Shown one piece after another: positions 1 through 64,000 of a stretch of DNA of 64,000 nt. The notes under the pieces were generated by a model, which worked only from the letters and a program-made list of their open reading frames with translations, did not search any database and was not told the DNA's origin. A program made the translations under genes and the position numbers. Where the stretch lies: assembly GCF_000764305.2 (NCBI RefSeq), contig NW_025938085.1, positions 429,403 through 493,402 of the forward strand, read 5' to 3'. Origin of the DNA: Hyalella azteca (taxonomy: Eukaryota > Arthropoda > Malacostraca > Amphipoda > Hyalellidae). Position 1 is the stretch's first letter. The number at the start of each line of letters is the position of its first letter.

Positions 1-746
1 CTACAACGTCGTCATGAGAGTTTACCCTAGACTCATCGTCCCCAAATGGGAACCCTGAAGCCACTCAATTGCGGTCAGAAAGACCTGAAAACTCTATGAT
101 TGTTTCTTCTTATTGATCGCCAAGTTCACTTGAATAAACTTGAAATTAATACTTTGATAGTTTTAACATTCATAAATTGAGTCTCTTAGACCAAACATAC
201 ACCTCCGCTATGTTCCAGTACATTATTACTTAGCAATCACTATCGCAACATGCAAGTATTAAAGGCACATCTAAATCAAAATTCGACCATGATTCGCATA
301 AGTAAGGTTGTTCAAAAGCCTACGAGAAAAGTCTTTCTCCATCAACGCCACGTGTTGCTGCGAAGTAAATAGAAACGCATATTTTGGGATTCCTTAGTTT
401 CATTTTTGGAAATCACACGAGATACAATTAGCAATACGAATTATAGCAGCCACCCAACTGTACAAAGAGCCAATATATACATCGTACTTTTCTAAGATGA
501 AAATAGAAGGTATTCGTAGTTTCATTTAGCCCCTCTTACTTCATAAATGATTTACATCATCGGGCTGATTAAAAAAAATAACTTCAATGTCAATATAGAG
601 ATCACAAGTGAGAATACCATGAAGTACCTACTATCTATAAATAATGCACTCTGGCAAAAATATTAAAATAACTTGGTATCCGGCTTGCGTTGGTACGTAT
701 AAAAGTTATGCACAAAGGAGCCGTTGGCTGGAGATGATCGATCCAC
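1..746. other. TRRAP 3' flank, nothing else recognised
   Basis: AT-rich sequence downstream of the TRRAP stop, presumably including its 3' UTR. I found no clear AATAAA on the minus strand close to the stop, and no repeat or second gene. The poly(A) site cannot be placed from sequence alone. Confidence 0.5.
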
Positions 747-3700
747 TTAGAGCCATGGATGCCAGGCTGGGTCCATACGGCACAGGTTGTCCACGCACAG
801 AACAGCGCGCACCATCTGCGTGGCCTGAAAGAAATACACGCATTAGGGGACAGAAGATATTGTACGTTGTCAATTCCTGTCAGTTAAACACGAAATAAGT
901 TTAAAGTACAAAGCTTTTTTTTCTATGTATAATGTAAGAAATAGACGTGTCAATCAGTAAAACAAAAATAAGTTATAAAAACATTTCTGGAAATGAAGAC
1001 TTGTGTTAATTCCTGAATGTCAATTATTAAAAGAAAATGGTGATGTGAAAGTAAGTTACCTTGCTCTCGGATTGGTCAAGCATGGCGAGCGCCTGCACGC
1101 GGGCCAGGATGCTGGTCACGGCTTTGTTTACGCGCGAAACGAGCGCTTCCGAGTCGATGGGCCCTCCGCGCGCTGCGCCGCCCGCAACAACGCTGCCGCT
1201 CGGGTTATTCATCGCCTCCACGCTCGCCTCTTGTCGCTGTAATGAAAAGGTAATTGGTTGAAAATTTCCCTAAAAAAAAAAATTCCCGAACTTCAGTGGC
1301 TTAATCTTCTGGAATCATTCAGGATATAAGCTTCGAAGCTAATTTTGTACAACATAATTCCGTCAAAAATAAAATGATACGGAGGCCCTCCCGACATCAA
1401 TGCTGGCAGGGAGAACAAAATCAGTACAAAATGAGAGCATCAAACCTTGTGCCACGTGATGATCTCATCCCTGAGGATGGCCCTAAGCAGCGCCTGCAGT
1501 TTGAAGGAGGGCGTGGAGAGGCAGCGCGCCGCCACCACCATGGACGCCGACAGCGGCCCCGTGACGCCCACACTCGTGCATAGCGTCGCCAGGTTGGGGG
1601 TCAGGCGGAAGGGCACAGCTCTGCTGCCGTCCAGCTCGCCTTTTGCATACAAACGCAGTTAACATACAACACCTTCATCTTATGATATTAAATTAACATC
1701 CTTATTCTGTTAATAATGTGATGAAAATGGATTGAGTTATTAATCTTAATATAATGTTATATCATAGAGCACTGAAAGTAATTCATCTTCTATTTCAAAA
1801 GAATCGAAACACGTAGTAAAACTAGTATTTCATAAAAACGATTTCTTGGAAACTTTTGTAGCATGAGGTTAACATGGCACTCGTGAGGAATGATTTTTCA
1901 TTAGAAAAGATGGGAACTTAAAACATAAATGATCGCATTGGAGAAAACATTGAATTCTCTTTGGGTGGCATATTATCTGATTCCTCTACCATGCAATGGG
2001 ATCATGATTGTGAATAAAATAATTACACCGGGCACTTAGAGCAACGACATGATGGCTGTCAGTATCTGTAACCAAAGAAAAATACCAGAACAATTAAAGT
2101 GTTAGAGTGACAGAAATGATTACCTTTGGAATCATCCACGTTGAACTTGAAGTAAGCAACATTGATAAGGCCTGAGTCCCTGTGGAGGTAAAGCATGTCC
2201 GGGTAGAGGCGTGTCAAGTGCAGCACGTATTCCATGAGACCCAGCACCCCAAGCTGCACCGTCACCATCTTCCGGAAGGTCCAGTAGTCGGTGGCGTTAG
2301 GGAACGCCGCGATGGCCCACTCAGTGAGCATCGTACGCGGCACCATCCCGCTCTGTACCTCCTTTACGATGTCGCGTAGTACCTGCGATGCGGCAGTAAG
2401 CGTGAAGCTAAGTATACCCCGCGCAATAAAGACTTACAGAGTTTATATCAAGTTAAGTGTCTCATCGCGGTAGAGCGTGCGTCCAGGTAGCGTGACTGTG
2501 GCATATCTCGTGCAATGCGCTAGCTTTCAAGTTCATTTAGGTTTATTCTAGGGCAGCAGTTATGACAATGTTTCAGTTAGTGCGCTTAATGCACTTTAGA
2601 AAAATCATAATTTAATAATTAATCGGAACTAAACATGGAACATACTGTCATTTATAGAAGACGAAAGACGAATATACACAAACACTCTAGAGGAATTAAT
2701 GCATAAACATTCACTCGCACCTAATTAATCTTTACAGCTTGTAAGATAAGAATCACAAAATTACACATGCAATTCATTTACTAAACTTAAAATTTGAACA
2801 TTAGAAAATTGACCCAGACGTAATCGTTCTGTTTTTCTTCGTCAACATTTATTAATTTTGCCGCACAAATAAGAATAGCGTTAGAATTAAAACTCCTCAA
2901 AATTCATCTAGAGTAAATTTCTGAAAAAAAATCCTTCAATCGTGTTTTCGGGATTTAGAAATTATGCAATCATAGCACTTTACCAGTTACTCTAAAGTAT
3001 GAAACTCGAGTCTCACTTACATTCAATGCACAAATTCCACATTAAAAAAATAATATTCTCGGCAATTGCCAATGATGCTCTGGTTTAACAAAAAAATTAT
3101 AAACTCGCGCGTTTGCCGAATAGTCTTGACCAGGGGAGGTTCTATACATGGAAATTTTTTTGATGCTTTATGGGTAGTTTATTCTATTGGCAAAGAATAT
3201 TGAGAAATGACATTGTAAAAAAAAAAGTTCTTCACTAAAAAAGTGTGGTATACCTGGTGTGAAGCTTGCACGCCTTTGGCTTGCACGCCCTCGAGTCGCT
3301 GGTAATAGCGCGTGATGGGAGTGTCAGGCTCGAGGTGTTTGGCTTGACATCGCTCCCTGTAGATGTCCATGAGACTCAGGGAGCTGGGGTTGTCTTCCAC
3401 CAGGCGATTCTGGGGCGAGAAAGCCACCACCCGGCTCACGTACAGGTGAATGAAGCGGCGACTTGGCTCCTGCAATCAGAGGGAGAATGACGAAATGCAA
3501 ACTTTAGAATTTATGATTCAAACTAAATTTATGCGAGAGTAATTAATTTTGGAAAATATTTCATGCTTGTTGAAACAAGATGATTATATGTAGCGCAAAG
3601 AAGTAGAAGACTATGCACAAAGATGAAACTAAGAAACAGGCGCTACAATACATGAAAATATTGAGTAAATTTGTAGAAGAATTTATCTCTTACAAAATAT

Positions 3701-6700
3701 AAAATAATTATTGAGCTTTGAATTTTTAATGATTTTGTCAATATAATGCAAGGAGAATGAATTTTGTTGCAGCGATTTGTAACTTCTAACGAATTTCTCT
3801 AAATTTTATGAAAACTTATTCTAGAGTTAAAATTTGAAGTGTTGTAAGGTAACCTTTTGTTTAGTGTAGAAGACATTGAGCATCCTGAGGAGCTGCTGGA
3901 TGCGTTCCTCTCGGCGGGACTCGCTGAGGCTGGAGTCGCTGACGACGAGGTAGGGATAGACGCGCCCATTGTGGCCTCTGATGTGCAGGCGACGGGGCGC
4001 TGACTGGTGCTTGTGCACGATGTCAACCCTCGGCAGGAAGCGCGCGATGCGGATGTAGTAGCGCGAGTTCTGAGCAGAAACAACAGCAACGCAAGGTCAA
4101 AGAACTGGTTTAGAGGTCACGCAGATGTACACGTGACTCTAAGATCTTACTGCGAAAATTGAAGCAACCAGAGTTTCCGGGACGACTCTTAAACTGAACG
4201 GTAAACTTCTGGACTTCCCCGAAATGTCACGAATTAATTAATGTCAAGAATATTCATACACAGCAATTAAGCTACAAGAAAAATGCAAGGTTATATTTCA
4301 TGTCTAATGATCTCATTCATTTCCCTCGCTGAAGAACAAGAATGATGTTAATTCTTTTTTGATGGGATTAATAGTTTTCAAGCAGCTTCAGAAATATTTA
4401 TGAACCTATTAATTAATAAAGTATAAACAAGAATGACAAAACATTTGCTGGATCCCAAATTTTCGAAATAAAACACATTTATATACTTTTTATACACAAT
4501 ACCATAGGCGATAATAGCAATGAAGGTTTGTAAATCACTTCAAAAATTTCCCCATAAACTTTATTTAAAATAGGTGAAAACTAAATATGCTTGAAAACGC
4601 TAATGTATTGAGTTACTTTTGTTATTAAATACATGAGCAGCCAGGGGCCGAGTCCAAAAACTTGCTATACAATGTTACAGATAAATCAGTTCCATCAAAG
4701 TCAGCCATACATTATCCCAGGTCTTGAATTGAAAATTCCATAATTTCTATCAGCATCTCATTACCAGAAGCACGTAGAAGGAATTATAGAGCCTAACCGA
4801 ACGAACCTTGGGCAAAAGGCACTCGCCAGGCAGCTCCACCTCTGCAGTCTGCACGCTGAAGTTGCTCAAGAACCTACACTTGTCTTCGATCAAGAACCAT
4901 CTGTAAGGGACATAACTTTCTTAGAACTGAAGGAGTGAATGCTGTTGCTCCTTCAGATATTTCTTCGCAAAAAGTATAGTTACAACTTCGTGACTACGGT
5001 AAAATACGGTGGGAATAGTTACAAGGATTTTTCAAGATGATAAATTATGCAAAGTTTTATAAGATAAAAATATAAACGTAATCAGAAAGTACACACTTCT
5101 TAAAAATCAGGCACATATTTATAACTAATTACTAACGTAAAAATTGGATAATCTCATAAAATTAATAAAGTTAAAACAAAGCAAAACAAGGGCAAATATG
5201 AACCATTGTATCTAAAGCAATGTAGATACAGGAGCCTTACTTAGGTAGAAGCTTCACACGAGCCTCGAGGATCTTAATCCACTTTTTGAGCTTGTGGATG
5301 AGAGGATGAAGCTTCACAGAGCCAGGCTGGGCGAAGTCGAAATCAGCAGTAAACTGCCCTTTGAGTTTATGGAAGACAGGGTCTTGTACGGTTGCCTGGG
5401 CTCGCCTAGCCAGAGACTCTGAGCCTGTGCTGGTGTGGTGGGTAGCGGCGCTGCTGTTGTTGCTCGCACCGCTGGCCACACCCACGCCTGAGCTGTTCAG
5501 ATTCTCTGCACCATAGACGATACCATGAATTTTATATTCGTCAAGCTTGCTTACATTTACATGAAAACATTCTGTTACAGGCTTAAATGACAAGAATTGT
5601 GTCATTGTTGCGAATGAGTTAATATAAATATTAAAATATAATATTAGTTAATAAATATATTAAAATATTATACTAAATAATATTAGTTAATAATGTTGAT
5701 CGCATTAAAGAATTCCTGACACAACTTCCAGCACATCAGTTTCTACTCTTCAGTTCACTCTCATCATTATCAATCAATTCATTATTCACAATGGGATAAT
5801 GGTAGGTTTTATCGGAAGGAAACGCACAAAAAACACATTTTGCATTTAATTTTTATTTTGAGCATCTAACCTTGAGAAAGATTGTCTGAGAGGATTACTA
5901 ACCGGCCACATACATGCATAAAGAATCACATCAGTGTGTTTCACTTGCTTGGCCAAAATCACAGGGCCCTATTGTTACACCAAGGACATGCAAGCATAAG
6001 ACTTTACATTAAAGACGAATAAAAACTGACCAATGCCCAAGCCGAAGGTGGCCACGAGTTTCTTGACGAAAGATTGTGTGTGAGGAGTGATGACAGCTTC
6101 TGACACGGCTGCCGAGTTCTCAAAAGCCACTGAGTAGCACTTGGCAAGAGCCTGACGCAACTGGCGCAGCACTTCTTCATACCAGTTTTCTCGGAACCAA
6201 GTCATCTGCAACACATACAAAATTACGGTTGGAACGATAGGTCTGAAATCAAGAGCCAATAGGCTGAACAACTGAAAGATGCGCAAAAAAGATTTTTAGT
6301 GTAGAGGATGATAATTAGAATGCGAAGGGCTAAGGTTGAACACATCCTATTAGCATGGAAAGATGCCGGTCGGAGAGGAAGATAGGCCCCCAATTTGCGT
6401 TGTTCTCGAAACACGAGGATTGAACAATTTAGATTTCACGAGTTTCAATTGACAATTCCCCTGCTAGAATAACAATCCAATCAGAGCACGTTTAAACATA
6501 CATAGATATGTATACAGTATAATCACCTACCAAGCAAATGACGACTGCCATGCTCCATCTTACCTGATCAACGATGCCCTCAAGAGACACCAGTACCGTA
6601 GGGTGATAGTCTCGCTGTATCTGCAGGATGCGAGAACAATGACGCATGGGCTCAGTAGCACGAATGGTTTCGCCAGACTGCTGCAGTTGATTGCCCTGCT

Positions 6701-7261
6701 GCTGCCCTGGCGGCTGTTGTGGTGGGGCCACACCGAGCGGATCTAATTTCAGACAGGAACAAAAAGTCAGAAACAGACGTGGAAGCCATTTTAGGCATAA
6801 ATTTCTGTCTATAGTGAGTTTGAATATTGCTTTTAGTTCACCAGAGTTTCGCTTTAAAATGTTAATTTAAACTAACAATTCATTCACGATTTTAGACAAT
6901 AAACAAATGATATGATCATACAGTGAAGCTTAAACAGATTTTTCAGTCATGCTATTGCAATGAGTAAGTAAAAGAAGCAATTGAGTGAATCATTATTGTT
7001 TGTGCTTACACTCTCTATCATCAATTTATTGGAGAAAATTTAGAATTAATACAGATATGATTGAAAAAGAGACCAGCTCTCGCAATAAGTAATTCAGACA
7101 TAAAAGGGTTCTATAAGGACCAAGTATCAGATATGGTTTCTATTACCTCTCTTGTAACGGCCCCGCTGCTCAATGCGCAGAGTGAGGTAGAGTGTGCGTA
7201 CGGGCAGGTATACGGCCTGGGGGTACAGCTTGCCCACGTTGTTCAGTAGGTTCAAGATAAC
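747..7261 (-). CDS. TRRAP: TRRAP exons 20-30: end of FAT, pseudo-PI3K kinase domain, FATC
   Basis: Exons 20-23 cover [51 protein letters not shown] and [17 protein letters not shown]. Exon 21 contains a Gln/Pro-rich insert. The kinase-like domain runs through exons 24-29: [44 protein letters not shown] and [16 protein letters not shown]. It is catalytically dead, as in the family: the loop region reads [12 protein letters not shown] instead of GDRHxxN, and YFKF replaces DFG. Exon 30 (747-824) ends the FATC tail with [14 protein letters not shown], and TAA lies at 749-747. The introns among these exons (for example 2383-3253, 4070-4806 and 5506-6030) are AT-rich; I see no repeats or genes in them. 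Confidence 0.96.
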
Positions 7262-10200
7262 CTGTCGTCAGAGAGAGCAGTGATTACTCTTGCGCCGGCT
7301 GTGGCTGCAGGCGGACGTGTGCTGATGCGGCCCGTTTACAACTTACGCTCGTGTACAAATTTGATAACCTCGTTTTTGATAACTACGTCGCAAATGTTCA
7401 TAAGCAAGTTCTTTTGACTAAGAGGACTACGCTTTGAGGATCTACCGACGTTGAATGAACGACGTTGAACAAACTGTGCCAAATATTACTGCAGGTATGC
7501 GTGCGTCACACGCCGGAAAAGGCGACCCCCAAACGCCACATAATTCCGAGGGACAGACGGATCCCTGTCTCTTATACACATCTAGATGTGTATAAGAGAC
7601 AGTTATATCCCTGGCAGAAATGCGCCAAGTCTGGATCCGGACTATTAGAACTCGTTCCGTTTATACCCCGTAGCATATACCCTTCTCCTCCCCATATTGG
7701 CCACCCTTACTCCCCTTATCCTGGCAGTGCAAGGACCTGTACTCCCCTTGTCCTGGCAGTGCAAGGACCTGTACTCCCCTTATCCTGGCAGTGCAAGGAC
7801 CTGTACTCCCCTTGTCCTGGCAGTGCAAGGACCTGTACTCCCCTTATCCTGGCAGTGCAAGGACCTGTACTCCCCTTATCCTGGCAGTGCAAGGACCTGT
7901 ACTACTGCATCAAGGAGGCCATGGAGCGGGCCGCCCGTCGGGGAGTGGGGGCGCTGCCGGGGCTGGAGCTCGGGGGAGAGTTCCCCGTACAGGACATGCG
8001 CACTGGGGAGGGGCTGTCTCTTATACACATCTAGATGTGTATAAGAGACAGCAACAGCATCGTGCATCAGGTGGCCCAAATGAGGGCGGATGAACGATAA
8101 TCAGAGGCGGCGATCCATCGTGGCCTGGGACTGCTGTGTCCCAAACAAATACTAAGGATAAGGAATGCCATGGCTGGAGCGGGCGTGTCGCCACACCGGG
8201 TTTTTATTGCTACTCACGAGCTTGCTTGACGTAAACTACGTCGACGCAAGTGTGTTTTTGACTAGGAGGACTATATAGCGAGTATTCGTTTTCTCGCTAC
8301 ATTCAGCTTTGAGCTGACAGTAGACGTGCATCACTGTTATTAGACCCAAGCTGAATCTGGTTGCTACTGACGGCGCCGTTAGCTTACTCGGCGAAGCGAC
8401 TGCTCGGCCTGTGGTCATTCGTTGCAGCCCTTGATCCATCCGTCTATGAGAGAGTAGATTTACTCATCGTGACGTCCCCCACGCCTCGCATGTCTTGTCT
8501 TGGATGCCGTGCTGGCCGAAATAAGCGTCCTGCTGCCGCCTATCAAGCAGTGCTCGACAACGGTGAGTTCGTCATCACTGGCAATAGGCCGTTGCTACGG
8601 CGGCAATCATTTGCGCTGAACTCTACGTACCGTTACCTGTCGTCCGTTATGTCTTACGCGATAAGCCGCAGTCGTCCCGACTATGTCGACCTGACTATGT
8701 CGGCCTGACTCATGGTTGGCACTATCAGTCAACAATCTCGTGCAACTCTACAATAACAAGCTGACCCGTGCTCTCGATGACCTCATTCCTAAGGTCATCA
8801 GCTCAATGCATCAAAAACCGACTTTATTTGATTTGCGACTGCTCGGCGCCAGCATCAGCTTCTAGGAAACCCTGTTCGCGTAGGCAACGAGTTCGTCTTG
8901 CCTGCGTCTTCGGTTTGCAACCTCGGCATTCTGCTGGACTTGGAACTTTCTATGAACACAATCACACTGCCAAAGTCACCACCGCTTGTTTCGGCACTCA
9001 GCAACTAATACGTAGCGTCAGCCGCTGTGTCTCGAGGCCCTCGTTGTGGCACTCGTTCTGACCAGATTGGACTATGGTAAAGCAACACTGTATGGACTTC
9101 CGACCACGGCACTAAATAAACTGCAATCCGTAATGAACGCTGCTGCGCGACTCGTGTGCAATAAGCGAAAATTCGACCACGCGACGCCGATATTTCAGGA
9201 TCTTCACTGGCTGAGCATGCAGCAGCGCACGCAGTTCAAGGTCGCTGTTCTGACGTTCTGATTCCTTCCCGGTCAGGCGCCTCCTTTTCTCACGGAATGT
9301 CTGCAGCGCGTGTCGGATCAGTCTTCTAGAAGACGACCACGTTCGTCATCAGCAGTGAACCTCGTCGTTCCATCTACACGTCTAACTACCGTCGGCGACA
9401 GAGCGTTTCTGGTGGCCGCCGCCAGAACCCTAAAAACAACCATGGAACAGTCTGCATCGTTCCATAACATCGGCTCCTTCGTTGCAGGTGTTTCGTCGAC
9501 GCCTAAAGTCGGAACTATTTCGTAGAGCCTATGAATCAAGTGCTTAGTCATTTTTATCCATTCTCATCTTTAACTTCCATTCCATTCCATTTTTTATCGA
9601 TTCTCAGTCAATTTATTTCTCGCTTGCTATTAAACTTATGTGTAACGTCCCCACGAAGTACGTTTGAGCCTGACGCCACGATAAGTGTTTCGTAGAATAA
9701 TAATAATAAACTGGGCAACTCCGTCAATCTTAGAGAAAGTCCGATAAATGTATCATAATGTCCCGATTAAGCCATCATGTGGCCCTCCTCCTATGAAAGT
9801 ATACGCCGGTTTGTACGGACGGGCGAAGAGGACTCTCAGCATAGAGATTTTGGCCCGAGCCTCCATGACCACCAAGATGAGCAGGGTCCTGCCTAGTTCC
9901 TCACATCCGATCGGCTACAGGGAAATCCCTACACGCTTACGGCGAGGCGCTCAGCAATCGCCAACTGCTGTCATGCCGGAGACCCTTTACAATTAACTTT
10001 TCGCCTGCCCTGCCCTACCCTCCCCTCCACCCTCAGGCGGTGAGGGCGCCCCTTAATGTCATTGCTCTTCTCTCAACTCCTCCTCTTCTCTCAACTCCCA
10101 CCTGATCCACTACCTGAGCCATACCCTACGTGCGCATGGGACAACAGCCTGACACAAAATTACAATATAAAAAATTTTCTTGTTTACCTTCACTTTGCAT

Positions 10201-13200
10201 AGAATGCAGTGGAAGTTCAACTAAAACCATGAGCATTTTAAGTTTAAGGTAGTATTCTTGATTTCTCTAGGCCACTGGAAGAGCCATGTATTATTAAGGT
10301 AATCAACCCAAACCCACTTGCCTTCCTTCCTGACCCACTTTGTTCTGCTTCCTGACTCACCTTATCATCCTCTCATGAACTACCTTACCATCTATCCTGA
10401 TCATTTCTTACTGCTCCCTGGCCCCACTTTGTCCTGCCCTGCAACCCACCTTGCCCTCCCTCCTGACGAGGCAGGTCAGCAGCTGCGGTATCCAGGCGAG
10501 CCACTGCAGCGCAGGCACGGCGTTGCCGTACTTGTCGATCGCGTCGGTGAGTTGCGTGCCGCTCACGGGCTCGAAACTCAGCAGCCAGAACACCTTCGCT
10601 ATGTACTTGCGAGCCTTCAATTCATTGTCGCATCTGCGGGACACGTCACACGGTCAGTAACCCTATTAACCTCAAATATTGATTGCGTTGAATCTGCAAG
10701 TTTAGCTGTTAGAAAATATTAGTGAAATATCCCCAGCAGAATATCAGTTTAAAAATGCAATGATAATAACCCTATGATCATGAGAAAAAAATTATCAAAA
10801 CCCTAATTTACATAAAAATGCATGCAAGCTTCATAATTCTAGCCGCACATAGGCGTGCGCACCAGACAGCGTGTAGCAACAGCTTGGGCCCAGGTTCGAT
10901 TACCGCGTGGAAAATTATTAAAAGACAGCGCATCAGCGACTCACCGAGCAGCATGCAGGAAGCAGATGATTGCCTGAGCGGCGGCGTTCAGGTTGCTGGT
11001 GTCCCTCGAGAAGCCGACTTCTATGAAGTCGCCCCAAAGCGACCAACCTTTGAGTAACAAGTCGTGGAACTGTACGCTCGAACTGAAGGCTTTGTTGGCC
11101 TCATCCGCACGACCTGCAAACCAATTAACACATTTAACAATAGCTGCAGGTATTGCTCGCTCGAATGAGATACCTTCCTAGTTAATTACTCGCCAGAATG
11201 ACACACGATGTAATTGGACGATGAAACTTCTAAATCATCAGACTAAGGAGCTATAATATTTAAGGATTAGAGTTACTCTATTATATTACACCATCAAGTG
11301 AAGTGGTAATTAGGATGGTGAGCAAGAGAATTGCTTCGTAATTTCGTTTGCAAAATCAACGCCATTTTTCCACCCTAAATCAGAACGGCTGCATTAGTAG
11401 GAGAGGTTTCCTATAGCTTTTGTCGCAAGTCAATCCTGCTGTGACATGGCATTAGTTCAGCGTCCCTGCTTACTAATGCTTAGCCAACGCACTTCAATTG
11501 TTTCATGATGGCCATACAAGGGAATATGGCAAAATGACCACAGCGCATTTGGATGAAGATACTCATAGCTACTAAATTCATCACAGAGGAACTAGTTTTA
11601 GTACTAGTTTACCACAGATTTATCAACATAATAACACCACAAATATTTCTCATGCTCATGAAAAACTGGCACATTTGCATTGAACTATAAAATATAATTG
11701 TATAGATCACCCCATTTCTCATGCAACAATAGAGGCATTTTACATCCAAAAATAAAATACGGATGGAGCAAAGCAAGTAAGGAAACCATAGAGGCTCGTT
11801 GCAACCTGATTTAATCATGGGTAATTCTGACTTTAGTTTATATTTTAATAATAAACATTGCTTACGTAAAGTTTCGATGAAGGGCTGAGGGGTGTCAAGC
11901 AATTGTAAGCAGGATGAGAACATGACCTCAAAGTTGGGGTAGAAAACCGTGAGGGCCAGTTTGTTTATGGTTTGGAATGCTGAGGGTATGGAAAGGACTG
12001 ACTCTTGTGGAACTTGAAACTGTCGCGGCGTCCCTTGGTATAGGCTTATGTGTGCGTGACATCTGCCTATATCAAGACCCTAAAATTTGCGCCTAAGAGT
12101 TGTCCTATACTGCGGTGACCGTCACTCCAGTACGGTCTGGATCCGGCCGTCGGACGGCCGCAACGGCTCCGGCCGCTGGACGGCGGTTCGCAAAATAACG
12201 GCTGCGCGAAACGTCGAGTCATTCATACCACTACGACTCCGATATAACGTCAAAAATCTACGTGTAACGGCCATAATTTCGCCATATTTGTACGGTCATC
12301 AAGACAATACGATCACAGTCATCATCAGTAGCAGTACGGTCACGATCACCAACAGCAGAAGTGCGGCAATGAGCTTGGTGTAACACCAAGGCCTATGAAG
12401 ACTACACCAATAGTCGGAAGTACGGTTGTTATTTAAATTCTACGGTTGTGACCGGTCGTGAGACATCAATCTAAGCGCGGAGATTATGGCTAAGAAGACA
12501 ACGTGACTGTGAAAGGCAACAGCGAGGAGGCGAGGCTACAGCTGCGGTACGGCCGCACACTCGTGCAAGAAGTACGGTCGTTTACGACAGTCGTATACTC
12601 AACGGAACTGCAACGAGTCAACGCTTCTGGTAAAAGTAGATTTCACTGATGATTGTGTTCGGATCACCCTTTTTCTGTGCTAGAGATTTTTGTTAGCGTA
12701 GGATGTGACTTAAATTTTCCAATTTAATATTAAATGCGCCAGCGTTTCATTGCAATCTTCTCTCTGTAGGATTTTTGCCGTAATTTTTTTAGATGAGAAC
12801 TTATAAATGCGAATACTCCAAGTAAAGCCCAAGACGCTAGGGCCGTAGCCTGCCTAAATTAAAGCAATTGCAATTAATGACTAATTAAAGCAATTCCAAT
12901 GACCAATTAAACTTACCGAGGTGCGACAGGAAGAGGCCCTTCAGCGCGTAGAACTCTGACGTCATTTCCTTGGTGAAGAATTTCAAGTTTGTGGACTCGA
13001 TGACCTCCAGACCCTGCAACTCCAACACGAGCAAACAGTTCATCAGCAACCACCAGTGACGTAACAATAACTTCAAAATCACCAAACAAAATAAAGTATA
13101 GCACTGAATTAGGAACGATTTTTTTTGCGTTCAATCCTACTCTTCATGCAAGTCGGACGTTATCAAGTAATTTTGTGATGAGTATCTATTGTTATATATC

Positions 13201-16200
13201 AATATGCAGCGCACAAGCTTAATCAAGTTAAAAAAAGTACCTCTTGCAGTTCGGTTTTGCCCATGTTGTTGGCAACAGCCATGTGCAGATAACACTTGAC
13301 TTGCTGCCGGATCTTCTGGAAGCAGTCGACGATGGGGACGGAAGGTATGGAATGGATACGTGAGAGGGATTCAAGGCAGACGTTCGTCGAGTTGTGCTTG
13401 CGGGCGATTTTGCCGAAGTGAATGATCGCCTGAGCGGAGGCGTGCACCCCTAGCATGCTGTTGTTCTGCTGCAAACCAACACTCGGTTAGACCTACACGA
13501 CAATAAAGAGTCAATTCGTAATCTTTATTACAAAATTGAAACAATTTTTCCAAGAGAAGTTCAAGAGGAACCATTTAAAATTGTATCCTAACAATTCAAC
13601 ATTGCTATAGCATCTGCATGAAATTACTTTCAAAACTTGCCGTTTTGACGAGGTTGCTATTATATATCTATGTGTTCTATATTACAATGATCAAAACATG
13701 CTACTTACCCGTAATAACTACTCTTAATTAACCTGTTTTATAAATTTCCCAGTGGCACAGGATAAACGCCAACAACGCTAAAGGATTAATTATAGCTGAG
13801 GAATATGATTGCGTTGCGCAAGTACGATAAAATTGATGCACCTGTCCAGTCTCGCCGGCGTCGGTATAGTGGGTGACGATGAACTGGTAGTGCTGCTGTC
13901 GCCACGTGAAAATGTCCGACCAGTGACTGAGGTCGTCGGCAATGACAGGCAGGCGATTGCGCCACGTCTTTACAATTGCCTTCATGTCTTGTAAACTGCT
14001 TGACCGTCCTTGTAGTAGACCCTGATGAATCTGCCATGCTTCCTGTAGCTCCATTACCTACAACAAACATCAACAGAGCTTCTCACCACGAAAGATAATT
14101 TCCGACAAGAATCCGAGCGGTCTCGGTCCAGATGTTGAAACCGTCCAATACGCACTCGAAATTATGATTTCCAAAATATACACCACTATATTTTTGTACA
14201 TTACGCTTGTCCTTACCATTGAATTCATTACTATTTCCGTAACTGAACAGCTATAAATAGCAGTTGCCAACTCCTCAGGAGCTACAGCGATGCATATACA
14301 TGACAATCAAGTAACGTACGAGTAAAGAAGAGATCAGTGGAAAAGTTTTATATGACGTCGCGCAGTTCGAACGTCGACATTACTCAAGGAGCGCACTGCA
14401 TTGCATTTCTTTGCTTAGAAATTGTAAAGCTCACTCCTAAACAAGTCGTAAATCCTCAGGTGAAATGATGGATGAACAAATTTGAATAAGCATGGAAGAG
14501 CATGATTATTGATAGCTCCGATAATCGAGCATTGATAGCTCCGATTATTGAGAATTATTGTTGATGCTTCAGATTGAATAGTAATAATAGAGCAATATTG
14601 TGAATAGCTTTGGAAATTATAAACACTTCTTCAAAGACCAGCTCACCATAGCAGGCCGTACACACGCCCTGCTACATCCAGTCAATGCACTCAATATCTC
14701 ACAGAAGATAAATGTATTTATGCAGAGGTAGTCAGGCAATGACTTAATGCAAGATGTTCGCAATGTATTCCTGTATATGCACTATAATAATGAAGAATAT
14801 CCAACTATATTTGCAGTCGTTTCTAGAGAATCTTTTCTAGAAAAAGTTATGTCTAACGTTACCTGCTTCGCATTTCTTGAAAAATTAAAAAGAAATCTTT
14901 ATTGCGCACGATATTTAAGACTTGAATGTTCAGACTTGAAACGCCTAGCATCATATCGAACCCGGTGCAAGTCTAGTAGCTATTTCAAACTATCGTCAGT
15001 TGATAAAAGATCCGGTCGAAGGACCTGTTTTTAGATCTCCTGTGGACAAGTCACGAAAAGTAGTACAAGAATCGGTGACAGGCCACATCATGCCTACTCT
15101 TCAGCGCCAACATCACTTTTTAGCGCATTTTCTCATTTATTGAAAAAATGCACTATTGTGCTCGCCATATCCGTCCGTCCCTCCGTCTGTCTGTCCGACT
15201 GTCCGTCCGTCTGTCCGTGACCTCAAGTTTTCGTCGACGAGAAAATGCGCTCTCTGTCAGCACTGCAGTGAGTACTGAGTTATATTTTTTATGTTATGTT
15301 AAGTGTACAAAAGTAACATTCGGCATTAGAGTTGCCACCTGTTGCGCCGCCTGCAGGAAGGGTAAGTGGATGTGGGACACGATGGGCGGCAGGCGCTTCC
15401 ACTCTCGTATGCAGAGCGCCGAGGTCACGTCCACGATCTTGTCTACGGTCGCAGGAGTCTGCTCCTCGCCGTAGCATATTGCCAGATATCCTTTGTACAG
15501 GTTCACTTTCCATTGGTATTCTCTGCAATAAAAATAGTACAAAGCATTTTAGTATTTGTACAGGTTCACTTTCCATTGGTATACTCTGCAATAAAAATAG
15601 TAAAAAGCGTTTTAGTATTATGACAGGTTCACTTTCCATTGGTATTCTCTGCAATAAAAATAGTACAAAGCATTATAGTATTTGTACAGGTTCACTTTCC
15701 ATTGGTATTCTCTGCAATAAAAATAGTAAAAAGCGTTTTAGTATAAGTACAAGTTCATCTTCCATTGATATACTCTGTCATCGAAATAGTTCAGCGCATT
15801 ATGTCGTGTGTAGAGGAGGTTCACCCTCCATTGTTTTTCTCTAAATTGGAATAGTGTAATCATTAGGGTATATGCTTTGAACATACGGTTCAGCTTCCAT
15901 TGATATTCTGTGAAATTAACATAGCGTGAGGATATTTTAATTACTGGGTATCATTTATATAAACATAGAAGCGTCACGTTATACGACGAAAACGAATTAA
16001 AACGTTCAAATGTCTAATGGAAAATGCGTTGTCTATGCAGAATAATCAATACCTTCAAATGTCTTTAGGAAATATCTAATTTGAGCCAAACTTTTCGGAA
16101 GCCTTAACTTCAGAAGCAAGTGTGATGCATGCCAGTGAGTCAAACCTCGCTGTAATACAGGGCGATTCATTGAAACTTTCTGATTTGAAAGCTCAATAAA

Positions 16201-19200
16201 AAAATGAACTAGTGAAGATATCATTTAAATATTAATAATTAATTTTATTGAAAAAGGCATTACCAGAATTTTTATATTACTAACTTTTAAAGATTACATC
16301 GGACAACTGACGGCCTCCATTGCCAATGCATTCAGTTAGTCGACTTTTGAAGTTGCATTCAACTCGCTGAAGCATATTGACGGGTCTGGACAGCCATTGT
16401 AAACAATTGATAATTGTTAATGATTGATAGTAAACGGCATAATTGGCCCTTATTGCTTTGAGGAAAACGAACGCGCAGTAACGGTGACTGCTGTTCTGTA
16501 CACGCAAACGATTAACGCCGTTTTTTGCCGTTTGATTCCAATAGGATGGAGCCATCGCCCACATAGCGCGATGTTCAACGTATTTTAGGAGAAAACTCTT
16601 CAGAGTGCCTTATCTTCATGAGAGGTGACCTTCTTTGGTCTGCACGATCCCCCGGTTTGGCACCACGTGATTTTATTTATGGGTTATCTACAATTACTTG
16701 AATTGTTTACAATGACTGTTCACGAACCCTACCTCATTTGAAGAACAACATACGCCAAGCCATCGCCAACATACCCGTCAATTTGCTTCTGCGAGTTGAA
16801 CGGAACTTCAAAAATCTGCTAACTGAATGCATTGACAATGGGGCCGTCATTTGTCCGATGTCATCTTTAAAACTGAGTGATAGAAAAATGATATTTTATG
16901 TAATATTATGATATGTAATGATATTTTTACTACTTATTTTTTAATGAGCTTTCAGATCATGCAGTTTGCGAATTATCCCACGGAGGGAGATTTCTCATCA
17001 CATAAAAATTCAATGAAACTTGAGGGACGAGGTGCAGGTAACGCGCCACGCAGCACAGGACGTACCTCTGGAAGAGGCGAGGGCCCTTCTTCAGAGCAGC
17101 ACAGGACGTACCTCGGGCAGGAGGGGAGAGCCCTTCTTCAAGGCATCACAGGACGTACCTCGGGCAGGAGGGGAAGGCCTTCTTCAGAGCAGCACAGGAC
17201 GTACCTCGGGCAGGAGGGGAAGGCCTTCTTCAGAGCAGCACAGGACGTACCTCGGGCAGGAGGGGAAAGCCCTTCTTCAGAGCAGCACAAGACGTACCTC
17301 GGGCAGGAGGGGAGAGCCCTTCTTCAGAGCAGCACAGGACGTACCTCGGGCAGGAGGCGAGGGCCCTTCTTCAAGGCATCACAGGACGTACCTCGGGTAG
17401 GAGGCGCGCTCCATGGAAGCGAGGGCGTCCTTCATGGCAGGCCAGTCGGGCACTCGCCATGCGGTGTCCAGCACCAACTGCGGCAAGCCGTTGGCAGGGT
17501 CGGAGCCGAACTCCCGCACGATGTCCCACTGGTTGAGCTCCTTCGTGCACCTGCAGACCCAGAGGGGTGATCACGGCGGGCCAGCATTTGCGACGAGTAT
17601 TCGACGTAATGTCATATTAATAATAAACGTAATAATAAAAAAACTAACATCACTATAAACTAACTGACTTCACAATAAACGGATTACCGTTGCAATAAAT
17701 GAACCAACGTCATAGTGAACGAACTAACGCAACTATAAAGGACATAAATCGTTAGCTACCCGTCCGGGCAATATTGTCAGTTAAGCAATGACCGTCATTT
17801 CGAGGAGAAGACTTCTTAGTTTCACCTAGTGTATAATATAATTGAAGTTAGCACTGCTGCAAAAAAGTCAAAACTCTGCTTAATAATGGTGATTAATTTG
17901 CTAAACAACATTGAAAAGAGTGAATAGAAATAAATTTTTAGAGGCCTAAGGACCTGAAATGAAATTTTTTTATTTAGACTTGCAGATGAGAGACGAATAG
18001 TTGAAATTCAAATTGTCAGCCCAGCACTTGGCTATGGAAAGCTTACGCCACGAGACAGGAATAAGCTCGTAAGTCAGCAACACACTCCTAGCGTGGTGCA
18101 GCCGCTTTAAGCCGAGCCAGCTCGAAGCTCTGACCTGAGCCAGCACGAAGCTCTGACCTGAGCCAGCATGAAGCTCTGACCTGAGCCAACATGAAGCTCT
18201 GACCTGAGCCAGCACGAAGCTCTGACCTGAGCCAGCACGAAGCTCTGACCTGAGCCAGCACGAAGCTCTGACCTGAGCCAGCACGAAGCTCTGACCTGAG
18301 CCAGCACGAAGCTCTGACCTGAGCCAGCACGAAGCTCTGACCTGAGCCAGCACGAAGCTCTGACCTGAGCCAGCACGAAGCTCTGACCTGAGCCAGCACG
18401 AAGCTCTGACCTGAGCCAGCACGAAGCTCTGACCTGAGCCAGCACGAAGCTCTGACCTGAGCCAGCACGAAGCTCTGACCTGAGCCAGCACGAAGCTCTG
18501 ACCTGAGCCAGCACGAAGCTCTGACCTGAGCCAGCACGAAGCTCTGACCTGAGCCAGCACGAAGCTCTGACCTGAGCCAGCACGAAGCTCTGACCTGAGC
18601 CAGCACGAAGCTCTGACCTGAGCCAGCACGAAGCTCTGACCTGAGCCAGCACGAAGCTCTGACCTGAGCCAGCACGAAGCTCTGACCTGAGCCAGCNCGT
18701 AAACATCTTAAGGGCCTGCAACACATAAACATTTTAAGGGCCTGCAACACGTAAACATTCTAAGGGCCTGCAACACGTAAACATCTTAAGGGCCTGCAAC
18801 ACGTAAAAGCTTCAACATCAGCTTTACGCACGCTCTAACCCATTCACTTTACATCCAATGGCCATCCACAGCAGAAATTTTCCAGTCATACCGACTTCTA
18901 GATACAAAAACCGACTGAAACATAGAAACATTAACAAGGAAAAACAGGAAAAGTGCGAAAATAAATAATTATAAATAATCGAAGAAAACCAACTGAATCT
19001 TGTGCAACAACTTCTAAGTATTTTCCCTAAAAAATTTCAATGTTAAACTCCTTTCCATGCCTGTTAATGCCTGGACGAGATCTGAAAAGAGAATTTTCTG
19101 ACCCCTGATCCCAGCATAAAGCTGATGTCGAACTCACCAGTTTGGTCTCTGGGTAATGGGCGTGCGTCTGCCACAGCCCCGCCCAGAGGTCCTCCTCCTT

Positions 19201-22200
19201 CATCAGCGAGTACAGGTCGTGCAGTCCAAACAGGGCTTCCTGCTCGCGTTTAGGGCAGCGCATTATTCCACATGCAGAAATGGCTTGCATGTGAGCTAAT
19301 TTAACATGGATATTATCGGGACAGGTTGACACCGACGCACATTTCAAAAGGATTCTGATAAAAAATATTGATTTATTTAAATGCCTGGATTAATATTAAT
19401 AGGCTTGTAAAATGCGCTTAGAACGGATCATAATTCTATTACAAACCTGCTGCAGGGAGAGGATGGGGTCCAAATACTCGGAGTCGCGCTTGATGGCAGA
19501 GAAGGGCACCTGTCCTGCCTGCATCAGGGCCTCGAGCTGCAGGCACATGCGGTGCCACAGGTTGTGGCCCTTACCGAGGTACTGCAGGAGGAAGGGACGC
19601 ATTGGCACGCTCGGCTGGCACAGACAAAGAGCTTCTACGAACGTTTGAATGGCAGACGGATGGCATTCTTTCTGAACGATGTGGGTACCGGACGAAACGA
19701 ACGGAGGAATTTCCTTGCTTAACGACTGCTGCTGTTTCTCACTAAGAATCTTCCAAATACGCGGGAATAATTGCTTCCAAACCCACTCAGCCAGACTTGT
19801 GTCCATATGACAGAGCTGAGCGGTTCCTGCTAAGAAGTGGCTTGTGTAAACTTCATTGGCACTTTGATAGAACTTCCATTGTGTGGAGATGAGGTTTTGC
19901 AGTTTAGCTCGCGAGTTTGGAGAAGAATTTCGTCCACCCGAGAGTGAACCCTCACCGGGAACCGTGGAAGATAATTCCATGTCAATATCTTCTTGATTAT
20001 TTTCCGTCGACGTGCTCACAGATGACGAATCCACGTCTTCTTCTTTGACGTTGGCGAGCATGGAGAAGAGGGCGCGGTCGCTGGCCTCGGCCCAGCCCAC
20101 GACGGACGTGACGCTGGGCAACATAATGTCACTGCGCGACACTTGTATGGGGATTTTATCGTGTGCTGTACTGAGCAATATTTGGATACACTGCTTGATC
20201 CAGTAGTGAGGACCGATGTTCTCCCAGTTCTGCGAGCAGACGATGTAGAGCAGGCGACTGTAAAGCCTACAAGGCATGCTATCCTGAAACACTTGCAGAA
20301 AACTAGCGCGTATTTGTGGTTGAGTGCATCTGAGACCGGCCAGAAATGCAGTCTCAAGCTTGCTCACAAGCTCAGTGTTCCTCAAATGTTCGTCACGGTA
20401 CACGAAGAGAACAAGGTTCAGGAATTGCGCCATCATTTCGTCATCCTGAGCAAAGCGCTTCTCAACGTACTGCATTAACTTGACCAGTAGGATGCTCTTC
20501 TCACGCAGACTTGGCGCCTGGTTTGACGCCGTTGGGGCGGTTGGCTTAGCACGCACCCACTCACCCACCACCTTCGTGATGGCCTTCATCACCTTCACGT
20601 CCGGGGTCTTCTCGACGAGACCCACCAGGATGTTGCCGATGAAGATCTTCCTCATGTCGACGCCCATGACACTCACTCTGTTCTTAACGAGCTCCAGCAG
20701 CACGATGAGCGCCTCTACACGATTTGCTTCCCCTAAAAACAGTTGATTTTAATTGCACACATACAGATGAAATTAAAATTTATTATTCAAAATAAGTCTT
20801 CAAAAATATGTGTCATGGAGGTATAAAGCACAGCACAACAGAAAACTATAGTAAAGCAATCCACAAATTAATACTTATCGATTGATTTTGGACATTTATG
20901 CAGAAGTAGGTATCATTCACAAAGTATAACCAGTAGCTTAGACGTACATTATTTCCAAATAAAATATAAATACACGAATTTACTAAATAACCCATGAAGT
21001 ATGTTACCGGACACCCGAAGATTGTTTAAAGATCCTCACCTGCTGCGTCAGGGCCGATCTGAGCTGGTGTGATGTGGTCCCTGGTAATTTTCTGCAGGAC
21101 CTTCATGATGGCCGTCATAAGACGGTCCAGATGCTGCGTCGAGTGTTGAGCCAGCGCCCTCATGACCATAAGGGCGGGGTACAGGGTACCCACGGCGCCT
21201 GTTGTGCCACGGTCGTGGTTGGCCAGTGCCTCCTGCACCAGCTTGGCTGCACGGGTGACAAACTCGTCCAGTTCATCAACACCGAAAGTCGTGAGCAGAG
21301 TTGACAAAAGAGGATGAAGAAGACGGATGACGCGTGGATTGGAGCAGGAGCAACATGATAGGAGTCCGCGGTAAAGACTCTTTACGGCTGCAAGCATTTG
21401 TTCCTTCTTGAGCTTCCCTACGAGGTAAGTTAGAAGCTCAAGACCGGAACAAACATTACCTAGACTGTATTGGGGAGTTTCTAGGCCCTGGAAGAGCTTA
21501 TCCAGCCAAGCAAGCTTGGGATCAGCATTGGGCCACACGACCAGGGCTCTTTTGAGCAGAAGTGAGCACCTTCTGGACAGAAGCTCGCTGGCTGTAGCTG
21601 CAGGCAGGGGCGGGGAAGCGTTGGGCAGAAGCACTGATGTGGCGCTACTAGTCTCGTGAACTTGGCACGGTAAACGAACCAGAAAGTAGACGACCGTGTC
21701 TGCATGCACGGCAGGTCGGTACTGGTCCAGCAACGTGCGTCCCTTCATGCGGGTCTCTACTGCCGGCGCCACGACGCCTGCTTTCTCGTCCGCTACTCGA
21801 CGTTCTTCCCACTTGATGCACACCTGCTCACAGACCTTCAAGTAAATCTTACGTGGATGTTTAAACCTGAAATTTAATGGCATTAACTAAGTAAATAATA
21901 ACATTTTTAAAACTAATGAATACACCAACTATTGCCGGCATATAAGAATCATAGTTTCACATGTTGGGTCGTGATCAAAAAGTTTATAAGCTCTGGAACT
22001 ACTTAATGTTCAAGTAGTTAACCTGGAACAAAATTCCTTTCGAACAAAAACGAGATAAAATACAATTATGAGATGCAATGAATGCGCTGGTTAGAAGCAT
22101 CACCTCTGCGAGGTCAACAGCCAGCCTCTTCTGGTCCATATTGGCAGTGATGGAGAAGCCAAGCTTGTGCATGGCGCTGGTGATGTGGTGGACGAGGTGT

Positions 22201-25200
22201 TGGCGCACCGGCTGGTACACGTCCACATGGCGCACCACCAGCTGAAGGATGTGCACCAGTTGGCCGATGCTGTGGCCTTCTTCTACCAAGATCTTACGAG
22301 TCCAGTGGGTCAGCATTGTGTTGCCTGCAATAGCAAACATTGCATGAAATCACGTGTCCACTGCGTCAACGAACATTGTTTAGCCAGCATTAGCAAACGC
22401 CTGTATGCTTTTAAAAGGTCAAATGAGCAAGCAGTTCGTAGCTTGCACATTGCTCTTAACATAACGTTTCTCTGACAGAGATAAAAATAAACGACGAAAC
22501 AATGTTGGCGACATTAAAAATCAGACGACACACAAGCAACTGGACATTAAATATCAAATAATTATTGATATTATTAAATATTATTTAAATATATTTAAAT
22601 TTTTATTTATATATTATTTAATAATGTTAAATTTTAAACAGAATTTACGAAAAATAATTAGGCAAATTCATAATTCCTAAAGCAGTGATCAATAGACACA
22701 GAATGCATACCGTCTTCCATTCTAGCAGGCATGGCGGGAGTAAGTATCTCCAAGGCTTGTCTGACGACAGTTCTGGCCTCCATGGCGTGCGCCTTGAGGA
22801 GGCTGTGGAAAACTTGCAAGACGATGCGTCTGTTGATGGCGAACTTGGCGATGATATGCGAGAGCAGCAAATGCCCGTGATACTTGGTGGCTGGGTCGAC
22901 GCAGTTCTTCGCTAGCAAGCACGGCCATGTGAAGGTCATGAGACGACGTAACTTGTCTCCTTGTCTCATCTTCTCACCCTGACGGTGGCTGCTGTCATCG
23001 TGGAAATAGTTAGAAGCTTTCTCCACCAAAAGACATGACAACTGTAATAACAGGATGCGTAGCGCGTCGATGAAGTGCCCGTTGTTGTCTGGGTTCATGA
23101 TTTGGTTGATGAAGACCGATACGATGTTATCGGGGGAATCAATGCAGGGAGTTTCGCTATTGCTGATCAGCAGATCGCGTTCGCCACGCTCCAAGCTCAC
23201 AGAGAAGCTGGGGATGATGATGTACTGCAGAACGCAGGCCTTGAGTTCTTGAACAACTGAGCCATCCACAAACAGTTGCACAAACTCAAAGAACGCTCGA
23301 CGCTTCCACTCGACAGCATAAGTTTTCGCCACAGTTTCCTCAAGGAACTCACGGAGGAATTGAAATTCGGGAATGTAGCGTCCAATGAACGCTTTGACCA
23401 ATTGGAACAAAAGGGGAATATCGTCACTGTGGTTTTTGTAGTAGATCAGCAAGATAGAGACGACCATTCGAGGAATCTTCCAGTGGCTGAATTCAACGGT
23501 ATCGCACATTATGTGCTTCTCGTGGAAGTCTTCAGAGTTCCAGAGGTCACGGATACTCTGCAGGAGTGCGGGCTGCGTGTCAAGCCAGGCGTTGTTGTGG
23601 CGAGCGGCCAGCAGGGTCATTCTGATGGCCAGGAAATGTTTCTGAGCGCTGAACGCCGGTGTCACGTCAGTTTCTGACATCAAAGAGAGCAGCCTATCAC
23701 CCAATAGCTCCATCTGACTCCGCAGTGGAGCGGAAATCGAGTGCCGAATAATGTATTCCAAGTAGCGCCCACACTGTTCATTGCCAGCATGAGCTGGGGA
23801 GAGGAAGAGTTCGAGAGTTTCGACGGGATGGAGGACGAGGAAATTGACGAGTGGCTCACGTAGTGGGCTTCCAGCCTCAATGAGAAGTGCACGCTCAGCC
23901 GCCATCACTTTAGTAGCCATGCGCTCAATGGAGCGCGGTGAAGTTTGCGGCATGCGGTGGAACAGGTCTAGGATGCTGGCCGCAAGTTGCAGCTCGGCGG
24001 TAGATCGGGGATTGAGGGCGGCACTGTCGAGAAGATTGCAGCAGTACTGCAAGAGTTCGTTACACACGAATTCTGTGAAGAGATTAGGGAACAGACGTGA
24101 GATGTATGAAATCTTGGAAACCATTTGAGGAGAAAGACGAGTCATGCTGTTGCAGATCTGGGACACTAGAGGGCGGACCACAGCTGTGATGGAGTCGGAG
24201 GGCGCTCGGCCGTCCAAAAACTTCTGGAGGCCCTCGAAAGCAGCTTCTTGAATTTCCGTGTTGTTGCTTGTAATTAGCGCTTTGTAGATGGAAGTGAAGA
24301 TCTTGTCTTGTGAGACATGAATGTAGTGACATGTAGAAAGCGCGCGGAGAGCAGATTTTTTAAGCGGTATCAAGCTGCTCACGTTTTTGTAGCAAGAATA
24401 CTTTCTGAGATGCACATCGTCAAAATCAACGAGATACAATAGCTCATTGAGGAAGACTTTGTGCTCTTGAACATTAGTATCGAGTGTGAACAGCCTGGGC
24501 TCGAGAGTCGTGCAGAAAGTATTACCTTCCATGAGACCAATCTGGACATTGGCAGGCTGATGACGCAGGAGGTGTTTCTTCGGAGGGATCATGTCAGCCA
24601 AGACTTTCTTGTGAGGCAACATGACCTCCGTTACGCCGCGACCAGTAAGTCTCCCTAAAAGGTGAAGAGATTGCATAGTCTGTTCCCTAACGATAGTGTT
24701 CGATGAGGTAACTTGAAGGACAAGTTCTTGAGTGACCTCGTGCAGAGACTTCTCTTGCATGACCAGCATCTCTTGAGTGTCATGTGGAGGTTGAAGAGGA
24801 GAAGCGCACTGCAGTAGTATTTTCTCTAAGTTTGTCTTGGCCATGTCGACTGCGCCAGTGGAAACTTCACCAGACAAGTCCATCATGACGTACATGAGCG
24901 CCCTCAAGAAGGCAAACTGGTGCTGCAAGACCCACTTGAGTGGCATGTTCTCACACAGGATTTTTATGGCGAGACAACCGCCGTGTTTAGCATACCAAGC
25001 TCGTTCGTAGCACAGCTGGCACATCTTCACGGCAAGATACTCCATCAGTGGCAGTCGAGAGGCTCGTTCTTTGCTTCCAAGGATGTCACTAGCGGCGCTG
25101 ATGATCAACATCAGAGTCACATGACCAGGTTTGCAAAGTTCCTTTTCTTCATGTCCCATAACGACAGCGAGAGCGTCAATCAGCACGTACGGATCCATGC

Positions 25201-28200
25201 CCTGAATCTTGTTCTGGACATTGAATGGTGCCGCCTGCTGGACGACGGCGACCATCGTATAGTGTCGTACCACGGACACGACAGTTCGCAGCACCTGCTT
25301 ACTCAGTTCCTTGATGGCTGCCGTGACGAGCATCGCAGTCAACGCCATCTGGTGAACTCGGCGAGCTGCCTCGTCACGGCACTTGTATGGTTCAGAAGCT
25401 GTGATCTCTCCATCTTTGAAGCTTGGGTGGTTAATTAGCTTCAATAAAAGGCCTCGATCTTGGTCCTTGAGCATAGATCCTATGAGGAAGCAGCGCACAA
25501 CTTCCCAGCATTGCTGTCGGTACCAGGGTTCCGTCGTGGACGTTTTCAATGCATTGAACGCGACTTCAATGATCCTTTCAACAGGAAGTAATATAGGCAT
25601 TTTGTGTTCAGCGAACTGGACATTGATGCATGTACTCGGGATTTCTTGTTCTTCGTAGGTCAGTTTTTGCGGCTCAATCATCATTTTTCTGTTTCCGCCT
25701 CCAAACTTGCCGAGAACGCGGAAGGCAATTTGTGCAGTGTTGTCGTTGGGGTTGCGCAGGGTTTTCCACAAAGCCTGCATGAGCTCAGCTCTAACGGGCT
25801 GGATGTGTTCGTACAAGAAATCAGGTTGAAGATTGTCGACACAAAGTTCGAGTGTTCGCAGGCCCTGGGAGATAAGCATGTGGGAGCCGTTGAGAGCAGA
25901 CACAAGCGGATCCATTAACATGGGCAGATATGGCAGCAAGGAAGAGAGACGGACGGGTACAGTCAGGCACAGCTCCACGAAAAGATCCTTCATGTGCTGT
26001 TTGTGCAGACCGCTCTGCAGGCTATTGAGGCCTTGCAATAATGTAGGCAATAGAGGAAGAAACTCTTGGTATAGCAAATCGTGACTACCTCCCCCAATAG
26101 ACCGAAAGAGCGCTCGCAGAAGCAGGAAGTAATTGTACGGTTCTTTCGCACTCATAGCCAACTCCATGGATTTGTTGACAATCTGATGCAAATGAGGCTT
26201 GAGCATTTGTTCATTTGGAGTAGCGAAGAGCGATACACTTCCGAACACCAGCTTAAAGAGTTTTAAGTAGAGGCTTGACCGTTCCACGGGCTTCCCCATC
26301 TCTTCCATGTGCTTGAGGAGGTACTCCACCAGAATAGTCGCGAACACAGGCGATGGAACAGGATTGGCAAGAAACGTGTTCGCTACCCCTTGGAGAGCAT
26401 TATTCAGGTGGATCCTGTCAACAACGTAGTCGATGGTGGTAGAGAATATTTCTCTAAAAGTCGCTGGATTAAGTAACGTAAAGACGCCCGCGAAATGTTC
26501 GAGAACATCTTTTTCTTCTTTGGATCGGCCAGCGGTCGTGACTGCCGCGCCCCGCTGGGGGGAGGGACCATGGGCGGCCCCCTGTGTGGTACCAGGGGTG
26601 TTGATGGCGTAAATGTCCAGAGCTTGCATCGCCCACTTAACAAACCTGATGAATATCAGGACCTCTTTCGGTTCAAAAATTTTCTCGCCATTAGAATGTT
26701 TCTCGGCGCAGAAACGCGAATTCGTATACCCCCATGTGATGGTCTTGACGCCTGAGACCAAAGTCTTGACGAGGGCTTTGCAATCAGGCACACTATAATT
26801 TTGAGTGACATTTGGAGGTGCGCCAAGCTTCTGGATTTGATCTTTTTCTTTAGCGTTCTCTGTATCTGAGGAAGTGCAAGAAGTGGCACCAGGTCCGGCT
26901 GAAGCACCCAAAGGAATCTTTGAGTCCTTAACATCTTCTTGTTTGATTTCCTGGCCAGCGTCCAAGCCATTGCTTGAGCTCGACCCTGGCGTGCTGCTGG
27001 GCGCAGAAGTAGCAGAGAAAGCTGACGGTGTCGCACCAACGGCTTCTTTTTCTGCGTGCTTCTGTTTCAAGTAAGGAACCTGCAGCTGAGCTATGGACTT
27101 GAACTTATCAACGAAAACCTGCAACATGCGGATGAGCAAGTCTTTAGGAAGCATCGGGTCGTGGCCATCATCATGGTTGTAGGTCCTGATGCCATCCACC
27201 AGGTTCAATAATAACTTGCAAGACATAGTCTGGATGCTCGTAGGTAGTGTCTCATCGTGGATGTTTTTCGAAAAAAGATGTACTGCGCGATTCAACGCTT
27301 GTAAATTCAGCTTCGTCCTAAAAAAAACCAGCACCATGTTATATTTGTGATTCGTACAGTAATGACAAAATATGGTTACATGAATGACACACGAATATCG
27401 TCATACCAAATAGACAAGAATTTTAAAGCAGTAAACAAACCAATCGTAAAATGAACGAAAGCAGAGAAAGCTCATCGATACTCATCTACATGTATATACC
27501 CTGGGACGTCACACACACATATACTCAACACTCCTTTCACGCCACTAAACTTCTGGTACGTAGAAATCGCGATCACAAGAAGTTCGCTAAGAAATATTCT
27601 ACTTCTACATTTTCTCAATGATTTTCTTTTCTTCTCAATGATTTTCTTTTCTTCTCAATGATTTTCATTTCTTCTCAAGCAAATAGCATGAATGTCTTCT
27701 CAAGCAAATAGCATGAATTTATTCGTAAGCAAATAGCATGAATTTCTTTCTGCTCAAGCAAATAGCAAGAAGAATGAGCATGCAGACTGCCGCACCTGAC
27801 GTGGTGAACCAGATCAGCTAGCGTAGAATATGCCAGCGGTCGCAGCGTCTCGTGAGCGGTCCACCCGCTTCCGAACAACAGCTTTTCATCGAACAAGCGA
27901 TCGATGTGAGGCACGAACTCTGGCGGCAGGGTTAGAAACTTGGATCAGTATTACATATTATGCCTCACGGGTAGATGGAAAATGAAATGTTCATCAAAAA
28001 CGTAATTAATATAAAGATGTGAAAGATTTTTTTACCTTTTAGACAAAACATTGAAAAAGTTTGCTTCATAGCTTGAAAACAATAATTTGGTTGGACGTAT
28101 AGTAACTATTACAAAAAAAAAATACATGATAAGTGGCGATGAGCCGTTCAGATACTGGATATTGTACCAGAACCACTGTGACTTATCATAACCAAATTCG

Positions 28201-31200
28201 CATGCTTTAAATTATTTACTCCTTCGTAAGATTTCAATTGCTTCATTTTTTTGGATAACTACCTAATTCCATCTTTAATAAAATGTACTGGAAGCATCTA
28301 GACTCTGTATCCACGATACCCGTGCAATTCGAACTGCCATGCTTGATAATTTTTATTGACTTTGATACACTTTTAACATACGAAACTAGTCATAATAGTG
28401 TTTTACTATCGTATTACTGATACCATATTAATAAACGCCTCATCAGGTAAACTATTTCATTATTCTCAAAATTTTATCCTCCGCCATGACAGAGGACAGC
28501 AGAACACACAGAAGCGGCGCTTCTCTGACGTACTTCAGTGTGTGTAAGTGAGGCATGAAGCTGAATAGGAAAGGCGCGTCGTAGGGAAATATCAAATACG
28601 CTGTTTATGCAGCGAACGATTGTACCTAACAAGACCAGTTTATGGCAACATTTAAACTCAAAAGTGTGCGAGCGGCCATTTAATTTTAAATAAAAGTTTT
28701 ACAGGTCTGGTGAAGAGACGACGGTGCACAAAGAGCAGTACTATTAAATCTTGCTGAAGTACATGGAGCGGCCTTAATAGACAAAGCGACCGACTCCTCG
28801 TCTGTGATTGGTCGGTTTAGCTTAGAAAAACCTTCAGTGATCGGCTGACGGAGTATTAAACTAGTATCCATTTTTTATAGTAAGGTCCCAGAATAGTAAC
28901 TCACGGACACGGAGTTCGAGCGCAAGGATATGCTTGGTGGCGATAAGCAGCTCCCGACGCAGGTGAGCCACTTCGCTGGGGCAGAGGGTGAGCAGTTGCA
29001 GCATACCCTGCACCAGCTGGTCGCAGTGCTCCACCACGCGGTCCTGGAACGTCTTGATGATGTACGCCAGGAACGACAGGATCTTGATCTGCGCGGCGAT
29101 CAGGTCGACGAACACCTCCTTGTTGAAGGGCTCGTTCTCCCTGCAAGTCCCGAGACCAAGGAATATTATATGTGTGATATGTGTGAGCAACAATGAGGAC
29201 AAAGTCGCAGTTATGCCAAGTGGCCTGAACCTGCATTCCTTTATAGTGACGAAAAGGGGGTGAGACGGGGCATGAAAAGGGGTAAGACGGGGCGTGAAGA
29301 AGGGCATGACGGGGCGTGAAGAGAGGCAAGACGGGGCGTGAAGAGGGGCAAGACGGGACGTGAAGAGGGTTAAGACGAGGCATGAAAAGAGGCGCACCTG
29401 TGCACTGGCTGGAGGGTGATGGTGTCCATGATGAGGGGTATGAAGTCGACGACCTCCTGGTAGACCTGGTCCTTGTAGAGCTGCAGCATCAGCACCACGA
29501 TGATCGGAAGCTCCGTGAGCACCTTGAGTGACAGCAGCGCCCGCGGGATCACGTTGTACTGCACACCACAAACCTCACTTTAATATACCTAATAATAACA
29601 TCCTACGTCATGCTGCGAGAGTTCCTTGCATGTTTGGTCCAATGAGCACTGGGGAGAATTTCAAGCTGTTTGGCAGGGCGATATGTGCAAATACTTAGTT
29701 TTATGGATTGTCTCAATACTAACCTATACCTATAACAGCTACAAGTAGTAGTATAGTAATGTGGTTTACTAGCGCTTCAACTTGTAAGATATTTCGCCCG
29801 TTAGAGCTTCAAGGCAAGATATTTTATAGAGCTAGATAATTTTTCGATGTCTATAGCAATTTCGCTGCTATCAATCCCCAGAATTACTTGCTGGAATTAC
29901 ATGCCTAAGCAATTTGAGCAAAAATAACGATGAAATTTAAAACTAGGAATATTAATACTGATGTATATATCACCAAAGACAGGGAGAAGTGGAATTTGCT
30001 GAACTGCTCAACAGTATGTGTACATAAAGTGAAGCAAAACGTGCTGAACTGCTCAACAGTATGTGTACATAAAGTGAAGCAAAACGTGCTGAACTGCTCA
30101 ACAGTATTTGTACATAAAGTTACAGGTCAAGTGTAACAGACAAGCAAGGCTAGCATTGCTGCTTACAGTGACAGGCGACTCATCGGCCTGCTTCTTCTCC
30201 GTCTGTATGGGCGTGATGGCGAAAGTTCCCGTCAGTAATCTGTCCAAGTCGAGCTCGGCGAGGTCTGTCACACGCAAGCTCTGCTTGGGCTCGAAGATCT
30301 TCGGCAGGTGGTTGGGCAGTTCGCTGTACATAGTCTTCACAAAAGCCAGGAATTCCTTTATTTGCTGCGCGCCCTGAAAATATTTACATTGTAATCAGCA
30401 CATTTATAATGCTTTATGGGCAAGGTGTTTAGGATGAAGAATTCATATGGCTTGAGTGGTATCACTTTAAATGTACTTACGGCTTCTTACGAAAATTAAT
30501 ACAAATAAGAGAAAATTTGTGCTACAATGAATTAAGAAACGTGCATATTCATGTAATGTAATATAATGTTTTTTGGGCTAAAAATTAGTCAGAGTGAAGA
30601 AATTTGATGCTGTCATGGACTTCCGTTTTGTATTCTTTTGCATAAGATTTCCATTGGCTCAAAATCAAAGGACACACTGGCGTTCATATCACTCTATTCA
30701 AATACTTGGAGAATAATGTTGTTTGAGAATTAATAATAGAATGAGGCATTCCAATTTAATTGCATTGTGATACGTCCAAGAAGGATGTGACTTGCCTCAG
30801 TAGAAAACTGTGGTCTGTAAGTTTTGTGAAGTTCAATGATGATTCTAAGAGCCACCATGACGTTCTCTTCATTATCTTTTTGTAGGAGTTGGAAGCAAAC
30901 GGTGAGGATCTGCCGTAGGTAGGGCTTCAGGAAGTCATTGCTAGGGAGCCTGTGGATCATCTCGAGCACCAGTTTTCGCAGTTGCTGCACAACAAAAACA
31001 ACAACCATTTTTCAGTAATCAAAAATTGTATAACAAAAATAATATTTCACCTCGAGACAAAATTAACATGAACAAGTGCTCTTCTAAAGCAGTGGTTCCC
31101 AAAGTGGGTGATATTGCCCCCTTGGGGGCAATTGAAAGATCTGTGGGGGCAGTGAGGAAGAAAGGGGCAGTAGGGGGGCGGCAGTCCGCGAAGTCGAAGT

Positions 31201-33138
31201 CAGAAGTTTGTTTGTAGATTTGTACACAACACATGCAGAACATGACTCTGACTCAAATAAATTTTTACAAGCTAAAAATCACCATTTGGTTGCTAGGAAT
31301 TTATATTCAAAATTTCGTTCGAATCTGTTCAGTAGTTTGGAAGAAACTCTTTGATCACTGGGAATTTCAGCCTGTATCACCATATAACTCGCGAATGACG
31401 GTGAAACTTAAAATTTTTTCACGAGTTAAACATCACCGATAGGTTCTAATGAATAAGTGTTCCAAGTTTTATCAAGCTGCGTTCATTAGTTTGGGAGATA
31501 TTCCTTGGTCACTGAATTTGGAGATTGGCTGTGAGACCGGCCAGGAGTCCAGCCATAAATTTGTCCAAGCCACCTCAATTTCTAGCGCTGAAACAGTTAA
31601 AACTGTGAAAAAATAGAATGGTTTACTAAATGGGGTTCAATTTGTGAAATATACATTTGTGTTTAACATTTCTCTTTTAAAATTGCAGCATACTAAGTAT
31701 CAAGAAAGAGGCATTTGTTTTTAAATGTGTCTGTTGGGGGCGAGGGGTGTGCTAGAGATTCACTGGGGAGCAAAAGGGGCACCAGCCTGAAAAAGTTTGG
31801 GAACCACTGGTCTACAGCTATGTGGAGTTATGCCTTTCATGTATAGAACTAAAGATGACACCCAAAAAATTCAGGGGCTGCAATGTCTGAAGACATTTCA
31901 CGATTTCAAGCAGTAATTTTTTTCAAGGCACCTTTGAATTTTTTGAGCAGGAGTTTTATTTAAGAGAAATTGCCAATATATTTCATCATGGATTTAGTAA
32001 GTACTATAGACAAGATCTGTGATTAGATTGTGCAACATTGTTAGCAACAAGAAATACAGCCTATCAATACAGTATACAAGTTTATAATAGAATACATTAT
32101 TCAAAGCAATCAAGAATACTACAGTATAAATACAGCACAGAAGAAAATCCTTTAGAGTGACAATTTAACAAATGAATTTAGCCTGTGATCTGAATTTAAC
32201 AACCTACCCCAAGAGAGTAGAATTGAACAATCAAGAAAGAACCATTCACAAGATGATCTGACCTGCTGATGATGCTCAGAAATGAACTGAGGCTCGCCCT
32301 CGCTCAGTATCTTGAGGAAGGTGTTGATGGCATGCTCCAGGAATGAGGGGTACTGAGGAGACAGAGCAATGCCCTGCACAAAACAGGAGTGTTATGCTTC
32401 AATATTGTGACTAAACACAACTAAAACATACCTAGTGCCCTATATATTTTCATTATACATACATTGAATATAAAATTTCCAATTATTGGGATATTTTCAA
32501 GAAAAAACTATCAATTTGGAATGTAGGCTACCACTTTCTTACTTCATGTAAATGACTGTTCAATGATGCAGTGATTTTACTCCATATAAATAACTGTTCG
32601 ATGATTATTTAAATTTAAAAACATCCACTAAGAAAATTTGTGAATTTTGCAATGGACAATACTAACTGAACTGAACAATACTAACTGAATACTAACTGAA
32701 TTTTGCAATGGAAAATTGAAAAAAATACTAACTGACATGAATTTTGCTCAACCTGACTTACATGACTGATCTCAGCCAAAGCACTTCACTACAGCAGGAT
32801 CAGCTTCCACAAACATCTTTCATAAGAAACTCCATGATAAAGTTACAGGGCAATGTCACTTTAAATGTTCAAGATACATTTTCCCAGCTATAAAATTCAT
32901 GCATAATTTATTCAATGTACAGCCATAATGCAGGCAAGACAGTTCTTAAACATGATTATGGAAATGATAAACTCAAAAGCTAACATCTTACCTCCAAATC
33001 CTCACTGAGTGCTTGTGCAGCTTTAAGTTTGTTTTCATCCTTGCAGTTTGGATCAGTTAGCATTGACACGTAAGAGCGAAATGTGTTCATTTGTGTAGAG
33101 CTCTCTACACCAGAGCAATTGCTCTGCATGCCAGCCAT
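747..33138 (-). CDS. TRRAP: TRRAP / Nipped-A / Tra1 orthologue, whole gene (30 exons located, one missing)
   Basis: Giant HEAT-FAT-pseudokinase-FATC scaffold of SAGA and NuA4/TIP60 histone acetyltransferase complexes; it binds activators in the nucleus. Exons in transcript order: 33138-32992, 32373-32263, 30984-30796, 30373-30167, 29558-29398, 29140-28905, 27919-27796, 27317-22711, 22324-22104, 21823-21040, 20732-19447, 19239-19138, [missing], 17550-17392, 15522-15339, 14057-13842, 13468-13241, 13013-12917, 11113-10945, 10633-10450, 7261-7147, 6742-6564, 6205-6031, 5505-5241, 4900-4807, 4069-3854, 3469-3254, 2382-2124, 1639-1446, 1236-1060, 824-747. Phases agree at every junction except the missing exon. 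The sum is 11,380 nt, close to the roughly 3,850-residue family length once about 50 codons are restored. Blocks such as [18 protein letters not shown] and the C-terminal [11 protein letters not shown] identify the family. The start is the ATG followed by GCT GGC ATG CAG; a 5' UTR exon further upstream is possible. Confidence 0.97.
7565..7602. other. Nextera mate-pair junction adapter (artefact)
   Basis: A 38-bp perfect palindrome made of the 19-bp Tn5 mosaic end ctgtctcttatacacatct followed directly by its reverse complement. This is the circularisation junction of Nextera mate-pair libraries. Translated, it gives the familiar contaminant peptide [11 protein letters not shown]. Sequence on its two sides need not be contiguous in the genome. 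Confidence 0.97.
7696..7901 (+). repeat. 32-bp array carrying six copies of a splice acceptor
   Basis: Six units of about 32 bp. Each holds a pyrimidine tract, ctggcag, and the first 14 bases of the following exon (tgcaaggacctgta). AG boundaries fall at 7727, 7759, 7791, 7823, 7855 and 7887. Only the last is followed by the real exon body. The unit length is not a multiple of three. Confidence 0.9.
7888..8013 (+). CDS. Exon fragment resembling MADD / Rab3-GEP, inside foreign insert
   Basis: An open 42-codon stretch in phase with a good acceptor (tccccttatcctggcag|TGC). It reads [19 protein letters not shown], then [17 protein letters not shown], and runs straight into the second adapter. The GEFPVQD(M/L)(K/R)TGEG block is what I recall from the C-terminal part of MADD, a DENN-domain Rab GEF; that identity is from memory and not checked. 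It lies on the strand opposite to TRRAP and between two adapter junctions, so it was most likely brought here by a chimeric mate-pair read rather than being nested in TRRAP. Confidence 0.5.
8014..8051. other. Second Nextera mate-pair junction adapter (artefact)
   Basis: The same 38-bp mosaic-end palindrome as at 7565-7602. Together the two bracket a 411-bp segment (7603-8013) unrelated to the flanking intron. Confidence 0.97.
8052..8155 (+). mobile_element. 3' end of a non-LTR retrotransposon (same family as 40725-40957)
   Basis: About 100 bp nearly identical to the reverse complement of 40725-40828. It covers the C-terminal codons ([16 protein letters not shown]), the stop, and the 3' UTR up to ...aacaaatactaag. 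It starts directly at the adapter, so its left end is artificial. Confidence 0.8.
8350..9712 (+). mobile_element. Degraded L2/CR1-like LINE, ending in an (AATA)n tail
   Basis: The best part (9046-9261) encodes [32 protein letters not shown] and [25 protein letters not shown]. This is the C-terminal end of an L2/CR1-type reverse transcriptase. It is followed by [28 protein letters not shown] in a shifted frame. The upstream part (8361-8708) has fragments such as GCRAGRNKR but lacks the RT core, so it is internally deleted and full of stops and shifts. The 3' tail is aataataataataa near 9698. Confidence 0.8.
9713..10311. other. Intron sequence, nothing recognised
   Basis: Mixed-composition sequence with a CT-rich stretch at about 10010-10090. 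I see no convincing coding frame or mobile-element signature. Confidence 0.4.
10312..10465 (-). repeat. Decayed 22-bp array across the exon 19 splice donor
   Basis: Seven units of 21-23 bp start at 10312, 10333, 10355, 10378, 10400, 10422 and 10444. The seventh overlaps the end of TRRAP exon 19 and its real donor (GGCAAG|gtgggt at 10450). On the minus strand, units 3 and 4 still hold AAG|gtgagt and AAG|gtagtt. Units 1, 2 and 6 have AAG or AAAG followed by tgggt/tgggg with one G lost. Confidence 0.75.
10450..17550 (-). CDS. TRRAP: TRRAP exons 13-19: FAT domain
   Basis: Exon 13 (17392-17550) encodes [15 protein letters not shown] to MERASYP. Exon 14 (15339-15522) gives [17 protein letters not shown] and ends LQAAQQ. 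Exon 15 (13842-14057) has [19 protein letters not shown]. Exon 16 (13241-13468) contains [20 protein letters not shown] and [17 protein letters not shown]. Exon 17 (12917-13013) has [20 protein letters not shown], exon 18 (10945-11113) [16 protein letters not shown], and exon 19 (10450-10633) [16 protein letters not shown]. These are TPR-like helices of the FAT domain that clamps the kinase-like domain in PIKK proteins. Exons 13, 14 and 19 each sit beside an array that repeats their own splice site. Confidence 0.95.
11866..12033 (-). CDS. Unidentified exon-like open segment in a TRRAP intron
   Basis: Minus-strand open frame reading about ..[20 protein letters not shown], then [18 protein letters not shown] and [14 protein letters not shown]. 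It ends at a strong donor (TTTAC|gtaagc). Possible acceptors are ...ctataccaag| at 12034 or ...ccgcgacag| at 12020. Composition and residue pattern look like a helical, HEAT-like protein exon rather than chance. TRRAP itself is complete across this intron, so it is not a TRRAP exon. It may be a nested gene, a retrocopy piece or another chimeric insert. I do not recognise the protein. Confidence 0.4.
12034..12640. other. CpG-rich intron patch with recurring tacggt motif
   Basis: Unlike the AT-rich surroundings, this stretch contains many CpGs and about seven tacggt/tacggc motifs (for example near 12131, 12290, 12334, 12420, 12440, 12556 and 12584). A GC palindrome-like cluster (ggccgtcggacggcc) lies near 12142. 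No coding frame is convincing. Confidence 0.45.
14058..15338. other. TRRAP intron 14, with a pyrimidine microsatellite
   Basis: AT-rich intron. The only feature I see is a (TCCG/TCTG)n pyrimidine-rich microsatellite at about 15170-15219. Confidence 0.6.
15495..15815 (-). repeat. 63-bp array across the exon 14 splice acceptor
   Basis: Five tandem units of 63-64 bp, then two decayed ones reaching about 15920. Each unit holds the intron end ttttattgcag and the first bases of TRRAP exon 14 (AGAATACCAATGG). Intact acceptor boundaries lie at 15522 (the one giving the family protein), 15585, 15648 and 15711; the fifth is mutated. Using a distal acceptor in the exon frame gives VNLYKY followed by TAA, so only the proximal one maintains the protein. 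Confidence 0.92.
16283..16420 (-). pseudogene. Tc1/mariner-like transposase C-terminal remnant
   Basis: Minus-strand frame with [33 protein letters not shown] and a stop. This is the C-terminal end of IS630/Tc1-mariner type transposases common in arthropods. No catalytic residues remain in this piece. Confidence 0.65.
16568..16880 (+). pseudogene. Second transposase remnant, opposite strand
   Basis: Plus-strand pieces [10 protein letters not shown] (from the last catalytic block) and [20 protein letters not shown] plus LLTECIDNG, broken by frameshifts and stops. It belongs to the same family as 16283-16420 and points away from it, so the two copies are head to head within TRRAP intron 13. 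Confidence 0.65.
17050..17405 (-). repeat. 46-47-bp array across the exon 13 splice donor
   Basis: Eight copies of a donor, CCCGAG|gtacgtcctgtg on the minus strand. Exon-intron boundaries are at 17066, 17112, 17159, 17205, 17251, 17298, 17345 and 17392. The copy at 17392 directly follows exon 13. Reading past it in frame meets TGA within four codons, so the seven downstream copies cannot extend the protein. Confidence 0.93.
18114..18696 (-). repeat. 23-bp minisatellite, about 25 units, donor-like
   Basis: Near-perfect tandem units (plus strand gagccagcacgaagctctga + cct). On the minus strand each holds TGGCTCAG|gtcaga, a good 5' splice-site match. Because 23 is not divisible by three and the unit lacks stops, all minus frames stay open; the roughly 220-residue frames here are not proteins. 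The right end stops at the N. Confidence 0.93.
18690..18706 (-). other. Collapsed assembly junction (single N) replacing a TRRAP exon
   Basis: The lone N at 18697 separates a 23-bp array (left) from a 26-bp array (right). The family segment between ...YPET and the CTKELNQW block, about 50 residues, is not found on either strand between 17551 and 19137. On the minus strand each right-hand unit contains gtgttgcag|GCCCTT, which would encode Ala-Leu in the required phase 0. Each left-hand unit contains TGGCTCAG|gtcaga, which would encode Trp-Leu-Arg in the required phase 2; the family has W-I-R there. I infer that the exon lay exactly here and was lost when the repeats were collapsed. Confidence 0.75.
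18698..18806 (-). repeat. 26-bp minisatellite, four units, acceptor-like
   Basis: Four units of cgtaaacatcttaagggcct + gcaaca. On the minus strand each contains tttacgtgttgcag|GCCCTTAAG, a plausible 3' splice site. The array abuts the N on its left. Confidence 0.88.
18807..19137. other. TRRAP intron 12 remainder, nothing recognised
   Basis: Ordinary intron sequence between the 26-bp array and exon 12. No trace of the missing TRRAP exon was found here on either strand. Confidence 0.6.
19138..22324 (-). CDS. TRRAP: TRRAP exons 9-12: distal HEAT region and start of FAT
   Basis: Exon 9 (22104-22324) begins [18 protein letters not shown] and ends DLAE. Exon 10 (21040-21823) starts [14 protein letters not shown] and contains [17 protein letters not shown] and [12 protein letters not shown]. 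Exon 11 (19447-20732) carries [35 protein letters not shown] and an acidic Ser/Glu-rich linker (EEDVDSSS...NNQEDIDME) at the position where vertebrate TRRAP also has an acidic insert. Exon 12 (19138-19239) gives [24 protein letters not shown] and stops at YPETKL, phase 0. The next placed exon needs an incoming phase of 2, so one or more exons are absent between 19138 and 17550. Confidence 0.95.
22711..27317 (-). CDS. TRRAP: TRRAP exon 8: 4.6-kb central HEAT exon
   Basis: A single uninterrupted 4,607-nt exon, about residues 392-1927. The acceptor is ...tttttttag|GACGAAG (intron base at 27318) and the donor is GAAGACG|gtatgc at 22711. It enters in phase 2 and leaves in phase 1, matching both neighbours. 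After the conserved [16 protein letters not shown] block comes a low-complexity Ala/Ser/Pro linker (about residues 110-170 of the exon), as in other TRRAPs. Then follow long near-identical stretches including [54 protein letters not shown] and [18 protein letters not shown]. It ends at [17 protein letters not shown]. The absence of introns here contrasts with the roughly 30 small exons elsewhere. No frameshift or stop is seen. Confidence 0.97.
27612..27770. repeat. Two short tandem repeats in TRRAP intron 7
   Basis: Three copies of a 20-bp unit (cttctcaatgattttctttt) followed by four copies of a roughly 25-bp unit built on caagcaaatagcatgaattt. They lie close to exon 7 but do not contain its splice donor. 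Confidence 0.8.
27796..33138 (-). CDS. TRRAP: TRRAP exons 1-7: N-terminal HEAT repeats
   Basis: These exons encode residues 1 to about 391. Exon 1 (32992-33138) starts [10 protein letters not shown] and reaches ALSEDLE; exon 2 continues with [10 protein letters not shown]. Exon 3 carries [17 protein letters not shown] and [17 protein letters not shown]. Exon 5 has [16 protein letters not shown], exon 6 [15 protein letters not shown], and exon 7 [16 protein letters not shown]. All are close to vertebrate TRRAP in order and spacing. In this family the segment forms the start of the helical HEAT solenoid that docks activators and complex partners. Exon 3 ends at GAG followed by gcaagt, so intron 3 uses a GC donor; all other introns I placed start with GT. 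Confidence 0.95.
27920..28904. other. TRRAP intron 6, nothing recognised
   Basis: AT-rich intron of about 1 kb without clear repeats or coding signal. Confidence 0.5.
29256..29395. repeat. About 19-bp tandem repeat filling TRRAP intron 5
   Basis: Roughly seven degenerate units of ggggcgtgaagaggggcaag + ac. The array runs to within a few bases of the exon 5 donor (29398) without repeating it. Confidence 0.8.
29997..30120. repeat. 47-bp tandem repeat in TRRAP intron 4
   Basis: Three copies of a unit containing gctgaactgctcaacagtat and gtgtacataaagtgaagc. It does not overlap a splice site of the neighbouring exon. Confidence 0.85.
31090..31809. mobile_element. Non-autonomous hAT-like element in TRRAP intron 2
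   Basis: Terminal inverted repeats cagtggttcccaaagtgggt and (inverted) tttgggaaccactg. They are flanked by imperfect 8-bp duplications, ttctaaag at 31082 and gtctacag at 31810 (6/8). The terminal sequence and 8-bp duplication are typical of hAT elements. There is no transposase frame. The interior carries a block (about 31310-31560) that recurs in inverted multiples at 62.2-63.4 kb. Confidence 0.85.
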
Positions 33139-33335
33139 GTCTTCACAACTTGTCAATCAATCATAATAGATTCAATATACCCTAATCTGGTATGAATCAG
33201 GAACAGGTTTAGTTAATTTAGTAGCACAAATAAATACATACAAAGAATGAACAGCACAAAAAAACTGTACTTAATAATTCAATGTGATAAAATAATCAGC
33301 TCAAATGCTTAACAGGAGCTCATTCGAATAATAAT
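33139..33335. promoter_or_regulatory. Interval where the TRRAP 5' UTR/promoter would be expected
   Basis: About 200 bp between the TRRAP ATG and the Penelope fragment. No TATA box or initiator can be assigned with confidence, and a further upstream non-coding exon is possible. Confidence 0.25.
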
Positions 33336-33944
33336 GTGGTCATTATAAAAATGAATGGGTTTCCTTCACAATTGGTGTATACTCAAATTAAGAAATTCTT
33401 GTCTAAACAATATGCTGAGGTGGTTCCTGAACCTGACGATAGGAATCGTGTTTATTGTTCTTTTCCTTACTTTGGCCCCGCATCTGAGACGATGGCAAAG
33501 GAGTTGAAAGATCTATTCTCTAAATACCTCCCAAATATAAATCTTAACATATAGCTAGTGAACAATTTTAAAATTAGCTCGTTTTTCAAGTACAAAGATC
33601 CTCTCCCTGTTCTTATGCGATCATCCCTAGTTTATCAATATAGTTGTGCGCAGTGCGCATCTGCGTATGTCCGTATGACATCGCACAATTTTTATACTAG
33701 GCTTGCAGAGCATAGAGGCAGGAGTTACAGAACAGGGAACATACTTGCGCATCCCCCTCATTCAGCCGTATGTATTCATGCCAAGTAGTGCAACGTCCCA
33801 GTGTCCAATAGTGATTTTAGAGTTTTAGCCTCCACAACCAGTGTTCCTGACCTACGAATTTTAAAATCAATATATATTTTCAAACAGAAACCCAGTTTAA
33901 ATGCTGCATTCAGTTCCTATCCTCTACAAATTGTAAATAGATAG
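33336..33944 (+). pseudogene. Penelope-like element fragment, GIY-YIG endonuclease end
   Basis: One reading frame with two in-frame TAG stops (33552 and 33787). It encodes SSFFKYKDPLPVLMRSSLVY, QYSCAQCASAYVRMTSHNFY, TRLAEHRGRSYRTG and later VPDLRILKSIYIFKQKPSLN. This is the GIY-YIG nuclease end of Penelope-like retroelements. It starts about 200 bp upstream of the TRRAP ATG, in the opposite orientation. Confidence 0.85.
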
Positions 33945-34199
33945 TAGTACCTTCTCTACATGTTATCTCATTTTTATTTCTGTTATCTTTGATTTTAGTT
34001 CTAATGTCTTCAAGTTTAGGTGAATTGTTTGAATGTGAATTTTAGGCTGCTAATTGTTTGTACCTGTGTTCTAGGTTTTGAACTGACAATGGAGCTGGAC
34101 TCCAAAACGTTTTCTCTTATAAGAAATGGTGAACTTTTGGCTATTTTCTTTACTTTTAAATTCCTGGTAAATTTGTGACTTAAGCAGCTAAGTGATCTT

Positions 34200-34962
34200 A
34201 AAATTTATGCATCATTGGTCATTACAAAATTGTGCACAGAATGTCGTATATAGTATTGTGCACTGGGCATCATAGAATGAAAAGTAATTGACCTAAACTA
34301 TGTATTATTTCTCCAAAACATATGATGGTTGTTTCTAAAACATTCCTTTCTGTTTCAGGTATGTTTTTTACAATCTTTTTTATAGTGAATTCACTCAACT
34401 CAATTAAAATGGTGTGAAATTACAAGCCATCCTGTAAGCTTACAGATAGAGAAGAAATGCTATACGGCTGCTGATATGAAGCTTGCAGTGGACAAGGTCA
34501 TTGTAAATGCTCAATGGCATGTTAATGGATAGGGTAATATCACATCAGTAATATGGTAATGAATGAATATGGTGATATCATATCAATAAAGGATAAACAA
34601 GTAAAAAACACAGAAAATGACATTCATTCTATATCTACATCATCTACAATGAAAGAGGAGGACTTCAGAGTAGCTACTGCTAGTAATGGATGAGTACACT
34701 CTGCATGCTTCAAACATTTTAAATTTGAGTTTTATTTCAAGTGTCTCAGATTACCCTGTTCCCAGGGGTAATTCAGGACGTTATATTTTGAGTCTGGCAC
34801 CTTACGAATATCATATGGGATTTTTTTCAAGATCCCATTCAATAGCCCTTGCAATTCGCAAAGAGCTATAAAATGAGCCTAAAATTGTTTATGAAATGTT
34901 TCATGGTAAAAAGTTATTAACAAAAAATGCTCAAAACTGTCCCTTATTACCCCATTTGATGG
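34200..34962 (+). mobile_element. Repeat family B, copy 1 (truncated)
   Basis: Matches the reverse complement of the left half of 54285-55598. It ends at the terminal repeat ...cccatttgatgg next to TA (34963). It includes a short frame LLVMDEYTLHASN that is shared by the other copies. The left end is truncated relative to copy 2. Confidence 0.75.
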
Positions 34963-35185
34963 TATTTTTGTATGATTTTTGGGAGACTTCTCAATTTTCC
35001 AGTTTGGGTAGGTTAGACAAAAATTTTTGAAGTACCTATGTTTTGAAATTTTATCTTGGTATGCACAAGTTCAAGCTTTATAATAAATCTGTAATCATAA
35101 TCATTAAAACTATCACCTAGAAACTAAAAAAATTACTGAAGAAAGAATTATTTTATTTTGGTAAAATTTTTGCATGATTAACCTA

Positions 35186-37023
35186 GGGTAAACGAGGTAT
35201 ATTCTGACATCATTGGTAATTCCGACACTTCTCAACTTTTTTCCTTAATATTAAGCTTTGTCTTAGTTCCACGCATTCGTTGATGGTTGAAATAGTGACG
35301 TCATACTATTGCGCGCCATACTATTGCCAAAACACTAGAACTGGGACGTCTGGCAGGAAAATGTTGAGATCCAAAGAGAGACAGTGTGCATCACCCAGTG
35401 AGAACATCGAAAAACGTGTCAAAGTTGATAGTTGACCTTGCTCTACCAAATAGTGATAAACTGTTTGTGTATAAAGAATATTATGGTTTGAAATAAGTCT
35501 GTGAATATATTACGAATCCTTCAAGTATACTTGTATTTGCTGATTTCAAGTGGTAAATAAATTAATAGATGATTAAGTTAAGAGACAGTTTTAGACACAT
35601 AAAAACTAATTCCAACACAGCTTGGAATTGGGCACACAAAGCTCGTTCCGAGCTGTGTGCAAAAATTAAAATTTTCTTAATTAAAAGCTTAATAGCTCTT
35701 AATTAAAAGCCTAATTAAGTTGTGTTCAATATTCAATGGTGTTCTAATTCCGAGCTGTGTCATATTCCAATACAGCTCACACAGCGATCGGAATTTGAAC
35801 ACATGAGGGTCGGAATTACGAATTAGTTGAGTATGAAGCACGGCCGGAATTAGTCTCACAAAATGCCAAATTTAGTCACACACAGCGTCGGAATATATGG
35901 ATTTGGCAGGTTTGCATTCTAAAGGCTTTCAAATAAACATGGCAACATTTTGTGACGTTTCATTGTTGCTGGCGCGTAGTGCCGTGTTTTGAGAGTGACG
36001 TAAAGCAAACAGAACTCGAGTTGCGCATACAGTGATTTTTTATAGCCATTCATTTTTTGCTATGTCCTTAATGTGTTGGAATATACCACGTTTACCCTAT
36101 GCCAAATTTAGTCACACACAGCGTTGGAATTCAGGGAGTTTGTAGGTTTGAATTCTAAAGGCTTTTAAATAAATGTGGCAACAGTTTGTGACGTTTCATT
36201 GTTGCTGGAGTGTAGTGTGGTGTTTTGAGAGTGACATAAAGATATCAGAACTTGAGTTGTGCATACGGTCACATTTTGGTATTTCTTTCAATTAAGTGCA
36301 TCCAAAATAAGGGTGTTTTTCTTGTTTGATTATTTGTTTTTTGGGGGTGTAGATAAAGAATCTGAAATCTGTATTTGGCGGTCAGTATCGAAAAACCGAT
36401 TTTTATATATGCTGCTTTTTATATATTTTCTAAGATAAAATACAAGTTAAATCTTGGCCTCAATATCCGTGGATTCATAGCGTTTTTAACTTAGCCTTGG
36501 TGACCCATATACTCTTGCATATATACCATGACATTGCACGGCAACCACGACATTGCAACCACGGTTAGGTTAGGTTTTTTGCCGATTTTGCCTATTTTTG
36601 CCAGATTTTTTTTAGACGAATTAGAGCCTAGGGGAAAAAATCGGTTTTCCGATGTTGACCGCCAAAAACGGATTTCAGATTCTTTATCTACACCCCAAAA
36701 AACATATAATTAAAAAAACGCCCTTTTTTAGATGCACTTAATCTAAAGTATTACTGACATTTTTATAGCCATTCATTTCTTGGCCCATAGTGGCAAAGCA
36801 CAGAGTTTTTTAGACTCTCTCCCAAGTTCAATTTTGAGTACAATAAGTACTAGACCAGTAAAGTAGGATCATGGATACCAGAATTATCATACATAAGAAT
36901 TTGGTTCAAATGTCAAGTAAATGAGGACATTGAAAATGAACTGATTCTAAAAAATCTCTGGTTTGCCACTATGTTTCTTAACTTGCTACGTCCTTAATGT
37001 GTTGGAATATACCTCGTTTACCC
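35186..37023. mobile_element. Repeat family A, composite copy with partial tandem duplication
   Basis: Starts gggtaaacgaggtatattc after TA and ends gaatatacctcgtttaccc before TA, so it has about 19-bp terminal inverted repeats and a TA duplication. A full terminal repeat also occurs at 36080-36097. The sequence after it repeats the internal part from about 35863, so one and a half copies are joined. The second is split by the foldback at 36278-36755. No transposase frame is present. Confidence 0.8.
36278..36755. mobile_element. Foldback element with about 220-bp loop, nested in family A
   Basis: Two inverted arms of about 120 bp (core about 36333-36400 pairing with 36630-36705) contain ggggtgtagat, atctgaaat, ggcggtcag and aaaaccgatttt. 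They flank a unique loop. Likely 8-bp duplications are cacatttt (36270) and gacatttt (36756). It is the same family as the palindrome at 58376-58627. Confidence 0.8.
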
Positions 37024-37025
37024 TA

Positions 37026-37594
37026 GTCAAAAATTCCTGATTGCACTATTTCAGGTCCAGGATTAGAATTTTCCTAGCCTACTTGTTTCTGAAATCTTGT
37101 GGCTCCAACGTGACAAATTTTTAATACATTTGGAATCTGAATCTTGTGACCTGATGATCTGATCATCATAATCAGATCATGCACTTTGGTTAACGATTGG
37201 ATAGGGCACGACATAGGAGAGGAGGTAGCTAATTCATCTGGCAGAAATCTCGCAGTTCCAGAAATGGCAGAAAACCTCTAGTCGCAGCCCTAAAGGCTAA
37301 AGGTAGATGTTAGCACAGATGCACCATTTCCTAATCTTCTATTACTGCCATTAGCATTGACTTAGACTCTTTTGTTGAGGAGGTAGCTCAGGACTCAGGT
37401 AGGTACATTTTGGATTTTGCCTTTTGGTTGCTCTGGAATTTGGGCAAGAATTTACCCTACTGCATAACTCATGTATGAATCCAGAGTCAATGCTCTGCAA
37501 AGTGCAATCAGCTTAGGCCTTAGTAGTACACAGTAGTTACTTGTTAGTAGCTTCAGGTTTCACTTCCTACTAACATATTACAATGATAATTGAT
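37026..37594. other. Intergenic, nothing recognised
   Basis: AT-rich sequence between family A and the hAT element, without coding or repeat signal that I can identify. Confidence 0.4.
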
Positions 37595-37602
37595 ATTAAC
37601 CA

Positions 37603-38381
37603 CAGGGTTGGCAATGATTAGATCAAAATGATTAAATCATGTGATTAAATCACTTGATTTTTTTATAAAAAAATCATGATTTTTTTATTTTTTCAATTTA
37701 TTTGATTTTTTCATATATTTAAATATATTGAGTGGCAGTCTTTAATTTATATTGAGGTATTGTTATTCATGGTTTAGCATAAATGTACTATGAATGACAA
37801 ATTGGTATATAAACTTGTTGCCTTTAGTGTGTATTAGGTTCAAATAAATTGAATGTTTTTGGTACAGAGGCATCAAGCGTGCAAGTAGAGTCTGGTAGAT
37901 TTATAGGACATAAAACTAGTAGATCTATTGATAGTGCTGTGCACTGTGCTATCAGCTACCTATCTGTTATACGACTCTTCAATGTTTAGAAGATCTGCAT
38001 TCCTGAAGTGTTTTTGTATATTGAAGCCAGTTAATTGGTCAATATTTAGGTCATTACCTTGCTCCATACAAACTTTACAAAGCTAATGAATAGACTTACC
38101 AATAATTGTTTACCCAAAAATCCCTAACAGGCCACCAAAAATCCCACCACCTTGGCCTGTTGGCCATTATTGAAGGCAATAAGTGCCCTTTTTAGCCATC
38201 CATTATGATCCATATACTGTTATTGTTAGTAGGCTAATTGCAACATAAAAAAATAACACTTCAAAACGACAAAAAAATTGAAAAAAATCAAAAAAATCAA
38301 ATAAATAAAAAAATTCATGAAAAAATCAAATAAATCATTGATTTTTTATTTAAAAAAAAATCAAAAAAATCGCCAACCCTG
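37603..38381. mobile_element. hAT-like MITE with perfect 8-bp target duplication
   Basis: Termini cagggttggca... and ...cgccaaccctg are inverted. The 8-bp direct repeat attaacca lies at 37595-37602 and 38382-38389. The subterminal parts are AT-rich runs of inverted aatcaaaaaaatc/gattttttt, so the whole can fold. There is no coding frame. Confidence 0.93.
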
Positions 38382-38986
38382 ATTAACCATTAAAAAAAGA
38401 TTTCACTCGTTACTGGTTCGAAGTCTGGTTGATGAATGCCAAGTTATGACAATTACTTAGTTAACTTTGTTTTAAAACATTTATCATTAACAAAGATGTA
38501 AGTAATGAAGTCCATGGATTTCATTACTATTCAATACAGTTACAACTAAAGGAAAGATCTTCTTCTTCTTCTTTTCAAGGTGTCCACGTTGGGTGGACTG
38601 AAAGCCACAGGACAGCCACAAGCATGACCTTTGGGCCTGAGAGCTTATGTTATGTTGGACTTTTTGGTAAGGAAAGCTGGCCTCTTTGTCCTTGTTTGTA
38701 CAAGGTCAATAGAGGTGATGGATGAGCTTGACAGCATGTAAGAGAGAATTTACACATGACATGGATAAGTTACATGCACACAGAACACAGATGGCTGTAT
38801 GCAGTTACTCAGAAAAGTTGCACATGACATGATCATTGCTCCTCAGAACTGAGCACTAGATTTAACAGTTAAGTTAGATAGATTTATACACATAGGATGA
38901 CATAGATTATGCACGTACACAAACATATACAATATACATAGATACACTCATACATATATAAGCTTCATTTTGATATTTTGGCACCT

Positions 38987-41900
38987 ATCTAAAGTTCACT
39001 GAGCCTCCCTGATTTCAAAATGAAAACAGTCAAAAGTTGAAAGATTTTCCTTTGCACATCATCATTAAAGTTCCCTCCCCCCAAAAGTTCACACAGGGAA
39101 AATTGTACATTTATACATCTTAAATTAGTTTCCAGGTCTTGTCTGGGCTGCGCATGTCGCTGACAATGCAGCAGATAGTGCTCAATTGTGTCCACTGTGT
39201 TGCAGATAGTACATTGGTCAGAATCGCTCATGTTGAATCTGTGCAAGTGACTTCTGATGCCAGCATGTCCAATCCTGAGTCGGGCAGCAGCACACTCTAG
39301 TCTGCGTGACTTCAGGCAGAGCCAGGGTTGCAGCCTGGGTTCCTCCATGTTGTTGCTCAGAAAAGTTCCCTTCTCAGTACAGGCAACAGAGGCCTTCCAT
39401 ATTCTGGTCCAGTGCTTGTGTAGTTTGCCTCTGAGGTCGGTGAGGGACTCTTTCAGGCTCAGTGTACTCAAGGCTGAGTGGGCATTGTTATGACCCATGT
39501 TGGCTGCTCTGTCTGCCACTTCATTGCCCCGGACCCCAGAGTGCCCTCAAACCCATTGCAGAATGATGGGGGCCTGCCTTTTATAGATGATATCTTGTAT
39601 TTTGTAAACATACTCCTTGTACGAAGGGTTGGTATTGTATTGCTGACTGCCTGCAAAGCTGACTGAGAATCAGTCAACAGAAGGATGCTTTGCGTGCTGA
39701 GCCTTGGATCTAAACAGGAGAACCGCAGAGCCATGAGAATGGCGAAAAGCTCTGAGCCAAGGACAGTATGAGCTGGGTTCAGCCTCCAGGTAGTAGCACT
39801 TTGGATACTTGGTATACACATAGCTACTGCAGTGGAGCCATTACTGAGTTTTGACCCGTCTGTATAGATGTGAACATAAGAAGACAAATTTTCTAGGCAG
39901 TACTCATTGAAAATGCCTCTGCTGGCACCTGTAGGGGCTTCCCGGCTGCAGGTGCCTTGGGTGGATATCTTGATGTGCAGCTCCAAGTTGAAATGTGGTG
40001 GAATAGGCGAAATGTTGGGAGTTGAAATTCTTCTGAGGATGGGCATGGCTCAGGTGGATGAAAGTTTTCTGCCTCTTGCAGAGAAATAACTGGTGCCTTG
40101 TGTGACAACACCAGTCTCATGACATATTTCGTTTCCTGCCATGCTCTCAGGACAGCACAATATTTTTAGCTACCACTTCATGAACAAGTAATCAAATCTG
40201 ACCTCCAGTGGAGGTATATGGGCTTTAATCTCCAAAGATGACATAGGAGAGGTGTTGCAAGCTCCAAGTACAATTCTTAGTGCACTGGACTGAATAACTT
40301 TGAGCTTCTTCGAGTGTTTTGATGCAATATCATCAAGTCTGAACAATACACAGCCATACTCAAGCTTGCTGCGAATGAAACTTATGTATACCTGCCGGAG
40401 TAAGAGTCTTGATGCACCCCAGCTGCTGCCCGAGAGGGCTCGCAGAGGCGCTAGTCTGCGCAGACAATCGTTTTTCAGATGTGCAATGTGTGCCTGAAAA
40501 GTGAGCTTAGGGGCATCAAAGAGGATGCCCAGAACCCTCTGCACAGGCACATGTGTGATGGCATGGTTTGATATGAGGATATTTACGGGTGGCACATTAC
40601 GCGTTTTAGTGAAAAGTTGAAGAGAGCTTTTTAATGGGTTGATAGTAAACTGCCATTTCTTAAGCCAAATGTCGAGTGAATCTAAACAGCGTTGCATAAT
40701 CTGCTGAGCAGATCCCTCAGTATCCTTAGTATTTGTTTGGGACATAGCAGTCCCAGGCCATGATGGATCACCGCCTCTGATTATCGTTCATCTGCCCTCA
40801 TTTGGGCCACCTGATGCACGATGCTGTTGCTTGCTTCTCGCCGCTGGTAGTGTTGTAGGGGAGGTCGATCTGGAATTGTGCTCAGGAACACGTCTAGCTG
40901 TCTCTTGAAGGTCTCCAGGGTGAACTCCCCCTCTCTTAGATCCCTTGGTAGGGCATTCCTCAGTGTCTGAGACCCCAGCCAATGTGATGTTGTCAGCATA
41001 TGAGAGGACTCTCACTTGTGGGGATTTAGGAAGATCACTCATCATTATGTTGAAAAGTGTTGGGGAAAGAACTGCACCTTGCGGGAGCCCCCTACTTAGT
41101 GTTTGCCTATCAGAAAGGCAGTTCCAATCTGCACAGAAGATTGGTACTTCTGTTTTTCAAATAGTGGTATATCCATCTAATTAGTTGTGGTTCCAACTAC
41201 AATTTTATCATCTTGTAGAGCAGACCATGGTGCCATACACAGTCAAAGGCTCCTTGTATATCCAGGTAGACAACCAAACTATATTTTCCACCTGTTGTTG
41301 CCTGTCTGATAATGTGAGTTAGAACAGCCAGTAGGTCTGTTGTACTTCTACCACGACGGTAGCCAGTTTGTGTAGCTGGAAACGTGTTTCTTGATTCAAT
41401 ATGATGTTCAATTCTTTTCTGAATTATTTTCTCCATGAGTTTTCCAATGCAGGACAGCAAAGCTATGGGTCTATAGGATTTGGTCTGAGCTGGATTCTTA
41501 CCTGGCTTTAGTATTGGGCATATGACTCCCCTTTTCCATGCAGCTGGCACAACTCCACAAACAAAGCTAGTGTTAAATAGGTTGAGAAGTTCTATTTTGA
41601 TGTAGTCGGGGCTCCTTGTTAAAAAAGTATTCACAATAAGGTCATCACCTGGCGAAGTGTTCCTTGATGATTGGATAACCCTCTGGAGCTCATGGAGACT
41701 GATGTCAGGGCATTGTGGTGTACCAGCGCATGATACTACACTCTCCACGCTGTTGATCACTTCCTCATCTGCTGCCCGATCCTCTGCAGAAACACAGCCA
41801 TGAGTGAATTGGTCCAGAAAAAGTGCAGCTATTTCCTCACTTGTTGTGTGTTGGTTGCCAATAGGAAAGTTTGTTGAGCCTTGCTTCCCACTAATGCTCT

Positions 41901-43049
41901 TAATTGCTCGCCACACCTTTGATGTAGGAGTAGTACTTCCTAGAGACTCTGTAAATTTGGTCCAACTCTCTTTCTTCTTTTTCAGAGCCATATGTTTGGC
42001 AATTGCGACACATCTTTTGTAGGAAATCAGGTTTGCAGAAGTAGGATGACTCCAAAGTTTGTTTTTTTCTCTTTTCCTGTTTGCAACAGCAGTTCTACAC
42101 TCTTGGTCCCACCATGGTGTGGTTCGGTGACACCGTCTAGAGCCAGACGTCCTTGGAATGCAGTCTTTAGCAATGTTAATGATTTTGTTGGTGATGCATT
42201 GGTTTAGAGTATCAACGTCTAGTGGGGCAAGCATCTCTGATAGGGGTTCTCTGTCTTAGGAAAACGATGTGGTCCACTTGGCCCAGTTGGCTTGTTTCAT
42301 AACCCAGTTTTGTCAAGGATTGATGCTTTGCTTGGCACACCCAAAGCCAAAAGTTATCTCCGTGGGGAAGTGGTCACTTCCTATGTCAGTTCCTCTTCGC
42401 ATCTCTCCAAGGACACCCAAACTATGAGTTGCCATACACAGATCATGACAGGAAGCTGTTCCAGAGCGGTTGTCGATATATGTTGGGAAGTCTTTGTCAT
42501 TTAGCAATACAAGGTTATGGATTTCTAGTAGTTTTTCAATGTTCCTACCAGTTGGATTGATCCTGTTGTGGGAGTCCCACAAATGTGAATGTCCGTTGAA
42601 GTCACCAATGAGAATGTAGCTTTTCCCAAGCTGGTTAGTATAATGCTGCAGTTCCTCAAGTGTTATATTTTTTTGCATGGATTATATACATTCAGAATGT
42701 TTATACAATCTGATTTATTAAATATTTCAACCAATTGACATTCTAAGAAACCAGATGGGAATGGAACCACCTGCTTATGTTGAATTCTGACATCCTCTCT
42801 TATGAGAATTCCCAGTCCTCCCTTCTCTCCATGTCTATGCAGCCATGATGTTTGGTATCCAAGGAATTTTGGCTCATTTTTCTTTAACCAGGTTTCACAC
42901 AGACATACTATGTCTGGTTTTCTGGTGTATACGTGGATTTTTAGTTCAGAAACCTTGCCCCTGAGACCATTGCAGTTCAATTGAAAAATTTATAGTTGGG
43001 ACTCTAGTACACTGGGTTGCTGAATCAAATTTAGATTTGAGTAGGACAT
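38987..43049 (-). pseudogene. I-type LINE ORF2: endonuclease, RT, RNase H
   Basis: Endonuclease (42313-42990): PDIVCLCETWL, ILIGDFNGHSHLWDS and GSDHFPTEI. Reverse transcriptase (41000-42234): YRPIALLSCIGKLMEKII, QTGYRRGRSTTDLLAVLTH and YLDIQGAFDCVWHHGLL. The catalytic YADD box reads YADN here. RNase H (39468-40046): HIYTDGSKL, LGSELFAILMALRF and LLLTDSQSAL, then a TGA before GHSGVRGNEVADRAA. The C-terminus (38989-39519) has CTICNTVDTIEHYLLHC. Several frameshifts, stops and the nested 233-bp insertion show it is inactive. Confidence 0.9.
40725..40957 (-). mobile_element. 5'-truncated LINE 3' fragment inserted in ORF2
   Basis: Encodes LRNALPRDLREGEFTLETFK, RQLDVFLSTIPDRPP and [16 protein letters not shown], the C-terminus of a different LINE family, followed by its short 3' UTR. 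It is flanked by ga(c/t)actgagg at 40958-40967 and 40715-40724. Removing it joins TLAGVSDTE to GSAQQIMQRC in frame. The same 3' end is found at 8052-8155. Confidence 0.85.
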
Positions 43050-43115
43050 TTAAATTTTCTTCTTTTTTGAGGTTCTTGTAGTCTTATTTTGTCTCTTTGG
43101 AAGAGATTGCAGTTG

Positions 43116-43905
43116 TTGTTGTTGTTGTTGTGGTTCCCCGGTCTCAATTTTACAAGAGACCCCCCTCGCGCAAGTACGACACCACCGACAGGGGGTCACT
43201 CCAGAGCTGTAGGGTCGAGGTTATGTGGTGGTGGTGTCTGAGGTCCTGCCAGAGCGGACATTCCAGGAGAATGTGAGTGATTGTGTGGGGAGCTCTCTGG
43301 CAGGATGGGCAGGACTTTACTGATGTCTATTGTAAGTAGTAGTGTTCTGTGTGCGGGTTTGCGGGAATTGATGCCATCGTTTATGCTTTGTGTGAGGTTT
43401 GTGAGTAGTGTTGTGGTCGAGTGGTGAGGTCTGAATCCGTGTTGTGTTGGAGAAAGTGTAATGTGCGGAGTGGCTGTGTTCAGTATGAGGTGCTCTATAA
43501 CTTTTGAAGGTGTACAGAGTAGTGTGATTGGTCTGTATTAGGCGGCCTCAGTGGGTGGTTTGTTGGGTTTGAGAAGTGTGATTATTTTGCCAATTTTCCA
43601 GATGTATGGTATTTTGGAGTGTGAGTAGGAGAAGTTGGCAATGTTTGTAAGTGACGTGATTCCGTGTGGGCCAAGGTGTTTAAAGTGTATGTTTGTGATG
43701 TTGTCGGGCCCAGCAGCGGAAGTTTTTAATTTGTTGTATGACCCTTTTGGTGTCGTTTGTAGTGGCTAGGGTAGCTGTTGGGTCTAGTGGAAATTGTTGT
43801 TTGCGTCTGATGATGTGTCTGTCTTCTTTGTATTTGGGTAACCTACTTATGTTTGCGTAGTGTTGTATTAGGATGTTTGCTTGCATATGTTTGCTTAGGA
43901 TGTTT
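43116..43905 (-). mobile_element. Second LINE (RT fragment) inserted in ORF1, 44-bp target duplication
   Basis: The minus-strand frame has AAGPDNITNIHFKHLG, then IWKIGKIITLLKPNKPP, RPITLLCTPSKVIEHLI and HGFRPHHSTTTLL, so RT blocks 1-3 of another non-LTR element. Its 3' end is an (ACA)n tail (gttgttgttgttg on the plus strand). A 44-bp exact direct repeat, gttcttgtagtc...attgcagttg, lies at 43072-43115 and 43906-43949. Confidence 0.9.
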
Positions 43906-45359
43906 GTTCTTGTAGTCTTATTTTGTCTCTTTGGAAGAGATTGCAGTTGCTCTGAGTTGCTGGGTTTACTTATTTGATGGTTCAATTTTGGGTTGCTATT
44001 GTTTTTCTTGCCCCCTTCCATGCAAATGTTTGAGGGGCCAGAACTGGTAGGCAAACAAACAGCTGATGAGGTTGCCTCAATTGTAGTTGGTTCTGCAGCA
44101 ATGGTGGACTCAGCATGAAGTTCCCCCAGCAGAGCTTCTGCCACCTCATTGCCAAAGTGTTTCCTGGTCGCACTGATGGTTAGCAGTTCTTTCCCTTTTT
44201 TTGTTTTCTTTTGATAAATCTGTTAGGACAATTTCTTTCAGAAACTTGGAAAGTTAGATGCTGAGTTTCTGGATTTCACTTCTGATTAAGGTTGTAAGGG
44301 TGGCTGTTGCCTCTTCCATTGAGGGCGTTTCCGCAACTGTATTGGTGGGACCATGATTTGAGGCTTGTGTTGCACTTGCCTTGGTCACTTGGCTATAGGT
44401 GTTCTCTACTGATGGTATGGTGCTTGGATAGGGTAAACTGCTTTGATAGGAGCCTTGAGATTTGTGCACTTCTGCTTGAATGGTATTGATCTGGAGTAGG
44501 CTTTTCTGAGGCATTGCCAGCTGAGATGCTTGGCCACTTGGACTGTTTTGGAGAGGTCTTCCTGAACTGAGGCTGTGGTGTACCGAGTTGGTTTGCTTTA
44601 GGGCTAAATCATACGACATTCCGCTTCTTGTCAATGCATCTATGGCCTTGGCTTGCATGTTATATTGGCAGTCTCGGTGGCTGGCAATGTGTGGCCCTCC
44701 ACAGTTTGCGCACTTGTATGTTGTTGACTTGCACACATCTTTAGAATGATTCCCGGCACAGAGCAGACGTTCAGGGGCAGTGCACCCACTTGAAAGGTGT
44801 CTATGTCGCTGGCACCTGTAGCATCTGAGGGGTGGTGGGTTGAAATCTCTCACTCTGTAAGAAATAAAACCAAAAATGGCTTTTTCTGGTATTTGTTTGC
44901 CTTCAAAATCCAGCTTGAGGACTAAGGAGTCTTCTTTTGATGCTCCAGAAAATTTTGAGAGTCTGGAGATCCTGATTATCTTACAAGCTTGTCTTTGCAT
45001 ATTTAAAAGGTCATTGAGGTCAACATCATGCCCAACAGGACCAATGACTCCTGAGCAGGTGTTTTCTAAATCAGATGATGGTCTATAGCATTGAACTTGC
45101 CATTGTCCAAAATTCATGGTAGATAGCAAGGTTTTTATTGCCTCTTCTTCATTGGGATTGAATTCCACGGCCAAAATGTTACCCCTTTTGTTGATCCGCA
45201 CGTCTTTGACAGAAGAATCTTGAATTATTTTCTTCAATTCTTTAGCAACCAAGACTGGGTTTAGGGAAATTTTATTTGCGTACAAAGATGTTTGCTTGAT
45301 CAGTACTGTATTTTGATTTCCAGTTGACTGAGAAGTTAAATTTGAGGGAAAGGCTTTAA

Positions 45360-45891
45360 CCCTTTCACAGGTAAGTTACCATATCTGATCACTTGAAATT
45401 GCGTCACAAAAAGCCTCACCACGGCTTCCTGTTTGTTTTTGAGGCATCCTTATAATGCCTCAGCCAATCACTAATTATCTGACCATCGTTCTATCTATAG
45501 CATCACCAACTGCAAAGTCCACAAATTGAAATACGAGCATTTAAATGAAGGTTTTGACTCGGACAATGGAACTGACGCTCTTTCCGCATTTTCTTCAAAA
45601 GGTAGAAGTATCGATATATATATCTATTTGTTATGGCAACTTGATTAAATTTAATTAAATTAAATTTTTATGTTTCTAATTTTTCATTTGCATAAACTGA
45701 ATTTTAATTATAAACAAAAATTTTGTGTACTGATCGCATTTATTGAATTCTTCAAGTGCGATTTAAACCTTCAATAGGCAAACTTTGCAAAAATTCATGG
45801 GAATAAATATATTGTATAATACTACTTACTTTCTTGAAATGGTTTCTGAAATTTTAATTTCTGGATATTTCAATGCTTGCCCGCTAAAGGG
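45360..45891. mobile_element. piggyBac-like MITE, TTAA duplication
   Basis: The element begins ccctttcacagg and ends cccgctaaaggg. It is bounded by TTAA at 45356-45359 and 45892-45895. CCCTTT ends with TTAA target duplication are the piggyBac signature. It is 532 bp and non-coding, and it splits the LINE ORF1. Confidence 0.88.
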
Positions 45892-46188
45892 TTAAGGTGC
45901 TTATTGTTTGAGAATGGTCCAACTGGTTTTGGACTGATTCCTGTTAGGGGGCTGAATGAATTCATTGAATTGTCTAGTTCTTCTTCTGATTCCATGCTCT
46001 TCTGTTGTTTGCGTCCACTTAAGTTTTGGGGTTTTGTCACCTGATGTGTTTCTGTGCCAGCTCTAGCAGAAAAGTTGTAACCATCAAGTCCATTTCACAT
46101 TTGAAGGCTTTTCATTCATTTCCTGATTTCCATGTCATCTAGCAACAAGCCAGGTGGCGGGATCACATGAGAACTTGAGGTACAGGTA

Positions 46189-46805
46189 GGGTAAACGCGG
46201 TATATTACGACATCGTAGGTAATTCTGTCACTTCTCTAGTTTTTCCTTTATATTAAGCTTTGTTTTAGTTCCAGGCGTTCATTGATGGTTGAAATGGTGA
46301 CGTCATACATTTGCGTGTCGAAATACTGCAAAAACACTAGGTCTTAGCTTTGTACAAAAATTGGAATTTGCTTAATTAAAAGCCTAATAGCTGTTAATTA
46401 AAACGTAATTAAGTAGTGTTCAATATTCGTTAGTGTTCTAATTCAAAGCTGTGTTGTATCCCAATACAGCTCACACAGCAAACAGAATTTGAATACGTTG
46501 ATGTCGGCATTACGTATCAGTTAAATTTGAAGCGCTGACGCAATACGACTTACCACGTGTCGAATATTGCCACACACAGTGACGGAATATAGGGATTTGG
46601 TAGCCTGGTAGGTTCCCATTCTAAAGGCTTTTTAATAAATATGGCAACATTTTGTGACGTTTCATCGTTGCTGACGCGTAGTGAAGTGTTTTGAGAGTCA
46701 TGTGAAGGCAACAGAACTTACATAACGCATACGTTTTTTTTATAGTTTTTCATTTCTCAATGCGTCCTTAATGTGTAGAAATATACCGCGTTTAGCCGTT
46801 TACCC
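46189..46805. mobile_element. Repeat family A, second copy, inserted in LINE ORF1
   Basis: Ends gggtaaacgcggtatatt and (inverted) cgtttaccc, bounded by TA at 46187 and 46806. The interior matches 35186-36097 with deletions. Removing it restores ORF1 around PETPTQGTCTSSSH. Confidence 0.88.
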
Positions 46806-46950
46806 TACCTTGTGTTGGCGTTTCTGGGATAATGTCCTCTTCATCATCTTCAGGCAGGTCGGGATCAGATCCCAGCATGGTGCTGGTATTATGGTATCAG
46901 GTATCTTGATGCAGACAAAATTTTTCAGATAAACACAGGAGAAACAACAA

Positions 46951-47889
46951 TGGTCATCCAATACTTAGGTCAGATGGTCATGGAATTATTACAGAAAAAA
47001 AACAGTAATATTAAGAATCAAGTTGAATATGTAGCATACACTGGACTATAAATTGCAATACAGCCTATACAGGTACAACCGTACACAAAATTCTGGTACA
47101 GTTATACCACTTATACGAGTTGATGAATAGCCTACTGTGATACAGATAGCTACAATCAATCAATGAAGTACATAAACAATGCAATTAATACAAGTTATAC
47201 AACACACATAAATACAATAATGATTGAATTAATAATAATGACAAAACCAAGCCAGTTTTTGCTACCTGTACAGCTGTACTGATCTAATTTCTAGCTGGCT
47301 CGCAAACCTACTCCAGTCCTACCTACTGCCTCTTCCCGTCAATCCCGTGACGAGAAGAGGAGGGGGGAGGGGCGAGAGTCGAGAAAGCCAGCCGGGTTCT
47401 TGAAATTGAACACTAAGCCATGGCTAATATACTCGTGGTATAAAGAAAAGTACAATACAAAATCAAGTTAGTGAATGTATAACCGTAATAGTTTACAATA
47501 TTATGTTTAAACGCGAAAGAAATCGTTACGTTGATCACGATTCACAGAGCACAATCTGAAGATGTTTGCCGTATGAACGCCGCGGACTCTCTCTCAAAAT
47601 GAAATATCATTAGGCTACGTTGTTTAACTTGTTTCACAAAGCGCCCTCATACAATAAGAATTATGGAACCGGGACGCTCGAGGAAAAACCGGAACCGGTT
47701 TTCTACTTGAACTGCTGTTCATAAAAATGGAATATATGAAGAATTATAGAATAGAAGTGTCGGCGTTGAAGACATTGGCCCATGGCCTGTTGCCGATTCT
47801 TGAACTTTTCGTGACTTGATTCACAAGGGATCCGGCCTTTGGAACCCGATCTTTCCATAACTGTCGATTGATTGAGATAGCTGCTGGAC
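46951..47889. other. Intergenic/LINE flanks, nothing further recognised
   Basis: May include the 5' UTR of the I-type LINE and the 3' UTR of the LINE at 47890. A short inverted repeat (ctcttcccgtca / tgacgagaagag) occurs near 47332. Confidence 0.4.
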
Positions 47890-48006
47890 TTATTGCCTGC
47901 TCCGTAATTTGCTAGGCATTTTAAGACTGAACATATGCTCCTGCATAGCTTCGTCTAGTCTGTTTTTGAAGATGTTCATACTCGGAGCTTCAACGATGCT
48001 ATCAGG
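47890..48006 (-). pseudogene. LINE ORF2 C-terminal end at the N gap
   Basis: Minus-strand frame DSIVEAPSMNIFKNRLDEAM, then QEHMFSLKMPSKLRSRQ and a stop. The ...SMNxFKNRLD... pattern is the usual C-terminus of CR1/Crack-like LINE polymerases. It pairs with the N-terminal part on the other side of the gap. Confidence 0.7.
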
Positions 48007-48716
48007 NNNNNNNNNNNNNNNNNNNNNNNNNNNNNNNNNNNNNNNNNNNNNNNNNNNNNNNNNNNNNNNNNNNNNNNNNNNNNNNNNNNNNNNNNNNNNN
48101 NNNNNNNNNNNNNNNNNNNNNNNNNNNNNNNNNNNNNNNNNNNNNNNNNNNNNNNNNNNNNNNNNNNNNNNNNNNNNNNNNNNNNNNNNNNNNNNNNNNN
48201 NNNNNNNNNNNNNNNNNNNNNNNNNNNNNNNNNNNNNNNNNNNNNNNNNNNNNNNNNNNNNNNNNNNNNNNNNNNNNNNNNNNNNNNNNNNNNNNNNNNN
48301 NNNNNNNNNNNNNNNNNNNNNNNNNNNNNNNNNNNNNNNNNNNNNNNNNNNNNNNNNNNNNNNNNNNNNNNNNNNNNNNNNNNNNNNNNNNNNNNNNNNN
48401 NNNNNNNNNNNNNNNNNNNNNNNNNNNNNNNNNNNNNNNNNNNNNNNNNNNNNNNNNNNNNNNNNNNNNNNNNNNNNNNNNNNNNNNNNNNNNNNNNNNN
48501 NNNNNNNNNNNNNNNNNNNNNNNNNNNNNNNNNNNNNNNNNNNNNNNNNNNNNNNNNNNNNNNNNNNNNNNNNNNNNNNNNNNNNNNNNNNNNNNNNNNN
48601 NNNNNNNNNNNNNNNNNNNNNNNNNNNNNNNNNNNNNNNNNNNNNNNNNNNNNNNNNNNNNNNNNNNNNNNNNNNNNNNNNNNNNNNNNNNNNNNNNNNN
48701 NNNNNNNNNNNNNNNN
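48007..48716. other. Scaffold gap, 710 N
   Basis: Run of undetermined bases. The flanking LINE ends suggest that most of an ORF2 reverse transcriptase lies inside. Confidence 1.
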
Positions 48717-48929
48717 AATGTCTATCCGCTCGTTTTCAATCACAGTTAATAGTTCACTTCTTTTATTCAAAACGGAGTCCGAGTTCGTGTAAAAACATTT
48801 TAAAGCTTTTTGTGCACTTTCACTTTGATTCATGCGTTTATTTCTTACATTATTTACAGGTCTGGTTCTATGGACATGACTTCTTACTTGTCTTCCAGCT
48901 CCGCTGGAAGATATTATAGATGATAACAA
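48717..48929 (-). pseudogene. LINE ORF2 N-terminal end at the N gap
   Basis: Frame from 48929 reads SGAGRQVRSHVHRTRPVNN..., then LKCFYTNSDSVLNKRSELLT and VIENERIDI. This is the start of an apurinic-like endonuclease domain in CR1/Crack-like LINEs. Same strand as 47890-48006. Confidence 0.75.
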
Positions 48930-51689
48930 AGCCTAAATTGAGCTACAATCGATAAAACCTAAAACGTCTAAATAAATTTAATAAAACACGGTTAGAGATG
49001 TTTGAATATTTCAAACAAGTAGAAGTTAGTTGCGCCGACTGCAGTAGCTGGGTTGAAAATTCAAATCAAATTTCTGACGTAATGTATTATTAATTGTATT
49101 TATTTTATATGTCTGATTTCATGAAAAATTGAAATTTTGGGGGCTTCTAGTAACGTGACTACAACTCGATAAATCTCCGCATGTGCCACACGGACACATA
49201 CAGTAACTAGCCGTTCAGCATAAACATGCGCAGCTACATTTGACTTTAGAGCTACGATGCCTCAGCGGTCAGCCCGCGCTCGAGACACCCCAAGCAACAC
49301 CAGTTCCGAACTGTAGCAAAGCTATCGAACCGTATGTCTGCAGCAACTGCTCCAGCCACTATAGTCGTCATGGAGGCGGCACACCAGCACGCAGCTACCT
49401 CCATAATTACCCCGCCTCCCCACTTTGCGGCAGCCAATGCCAGGCTCCAGCACCCCACTTGTCCTGCCCCTCCACCTTGCTGCAGGCAATCGGGTAAGGT
49501 TGGGTCCGGAAAGCTTCATTTGGGTAGAGTCGGGCTTAATTTCTCAGACTACTCTATCCTGGAACTTCCCAGCGCACAGGAAGGAATATGAAAGTAACGC
49601 TGGGATTGAGCAATGCTGGCCACTATTATGCATCACAGTTACTGCTGTAAGGTCAAGCACGGCATGTGCGAAGCGACGTCGGTATCTCAAAACCGAAGAG
49701 GAAACAAATCTTTGAGACGATCAAGAGAGATCGATTGCATGGTACGTCGGGTACGAGACAGGGGCATGGGATTCCATTTCCGAAGCCCAGACCAGCCGTA
49801 TTATCATAATTAATACGAACTCTGACAGAGGACACTCGGAAACGATGCTTCTCTAACGTAGACATCATAGGATTCTTGACAAGCAAAAGCCAACGGAAGA
49901 TAAACCAACAGAAGAGATTCAACTTTTCGGGCACAAACTACAAATTCTGAGAGACATCAGCATCTTTTCTTGGTTTTCTCTGAAACTAATTTCTGTGCTT
50001 GGCATAGGAAACATTCACCATTGTGCGTCAATAATACACAGAAATTTAAAGGACACAGAACTTGAACAATTCTGTGAGGTTTATCTTGTACAGAACGGAT
50101 TTAATGCAATATTTCTGGAACTTAAATTTAAGCTACACGAATTAAATCCCTAAAATAAGTGCGATAGAAATTGCTTCAAACATACCGGCAAACAAGAGAT
50201 GTTTTTCGAAACCAGTTAATTTTTGATTCCCTGATTTAGTTCAAACTTGTATTTATTCTATCTACGATAATGCTGAAATCCATTATACCCTATTGTTCTA
50301 GTCATAGGACTCGGATATGAAGAGTCTGAAGAGTTCGCCACTATGGCTCCCAACACGGAAGATGCAAGCCATACTCGAATTTACCTTCACTACAGAGTAC
50401 CGAGTTTCTCTAGCTACGTTAACCGACACCGTCAGTGAAGTCGTGTCAACATCTCCAGGAGCTCAGAGTGGAACGCTCCTGCACTACTTCCTTGAAACGG
50501 TCACGTAACAGACAAATCTATGGCTAAAGGTTTTTTTTTTCTTGAAAATGAAATCTTCACTGCAGATAGGAGTACAGGTTTATTCCATATAAAAATAATG
50601 GTACGAGGCTACTACAGTAATGGTATTTCAAACAAGCAAGCTACAAGTCTTTAGAAGATGGAACTCTTGGAACCAGCGACTGAGGCTCCACAGCATACGC
50701 ATGATCAGAACGGTCAACGATAGAATAGAATGTTGCAAACCAAACGTGACAATATTGAACATAAAATCAAATTCTATTACCACTCTGAAAACTGGATCTA
50801 AATTTTCGTTCTAAATGAAATATGACTGTTTAAGATCACATGCTAGCTTCTCACGCATGCTGGCGAGAAATGTCAAGACATCGAGGAAGTCAAAGTTACG
50901 TTAAAAGCACTTAATCGTTACTCCTATTAAGAAACTTCATATAGCTGATAATGAACCGGAGAAATTATGCGACAAAATACAATCCAATTGCTCAAGCATA
51001 TTAATTTAAATATAAATAACCAATTTTAAAACTCAACATCAAATATGAAAATCAGACCATATGTCACAATGAATTATATTCAGCACAAAACAATATCCGT
51101 AAACATGTTTTACAGGACGCCTGAAATCCATCTTCATCACTGCAGGGCTGAGGCATATTTTTTACCATCTCAACTTGCAACAAAATCCAAGCTCAAGGGC
51201 ACAAACTAAAAGAGAAACAACGAGAAATTTGTGAAGAAAAAGCATAGAAATATTATCAGGCCAAAAAAGTTTGTATGGCATCAGTGATTGGCTCTTTGAA
51301 AGAGGTGCAAATAAAAAAAAATAATTCGAACCAAAACCCCGTCAATTGTAAGGAATAAGCTAACAAGCTCCAGCAAGACGCTGTTAAGTCTTCAGTGGGA
51401 TCACTGATAACAGACACTAAGGAGCATAAAACAATCTAAAATTACATTATACAGAACTGTACAAAATGCACCAATAACATCAATAAGGCAACAACTATTT
51501 TGGCATCATTGGTTGAAGCCAGTAATTATCCGCCATGTCGTCTAAAATATCACCGTTTAAAATTATATCAAATTGAAACCACAAGATAATTGTTAATTAA
51601 TAGCAGAACCAGCATCAATAATAATGTCATGTTGATGACGAATAAGTGTTGACACTCAAGCAATACAGCCACTGCGCCATACTGCCACC
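48930..51689. other. Intergenic, nothing firmly recognised
   Basis: Mostly AT-rich, with a GC-richer patch at 49240-49500 whose short frames lack homology that I recognise. Part of the 51-52 kb stretch may be the 3' UTR of the p62-like gene. Confidence 0.4.
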
Positions 51690-51890
51690 GTCCACGTGCA
51701 GGCATTACGCCACACTGCCACCGTCCCCGTGCAGGCATTACGCCACACTGCCACCGTCAGGCATTACGCCACACTGCCACCGTCCACATGCAGGCATTAC
51801 GCCACACTGCCACCGTCCACGTGCAGGCATTACGCCACACTGCCACCGTCCACGTGCAGGCATTACGCCACACTGCCACCGTCCACGGCG
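51690..51890. repeat. 33-bp minisatellite, about six units
   Basis: Units of gcaggcattacgccacactg + ccaccgtccacgt, one of them shortened. Since 33 is divisible by three, every frame shows an 11-residue periodicity, so the open frames here are not evidence of coding. Confidence 0.9.
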
Positions 51891-52173
51891 CAATGTAAGA
51901 ACTTAGCTGCTATCACATAACTACACAAGGCAGCAGCTAACACGCTGATATTCTTGCTTAATATCAGAACTAATTGCTGCTCAGGTAACCGTGTGGATAA
52001 ATACCTACGAAATTATTGGAAGAATTGCATATCCTGTTCAGCTCATAAGTGAAATGCATTTAACTGTCAAGAAAGAAGTATATATTGCAGGCTATTTTTT
52101 GAAGCAATTTTTGACATTTGAATGTTTTGAAATGTAGAAATAATGAAAAGAAGAATATTTGACTTGTAAAAAG

Positions 52174-53573
52174 TTACTCAATGGCAAGAAGCTCGAAGCT
52201 ACTGCTGCTGCTGCCACAGCTGTCACAGTCATCAAGACTTCTCGATACAGAAGGAATTCTGCGCTCACAATCCAAACCTTCCTTAATCAGCTCAACTATG
52301 GATTTATCAAAAGGCTTCCTACTAGTGTCACTTGATAATCCGAGCGTGTTACAACAATGATTTTGCATATTACCTTCTGAACTCTGACAACAATCTTTCC
52401 AGTGAAGTGAATTTGATGCTAAACTTAGTGATGAATCTTCCACTGCATTCCTTATTTGCTCTTGTATAGTAAGCTGGCTTTCAGCAGAGCCAGCAGCACC
52501 TATTTGCTGCTTTGCTGTCAAGTTTGTGGTCTCATTTATAGATAGCGACGCCATAGACTGAATAACTTCATGCGTTTTTGTTCCATTTTTTTCAGATGGA
52601 CGCTTGGACTTTCTCAGACTTGAGTGACGAACAAGTTTTTGAGGTAGACTGGCATTCCTCAGCAGGAACAACTGAAATAAATAAGAGGAGTTAGACATGC
52701 AATTAACCTAATAGTCCAAATACCTTCACGGCAAACCTCTAAATACCTGAACCTCCACATACATTATCAGCATGAACAATCAAATTTAGAAACAAACGTT
52801 GCTAAATTGAAAAAAGTGAAACATCAATTTCAGTGTTTCCAAGTTGCACACTGCAAGTTAATCAGTCAGAAAGTGATATATTGAAAAAGCAAGAAGAAAT
52901 TGAACAAGATTTATCATCATTTCCACAACATGCAAGTTCAATCATGAAATATAATTTAAAAGTAGTTACAACGCTGAAAGTTTAACATCACAAATATTAT
53001 TAGTTAAAAGTTTAAACAATACTTGAAGAATTTGGTGAGTATTGAGACAAAGTCTTACTTGAGCATGTGTTGCTGGTGAGTCTCTGTTGAGACAAAGTCT
53101 TACTTGAGCATGTGTTGCTGGTGAGTCTCTGTTAAGGCTGCTGATGCGGATCATGTTGTGCTGAGCATGAAGCTGATCCCTCTCACAGTCCTGACAGAGA
53201 TCAGTGTTGGGACAGGTCAAGCATCTGTACCTGAATCCCACCACAGGGCCATCACAGCTGTCACAAAGCACATGAGGATGCACCAAGTCATCAAATTCAT
53301 CAACCTTGTTTCCAGTAACTTCAGATATAAGAGGATTGATTTCAGCTGGGGTGATTTTTTCAGCATCCTGTTTAAGGCAAGATTCAGTAACATGTGAGCT
53401 GTAACCACGTGTTGAACTTTCTGATGAGCAAAGCCACGGGGAGGACATTTTGCTTTGCCGAGATGAAGTTGAGTATCTTGGGTCACAGTATTTAGTAGTG
53501 CCATTTCTCTGACTTCTCTCACGATCTCTTGCATCTTGGATGAAATTTATCAAAGGTTTCCCAAAGTACACAT
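52174..53573 (-). CDS. p62/SQSTM1-like ZZ zinc-finger gene, last two exons
   Basis: The upstream exon (53104-53573) has an acceptor ccag|ATGTGTACTT. It encodes YFGKPLINFIQDARDRERSQ, a Ser-rich linker, and a ZZ zinc finger: HPHVLCDSCDGPVVGFRYRC, LTCPNTDLCQDCE, then H..H (HAQHNM). It ends at ATHAQ|gtaagac. The final exon (52174-52671) has an acceptor atttcag|TTGTTC and encodes LRNASLPQKLVRH through FDKSIVELIKEGL to the C-terminus SSSSSFELLAIE. In p62 the ZZ finger follows a PB1 domain and precedes LC3-binding and UBA parts; it is an autophagy receptor. No PB1 exon was found in the window, and the C-terminus lacks an obvious UBA. It ends in a serine-rich FELL, which fits an LC3-interacting motif. 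Another ZZ protein (NBR1-like) is possible. Confidence 0.65.
53043..53132 (-). repeat. 45-bp tandem duplication across a splice donor of the p62-like gene
   Basis: Two 45-bp copies, each with GCTCAA|gtaagac. Boundaries lie at 53104 and 53059. The duplicated part is in frame and open, so use of the second donor would add 15 residues (VRLCLNRDSPATHAQ). Confidence 0.93.
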
Positions 53574-54282
53574 CTGGAAATGTAGCAAGATTATTGAGAA
53601 TTACAAAGAGTTCATAATTATGCATTACTAACTGCCTTATTAAATAAAGAAGTGGTAAACACTCTTATGTGGTAAAACAAAGTATTTTAATCATTGCTTG
53701 GATGACAATTTCATAGTATACAATCATGAAAAAGAAGTTTTCTATCTTTATTGGCGGCCACAAGGTGAGATTGGTTGCAATATTAACAAAAAAGTTCAGG
53801 GTAAAGGACCTCTCACTATTTCAACTGACTTCCTAACCTTATGATTTTTTTTTTTTGCTACTGGGATATAAGTAATAATAAATGAAAATTTAGATAGTGA
53901 AATGAATGATAAGGTGAAAAATTAGTTTGAAGAGATAAAAATCAAAGTTTGGATGCTTACCTTTCTGGGCATTTAGAGGCATTATTGACAATTCTTCTAG
54001 GTTAGCTCATAGGTTCACCATAATTAGTATCTGCAGGATATTTATATATTGAAATAGATTGGACATCAATGAAGTGGATAAACCATGCAACTAATTTCCT
54101 GTTCAAACATGAAACATGATAGCTCATCAGAAACATGATCACACTTAAATATGTACATCACATGGGATATAAGTACTACAGTGCTGACTGCTGACTGCAG
54201 CAGCTGCTCACGTACTTTTACTATTTTCATGGCCAAATGAAGTGCTGAGCAATAAATGAAGCAATTGCACTGACATTTAGCC
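53574..54282. other. Intron or upstream flank of the p62-like gene, nothing recognised
   Basis: AT-rich; earlier exons (PB1) of the gene are not apparent here. Confidence 0.4.
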
Positions 54283-54284
54283 TA

Positions 54285-55598
54285 CCATCAAATGGGGGTT
54301 ATAAGGGACGGTTTTGAGCATTTTTTGTTAATAACTTCTTACCATGAAACATATCATAAACAAGTCTTGGCTCATTTTATAGCTCTTTGCGAGGGCTATC
54401 GAATGGCATCTTAAAAAAATTCCATATGCTATTCGTAAGGTGCAAGACGCAAAATAAAACCGTCCCAAATTACCCCTAGGAACGGAGTAATCCGGGACAC
54501 TTGAAATAAAACGTGATTTTAAAATGTTTGAAACATGCAGAGTGTATTCATCCATAACTAACAGTACTCTGAAGTCACCCTCTTTCATTGTAGATGATGT
54601 AGATGTAGAATAAATGACATTTTCTGTGTTTTTTATTTGTTTATTCTTTACTTATATGATATCACCATATTCATTCATTACTGAATTATTGACGTGATAC
54701 TACCGTAGCCATGGACATGCCATTGAGCATTTACAACAACCTTGTCCACTGCAAGCTTCATATCAGCAGCCATTTAGCATTTTTTCTGATCTGTAAGCTT
54801 ACAGGATGGCTTGTAATTTCACACCAATTTAATTGGATTAAGTAAATTCACTATAAAAAAGATCATAAAAAATACCTATACCTGAAACAGAAAGGAATGT
54901 TTTAGTAACAACCATTATATGTTTTTCAGAAATAAATCATAGTTTAGGTTATTTCCTTTCATTCTATGATGCCCAGTACACAATTCTATATACTATGACA
55001 TTCTGTGCACAATTTTGTGAAGACTGATGATGCATTAATTTTTTGGTAAGTGAAACTTTTTTCACTGAGTGAGGTAAATGTAATCAAAATTCTTTATTAT
55101 TAATCAATTTTTTTTTGTTAACTGGAGCCTTTGCTAACCAAGGTTAAACTGTAAGTGCATTTTTAGGGGTGTCCCTTACTACCCTGGGGGGTCTCCCACT
55201 CTCCCTTATTACCCCATTGCACGGAAACGACTGCCATTTTTCTTTGGAATGAGATAGGCAAATTCCGTCAATTGCGTTTTCAAGCCAACAACTGTGTGCA
55301 ACTTTTATGTAAGTACAATTTTTTAATACAGCAAATATTTTTTTTGCTCCAGACCTTAGTACAGGTTCTTTTCCAAAATTGCACTTTTCACACTTTTTTT
55401 TCAGTGATTTTTCAGAGGTAGTAAATGAATGATTATTTAACTAGCTTTGTACATAATAGATTGTAACAATGTTGAAGTTTACGCCACTATTTTTAGTTTT
55501 GCAATATATTGATTTGTTTAGCTGCTATAAAATTTCTACAAAATGTGGTATGCTTGTCCCGATTTACCCCGCCCATCACTTATTACCCCGTTTGATGG
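54285..55598. mobile_element. Repeat family B, copy 2 (complete ends)
   Basis: Ends ccatcaaatgggg... and ...ccccgtttgatgg are inverted and bounded by TA at 54283 and 55599, giving a 1,314-bp element. The minus-strand frame 54328-54588 reads VLLVMDEYTLHVSNI. This resembles the LLxxDGHxSH block of pogo/jerky-type DDE transposases but is cut short. Together with the TA duplication, this suggests an internally deleted pogo/Tc1-like derivative. Confidence 0.75.
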
Positions 55599-55600
55599 TA

Positions 55601-56439
55601 TATCATCAATCAATTAACATGACTAGACACATACAAATGAATAAAAATATCTAAAAAGTTATGCAAAAGGGAAAAACATTCATCATTTTCCCAAAACCTA
55701 AACAAAACCCTTAGTTGGCTCATGAGTAGCTTCATATTCAATATTCTTTGTGTACCTCAAATGGAAAAGAAAAAACAAAATACATCAGCTTTGTTTTCAA
55801 GATTATGAAATCTTAGACAATAAAAATCAAATACTATAATTTGACCACAATTAATGAAATTTCTCACTACATGGAGCCCAGATGGCAGAATTCTGGAGAG
55901 GTAATGAGAACAAATACACATATGGGATAATAAAATCTATAACAGAAACACATCATTGTTCTGTCATCACACCAAATACATAGACTAATTAAGAATTGAG
56001 ACACCATCTTGTAACCTACCATTGAACACCAAGCCAATAGCATTTACCAATCAACATGACAAAACCTTAACCAGCACTCAGAACCCTCATATGGTGAAAT
56101 TCAAGGAAGGGAAGTTCCATTGGTTTTTTTCCATTACTGAATCATAATAAGCTGTTTAATAAACAACAAACATTTCCTAAAACACATGAGGTGTACAAAA
56201 ACTCAAATTGGGAGACAAAATAATTCAGGATCCCTGTTTTATTTTTAATGTTTTCTCTGGTGAAGTCAGTAAGACAATATCATGGATATGAAAACATGAA
56301 TCTGGACATCTTTCATACCTGGACATGTACAGGGTGGCACGTGGTAATTTGCTGATTTGGGAATGAAATAAAAAAATTATGATCACTAGAAAAATTTATT
56401 TGATATTTGAATTATACTGAATGGTAATAGAATTTAAAA
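55601..56439. other. Intergenic, nothing recognised
   Basis: AT-rich sequence without repeat or coding signal that I can support. Confidence 0.4.
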
Positions 56440-56805
56440 ATTACATGGTTTTAAATAGTGTATCCAGCAAATGTCAAATTTTGCATTCCACACACTGCTG
56501 CATATGTTTTTTTGAACTTTTCGTGAACTCTAACAAGCATGCCCACTGGTATTCTGCCAATTTCAGCTTCAATATTGTTCCTTAGGTCTTCCAAGGTGTT
56601 GGGGTGGTTGAAATGCACCTTAGACTTCAGGTAACCCAAAAGAAAAAAAATTGCATGGGGCTAAACTTGGTGAGCGTGCTGGCCAGGTCACATCACCCCT
56701 CAAAGAGATAGGCCGTCCAGGAAACATTTGCCTCAAACAATTCATGGTAACCCTTGCTGCGTGTGCAGTGGCATCATCCTGTTGGAACTTCTGACTAAAT
56801 GTCTC
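56440..56805 (-). pseudogene. Tc1/mariner-like transposase remnant, 3' half
   Basis: The minus-strand frames contain FQQDDATAHAARVTMNCLRQ (a catalytic D block), MFPGRPISLRGDVTWPARSP, SLAPCNFF, GYLKSKVHFNHPNTLEDLRN and RIPVGMLVRVHEKF. Frameshifts occur after SLAPCNFF and near the end. It is the same superfamily as 16283-16880. Confidence 0.8.
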
Positions 56806-56829
56806 TTCTTAACAGCTCTGGCATCCAGA

Positions 56830-57333
56830 AACTGAGCATCAGAGCTAGCTAACGCTTCTAGATCAGGGTGCTCCATCTCACCCACCGACGTATCGATCGC
56901 AGTCCTACCGGGCTTCATCTACAAAAACCAGTCAGTAGACAGGTGTCCACCACCCATCTCTTTCCCTACATTGGGTGGGAAACATGCGTTATGCCCTGCT
57001 TACCACTTGAAGGAATACCTCAAGCGCACGACCTCATGGGAACACAGGAACCACGTCTTCCTGGAGCCCAAGTCTCATAAGCCACTCGACGCCGGGAGAT
57101 GCTCTTTTTGGCTGGCTCACGCCCTTCGTTCCTTCAGCGACTCGCCAGGAAATCCATCGGGCCACGACATCCGCCGGGCCAGCCACTCCATCGCCTGGAT
57201 GCGCAACGTATCCATGGAGGAAATCATGCGCAACGGCTTCTGGAGCACCCCCAACGTGTTCATCCGTTGCTATCAGAGGACGTTATCGGTTCCCAAAATA
57301 CAGTTCGTGGCAGGGAGAACGGTCATTAATTAG
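56830..57333 (+). pseudogene. DIRS-like tyrosine recombinase, C-terminal part
   Basis: Continuous frame: ASELANASRSGCSI, AVLPGFIYKNQSVD, PTLGGKHALCPAYHLKEYLK, SGHDIRRASHSIAWMRNVSM and FWSTPNVFIRCYQRTL. HDIR fits the H-x-x-R box, and the Tyr in RCYQR fits the nucleophile. An in-frame TGA directly precedes ASEL, where the first conserved Arg (R-x-SEL) would be expected, suggesting CGA to TGA decay. Confidence 0.8.
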
Positions 57334-57380
57334 TGCCATGAAAGTTTCCTCCCCCAGACCCTAAAGGGCGACTTTGGTAG

Positions 57381-57743
57381 AAAAGCAAACAGCCTAAAAC
57401 GGAGTTTGCTCTAATTATTTTTGTTTGAGGAACGAAAACAATCTAATTAGAGCTCGGAGTTTTAGTGTGCTGAGGCCATCTCCTCCCCAAACTTTATTAC
57501 GCGGACAGTGCTGCGATTGAGAGAGCATGCAGGCCGCGCCTACATCGCGGCGCCGCTCAAGGTCAGCGGAAAGGAAAGCTGGCAAAGGCGGAAACCATAT
57601 CCGCAGAGCTTTCTTCCTTTTTCTTTACTGATACAATTAAATTCGAGGAAGAAACAATTCAAAGATCAAATAGAGCTTTCAACATGTTAAAAGCAAACAG
57701 CCTAAAACTCCGAGCTCTAATTAGATTGTTTTCGTTCCTCAAA
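57381..57743. repeat. Direct and inverted repeats downstream of the DIRS recombinase
   Basis: A 20-bp direct repeat aaaagcaaacagcctaaaac occurs at 57381-57400 and 57689-57708. A 42-bp perfect inverted repeat pairs 57424-57465 with 57702-57743. Such combined repeat termini are typical of DIRS/Ngaro-type retroelements. Confidence 0.85.
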
Positions 57744-57849
57744 CGAAAATTATCATAGACAAGTACCATTCGGAGTTCAGTTATGACACAACCGTTATCC
57801 TGAAAAAGTAAGGCCCAATGATGCCTACTCGCGATATGGCGCACCACAC

Positions 57850-59555
57850 ACCCGGGGCTACTTGGGACGATTTTGAACATTTTTCATTCATAACTTCTTA
57901 CCGTGAAACATTTTGTAAACAAGTTTAGGCTTATTTCAAAGCTCTTTGCAAGGGCTATCACATGGCCTCTCCAAAAAAATTCCATATGCTATTCGTAAGG
58001 TGCCAGAAGCAAAAAAGAGTGTCCCGAGTAGCCCCATTGAACGGGGCTACTTGGGACACTTGGAATAAAACTTCATTTTAAAACATTTGAAGCATGCAGA
58101 GTGCACTCATCCATTACTAGCAGTACTCTGAAGTCCTCCTCAGCTCCTTTTTCATTGTAGATGATGTAGAAAATGACATTTTCTGTGATATTTACCTTTT
58201 TTCCTTTATTGATATGATATTATCATGTACAATTACCGTATTATTGATGCAAATTACCTTATTATTGATGCGATATTACCGTATCCATGAACATGCCATT
58301 GAGCATTTACAACAACCTTGTCTACTGCAAGCTTTATATCAGCAGCTCTATAGCATTTATTCTGTATCTGTAAGCGGTATTATTGCAGATTAACTACATC
58401 CAAAAAAAAGGGTGTTTTTTTTTTAATTATATGTTTTTTGGGGTGTAGATTACGAATCTGAAATCCATTTTTGGCGGTCGGCATTGGAAAACCGATTTTT
58501 TTCACGGTTTTCCGATGCCGACCGCCAAAAATGGATTTCAGATTCGTAATCTACACCCCAAAAAACATATAATTCAAAAAAAAAAAACACCCTTTTTTTT
58601 TGGATGTAGTTAATCTGCAATAATACCCTGTAAGCTTACAGTTACAGGATGGCTTGCAATTTCACACCATTTTAATTGGGTTAAGTGAATTTACTATAGA
58701 AAAAAGATCATGGAAAAACATACGGTACCTGAAACAGGAAGCCTGAGGATCAGCAGGAAGGAATGTTTTAATGAATAATGAGTGATGACAACCATCATAT
58801 GTTTTGCCGGAGAAATAAATCATAGTTTAGGTCAAGTCAATTACTTTTCATTCTATGATGCCCGGTGCACAATTCTATATATAGCATTCTATGCACAATT
58901 TTGTGATGACCGATGATCATATGATGCACTAATTTTTCGATAAGTGAAATTTTTTTTGCCAAGCGAGGTAAATGTAATCAATATTCTTTGTTTTTAATCA
59001 ATTTTTTTCTTAACTGGAGCCTTTGCTAACTGAGGTTCTAGTGTAAATGCATTTTTGGGGGTGTCCCAAATAGCCCCGGTGGGTGTCCAGTCACTGTCCA
59101 CCATGTCCTGAGTTAGGCTGAGTAGCCCCGCACCCACCGTGTGGAAATGGCCACCATTTTTTTGGATTGAGGTAGCCCTATGTAAATTCTGCAAATAAAG
59201 TTTTCATGCTGACACTTGTCTGCCACTTTTTCTAAGAAAAATTTTTTAATATGGCAAATATTTTTTTACTACAGAGTACAGACCTTAGCAGAAGTAACTT
59301 TTCAAAATATAGTTTTTCACCATTTTTTTCAGGAATTTTTCAAAGCTAGTAAATGTAGTATTTTTGAACTTCCTTTATACTACATAGATAGGGAAAATGT
59401 TGACGTTTACGCCACTATATTTAGTTTTGCAATATTCCAATTAGTTTTGCTACTAAAACAGTTTTACGCCATGTCGGTCGTCGGAGGAGCCCGAGGACTG
59501 ACCCGACTCCCGAGTTACCCCGCCTGTCCCAAGTACGGGCAAGTAGCCCCAGTTG
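57850..59555. mobile_element. Repeat family B, copy 3, carrying a foldback insertion
   Basis: Same order of blocks as copy 2, with terminal sequence ggggctacttgggac at the left and agtagcccc at the right. The TA flank is no longer clear. The 58376-58627 palindrome is inserted into the ctgtaagcttacag site that is intact in copies 1 and 2. Confidence 0.78.
58376..58627. mobile_element. 252-bp near-perfect palindromic foldback with 8-bp duplication
   Basis: Starts ggtattattgcag and ends ctgcaataatacc. The two arms of about 120 bp are almost exact complements around a loop of about 10 bp near 58500. It is flanked by ctgtaagc at 58368-58375 and 58628-58635. The empty site exists as a single ctgtaagc at 54791-54798. 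The transcript would form a long hairpin. Confidence 0.95.
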
Positions 59556-60399
59556 ACGCCTGACGCCTGACGGTAATCACGAACTTCACTTTGTGAGTTT
59601 GTGGCTTTGTGCTGACTTGATTTCCTTTCTGATTGTATTCATACTATTATTACTAACACACAATAAATAATCTGGCTGTTTTATGCAAAAATATTAGTAA
59701 ATCACTAAATGGTCATTCAAATAGCAATCGAATGTGTTTTGCGAGTTAGCAGAGATTAAAATGTATTTTTTTGCAAAACAGCTGATTCTTACTCTTAGTA
59801 GCAAACGGCTGATATCCCGACTTAAACAATAACGCTAGATTCACATTTGTTTCGACAGAATACAATTAGAAAAGTCTTTAGGTTTCAAAATAGAATGATG
59901 TATAGATATAATGAAATTTTTATGCATCAGAGTTACACAATAGCCTGAATAGGTCGAGTTTTCCTCCAATACAAAGCGAAATTGTTGCAGGGTCATCGTA
60001 GGATTCATAGCCCAGTAAATACTAAATACATCGACGTTAAATTCTAAGTTATTGGTACTTTCTAGCACAAGCGATTTTCTATTATAAAAAGTTAAGTTTG
60101 ACGCGAATGTGGACGCCGACGTCTGTTTGATACTTGAATAAAACCCTATTTGGCACCTGCGTGATCAAGTTACGATTTACCACATCATGCGTCGTCAACC
60201 GATTTCAATCCTAAAATTTTCGTTAGATTATTTAGTACCAGACTTTGGTAAATAATAATTGAAATATTATTCATTGTAATATTACATCATAGAATAATAA
60301 ATAATTAGGCTAAGGATAATAAATGCAGATGCTGTATCAGTTTATTTTATAAATGCTCAACCTTTGATTATCACAAAAAAACGTAAATTATTCTGTAAC

Positions 60400-60625
60400 A
60401 TGAAGGCCACAACTTGAAGGATGATGAAGGCTAAAACTTGAAGACAATAAGGCCATAACTTATAGGTATGAAGGCCACAACTTGGAGGTATCGAGGCCAC
60501 AACTTGAAGATATCAAGACCACAACTTGTAGGTATCGAGGCCACAACTTGAAGGTACCAAGGCCACAATTTGAGGGATGAAGGCCAAAACTTGAACTGAA
60601 GGTATCTAGGTCACAATTTAGAGTT
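60400..60625. repeat. Degenerate 19-24-bp tandem repeat
   Basis: About ten units built on ggccacaacttgaaggtatc. On the plus strand many contain GAAG|gtat, a possible donor match, but no flanking exon was found. Confidence 0.8.
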
Positions 60626-62229
60626 AGAAGCATGACGGCTGCAACTTTACAGAGAACAGAAGGTCAGCAGATAACATAGCAGTTCACAGCTCATAAATGC
60701 ATGACCCCTCAACACGAGCCGCTCTACTGTAGCGGGAACATCATAAGCATGTGAGAACAGGTATTCAGAAGTGACGAAAGAAATCCTTTAGTAAGTAGAA
60801 ACATAAACTATGAGAAGAGTCTAAAACTAAGGTAACAAATCAATAAAGAAGTGATGCATTATGTACTATACAGTATGAACTATCGGAATGATAACTGTAG
60901 TCACAACCTTACAGCTCGAGGCATGACTAGCATATTGAAGAAACAGTCTTTGCAAATTGCAGCACAGTATCTCTCTCTAAAAAATAATGATAATAATAAA
61001 TAAAAAATATTAATGATAAAAAAGATACGCTCTTTAAAAAAAGAATAAACTGGAATGGCACCGTCTGTAGTTGATTGCAACCAACAATGCATCCAAACAC
61101 CCGGCAAAATTCACACAAGTAAACCATGAATCATGATAAAACTTTAACGCCCATTCTTGACAGGAATAGGGCTTCAACGGTGAAGAATAAATGGTTTTAA
61201 TAAAACACATAAAATGATTGGTAGGTAACGTAACTGTCGTATCATAATATTTTCCGTTTACCTGGTAAGGAGCTTAGATCACTTAGGGCTGAGGTAGTTC
61301 AGAATGTATATTTCATAGATAAAGCTAGTGTGCACACTGCATCAGGATGATAAATGAGGAGCGCAAGTCAAACCTCGTTAGAATCAAGAAAATACCTTGC
61401 CTCAAAGGACCGACTTATACACAAAGAATCTTCCCAAACAAGACAACTTCGTCTCTTTTGAGGCAAAGTGAGCGCCTGATAGTATCGTTAAAGGGACCAT
61501 TTAAAATTATTTGTACCTAGTCTCACTGAAGTTCCAACCAAGATGTTGCGATATATAAATTCTGTACACAAAAATAGTCAGATTTAGGCTCTAAGCATTT
61601 GATTCTGCAAGCATTTGAAATTTGAAGGTTCGAAACTTCTTGTTCAACAATATGCAACAAATTGCTGCCAATGTGCTCTCAAGTAGGGAAAAGAAGGATT
61701 TTTACGTAGGCAGGTTTTATTTTGAATATCAATCTCCAAGTTCCAACCTGTTGCTACGGAGATATAGAATGTAGACGAGATATTAATGTAATAGGTCCAT
61801 GGCAAATGCAGTCGTGTACCAAATTATATAAGGAAGTGTTCCACGCTAAGAATATTTAAGCGATGATTCCTACATATACTCGATGCATATATTCGTTGTG
61901 ATGATGGTTAATAAATTTGCTCGCTGTCTATGATGGCGTGCTGGAGATTGCCAGAAATATAAAATAGTTAAGTCATCGCTCGATGCATGCGCGTGCTCAG
62001 TTTTGGCTGTGTTACATCCATTCCGAAATTGTCTTAAAATAGTTTTTCGGAAAATATTTTATAGTAACGTCCCCTCTAGCACCTTAGTGAATCCTCTTAC
62101 TTGAAAGTTAGTACGCTGTTATTTTAGAAGAGATAATTTAATGACAAAACCGTATTTCACTAATGAAGCCCCATTTAGTAAACCAATATGTTTTCCAGCT
62201 GTTTCAACTGTTTCAGCTTTAGAAATCCA
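60626..62229. other. Intergenic, nothing recognised
   Basis: AT-rich, no coding frame or repeat that I can support. Confidence 0.4.
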
Positions 62230-63585
62230 GGACGTCTTGGATAAATTTTCGGCCGGACTCGTGGCCGGTCTCACGGCCGATCTCCAAATTCAATTATCAA
62301 GGAATATCTCCCAAACTAATGAAAGCAGCTCAATGAAATGAGGAACATTTATTCATCAGTACCTAACGGTGATGTTTAGCTCGTGAAAATTTTTTAAATT
62401 TCACCTTTATTCGGGAGTTATATTGCGATAGAGGCCGAAGTTCTCAGTGATCAAAGAATTTCTTCCAAACTACATAACAGATTTTAACGAAATTTTGAAT
62501 ATACATTCCTAACAACCAAACGGTAATATTTATTTTTTTTCTATTTTCCTTTTGTTTGAAATTTTTTTTTCATTTCACCGTCATTCTTGATTTCACACTT
62601 CCTTATGTTCGGCCTGTATCGCCGGGTAATTTGTCGCTTAACTCACGGCGATCAAAAAATTTCTCCTAAACTACTGAACAGATCTGAACGAAACTTTGTA
62701 TATAAATACCTAACCTCCCAACGGCGATGTTTAGCTCGTGACATTTTTTCTATTTTGCTTTCGTTCGAGAGTTATACTGATATAGAAGAAACGGCCGGCT
62801 TTTCTACCGGCCGGTTTAACCAAGAGCCGTTTACGTATAGCCCTATTACTCGCAAACGAAGGAAAAATCGAAAATTTGTAACGAGCTAAACAGCATCGTT
62901 GCTGAGGTTAGGTATTTAAATACCAAGTTTCGTTCCAATCTGTTCAGTAGTTAGGAAGAAATTTTTTGATTACTGCGAATTTAAGCATGTATTGCATTTT
63001 AAATCACGAATAAAGGTGAAATGAAAAAAGCTTAGAAACGAAGGCAAAATTGAAAAAAATTTCACGAGCTAAACATTACCGTTCGGTAGTTAGGACTGTA
63101 AATTCTAAATTTCGTTCGCATCTGTTCCGTAGTTTTGAAGAAATTCCTTGATCATTGTGAATTTCGGCCTGTATTGCTATATAACTCGAAAATGGCAAAA
63201 TTCAACAAATTTTCACGAGCCAAACATTACCGTTATAGGTCCTAAGGATGTGTACCAAGTTTCATAGAGTTACATTCATTAGGTTAGAGATATTTCTTGA
63301 TCATTGAATTTGGAAATTGGCCGTGAGACCGGCCGCGAGTCCGGCCGGTAATTTGTCACAGACGTAAACCCAGGAGAGGTTAAAAAAACAGATCTGGGTG
63401 AAAAAACCATCGCTGGGAGTCATGTGCTGCACGTGTTGTGTACAAATCGTCAAACAAACGTTCGAACTTCTGACTGCGGACTACCGCCCCCCCTACCGCC
63501 CTCCTATCGTCCTCTTCTTCCTTACCGCCCCAAAATCTTTCCACCGCTCCTAGGGGGGCGATATCGCCCACTTTGGGAACAACTG
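62230..63585. mobile_element. hAT-like relative of 31090-31809 with an inverted internal block
   Basis: The right end (63400-63585) is the reverse complement of the left end of 31090-31809, finishing ccactttgggaacaactg. Inside, about 62240-62780 and 62800-63350 are inverted copies of a block with several related units. Each unit has tttagctcgtgaaa and a tctgttcagtagtt-like core, and ggccggtctcacggcc lies at the outer ends. No transposase frame is present. Confidence 0.7.
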
Positions 63586-63878
63586 ACTTAAATTATAGGA
63601 TATTTCATATATGTTTCCTTTTTTGGAAGCTTCTATTAATCATCGCGTAGATGTTTGGTTGCGAAGCTAATTACCTGGAATTAGAAGCACTATATAGTGC
63701 GTGGCTCAATAATAGCTAGAAAGTGCGTTCAATAAGTTTGTTAGTTTAGTGGTCACAGATTTACTAGCGCTTCAGCTCTTCAGCTATCTCGCACCGAAAG
63801 TCAAGCTTAACATCACCAACGAGTTGGAAGGTCTCAGTTATCGAAAGATTCTCAAATCAAAAATTGTTCATCACCCAC

Positions 63879-64000
63879 ATGGGGCGGAAGGTCTCAATTG
63901 TCCAGCCCGCTGAAGCTGGCTTGGAAGAAGCAGCGTTAGCATCTCAAAGAGACGAAGTGACAAGGAGGGACAGGTGACAAGGAAGGACAGGTGACAAGGA
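63879..64000 (+). other. Window edge: 17-bp array with donor-like units, possible exon before it
   Basis: From 63955 the sequence repeats gtgacaaggaaggacag; the unit ggacag|gtgaca matches a splice donor. The sequence before it is open from an ATG at 63879 (MGRKVSIVQPAEAGL...). It may be the first exon of a plus-strand gene running off the window, or chance. Confidence 0.2.

Follow-up and report, generated by a model that had tools for sequence, protein, structure and literature searches.

Several minisatellites lie across splice sites in a 64,000-nt stretch of the Hyalella azteca genome (the window; assembly GCF_000764305.2, contig NW_025938085.1, 429,403-493,402, forward strand). The first-pass annotation had described seven tandem arrays of given unit length across the splice sites of three genes and read them as a recurrent process that starts at exon-intron junctions and supplies reserve splice sites. 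Scans for Rfam families and tRNAs returned 0 matches. Features are collected in Table 1; a slash within a motif marks the splice junction.

Table 1. Features of the window (window coordinates; TRF, call by Tandem Repeats Finder with copy number).
Feature	Position	Strand	Remarks
TRRAP/Nipped-A gene model	1060..33138	-	exons 1-12 and 14-30; 3' end incomplete
False insertion, 411-bp MADD piece	7565..8051	+	bounded by two Nextera mate-pair junction adapters
Decayed 22-bp units at TRRAP exon 20 donor (AAG/GTGGGT)	10312..10465	-	weak; about seven units by eye
TRRAP exon 20	10450..10633	-	donor 10450/10449; gene model
TRRAP exon 15	15339..15522	-	acceptor at 15522; gene model and human TRRAP alignment
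63-bp array on TRRAP exon 15 acceptor	15492..15777	-	TRF x4.5
47-bp array on TRRAP exon 14 donor	17050..17404	-	TRF x7.6; 8 donor copies GAG/GTACGT
TRRAP exon 14	17392..17550	-	begins CTKELNQW; human TRRAP alignment
23-bp array	18114..18696	-	TRF x25.3; 25 donor copies CAG/GTCAGA; putative exon 13 donor
Single N, assembly join	18697	.	TRRAP exon 13, of about 50 residues, is absent at this site
26-bp array	18698..18807	-	TRF x4.2; 4 acceptor copies GTTGCAG/GCC; putative exon 13 acceptor
TRRAP exon 12	19138..19239	-	ends HYPETKL
20- and 25-bp arrays, donor not included	27612..27771	-	start 24 nt past TRRAP exon 7 donor
22-bp x6 array, donor not included	29263..29393	-	starts 4 nt past TRRAP exon 5 donor
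45-bp x2.8 array, donor not included	29997..30120	-	46 nt past TRRAP exon 4 donor
45-bp x2 perfect array on ZZ-finger gene donor (CAA/GTAAGA)	53042..53133	-	TRF x2.0

Junction arrays and the state of the assembly

TRRAP was modelled with 29 exons in two stop-free blocks (exons 1-12 and 14-30; 2725 and 1042 amino acids), of which the 1042-aa block aligns to human TRRAP. At exon 14 the true donor is 17392/17391, and the 47-bp unit consists of about 15 nt of exon and 32 nt of intron. The 63-bp unit at exon 15 combines 31 nt of exon with 32 nt of intron; its exonic part encodes the TRRAP exon peptide, as aligned to human TRRAP, and the array holds four strong acceptor copies (TTGCAG/AGA or AGT) plus two decayed copies reaching 15869. 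The array at exon 20 was called by TRF neither at score 50 nor at score 30; the self-similarity of this junction is 18 against a maximum of 16 in exon windows, a value reached by about 10% of intron windows. TRF recovered six of the seven described arrays with the unit lengths given, and the seventh was seen by eye. By eye, the unit sequences in the window look unrelated, as had been stated. Three strong arrays near the donors of exons 4, 5 and 7 had been overlooked.

The TRRAP model skips about 50 residues, human positions 2756 to 2809, at the single N; exon 13 was not recovered when the genome was searched in six frames, exon 14 alone being matched. The 23-bp unit ends TGG CTC AG/G (W-L-R), where the relative P0001 has W-I-R, and its phase agrees with W-[IL]-R-C; the 26-bp unit starts GCC CTT (A-L), where P0001 has A-V. 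From these residues and the phase we infer that the two arrays flanking the N are the donor and the acceptor of the missing exon. The alternative of splice-like arrays in mid-intron at 18114-18807 was rejected, since exon 13 is missing at that point.

In the 519-Mb assembly, 5585 untrimmed Nextera mate-pair junction adapters were found, and all five that were looked at in place lie at most 111 nt from a strong array. Because of these untrimmed junctions, array joins and copy numbers are unreliable. Adapters at 7565-7602 and 8014-8051 enclose a piece which reads as MADD (PF25328, E 1.6e-4, under the curated cut-off) and which had two matches in a genome search skipping simple repeats, namely the gene's own locus on contig C4470 and the misplaced copy. 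Its acceptor array (TRF: 7708-7903, 32 bp x6.1), described earlier as 7696-7901, was consequently rejected as part of a gene in the window. The three genes are therefore TRRAP, a ZZ-finger gene and MADD, the last one misplaced rather than local, and six of the seven arrays lie at known or inferred junctions of a gene present here. The objection that the arrays are assembly artefacts is justified for the misplaced array and for the joins; the arrays themselves were judged real.

At its own locus, MADD has two successive introns with four junctions, of which arrays span three and flank the fourth at about 9 nt; one tiny intron carries its donor three times and its acceptor twice. These junctions were placed by reading frame and splice signals, and the units repeat QAFLKD of the MADD protein. 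The ZZ-finger gene, which we take to be p62-like, has a donor placed by the same means, with a phase matching the next exon; its perfect two-copy repeat could alternatively be an unmerged contig overlap. Outside the window, junction arrays were found at carboxylesterase exons 1, 2 and 6 and in guanine deaminase (predicted exons with Pfam support), the carboxylesterase units repeating FYVLDNRPRDQ of its protein. A supposed independent carboxylesterase array (C2148:254408-254727) was rejected as a false insertion, being the exon 1 unit behind a mate-pair junction. Another array, 162399-162609 (C2148:391801-392011), begins about 9 nt past the last Ig exon; it is outside the tested introns and was not counted.

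Tandem units of 10-100 bp spanning splice junctions hence occur in six window arrays called by TRF and elsewhere. The outer array copy is the true junction in TRRAP exons 14 and 15, carboxylesterase, guanine deaminase, MADD and the ZZ-finger gene; the exon 13 junctions are putative, and the case of exon 20 is weak. The exonic part of the units encodes the protein of the exon, which supports the view that junctions seeded these arrays. Concerning dispersal, one 21-bp donor-like unit is dispersed, and the MADD segment matched two places in the genome search described above.

All 17 extra TRRAP sites tested for frame lead to a premature stop (seven exon 14 donors, five exon 15 acceptors and five exon 20 donors), so the idea of reserve sites fails in TRRAP. 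The unit lengths of junction arrays point the same way, with multiples of 3 in 5/12, close to the 4 that chance would give. The frame is kept open by extra copies in the ZZ-finger gene, carboxylesterase exons 1 and 2 and MADD donor A. Judged by reading frame, many extra splice-site copies look unusable.

Position of arrays relative to exon edges

Strong tandem arrays make up 7.3% of 200 kb sampled outside the window and 8.3% of 40 kb drawn from ten other contigs; with a share of about 7-8% of the sampled DNA, the genome is repeat-rich. For an independent test, the 11 strong arrays in Pfam-supported genes of the 200 kb were compared with random placement of seed segments of unit length, matched for GC, after exclusion of segments internal to exons. 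Training data for the exon predictor came from TRRAP, where it made 7 surplus predictions. Seven predicted exons lying mostly inside arrays were dropped first. Of 25 predicted exons the curated set kept 17, leaving out 8 that lack a Pfam-supported gene, and added two restored exons, which are shorter versions of two of the dropped ones and, with their arrays removed, still pass the same threshold of 24 (27.5 and 48.7). Among the strong arrays, one was excluded because it is a false insertion and another was re-anchored to its exon; for the latter, results are given both ways.

In these unseen genes, 4/11 arrays span a junction (expected 0.70-1.14, P 0.0035-0.014), or 3/11 without the re-anchored array (P 0.028-0.085). 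Six of the 11 are no more than 46 nt away from an exon (expected 1.32-1.89, P 0.0008-0.0034), or five without the re-anchored one (P 0.006-0.021). Joined with the certain TRRAP arrays, which are a post hoc set, 11/16 arrays are near (P 2e-6 to 9e-6) and 6/16 spanning (P 0.0007-0.0025). Of the genes with junction arrays, all except MADD come from a single contig. The spanning excess over random seeding is about 2.6-5.8-fold, and the pattern is recurrent in genes outside the window, as had been proposed. Base composition was rejected as the cause of the whole excess, which persists under a GC-matched null. Array coverage is 12-16% up to 800 nt away from exons and 2.7% farther out.

Several comparisons gave no significant result: spanning alone among the certain TRRAP arrays (2/5, P 0.09-0.14), all 12 TRRAP arrays of TRF score ≥ 50 (spanning, P 0.30; five near, P 0.12) and spanning of the uncurated predicted exons of the 200 kb (P 0.53 and 0.23-0.79). 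For the same uncurated exons, proximity gave P 0.009 and 0.003-0.055. With exon 13 set at the N, TRRAP has 14 arrays (spanning, P 0.027; 7/14 near, P 0.021).

A start exactly at junctions was not supported. Among near-junction arrays, 8/13 span, which is no excess over the expected share of 0.48-0.54 (P 0.23-0.39), and the place of the junction within the unit is indistinguishable from uniform (12 arrays, KS P 0.38). Junctions are covered by arrays no more than intron bases generally or than array density, and windows with a nearby repeat are not in excess at junctions (4/57 versus about 10% of intron windows). For the unseen 200 kb, splice scores of unit consensus sequences hardly exceed those of random segments (18% versus 12%; shuffled units, 13%). 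The excess is one of arrays at distances up to about 46 nt from exon edges.

Origin of the arrays

The account to which we incline, at somewhat better than even chances, is one of locus-private tandem duplications, enriched beside exons, in an array-rich genome. The arrays would be minisatellites mostly private to single loci, each seeded by the tandem duplication of a segment of ~22-84 bp that by chance lay across an exon-intron junction; the trace of this in the sequence is the outermost copy, which is the true exon edge. Unequal exchange or slippage may later have added copies on the intron side, as suggested by diverged copies, mixed decay and a higher-order alternation of unit variants. 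The exon-proximal copy would remain the working splice site and the rest would be decaying decoys, a role for which the reading frame in TRRAP speaks. The initiating lesions were probably breaks with staggered ends that were filled in and then joined; fill-in by Pol alpha guided by CST, followed by end-joining, is described as yielding small tandem duplications (PMC8355091). Such lesions may be commoner or better tolerated in transcribed DNA beside exons, more so on the donor than on the acceptor side, and junctions would be struck through lying in the exon-proximal zone, not by recognition.

The 2.6-fold pairing of CAGGTRAGT and the three spanned MADD junctions of four hint at something more than mere proximity. 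Genome-wide, CAGGTRAGT is repeated within 10-40 nt in 830 cases at 7239 sites, whereas the reversed motif used as control gives 276 at 6298. Pairs are counted here by copy and not by locus; the 100 pairs listed of the 830 fall into 26 loci.

Duplication might instead be directed to the junction itself, with breaks, R-loops or splicing intermediates acting on DNA initiating across AG/GT. This would account for the number of strong arrays that span junctions, 8 of 18 across five genes with two at putative junctions (expected 1.4-1.9, P 5e-5), as well as for the CAGGTRAGT pairs and the doubly multiplied MADD intron. It is nevertheless unlikely, as arrays merely beside junctions are likewise in excess and spanning is not, once an array is near; the position in the unit, indistinguishable from uniform, junction coverage not above base coverage and near-random unit splice scores also argue against it. 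If, on the other hand, all arrays arose uniformly and those deep in introns were broken by transposons or indels, survival on the exon side would by itself give both the near and the spanning excess and the fall to 2.7% coverage beyond 800 nt. We regard this as a serious but minority prospect; the 23-bp array of 25 copies has an internal identity of 99% and is hence young, recently homogenised or misassembled, which counts against this prospect.

The Jeffreys core is a G-rich minisatellite core, and donor-like GGCAGGTGAG motifs resemble such cores and could expand as any motif of this kind. The genome-wide excess of paired CAGGTRAGT, the preponderance of donor over acceptor arrays and a 21-bp unit (GGTTAGTGCCCCCAGGTGAGT), whose variants form donor-like arrays on several contigs instead of private junction copies, agree with this. 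Yet acceptor arrays (63, 71, 32 and 28 bp) and AT-rich arrays misfit, and the excess survives GC-matched placement, so that an instability driven by sequence is quite improbable as the source. Gap filling with untrimmed mate-pair reads could also have produced arrays or their positions, considering the 5585 adapters, their closeness to strong arrays, the two false insertions and the loss of exon 13 at a single N. However, private substitutions and decayed copies at true junctions (47, 63, 30, 84, 56 and 71 bp) do not come about by joining identical reads and make an artefact very unlikely as the explanation.

Relation to known systems and meaning for the genome

In IFI6 (6-16), a minisatellite is reported to offer several donor sites for splicing (Turri et al. 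1995), and Zhuo et al. (2007) are said to derive human introns from tandem arrays, their title linking arrays to alternatively spliced introns. IFI6 is alike in that a minisatellite at the exon end multiplies the donor, but it is one human gene with one unit, whereas here unrelated units multiply donors and acceptors in at least five genes of one genome. The claim that no such system had been described does not hold, since minisatellites at exon-intron boundaries, averaging 30-bp units and 4 copies, are published for human segmental duplications; the cited part of that report gives 162 alignments with variable boundary repeats and 27 intron modifications upon manual inspection (PMC2812944). 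As far as described there, those are recent paralogs with transcript-backed intron changes, whereas ordinary genes known from DNA alone are concerned here. The Rogers model has introns arise when an intron-exon boundary, or AGGT, is duplicated in tandem, with potato RdRp (PMC4974935) and Drosophila (PMC2891723) as examples in the sections cited. A 24-bp AGGT segment duplicated several times in fission yeasts is cited in the same literature (PMC4974935, PMC2891723, in part). A short tandem duplication doubling a splice site is common to this model, as outlined there, and to the present arrays, whose duplicated segment bears the splice site; new introns arise in the former, whereas copies sit within an existing intron in the latter. 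Single cases of splice-site minisatellites were already known, and it is the density in Hyalella azteca that appears unusual.

The assembly, with its 5585 mate-pair junctions left untrimmed, carries a practical warning: at least one exon is lacking, and part of one gene has ended up within a different one. That tandem duplication of splice sites underlies the gain of introns and the drift of splice sites is an old model, mostly argued from single cases. Tentatively, and against the odds as we see them, a lineage-wide mutational process may favour duplication across junctions; a sizeable share of genes would then have multiplied sites, feeding intron gain and splice-site turnover at scale. In a genome with exon edges multiplied in gene after gene, breakpoints, ages, the choice between identical splice sites and the cost of decoys would become directly measurable.

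Arrays at splice junctions in and beyond the window

The window forms the final 64 kb of its contig (C2148; assembly of 519 Mb in 4890 contigs). TRRAP lies on its minus strand (33138-1060), with the 3' end cut off in the model. Its 29 exons (1-12 and 14-30) were built from splice signals and give two blocks of 2725 and 1042 aa which are stop-free on translation, the latter matching human TRRAP end to end. Identity is 68% to the closest relative protein (P0001) and reaches about 60% with named vertebrates and arthropods. A ZZ-finger gene at 52174-53664 (Pfam ZZ, E 1.5e-11) is presumably p62-like. Minus-strand ORFs at about 39000-45375 resemble, by eye, a fragmented non-LTR retrotransposon.

Six of the seven splice-site arrays named in the first-pass annotation were recovered by TRF with the unit lengths given there. 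Each donor copy of the 47-bp array scores 9.1 with a matrix made from TRRAP's other donors, which range from 4.4 to 10.8, and the strong acceptors of the 63-bp array score 13.4, 13.4, 12.1 and 13.4 (TRRAP's other acceptors, 0.3-16.2); one intron carries both arrays, one at each end.

The analysis was extended to the 200 kb adjoining the window on the same contig, with strong arrays defined by a TRF score ≥ 100 and a period of 15-250. The 264 kb contain 56 strong arrays, 45 of these in the new 200 kb, where they cover 7.3% (8.3% in 40 kb drawn from ten other contigs). An exon predictor trained on TRRAP, which on TRRAP itself returned 26 of 29 exons with 50 of 58 ends exact and 7 extra, yielded 25 exons for the 200 kb once 7 lying mostly in arrays were left out. 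Four genes have Pfam support, encoding a carboxylesterase, an amidohydrolase (by our reading guanine deaminase), an Ig protein and a DHHC protein, and four new junction-spanning arrays were found. At the MADD locus (L033), donor and acceptor copies make up most of a very small intron; this locus is not an unbiased sample, because it was found through its array.

Tandem arrays and mate-pair adapters (window positions unless a contig or locus is named; a slash marks the exon-intron border)
Feature	Position	Unit	Site	Remarks
TRRAP exon 14	17050-17405	47 bp	donor	8x GAG/GTACGT; exon donor is outermost copy
TRRAP exon 15	15495-15815	63 bp	acceptor	4 strong acceptors, 2 decayed; exon acceptor is last copy
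TRRAP exon 20	10312-10465	22 bp	donor	decayed; the weakest case
TRRAP exon 13, putative	18114-18696	23 bp	donor-like	
TRRAP exon 13, putative	18698-18806	26 bp	acceptor-like	
TRRAP exon 9	22104-22324 and upstream	59 bp	acceptor	possible decayed duplication across it (self-similarity 17)
ZZ-finger gene	53043-53132	45 bp	donor CAA/GTAAGA	pair; in frame
Past ZZ-finger gene's stop	51675-51887	33 bp	no known junction	strong, x6.7
Apparently intergenic	60403-60595	22 bp	no known junction	strong, x8.7
Carboxylesterase exon 1		30 bp	donor	x19
Carboxylesterase exon 2		84 bp	donor	x4.3
Carboxylesterase exon 6		56 bp	donor	~4 copies; broken by mate-pair junction and false copy of exon 1's array
Guanine deaminase		71 bp	acceptor	x2.5
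Ig-domain exon	C2148:387184-387690 and 387953-388440			large; 14 nt before acceptor, 43 nt after donor; neither includes junction
MADD piece	7696-7901	32 bp	acceptor	misplaced
MADD small intron	L033 reverse strand ~750-900	33 bp; 28 bp	donor; acceptor	donor x3 (QAFLKD/GTGAGT), acceptor x2
MADD next intron		24 bp; 32 bp	past donor; acceptor	24 bp x18 from ~9 nt past donor
Adapter	7565-7602			
Adapter	8014-8051			
Adapter	C2148:271239			
Adapter	C2148 ~254376			truncated copy
Adapter	L033 1684-1720			

Exon proximity and the junction

An array was counted as spanning when it contains a junction and as near when it lies within 46 nt of one. For the null, a unit-length seed was placed randomly in introns of the same genes; it was allowed to reach into an exon, and wholly exonic seeds were discarded. 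Of the 11 arrays in the four genes of the 200 kb, 4 span where 0.70 are expected (P 0.0035; 1.14 with GC matching, P 0.014), and 6 are near where 1.32 are expected (P 0.0008; 1.89 with GC matching, P 0.0034). The pattern does recur outside the window. With one re-anchored array left at its TRF place, three span (P 0.028-0.085) and five are near (P 0.006-0.021). Two of the five certain strong arrays in TRRAP span (P 0.09) and all five are near (P 0.0007); this set, unlike the 200 kb, is post hoc, because TRRAP was chosen by the first-pass annotation. Pooling all certain arrays gave 6/16 spanning (P 0.0007-0.0025) and 11/16 near (P 2e-6 to 9e-6); with the two arrays assigned to exon 13, 8/18 span (P 5e-5) and 13/18 are near. 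Less selective tests were weaker: a wider one on all 12 TRRAP arrays with a TRF score ≥ 50 gave P 0.12 for near and 0.30 for span, and a cruder one on the uncurated predicted exons of the 200 kb gave P 0.003-0.055 and 0.23-0.79, respectively.

The signal is exon proximity: arrays cover 12-16% of bases out to 800 nt from an exon versus 2.7% farther away, and cover more on the donor side. A process starting at the exon-intron junctions had been proposed earlier. Array coverage of junctions, though, is about equal to, or below, that of intron bases generally, 8 of the 13 near-junction arrays span versus 6.2-7.0 expected (P 0.23-0.39), and the exonic share of the unit (0.23-0.89, mean 0.50) is indistinguishable from uniform (12 arrays, KS P 0.38); none of these gives a junction-specific excess, and a mechanism directed at junctions is not shown. 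In the whole assembly, CAGGTRAGT has a second copy within 10-40 nt at 830 of 7239 sites (11.5%) and its reversed control at 276 of 6298 (4.4%), a ratio of 2.6 that hints at something beyond proximity. This is a tally of copies, not loci (by our own count, 26 loci for the 100 rows listed, with no rows listed for the control). Among the rows listed, a 21-bp donor-like unit (GGTTAGTGCCCCCAGGTGAGT) occurs in variant forms in arrays on contigs C181, C190, C455, C563 and C619. These variants form a family scattered over contigs, in contrast to the private arrays at junctions, and the paired-motif excess is thus partly not private junction copying.

A missing exon and a misplaced array

In the alignment with human TRRAP, exon 12 reaches residue 2756 and exon 14 starts at 2809, so about 50 residues are missing. 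Between the two exons stands a single N at 18697, flanked by the 23-bp and 26-bp arrays. P0001 reads AVTFEQHGF...LWEDRWIR here, and no convincing match to exon 13 was obtained in the window or in the assembly searched in all six frames. Read on in phase into exon 14 (G TGC ACG), the 23-bp unit (TGG CTC AG/GTCAGA) yields W-L-R-C versus W-I-R-C in P0001; the 26-bp unit (TTGCAG/GCC CTT) yields A-L in a phase that fits exon 12. From these units we infer that the two arrays are probably the two edges of exon 13.

The claim of seven arrays was largely right, apart from 7696-7901, which sits in a 411-bp segment bounded by complete mate-pair junctions (4 half-site matches versus 0 in shuffles). The segment reads as the beginning of MADD's C-terminal PH-like domain (E 1.6e-4, below the Pfam cut-off) and belongs on C4470, the contig with MADD's own locus (98% identity, 185 bases), where TRF counts about 2.4 copies of the 32-bp acceptor array and another adapter interrupts it. 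A 109-bp stretch from the retrotransposon-like region is found again at 8052, beside the second adapter. The complete 38-mer adapter, which we take to be Nextera, occurs untrimmed at 5585 places assembly-wide (reversed control 0). An identical 38-mer is given as circularisation adapter in PMC7357533. For the five adapters looked at, the distance to a strong array is 0, 0, 106, 111 and 0 nt; DNA within 150 nt of one makes up 12% of the 264 kb and 48% of the MADD locus. As all five are at or close to strong arrays, copy numbers and joins of arrays are untrustworthy. Adapters do not account for the diverged array copies that sit at real exon edges.

Function, precedents and proposed origin

The idea of reserve splice sites fails in TRRAP, where every extra site tested for reading frame (7 exon-14 donors, 5 exon-15 acceptors, 5 exon-20 donors) leads to a stop. 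The frame is open through the copies in the ZZ-finger gene, carboxylesterase exons 1 and 2 and the MADD donor array, and 5 of 12 unit lengths are divisible by 3. We see no indication that usable reserve sites are under selection.

A minisatellite in IFI6 (6-16), reportedly described by Turri et al. in 1995, is said to supply multiple splice donor sites. Human duplicated genes carry variable minisatellites at exon-intron boundaries (PMC2812944). One intron was gained via duplication across an intron-exon boundary, with multiple 24-bp duplications cited for fission yeasts (PMC4974935), Drosophila cases are discussed in PMC2891723, and C. elegans minisatellites lie close to alternative exons (PMC4039745). 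No report of a comparable density within one genome was among the matches listed in the open-licence literature.

Short tandem duplications are produced when breaks with 3' overhangs are filled in and then end-joined (PMC8355091). Unit sequences show that the junctions seeded the arrays spanning them. The initiating lesion here may likewise be a break with a 3' overhang, filled in and end-joined, and such duplications would arise or persist preferentially in transcribed DNA near exons. Those straddling a junction would be nearly neutral while the exon-proximal copy is spliced, and may afterwards expand as ordinary minisatellites.
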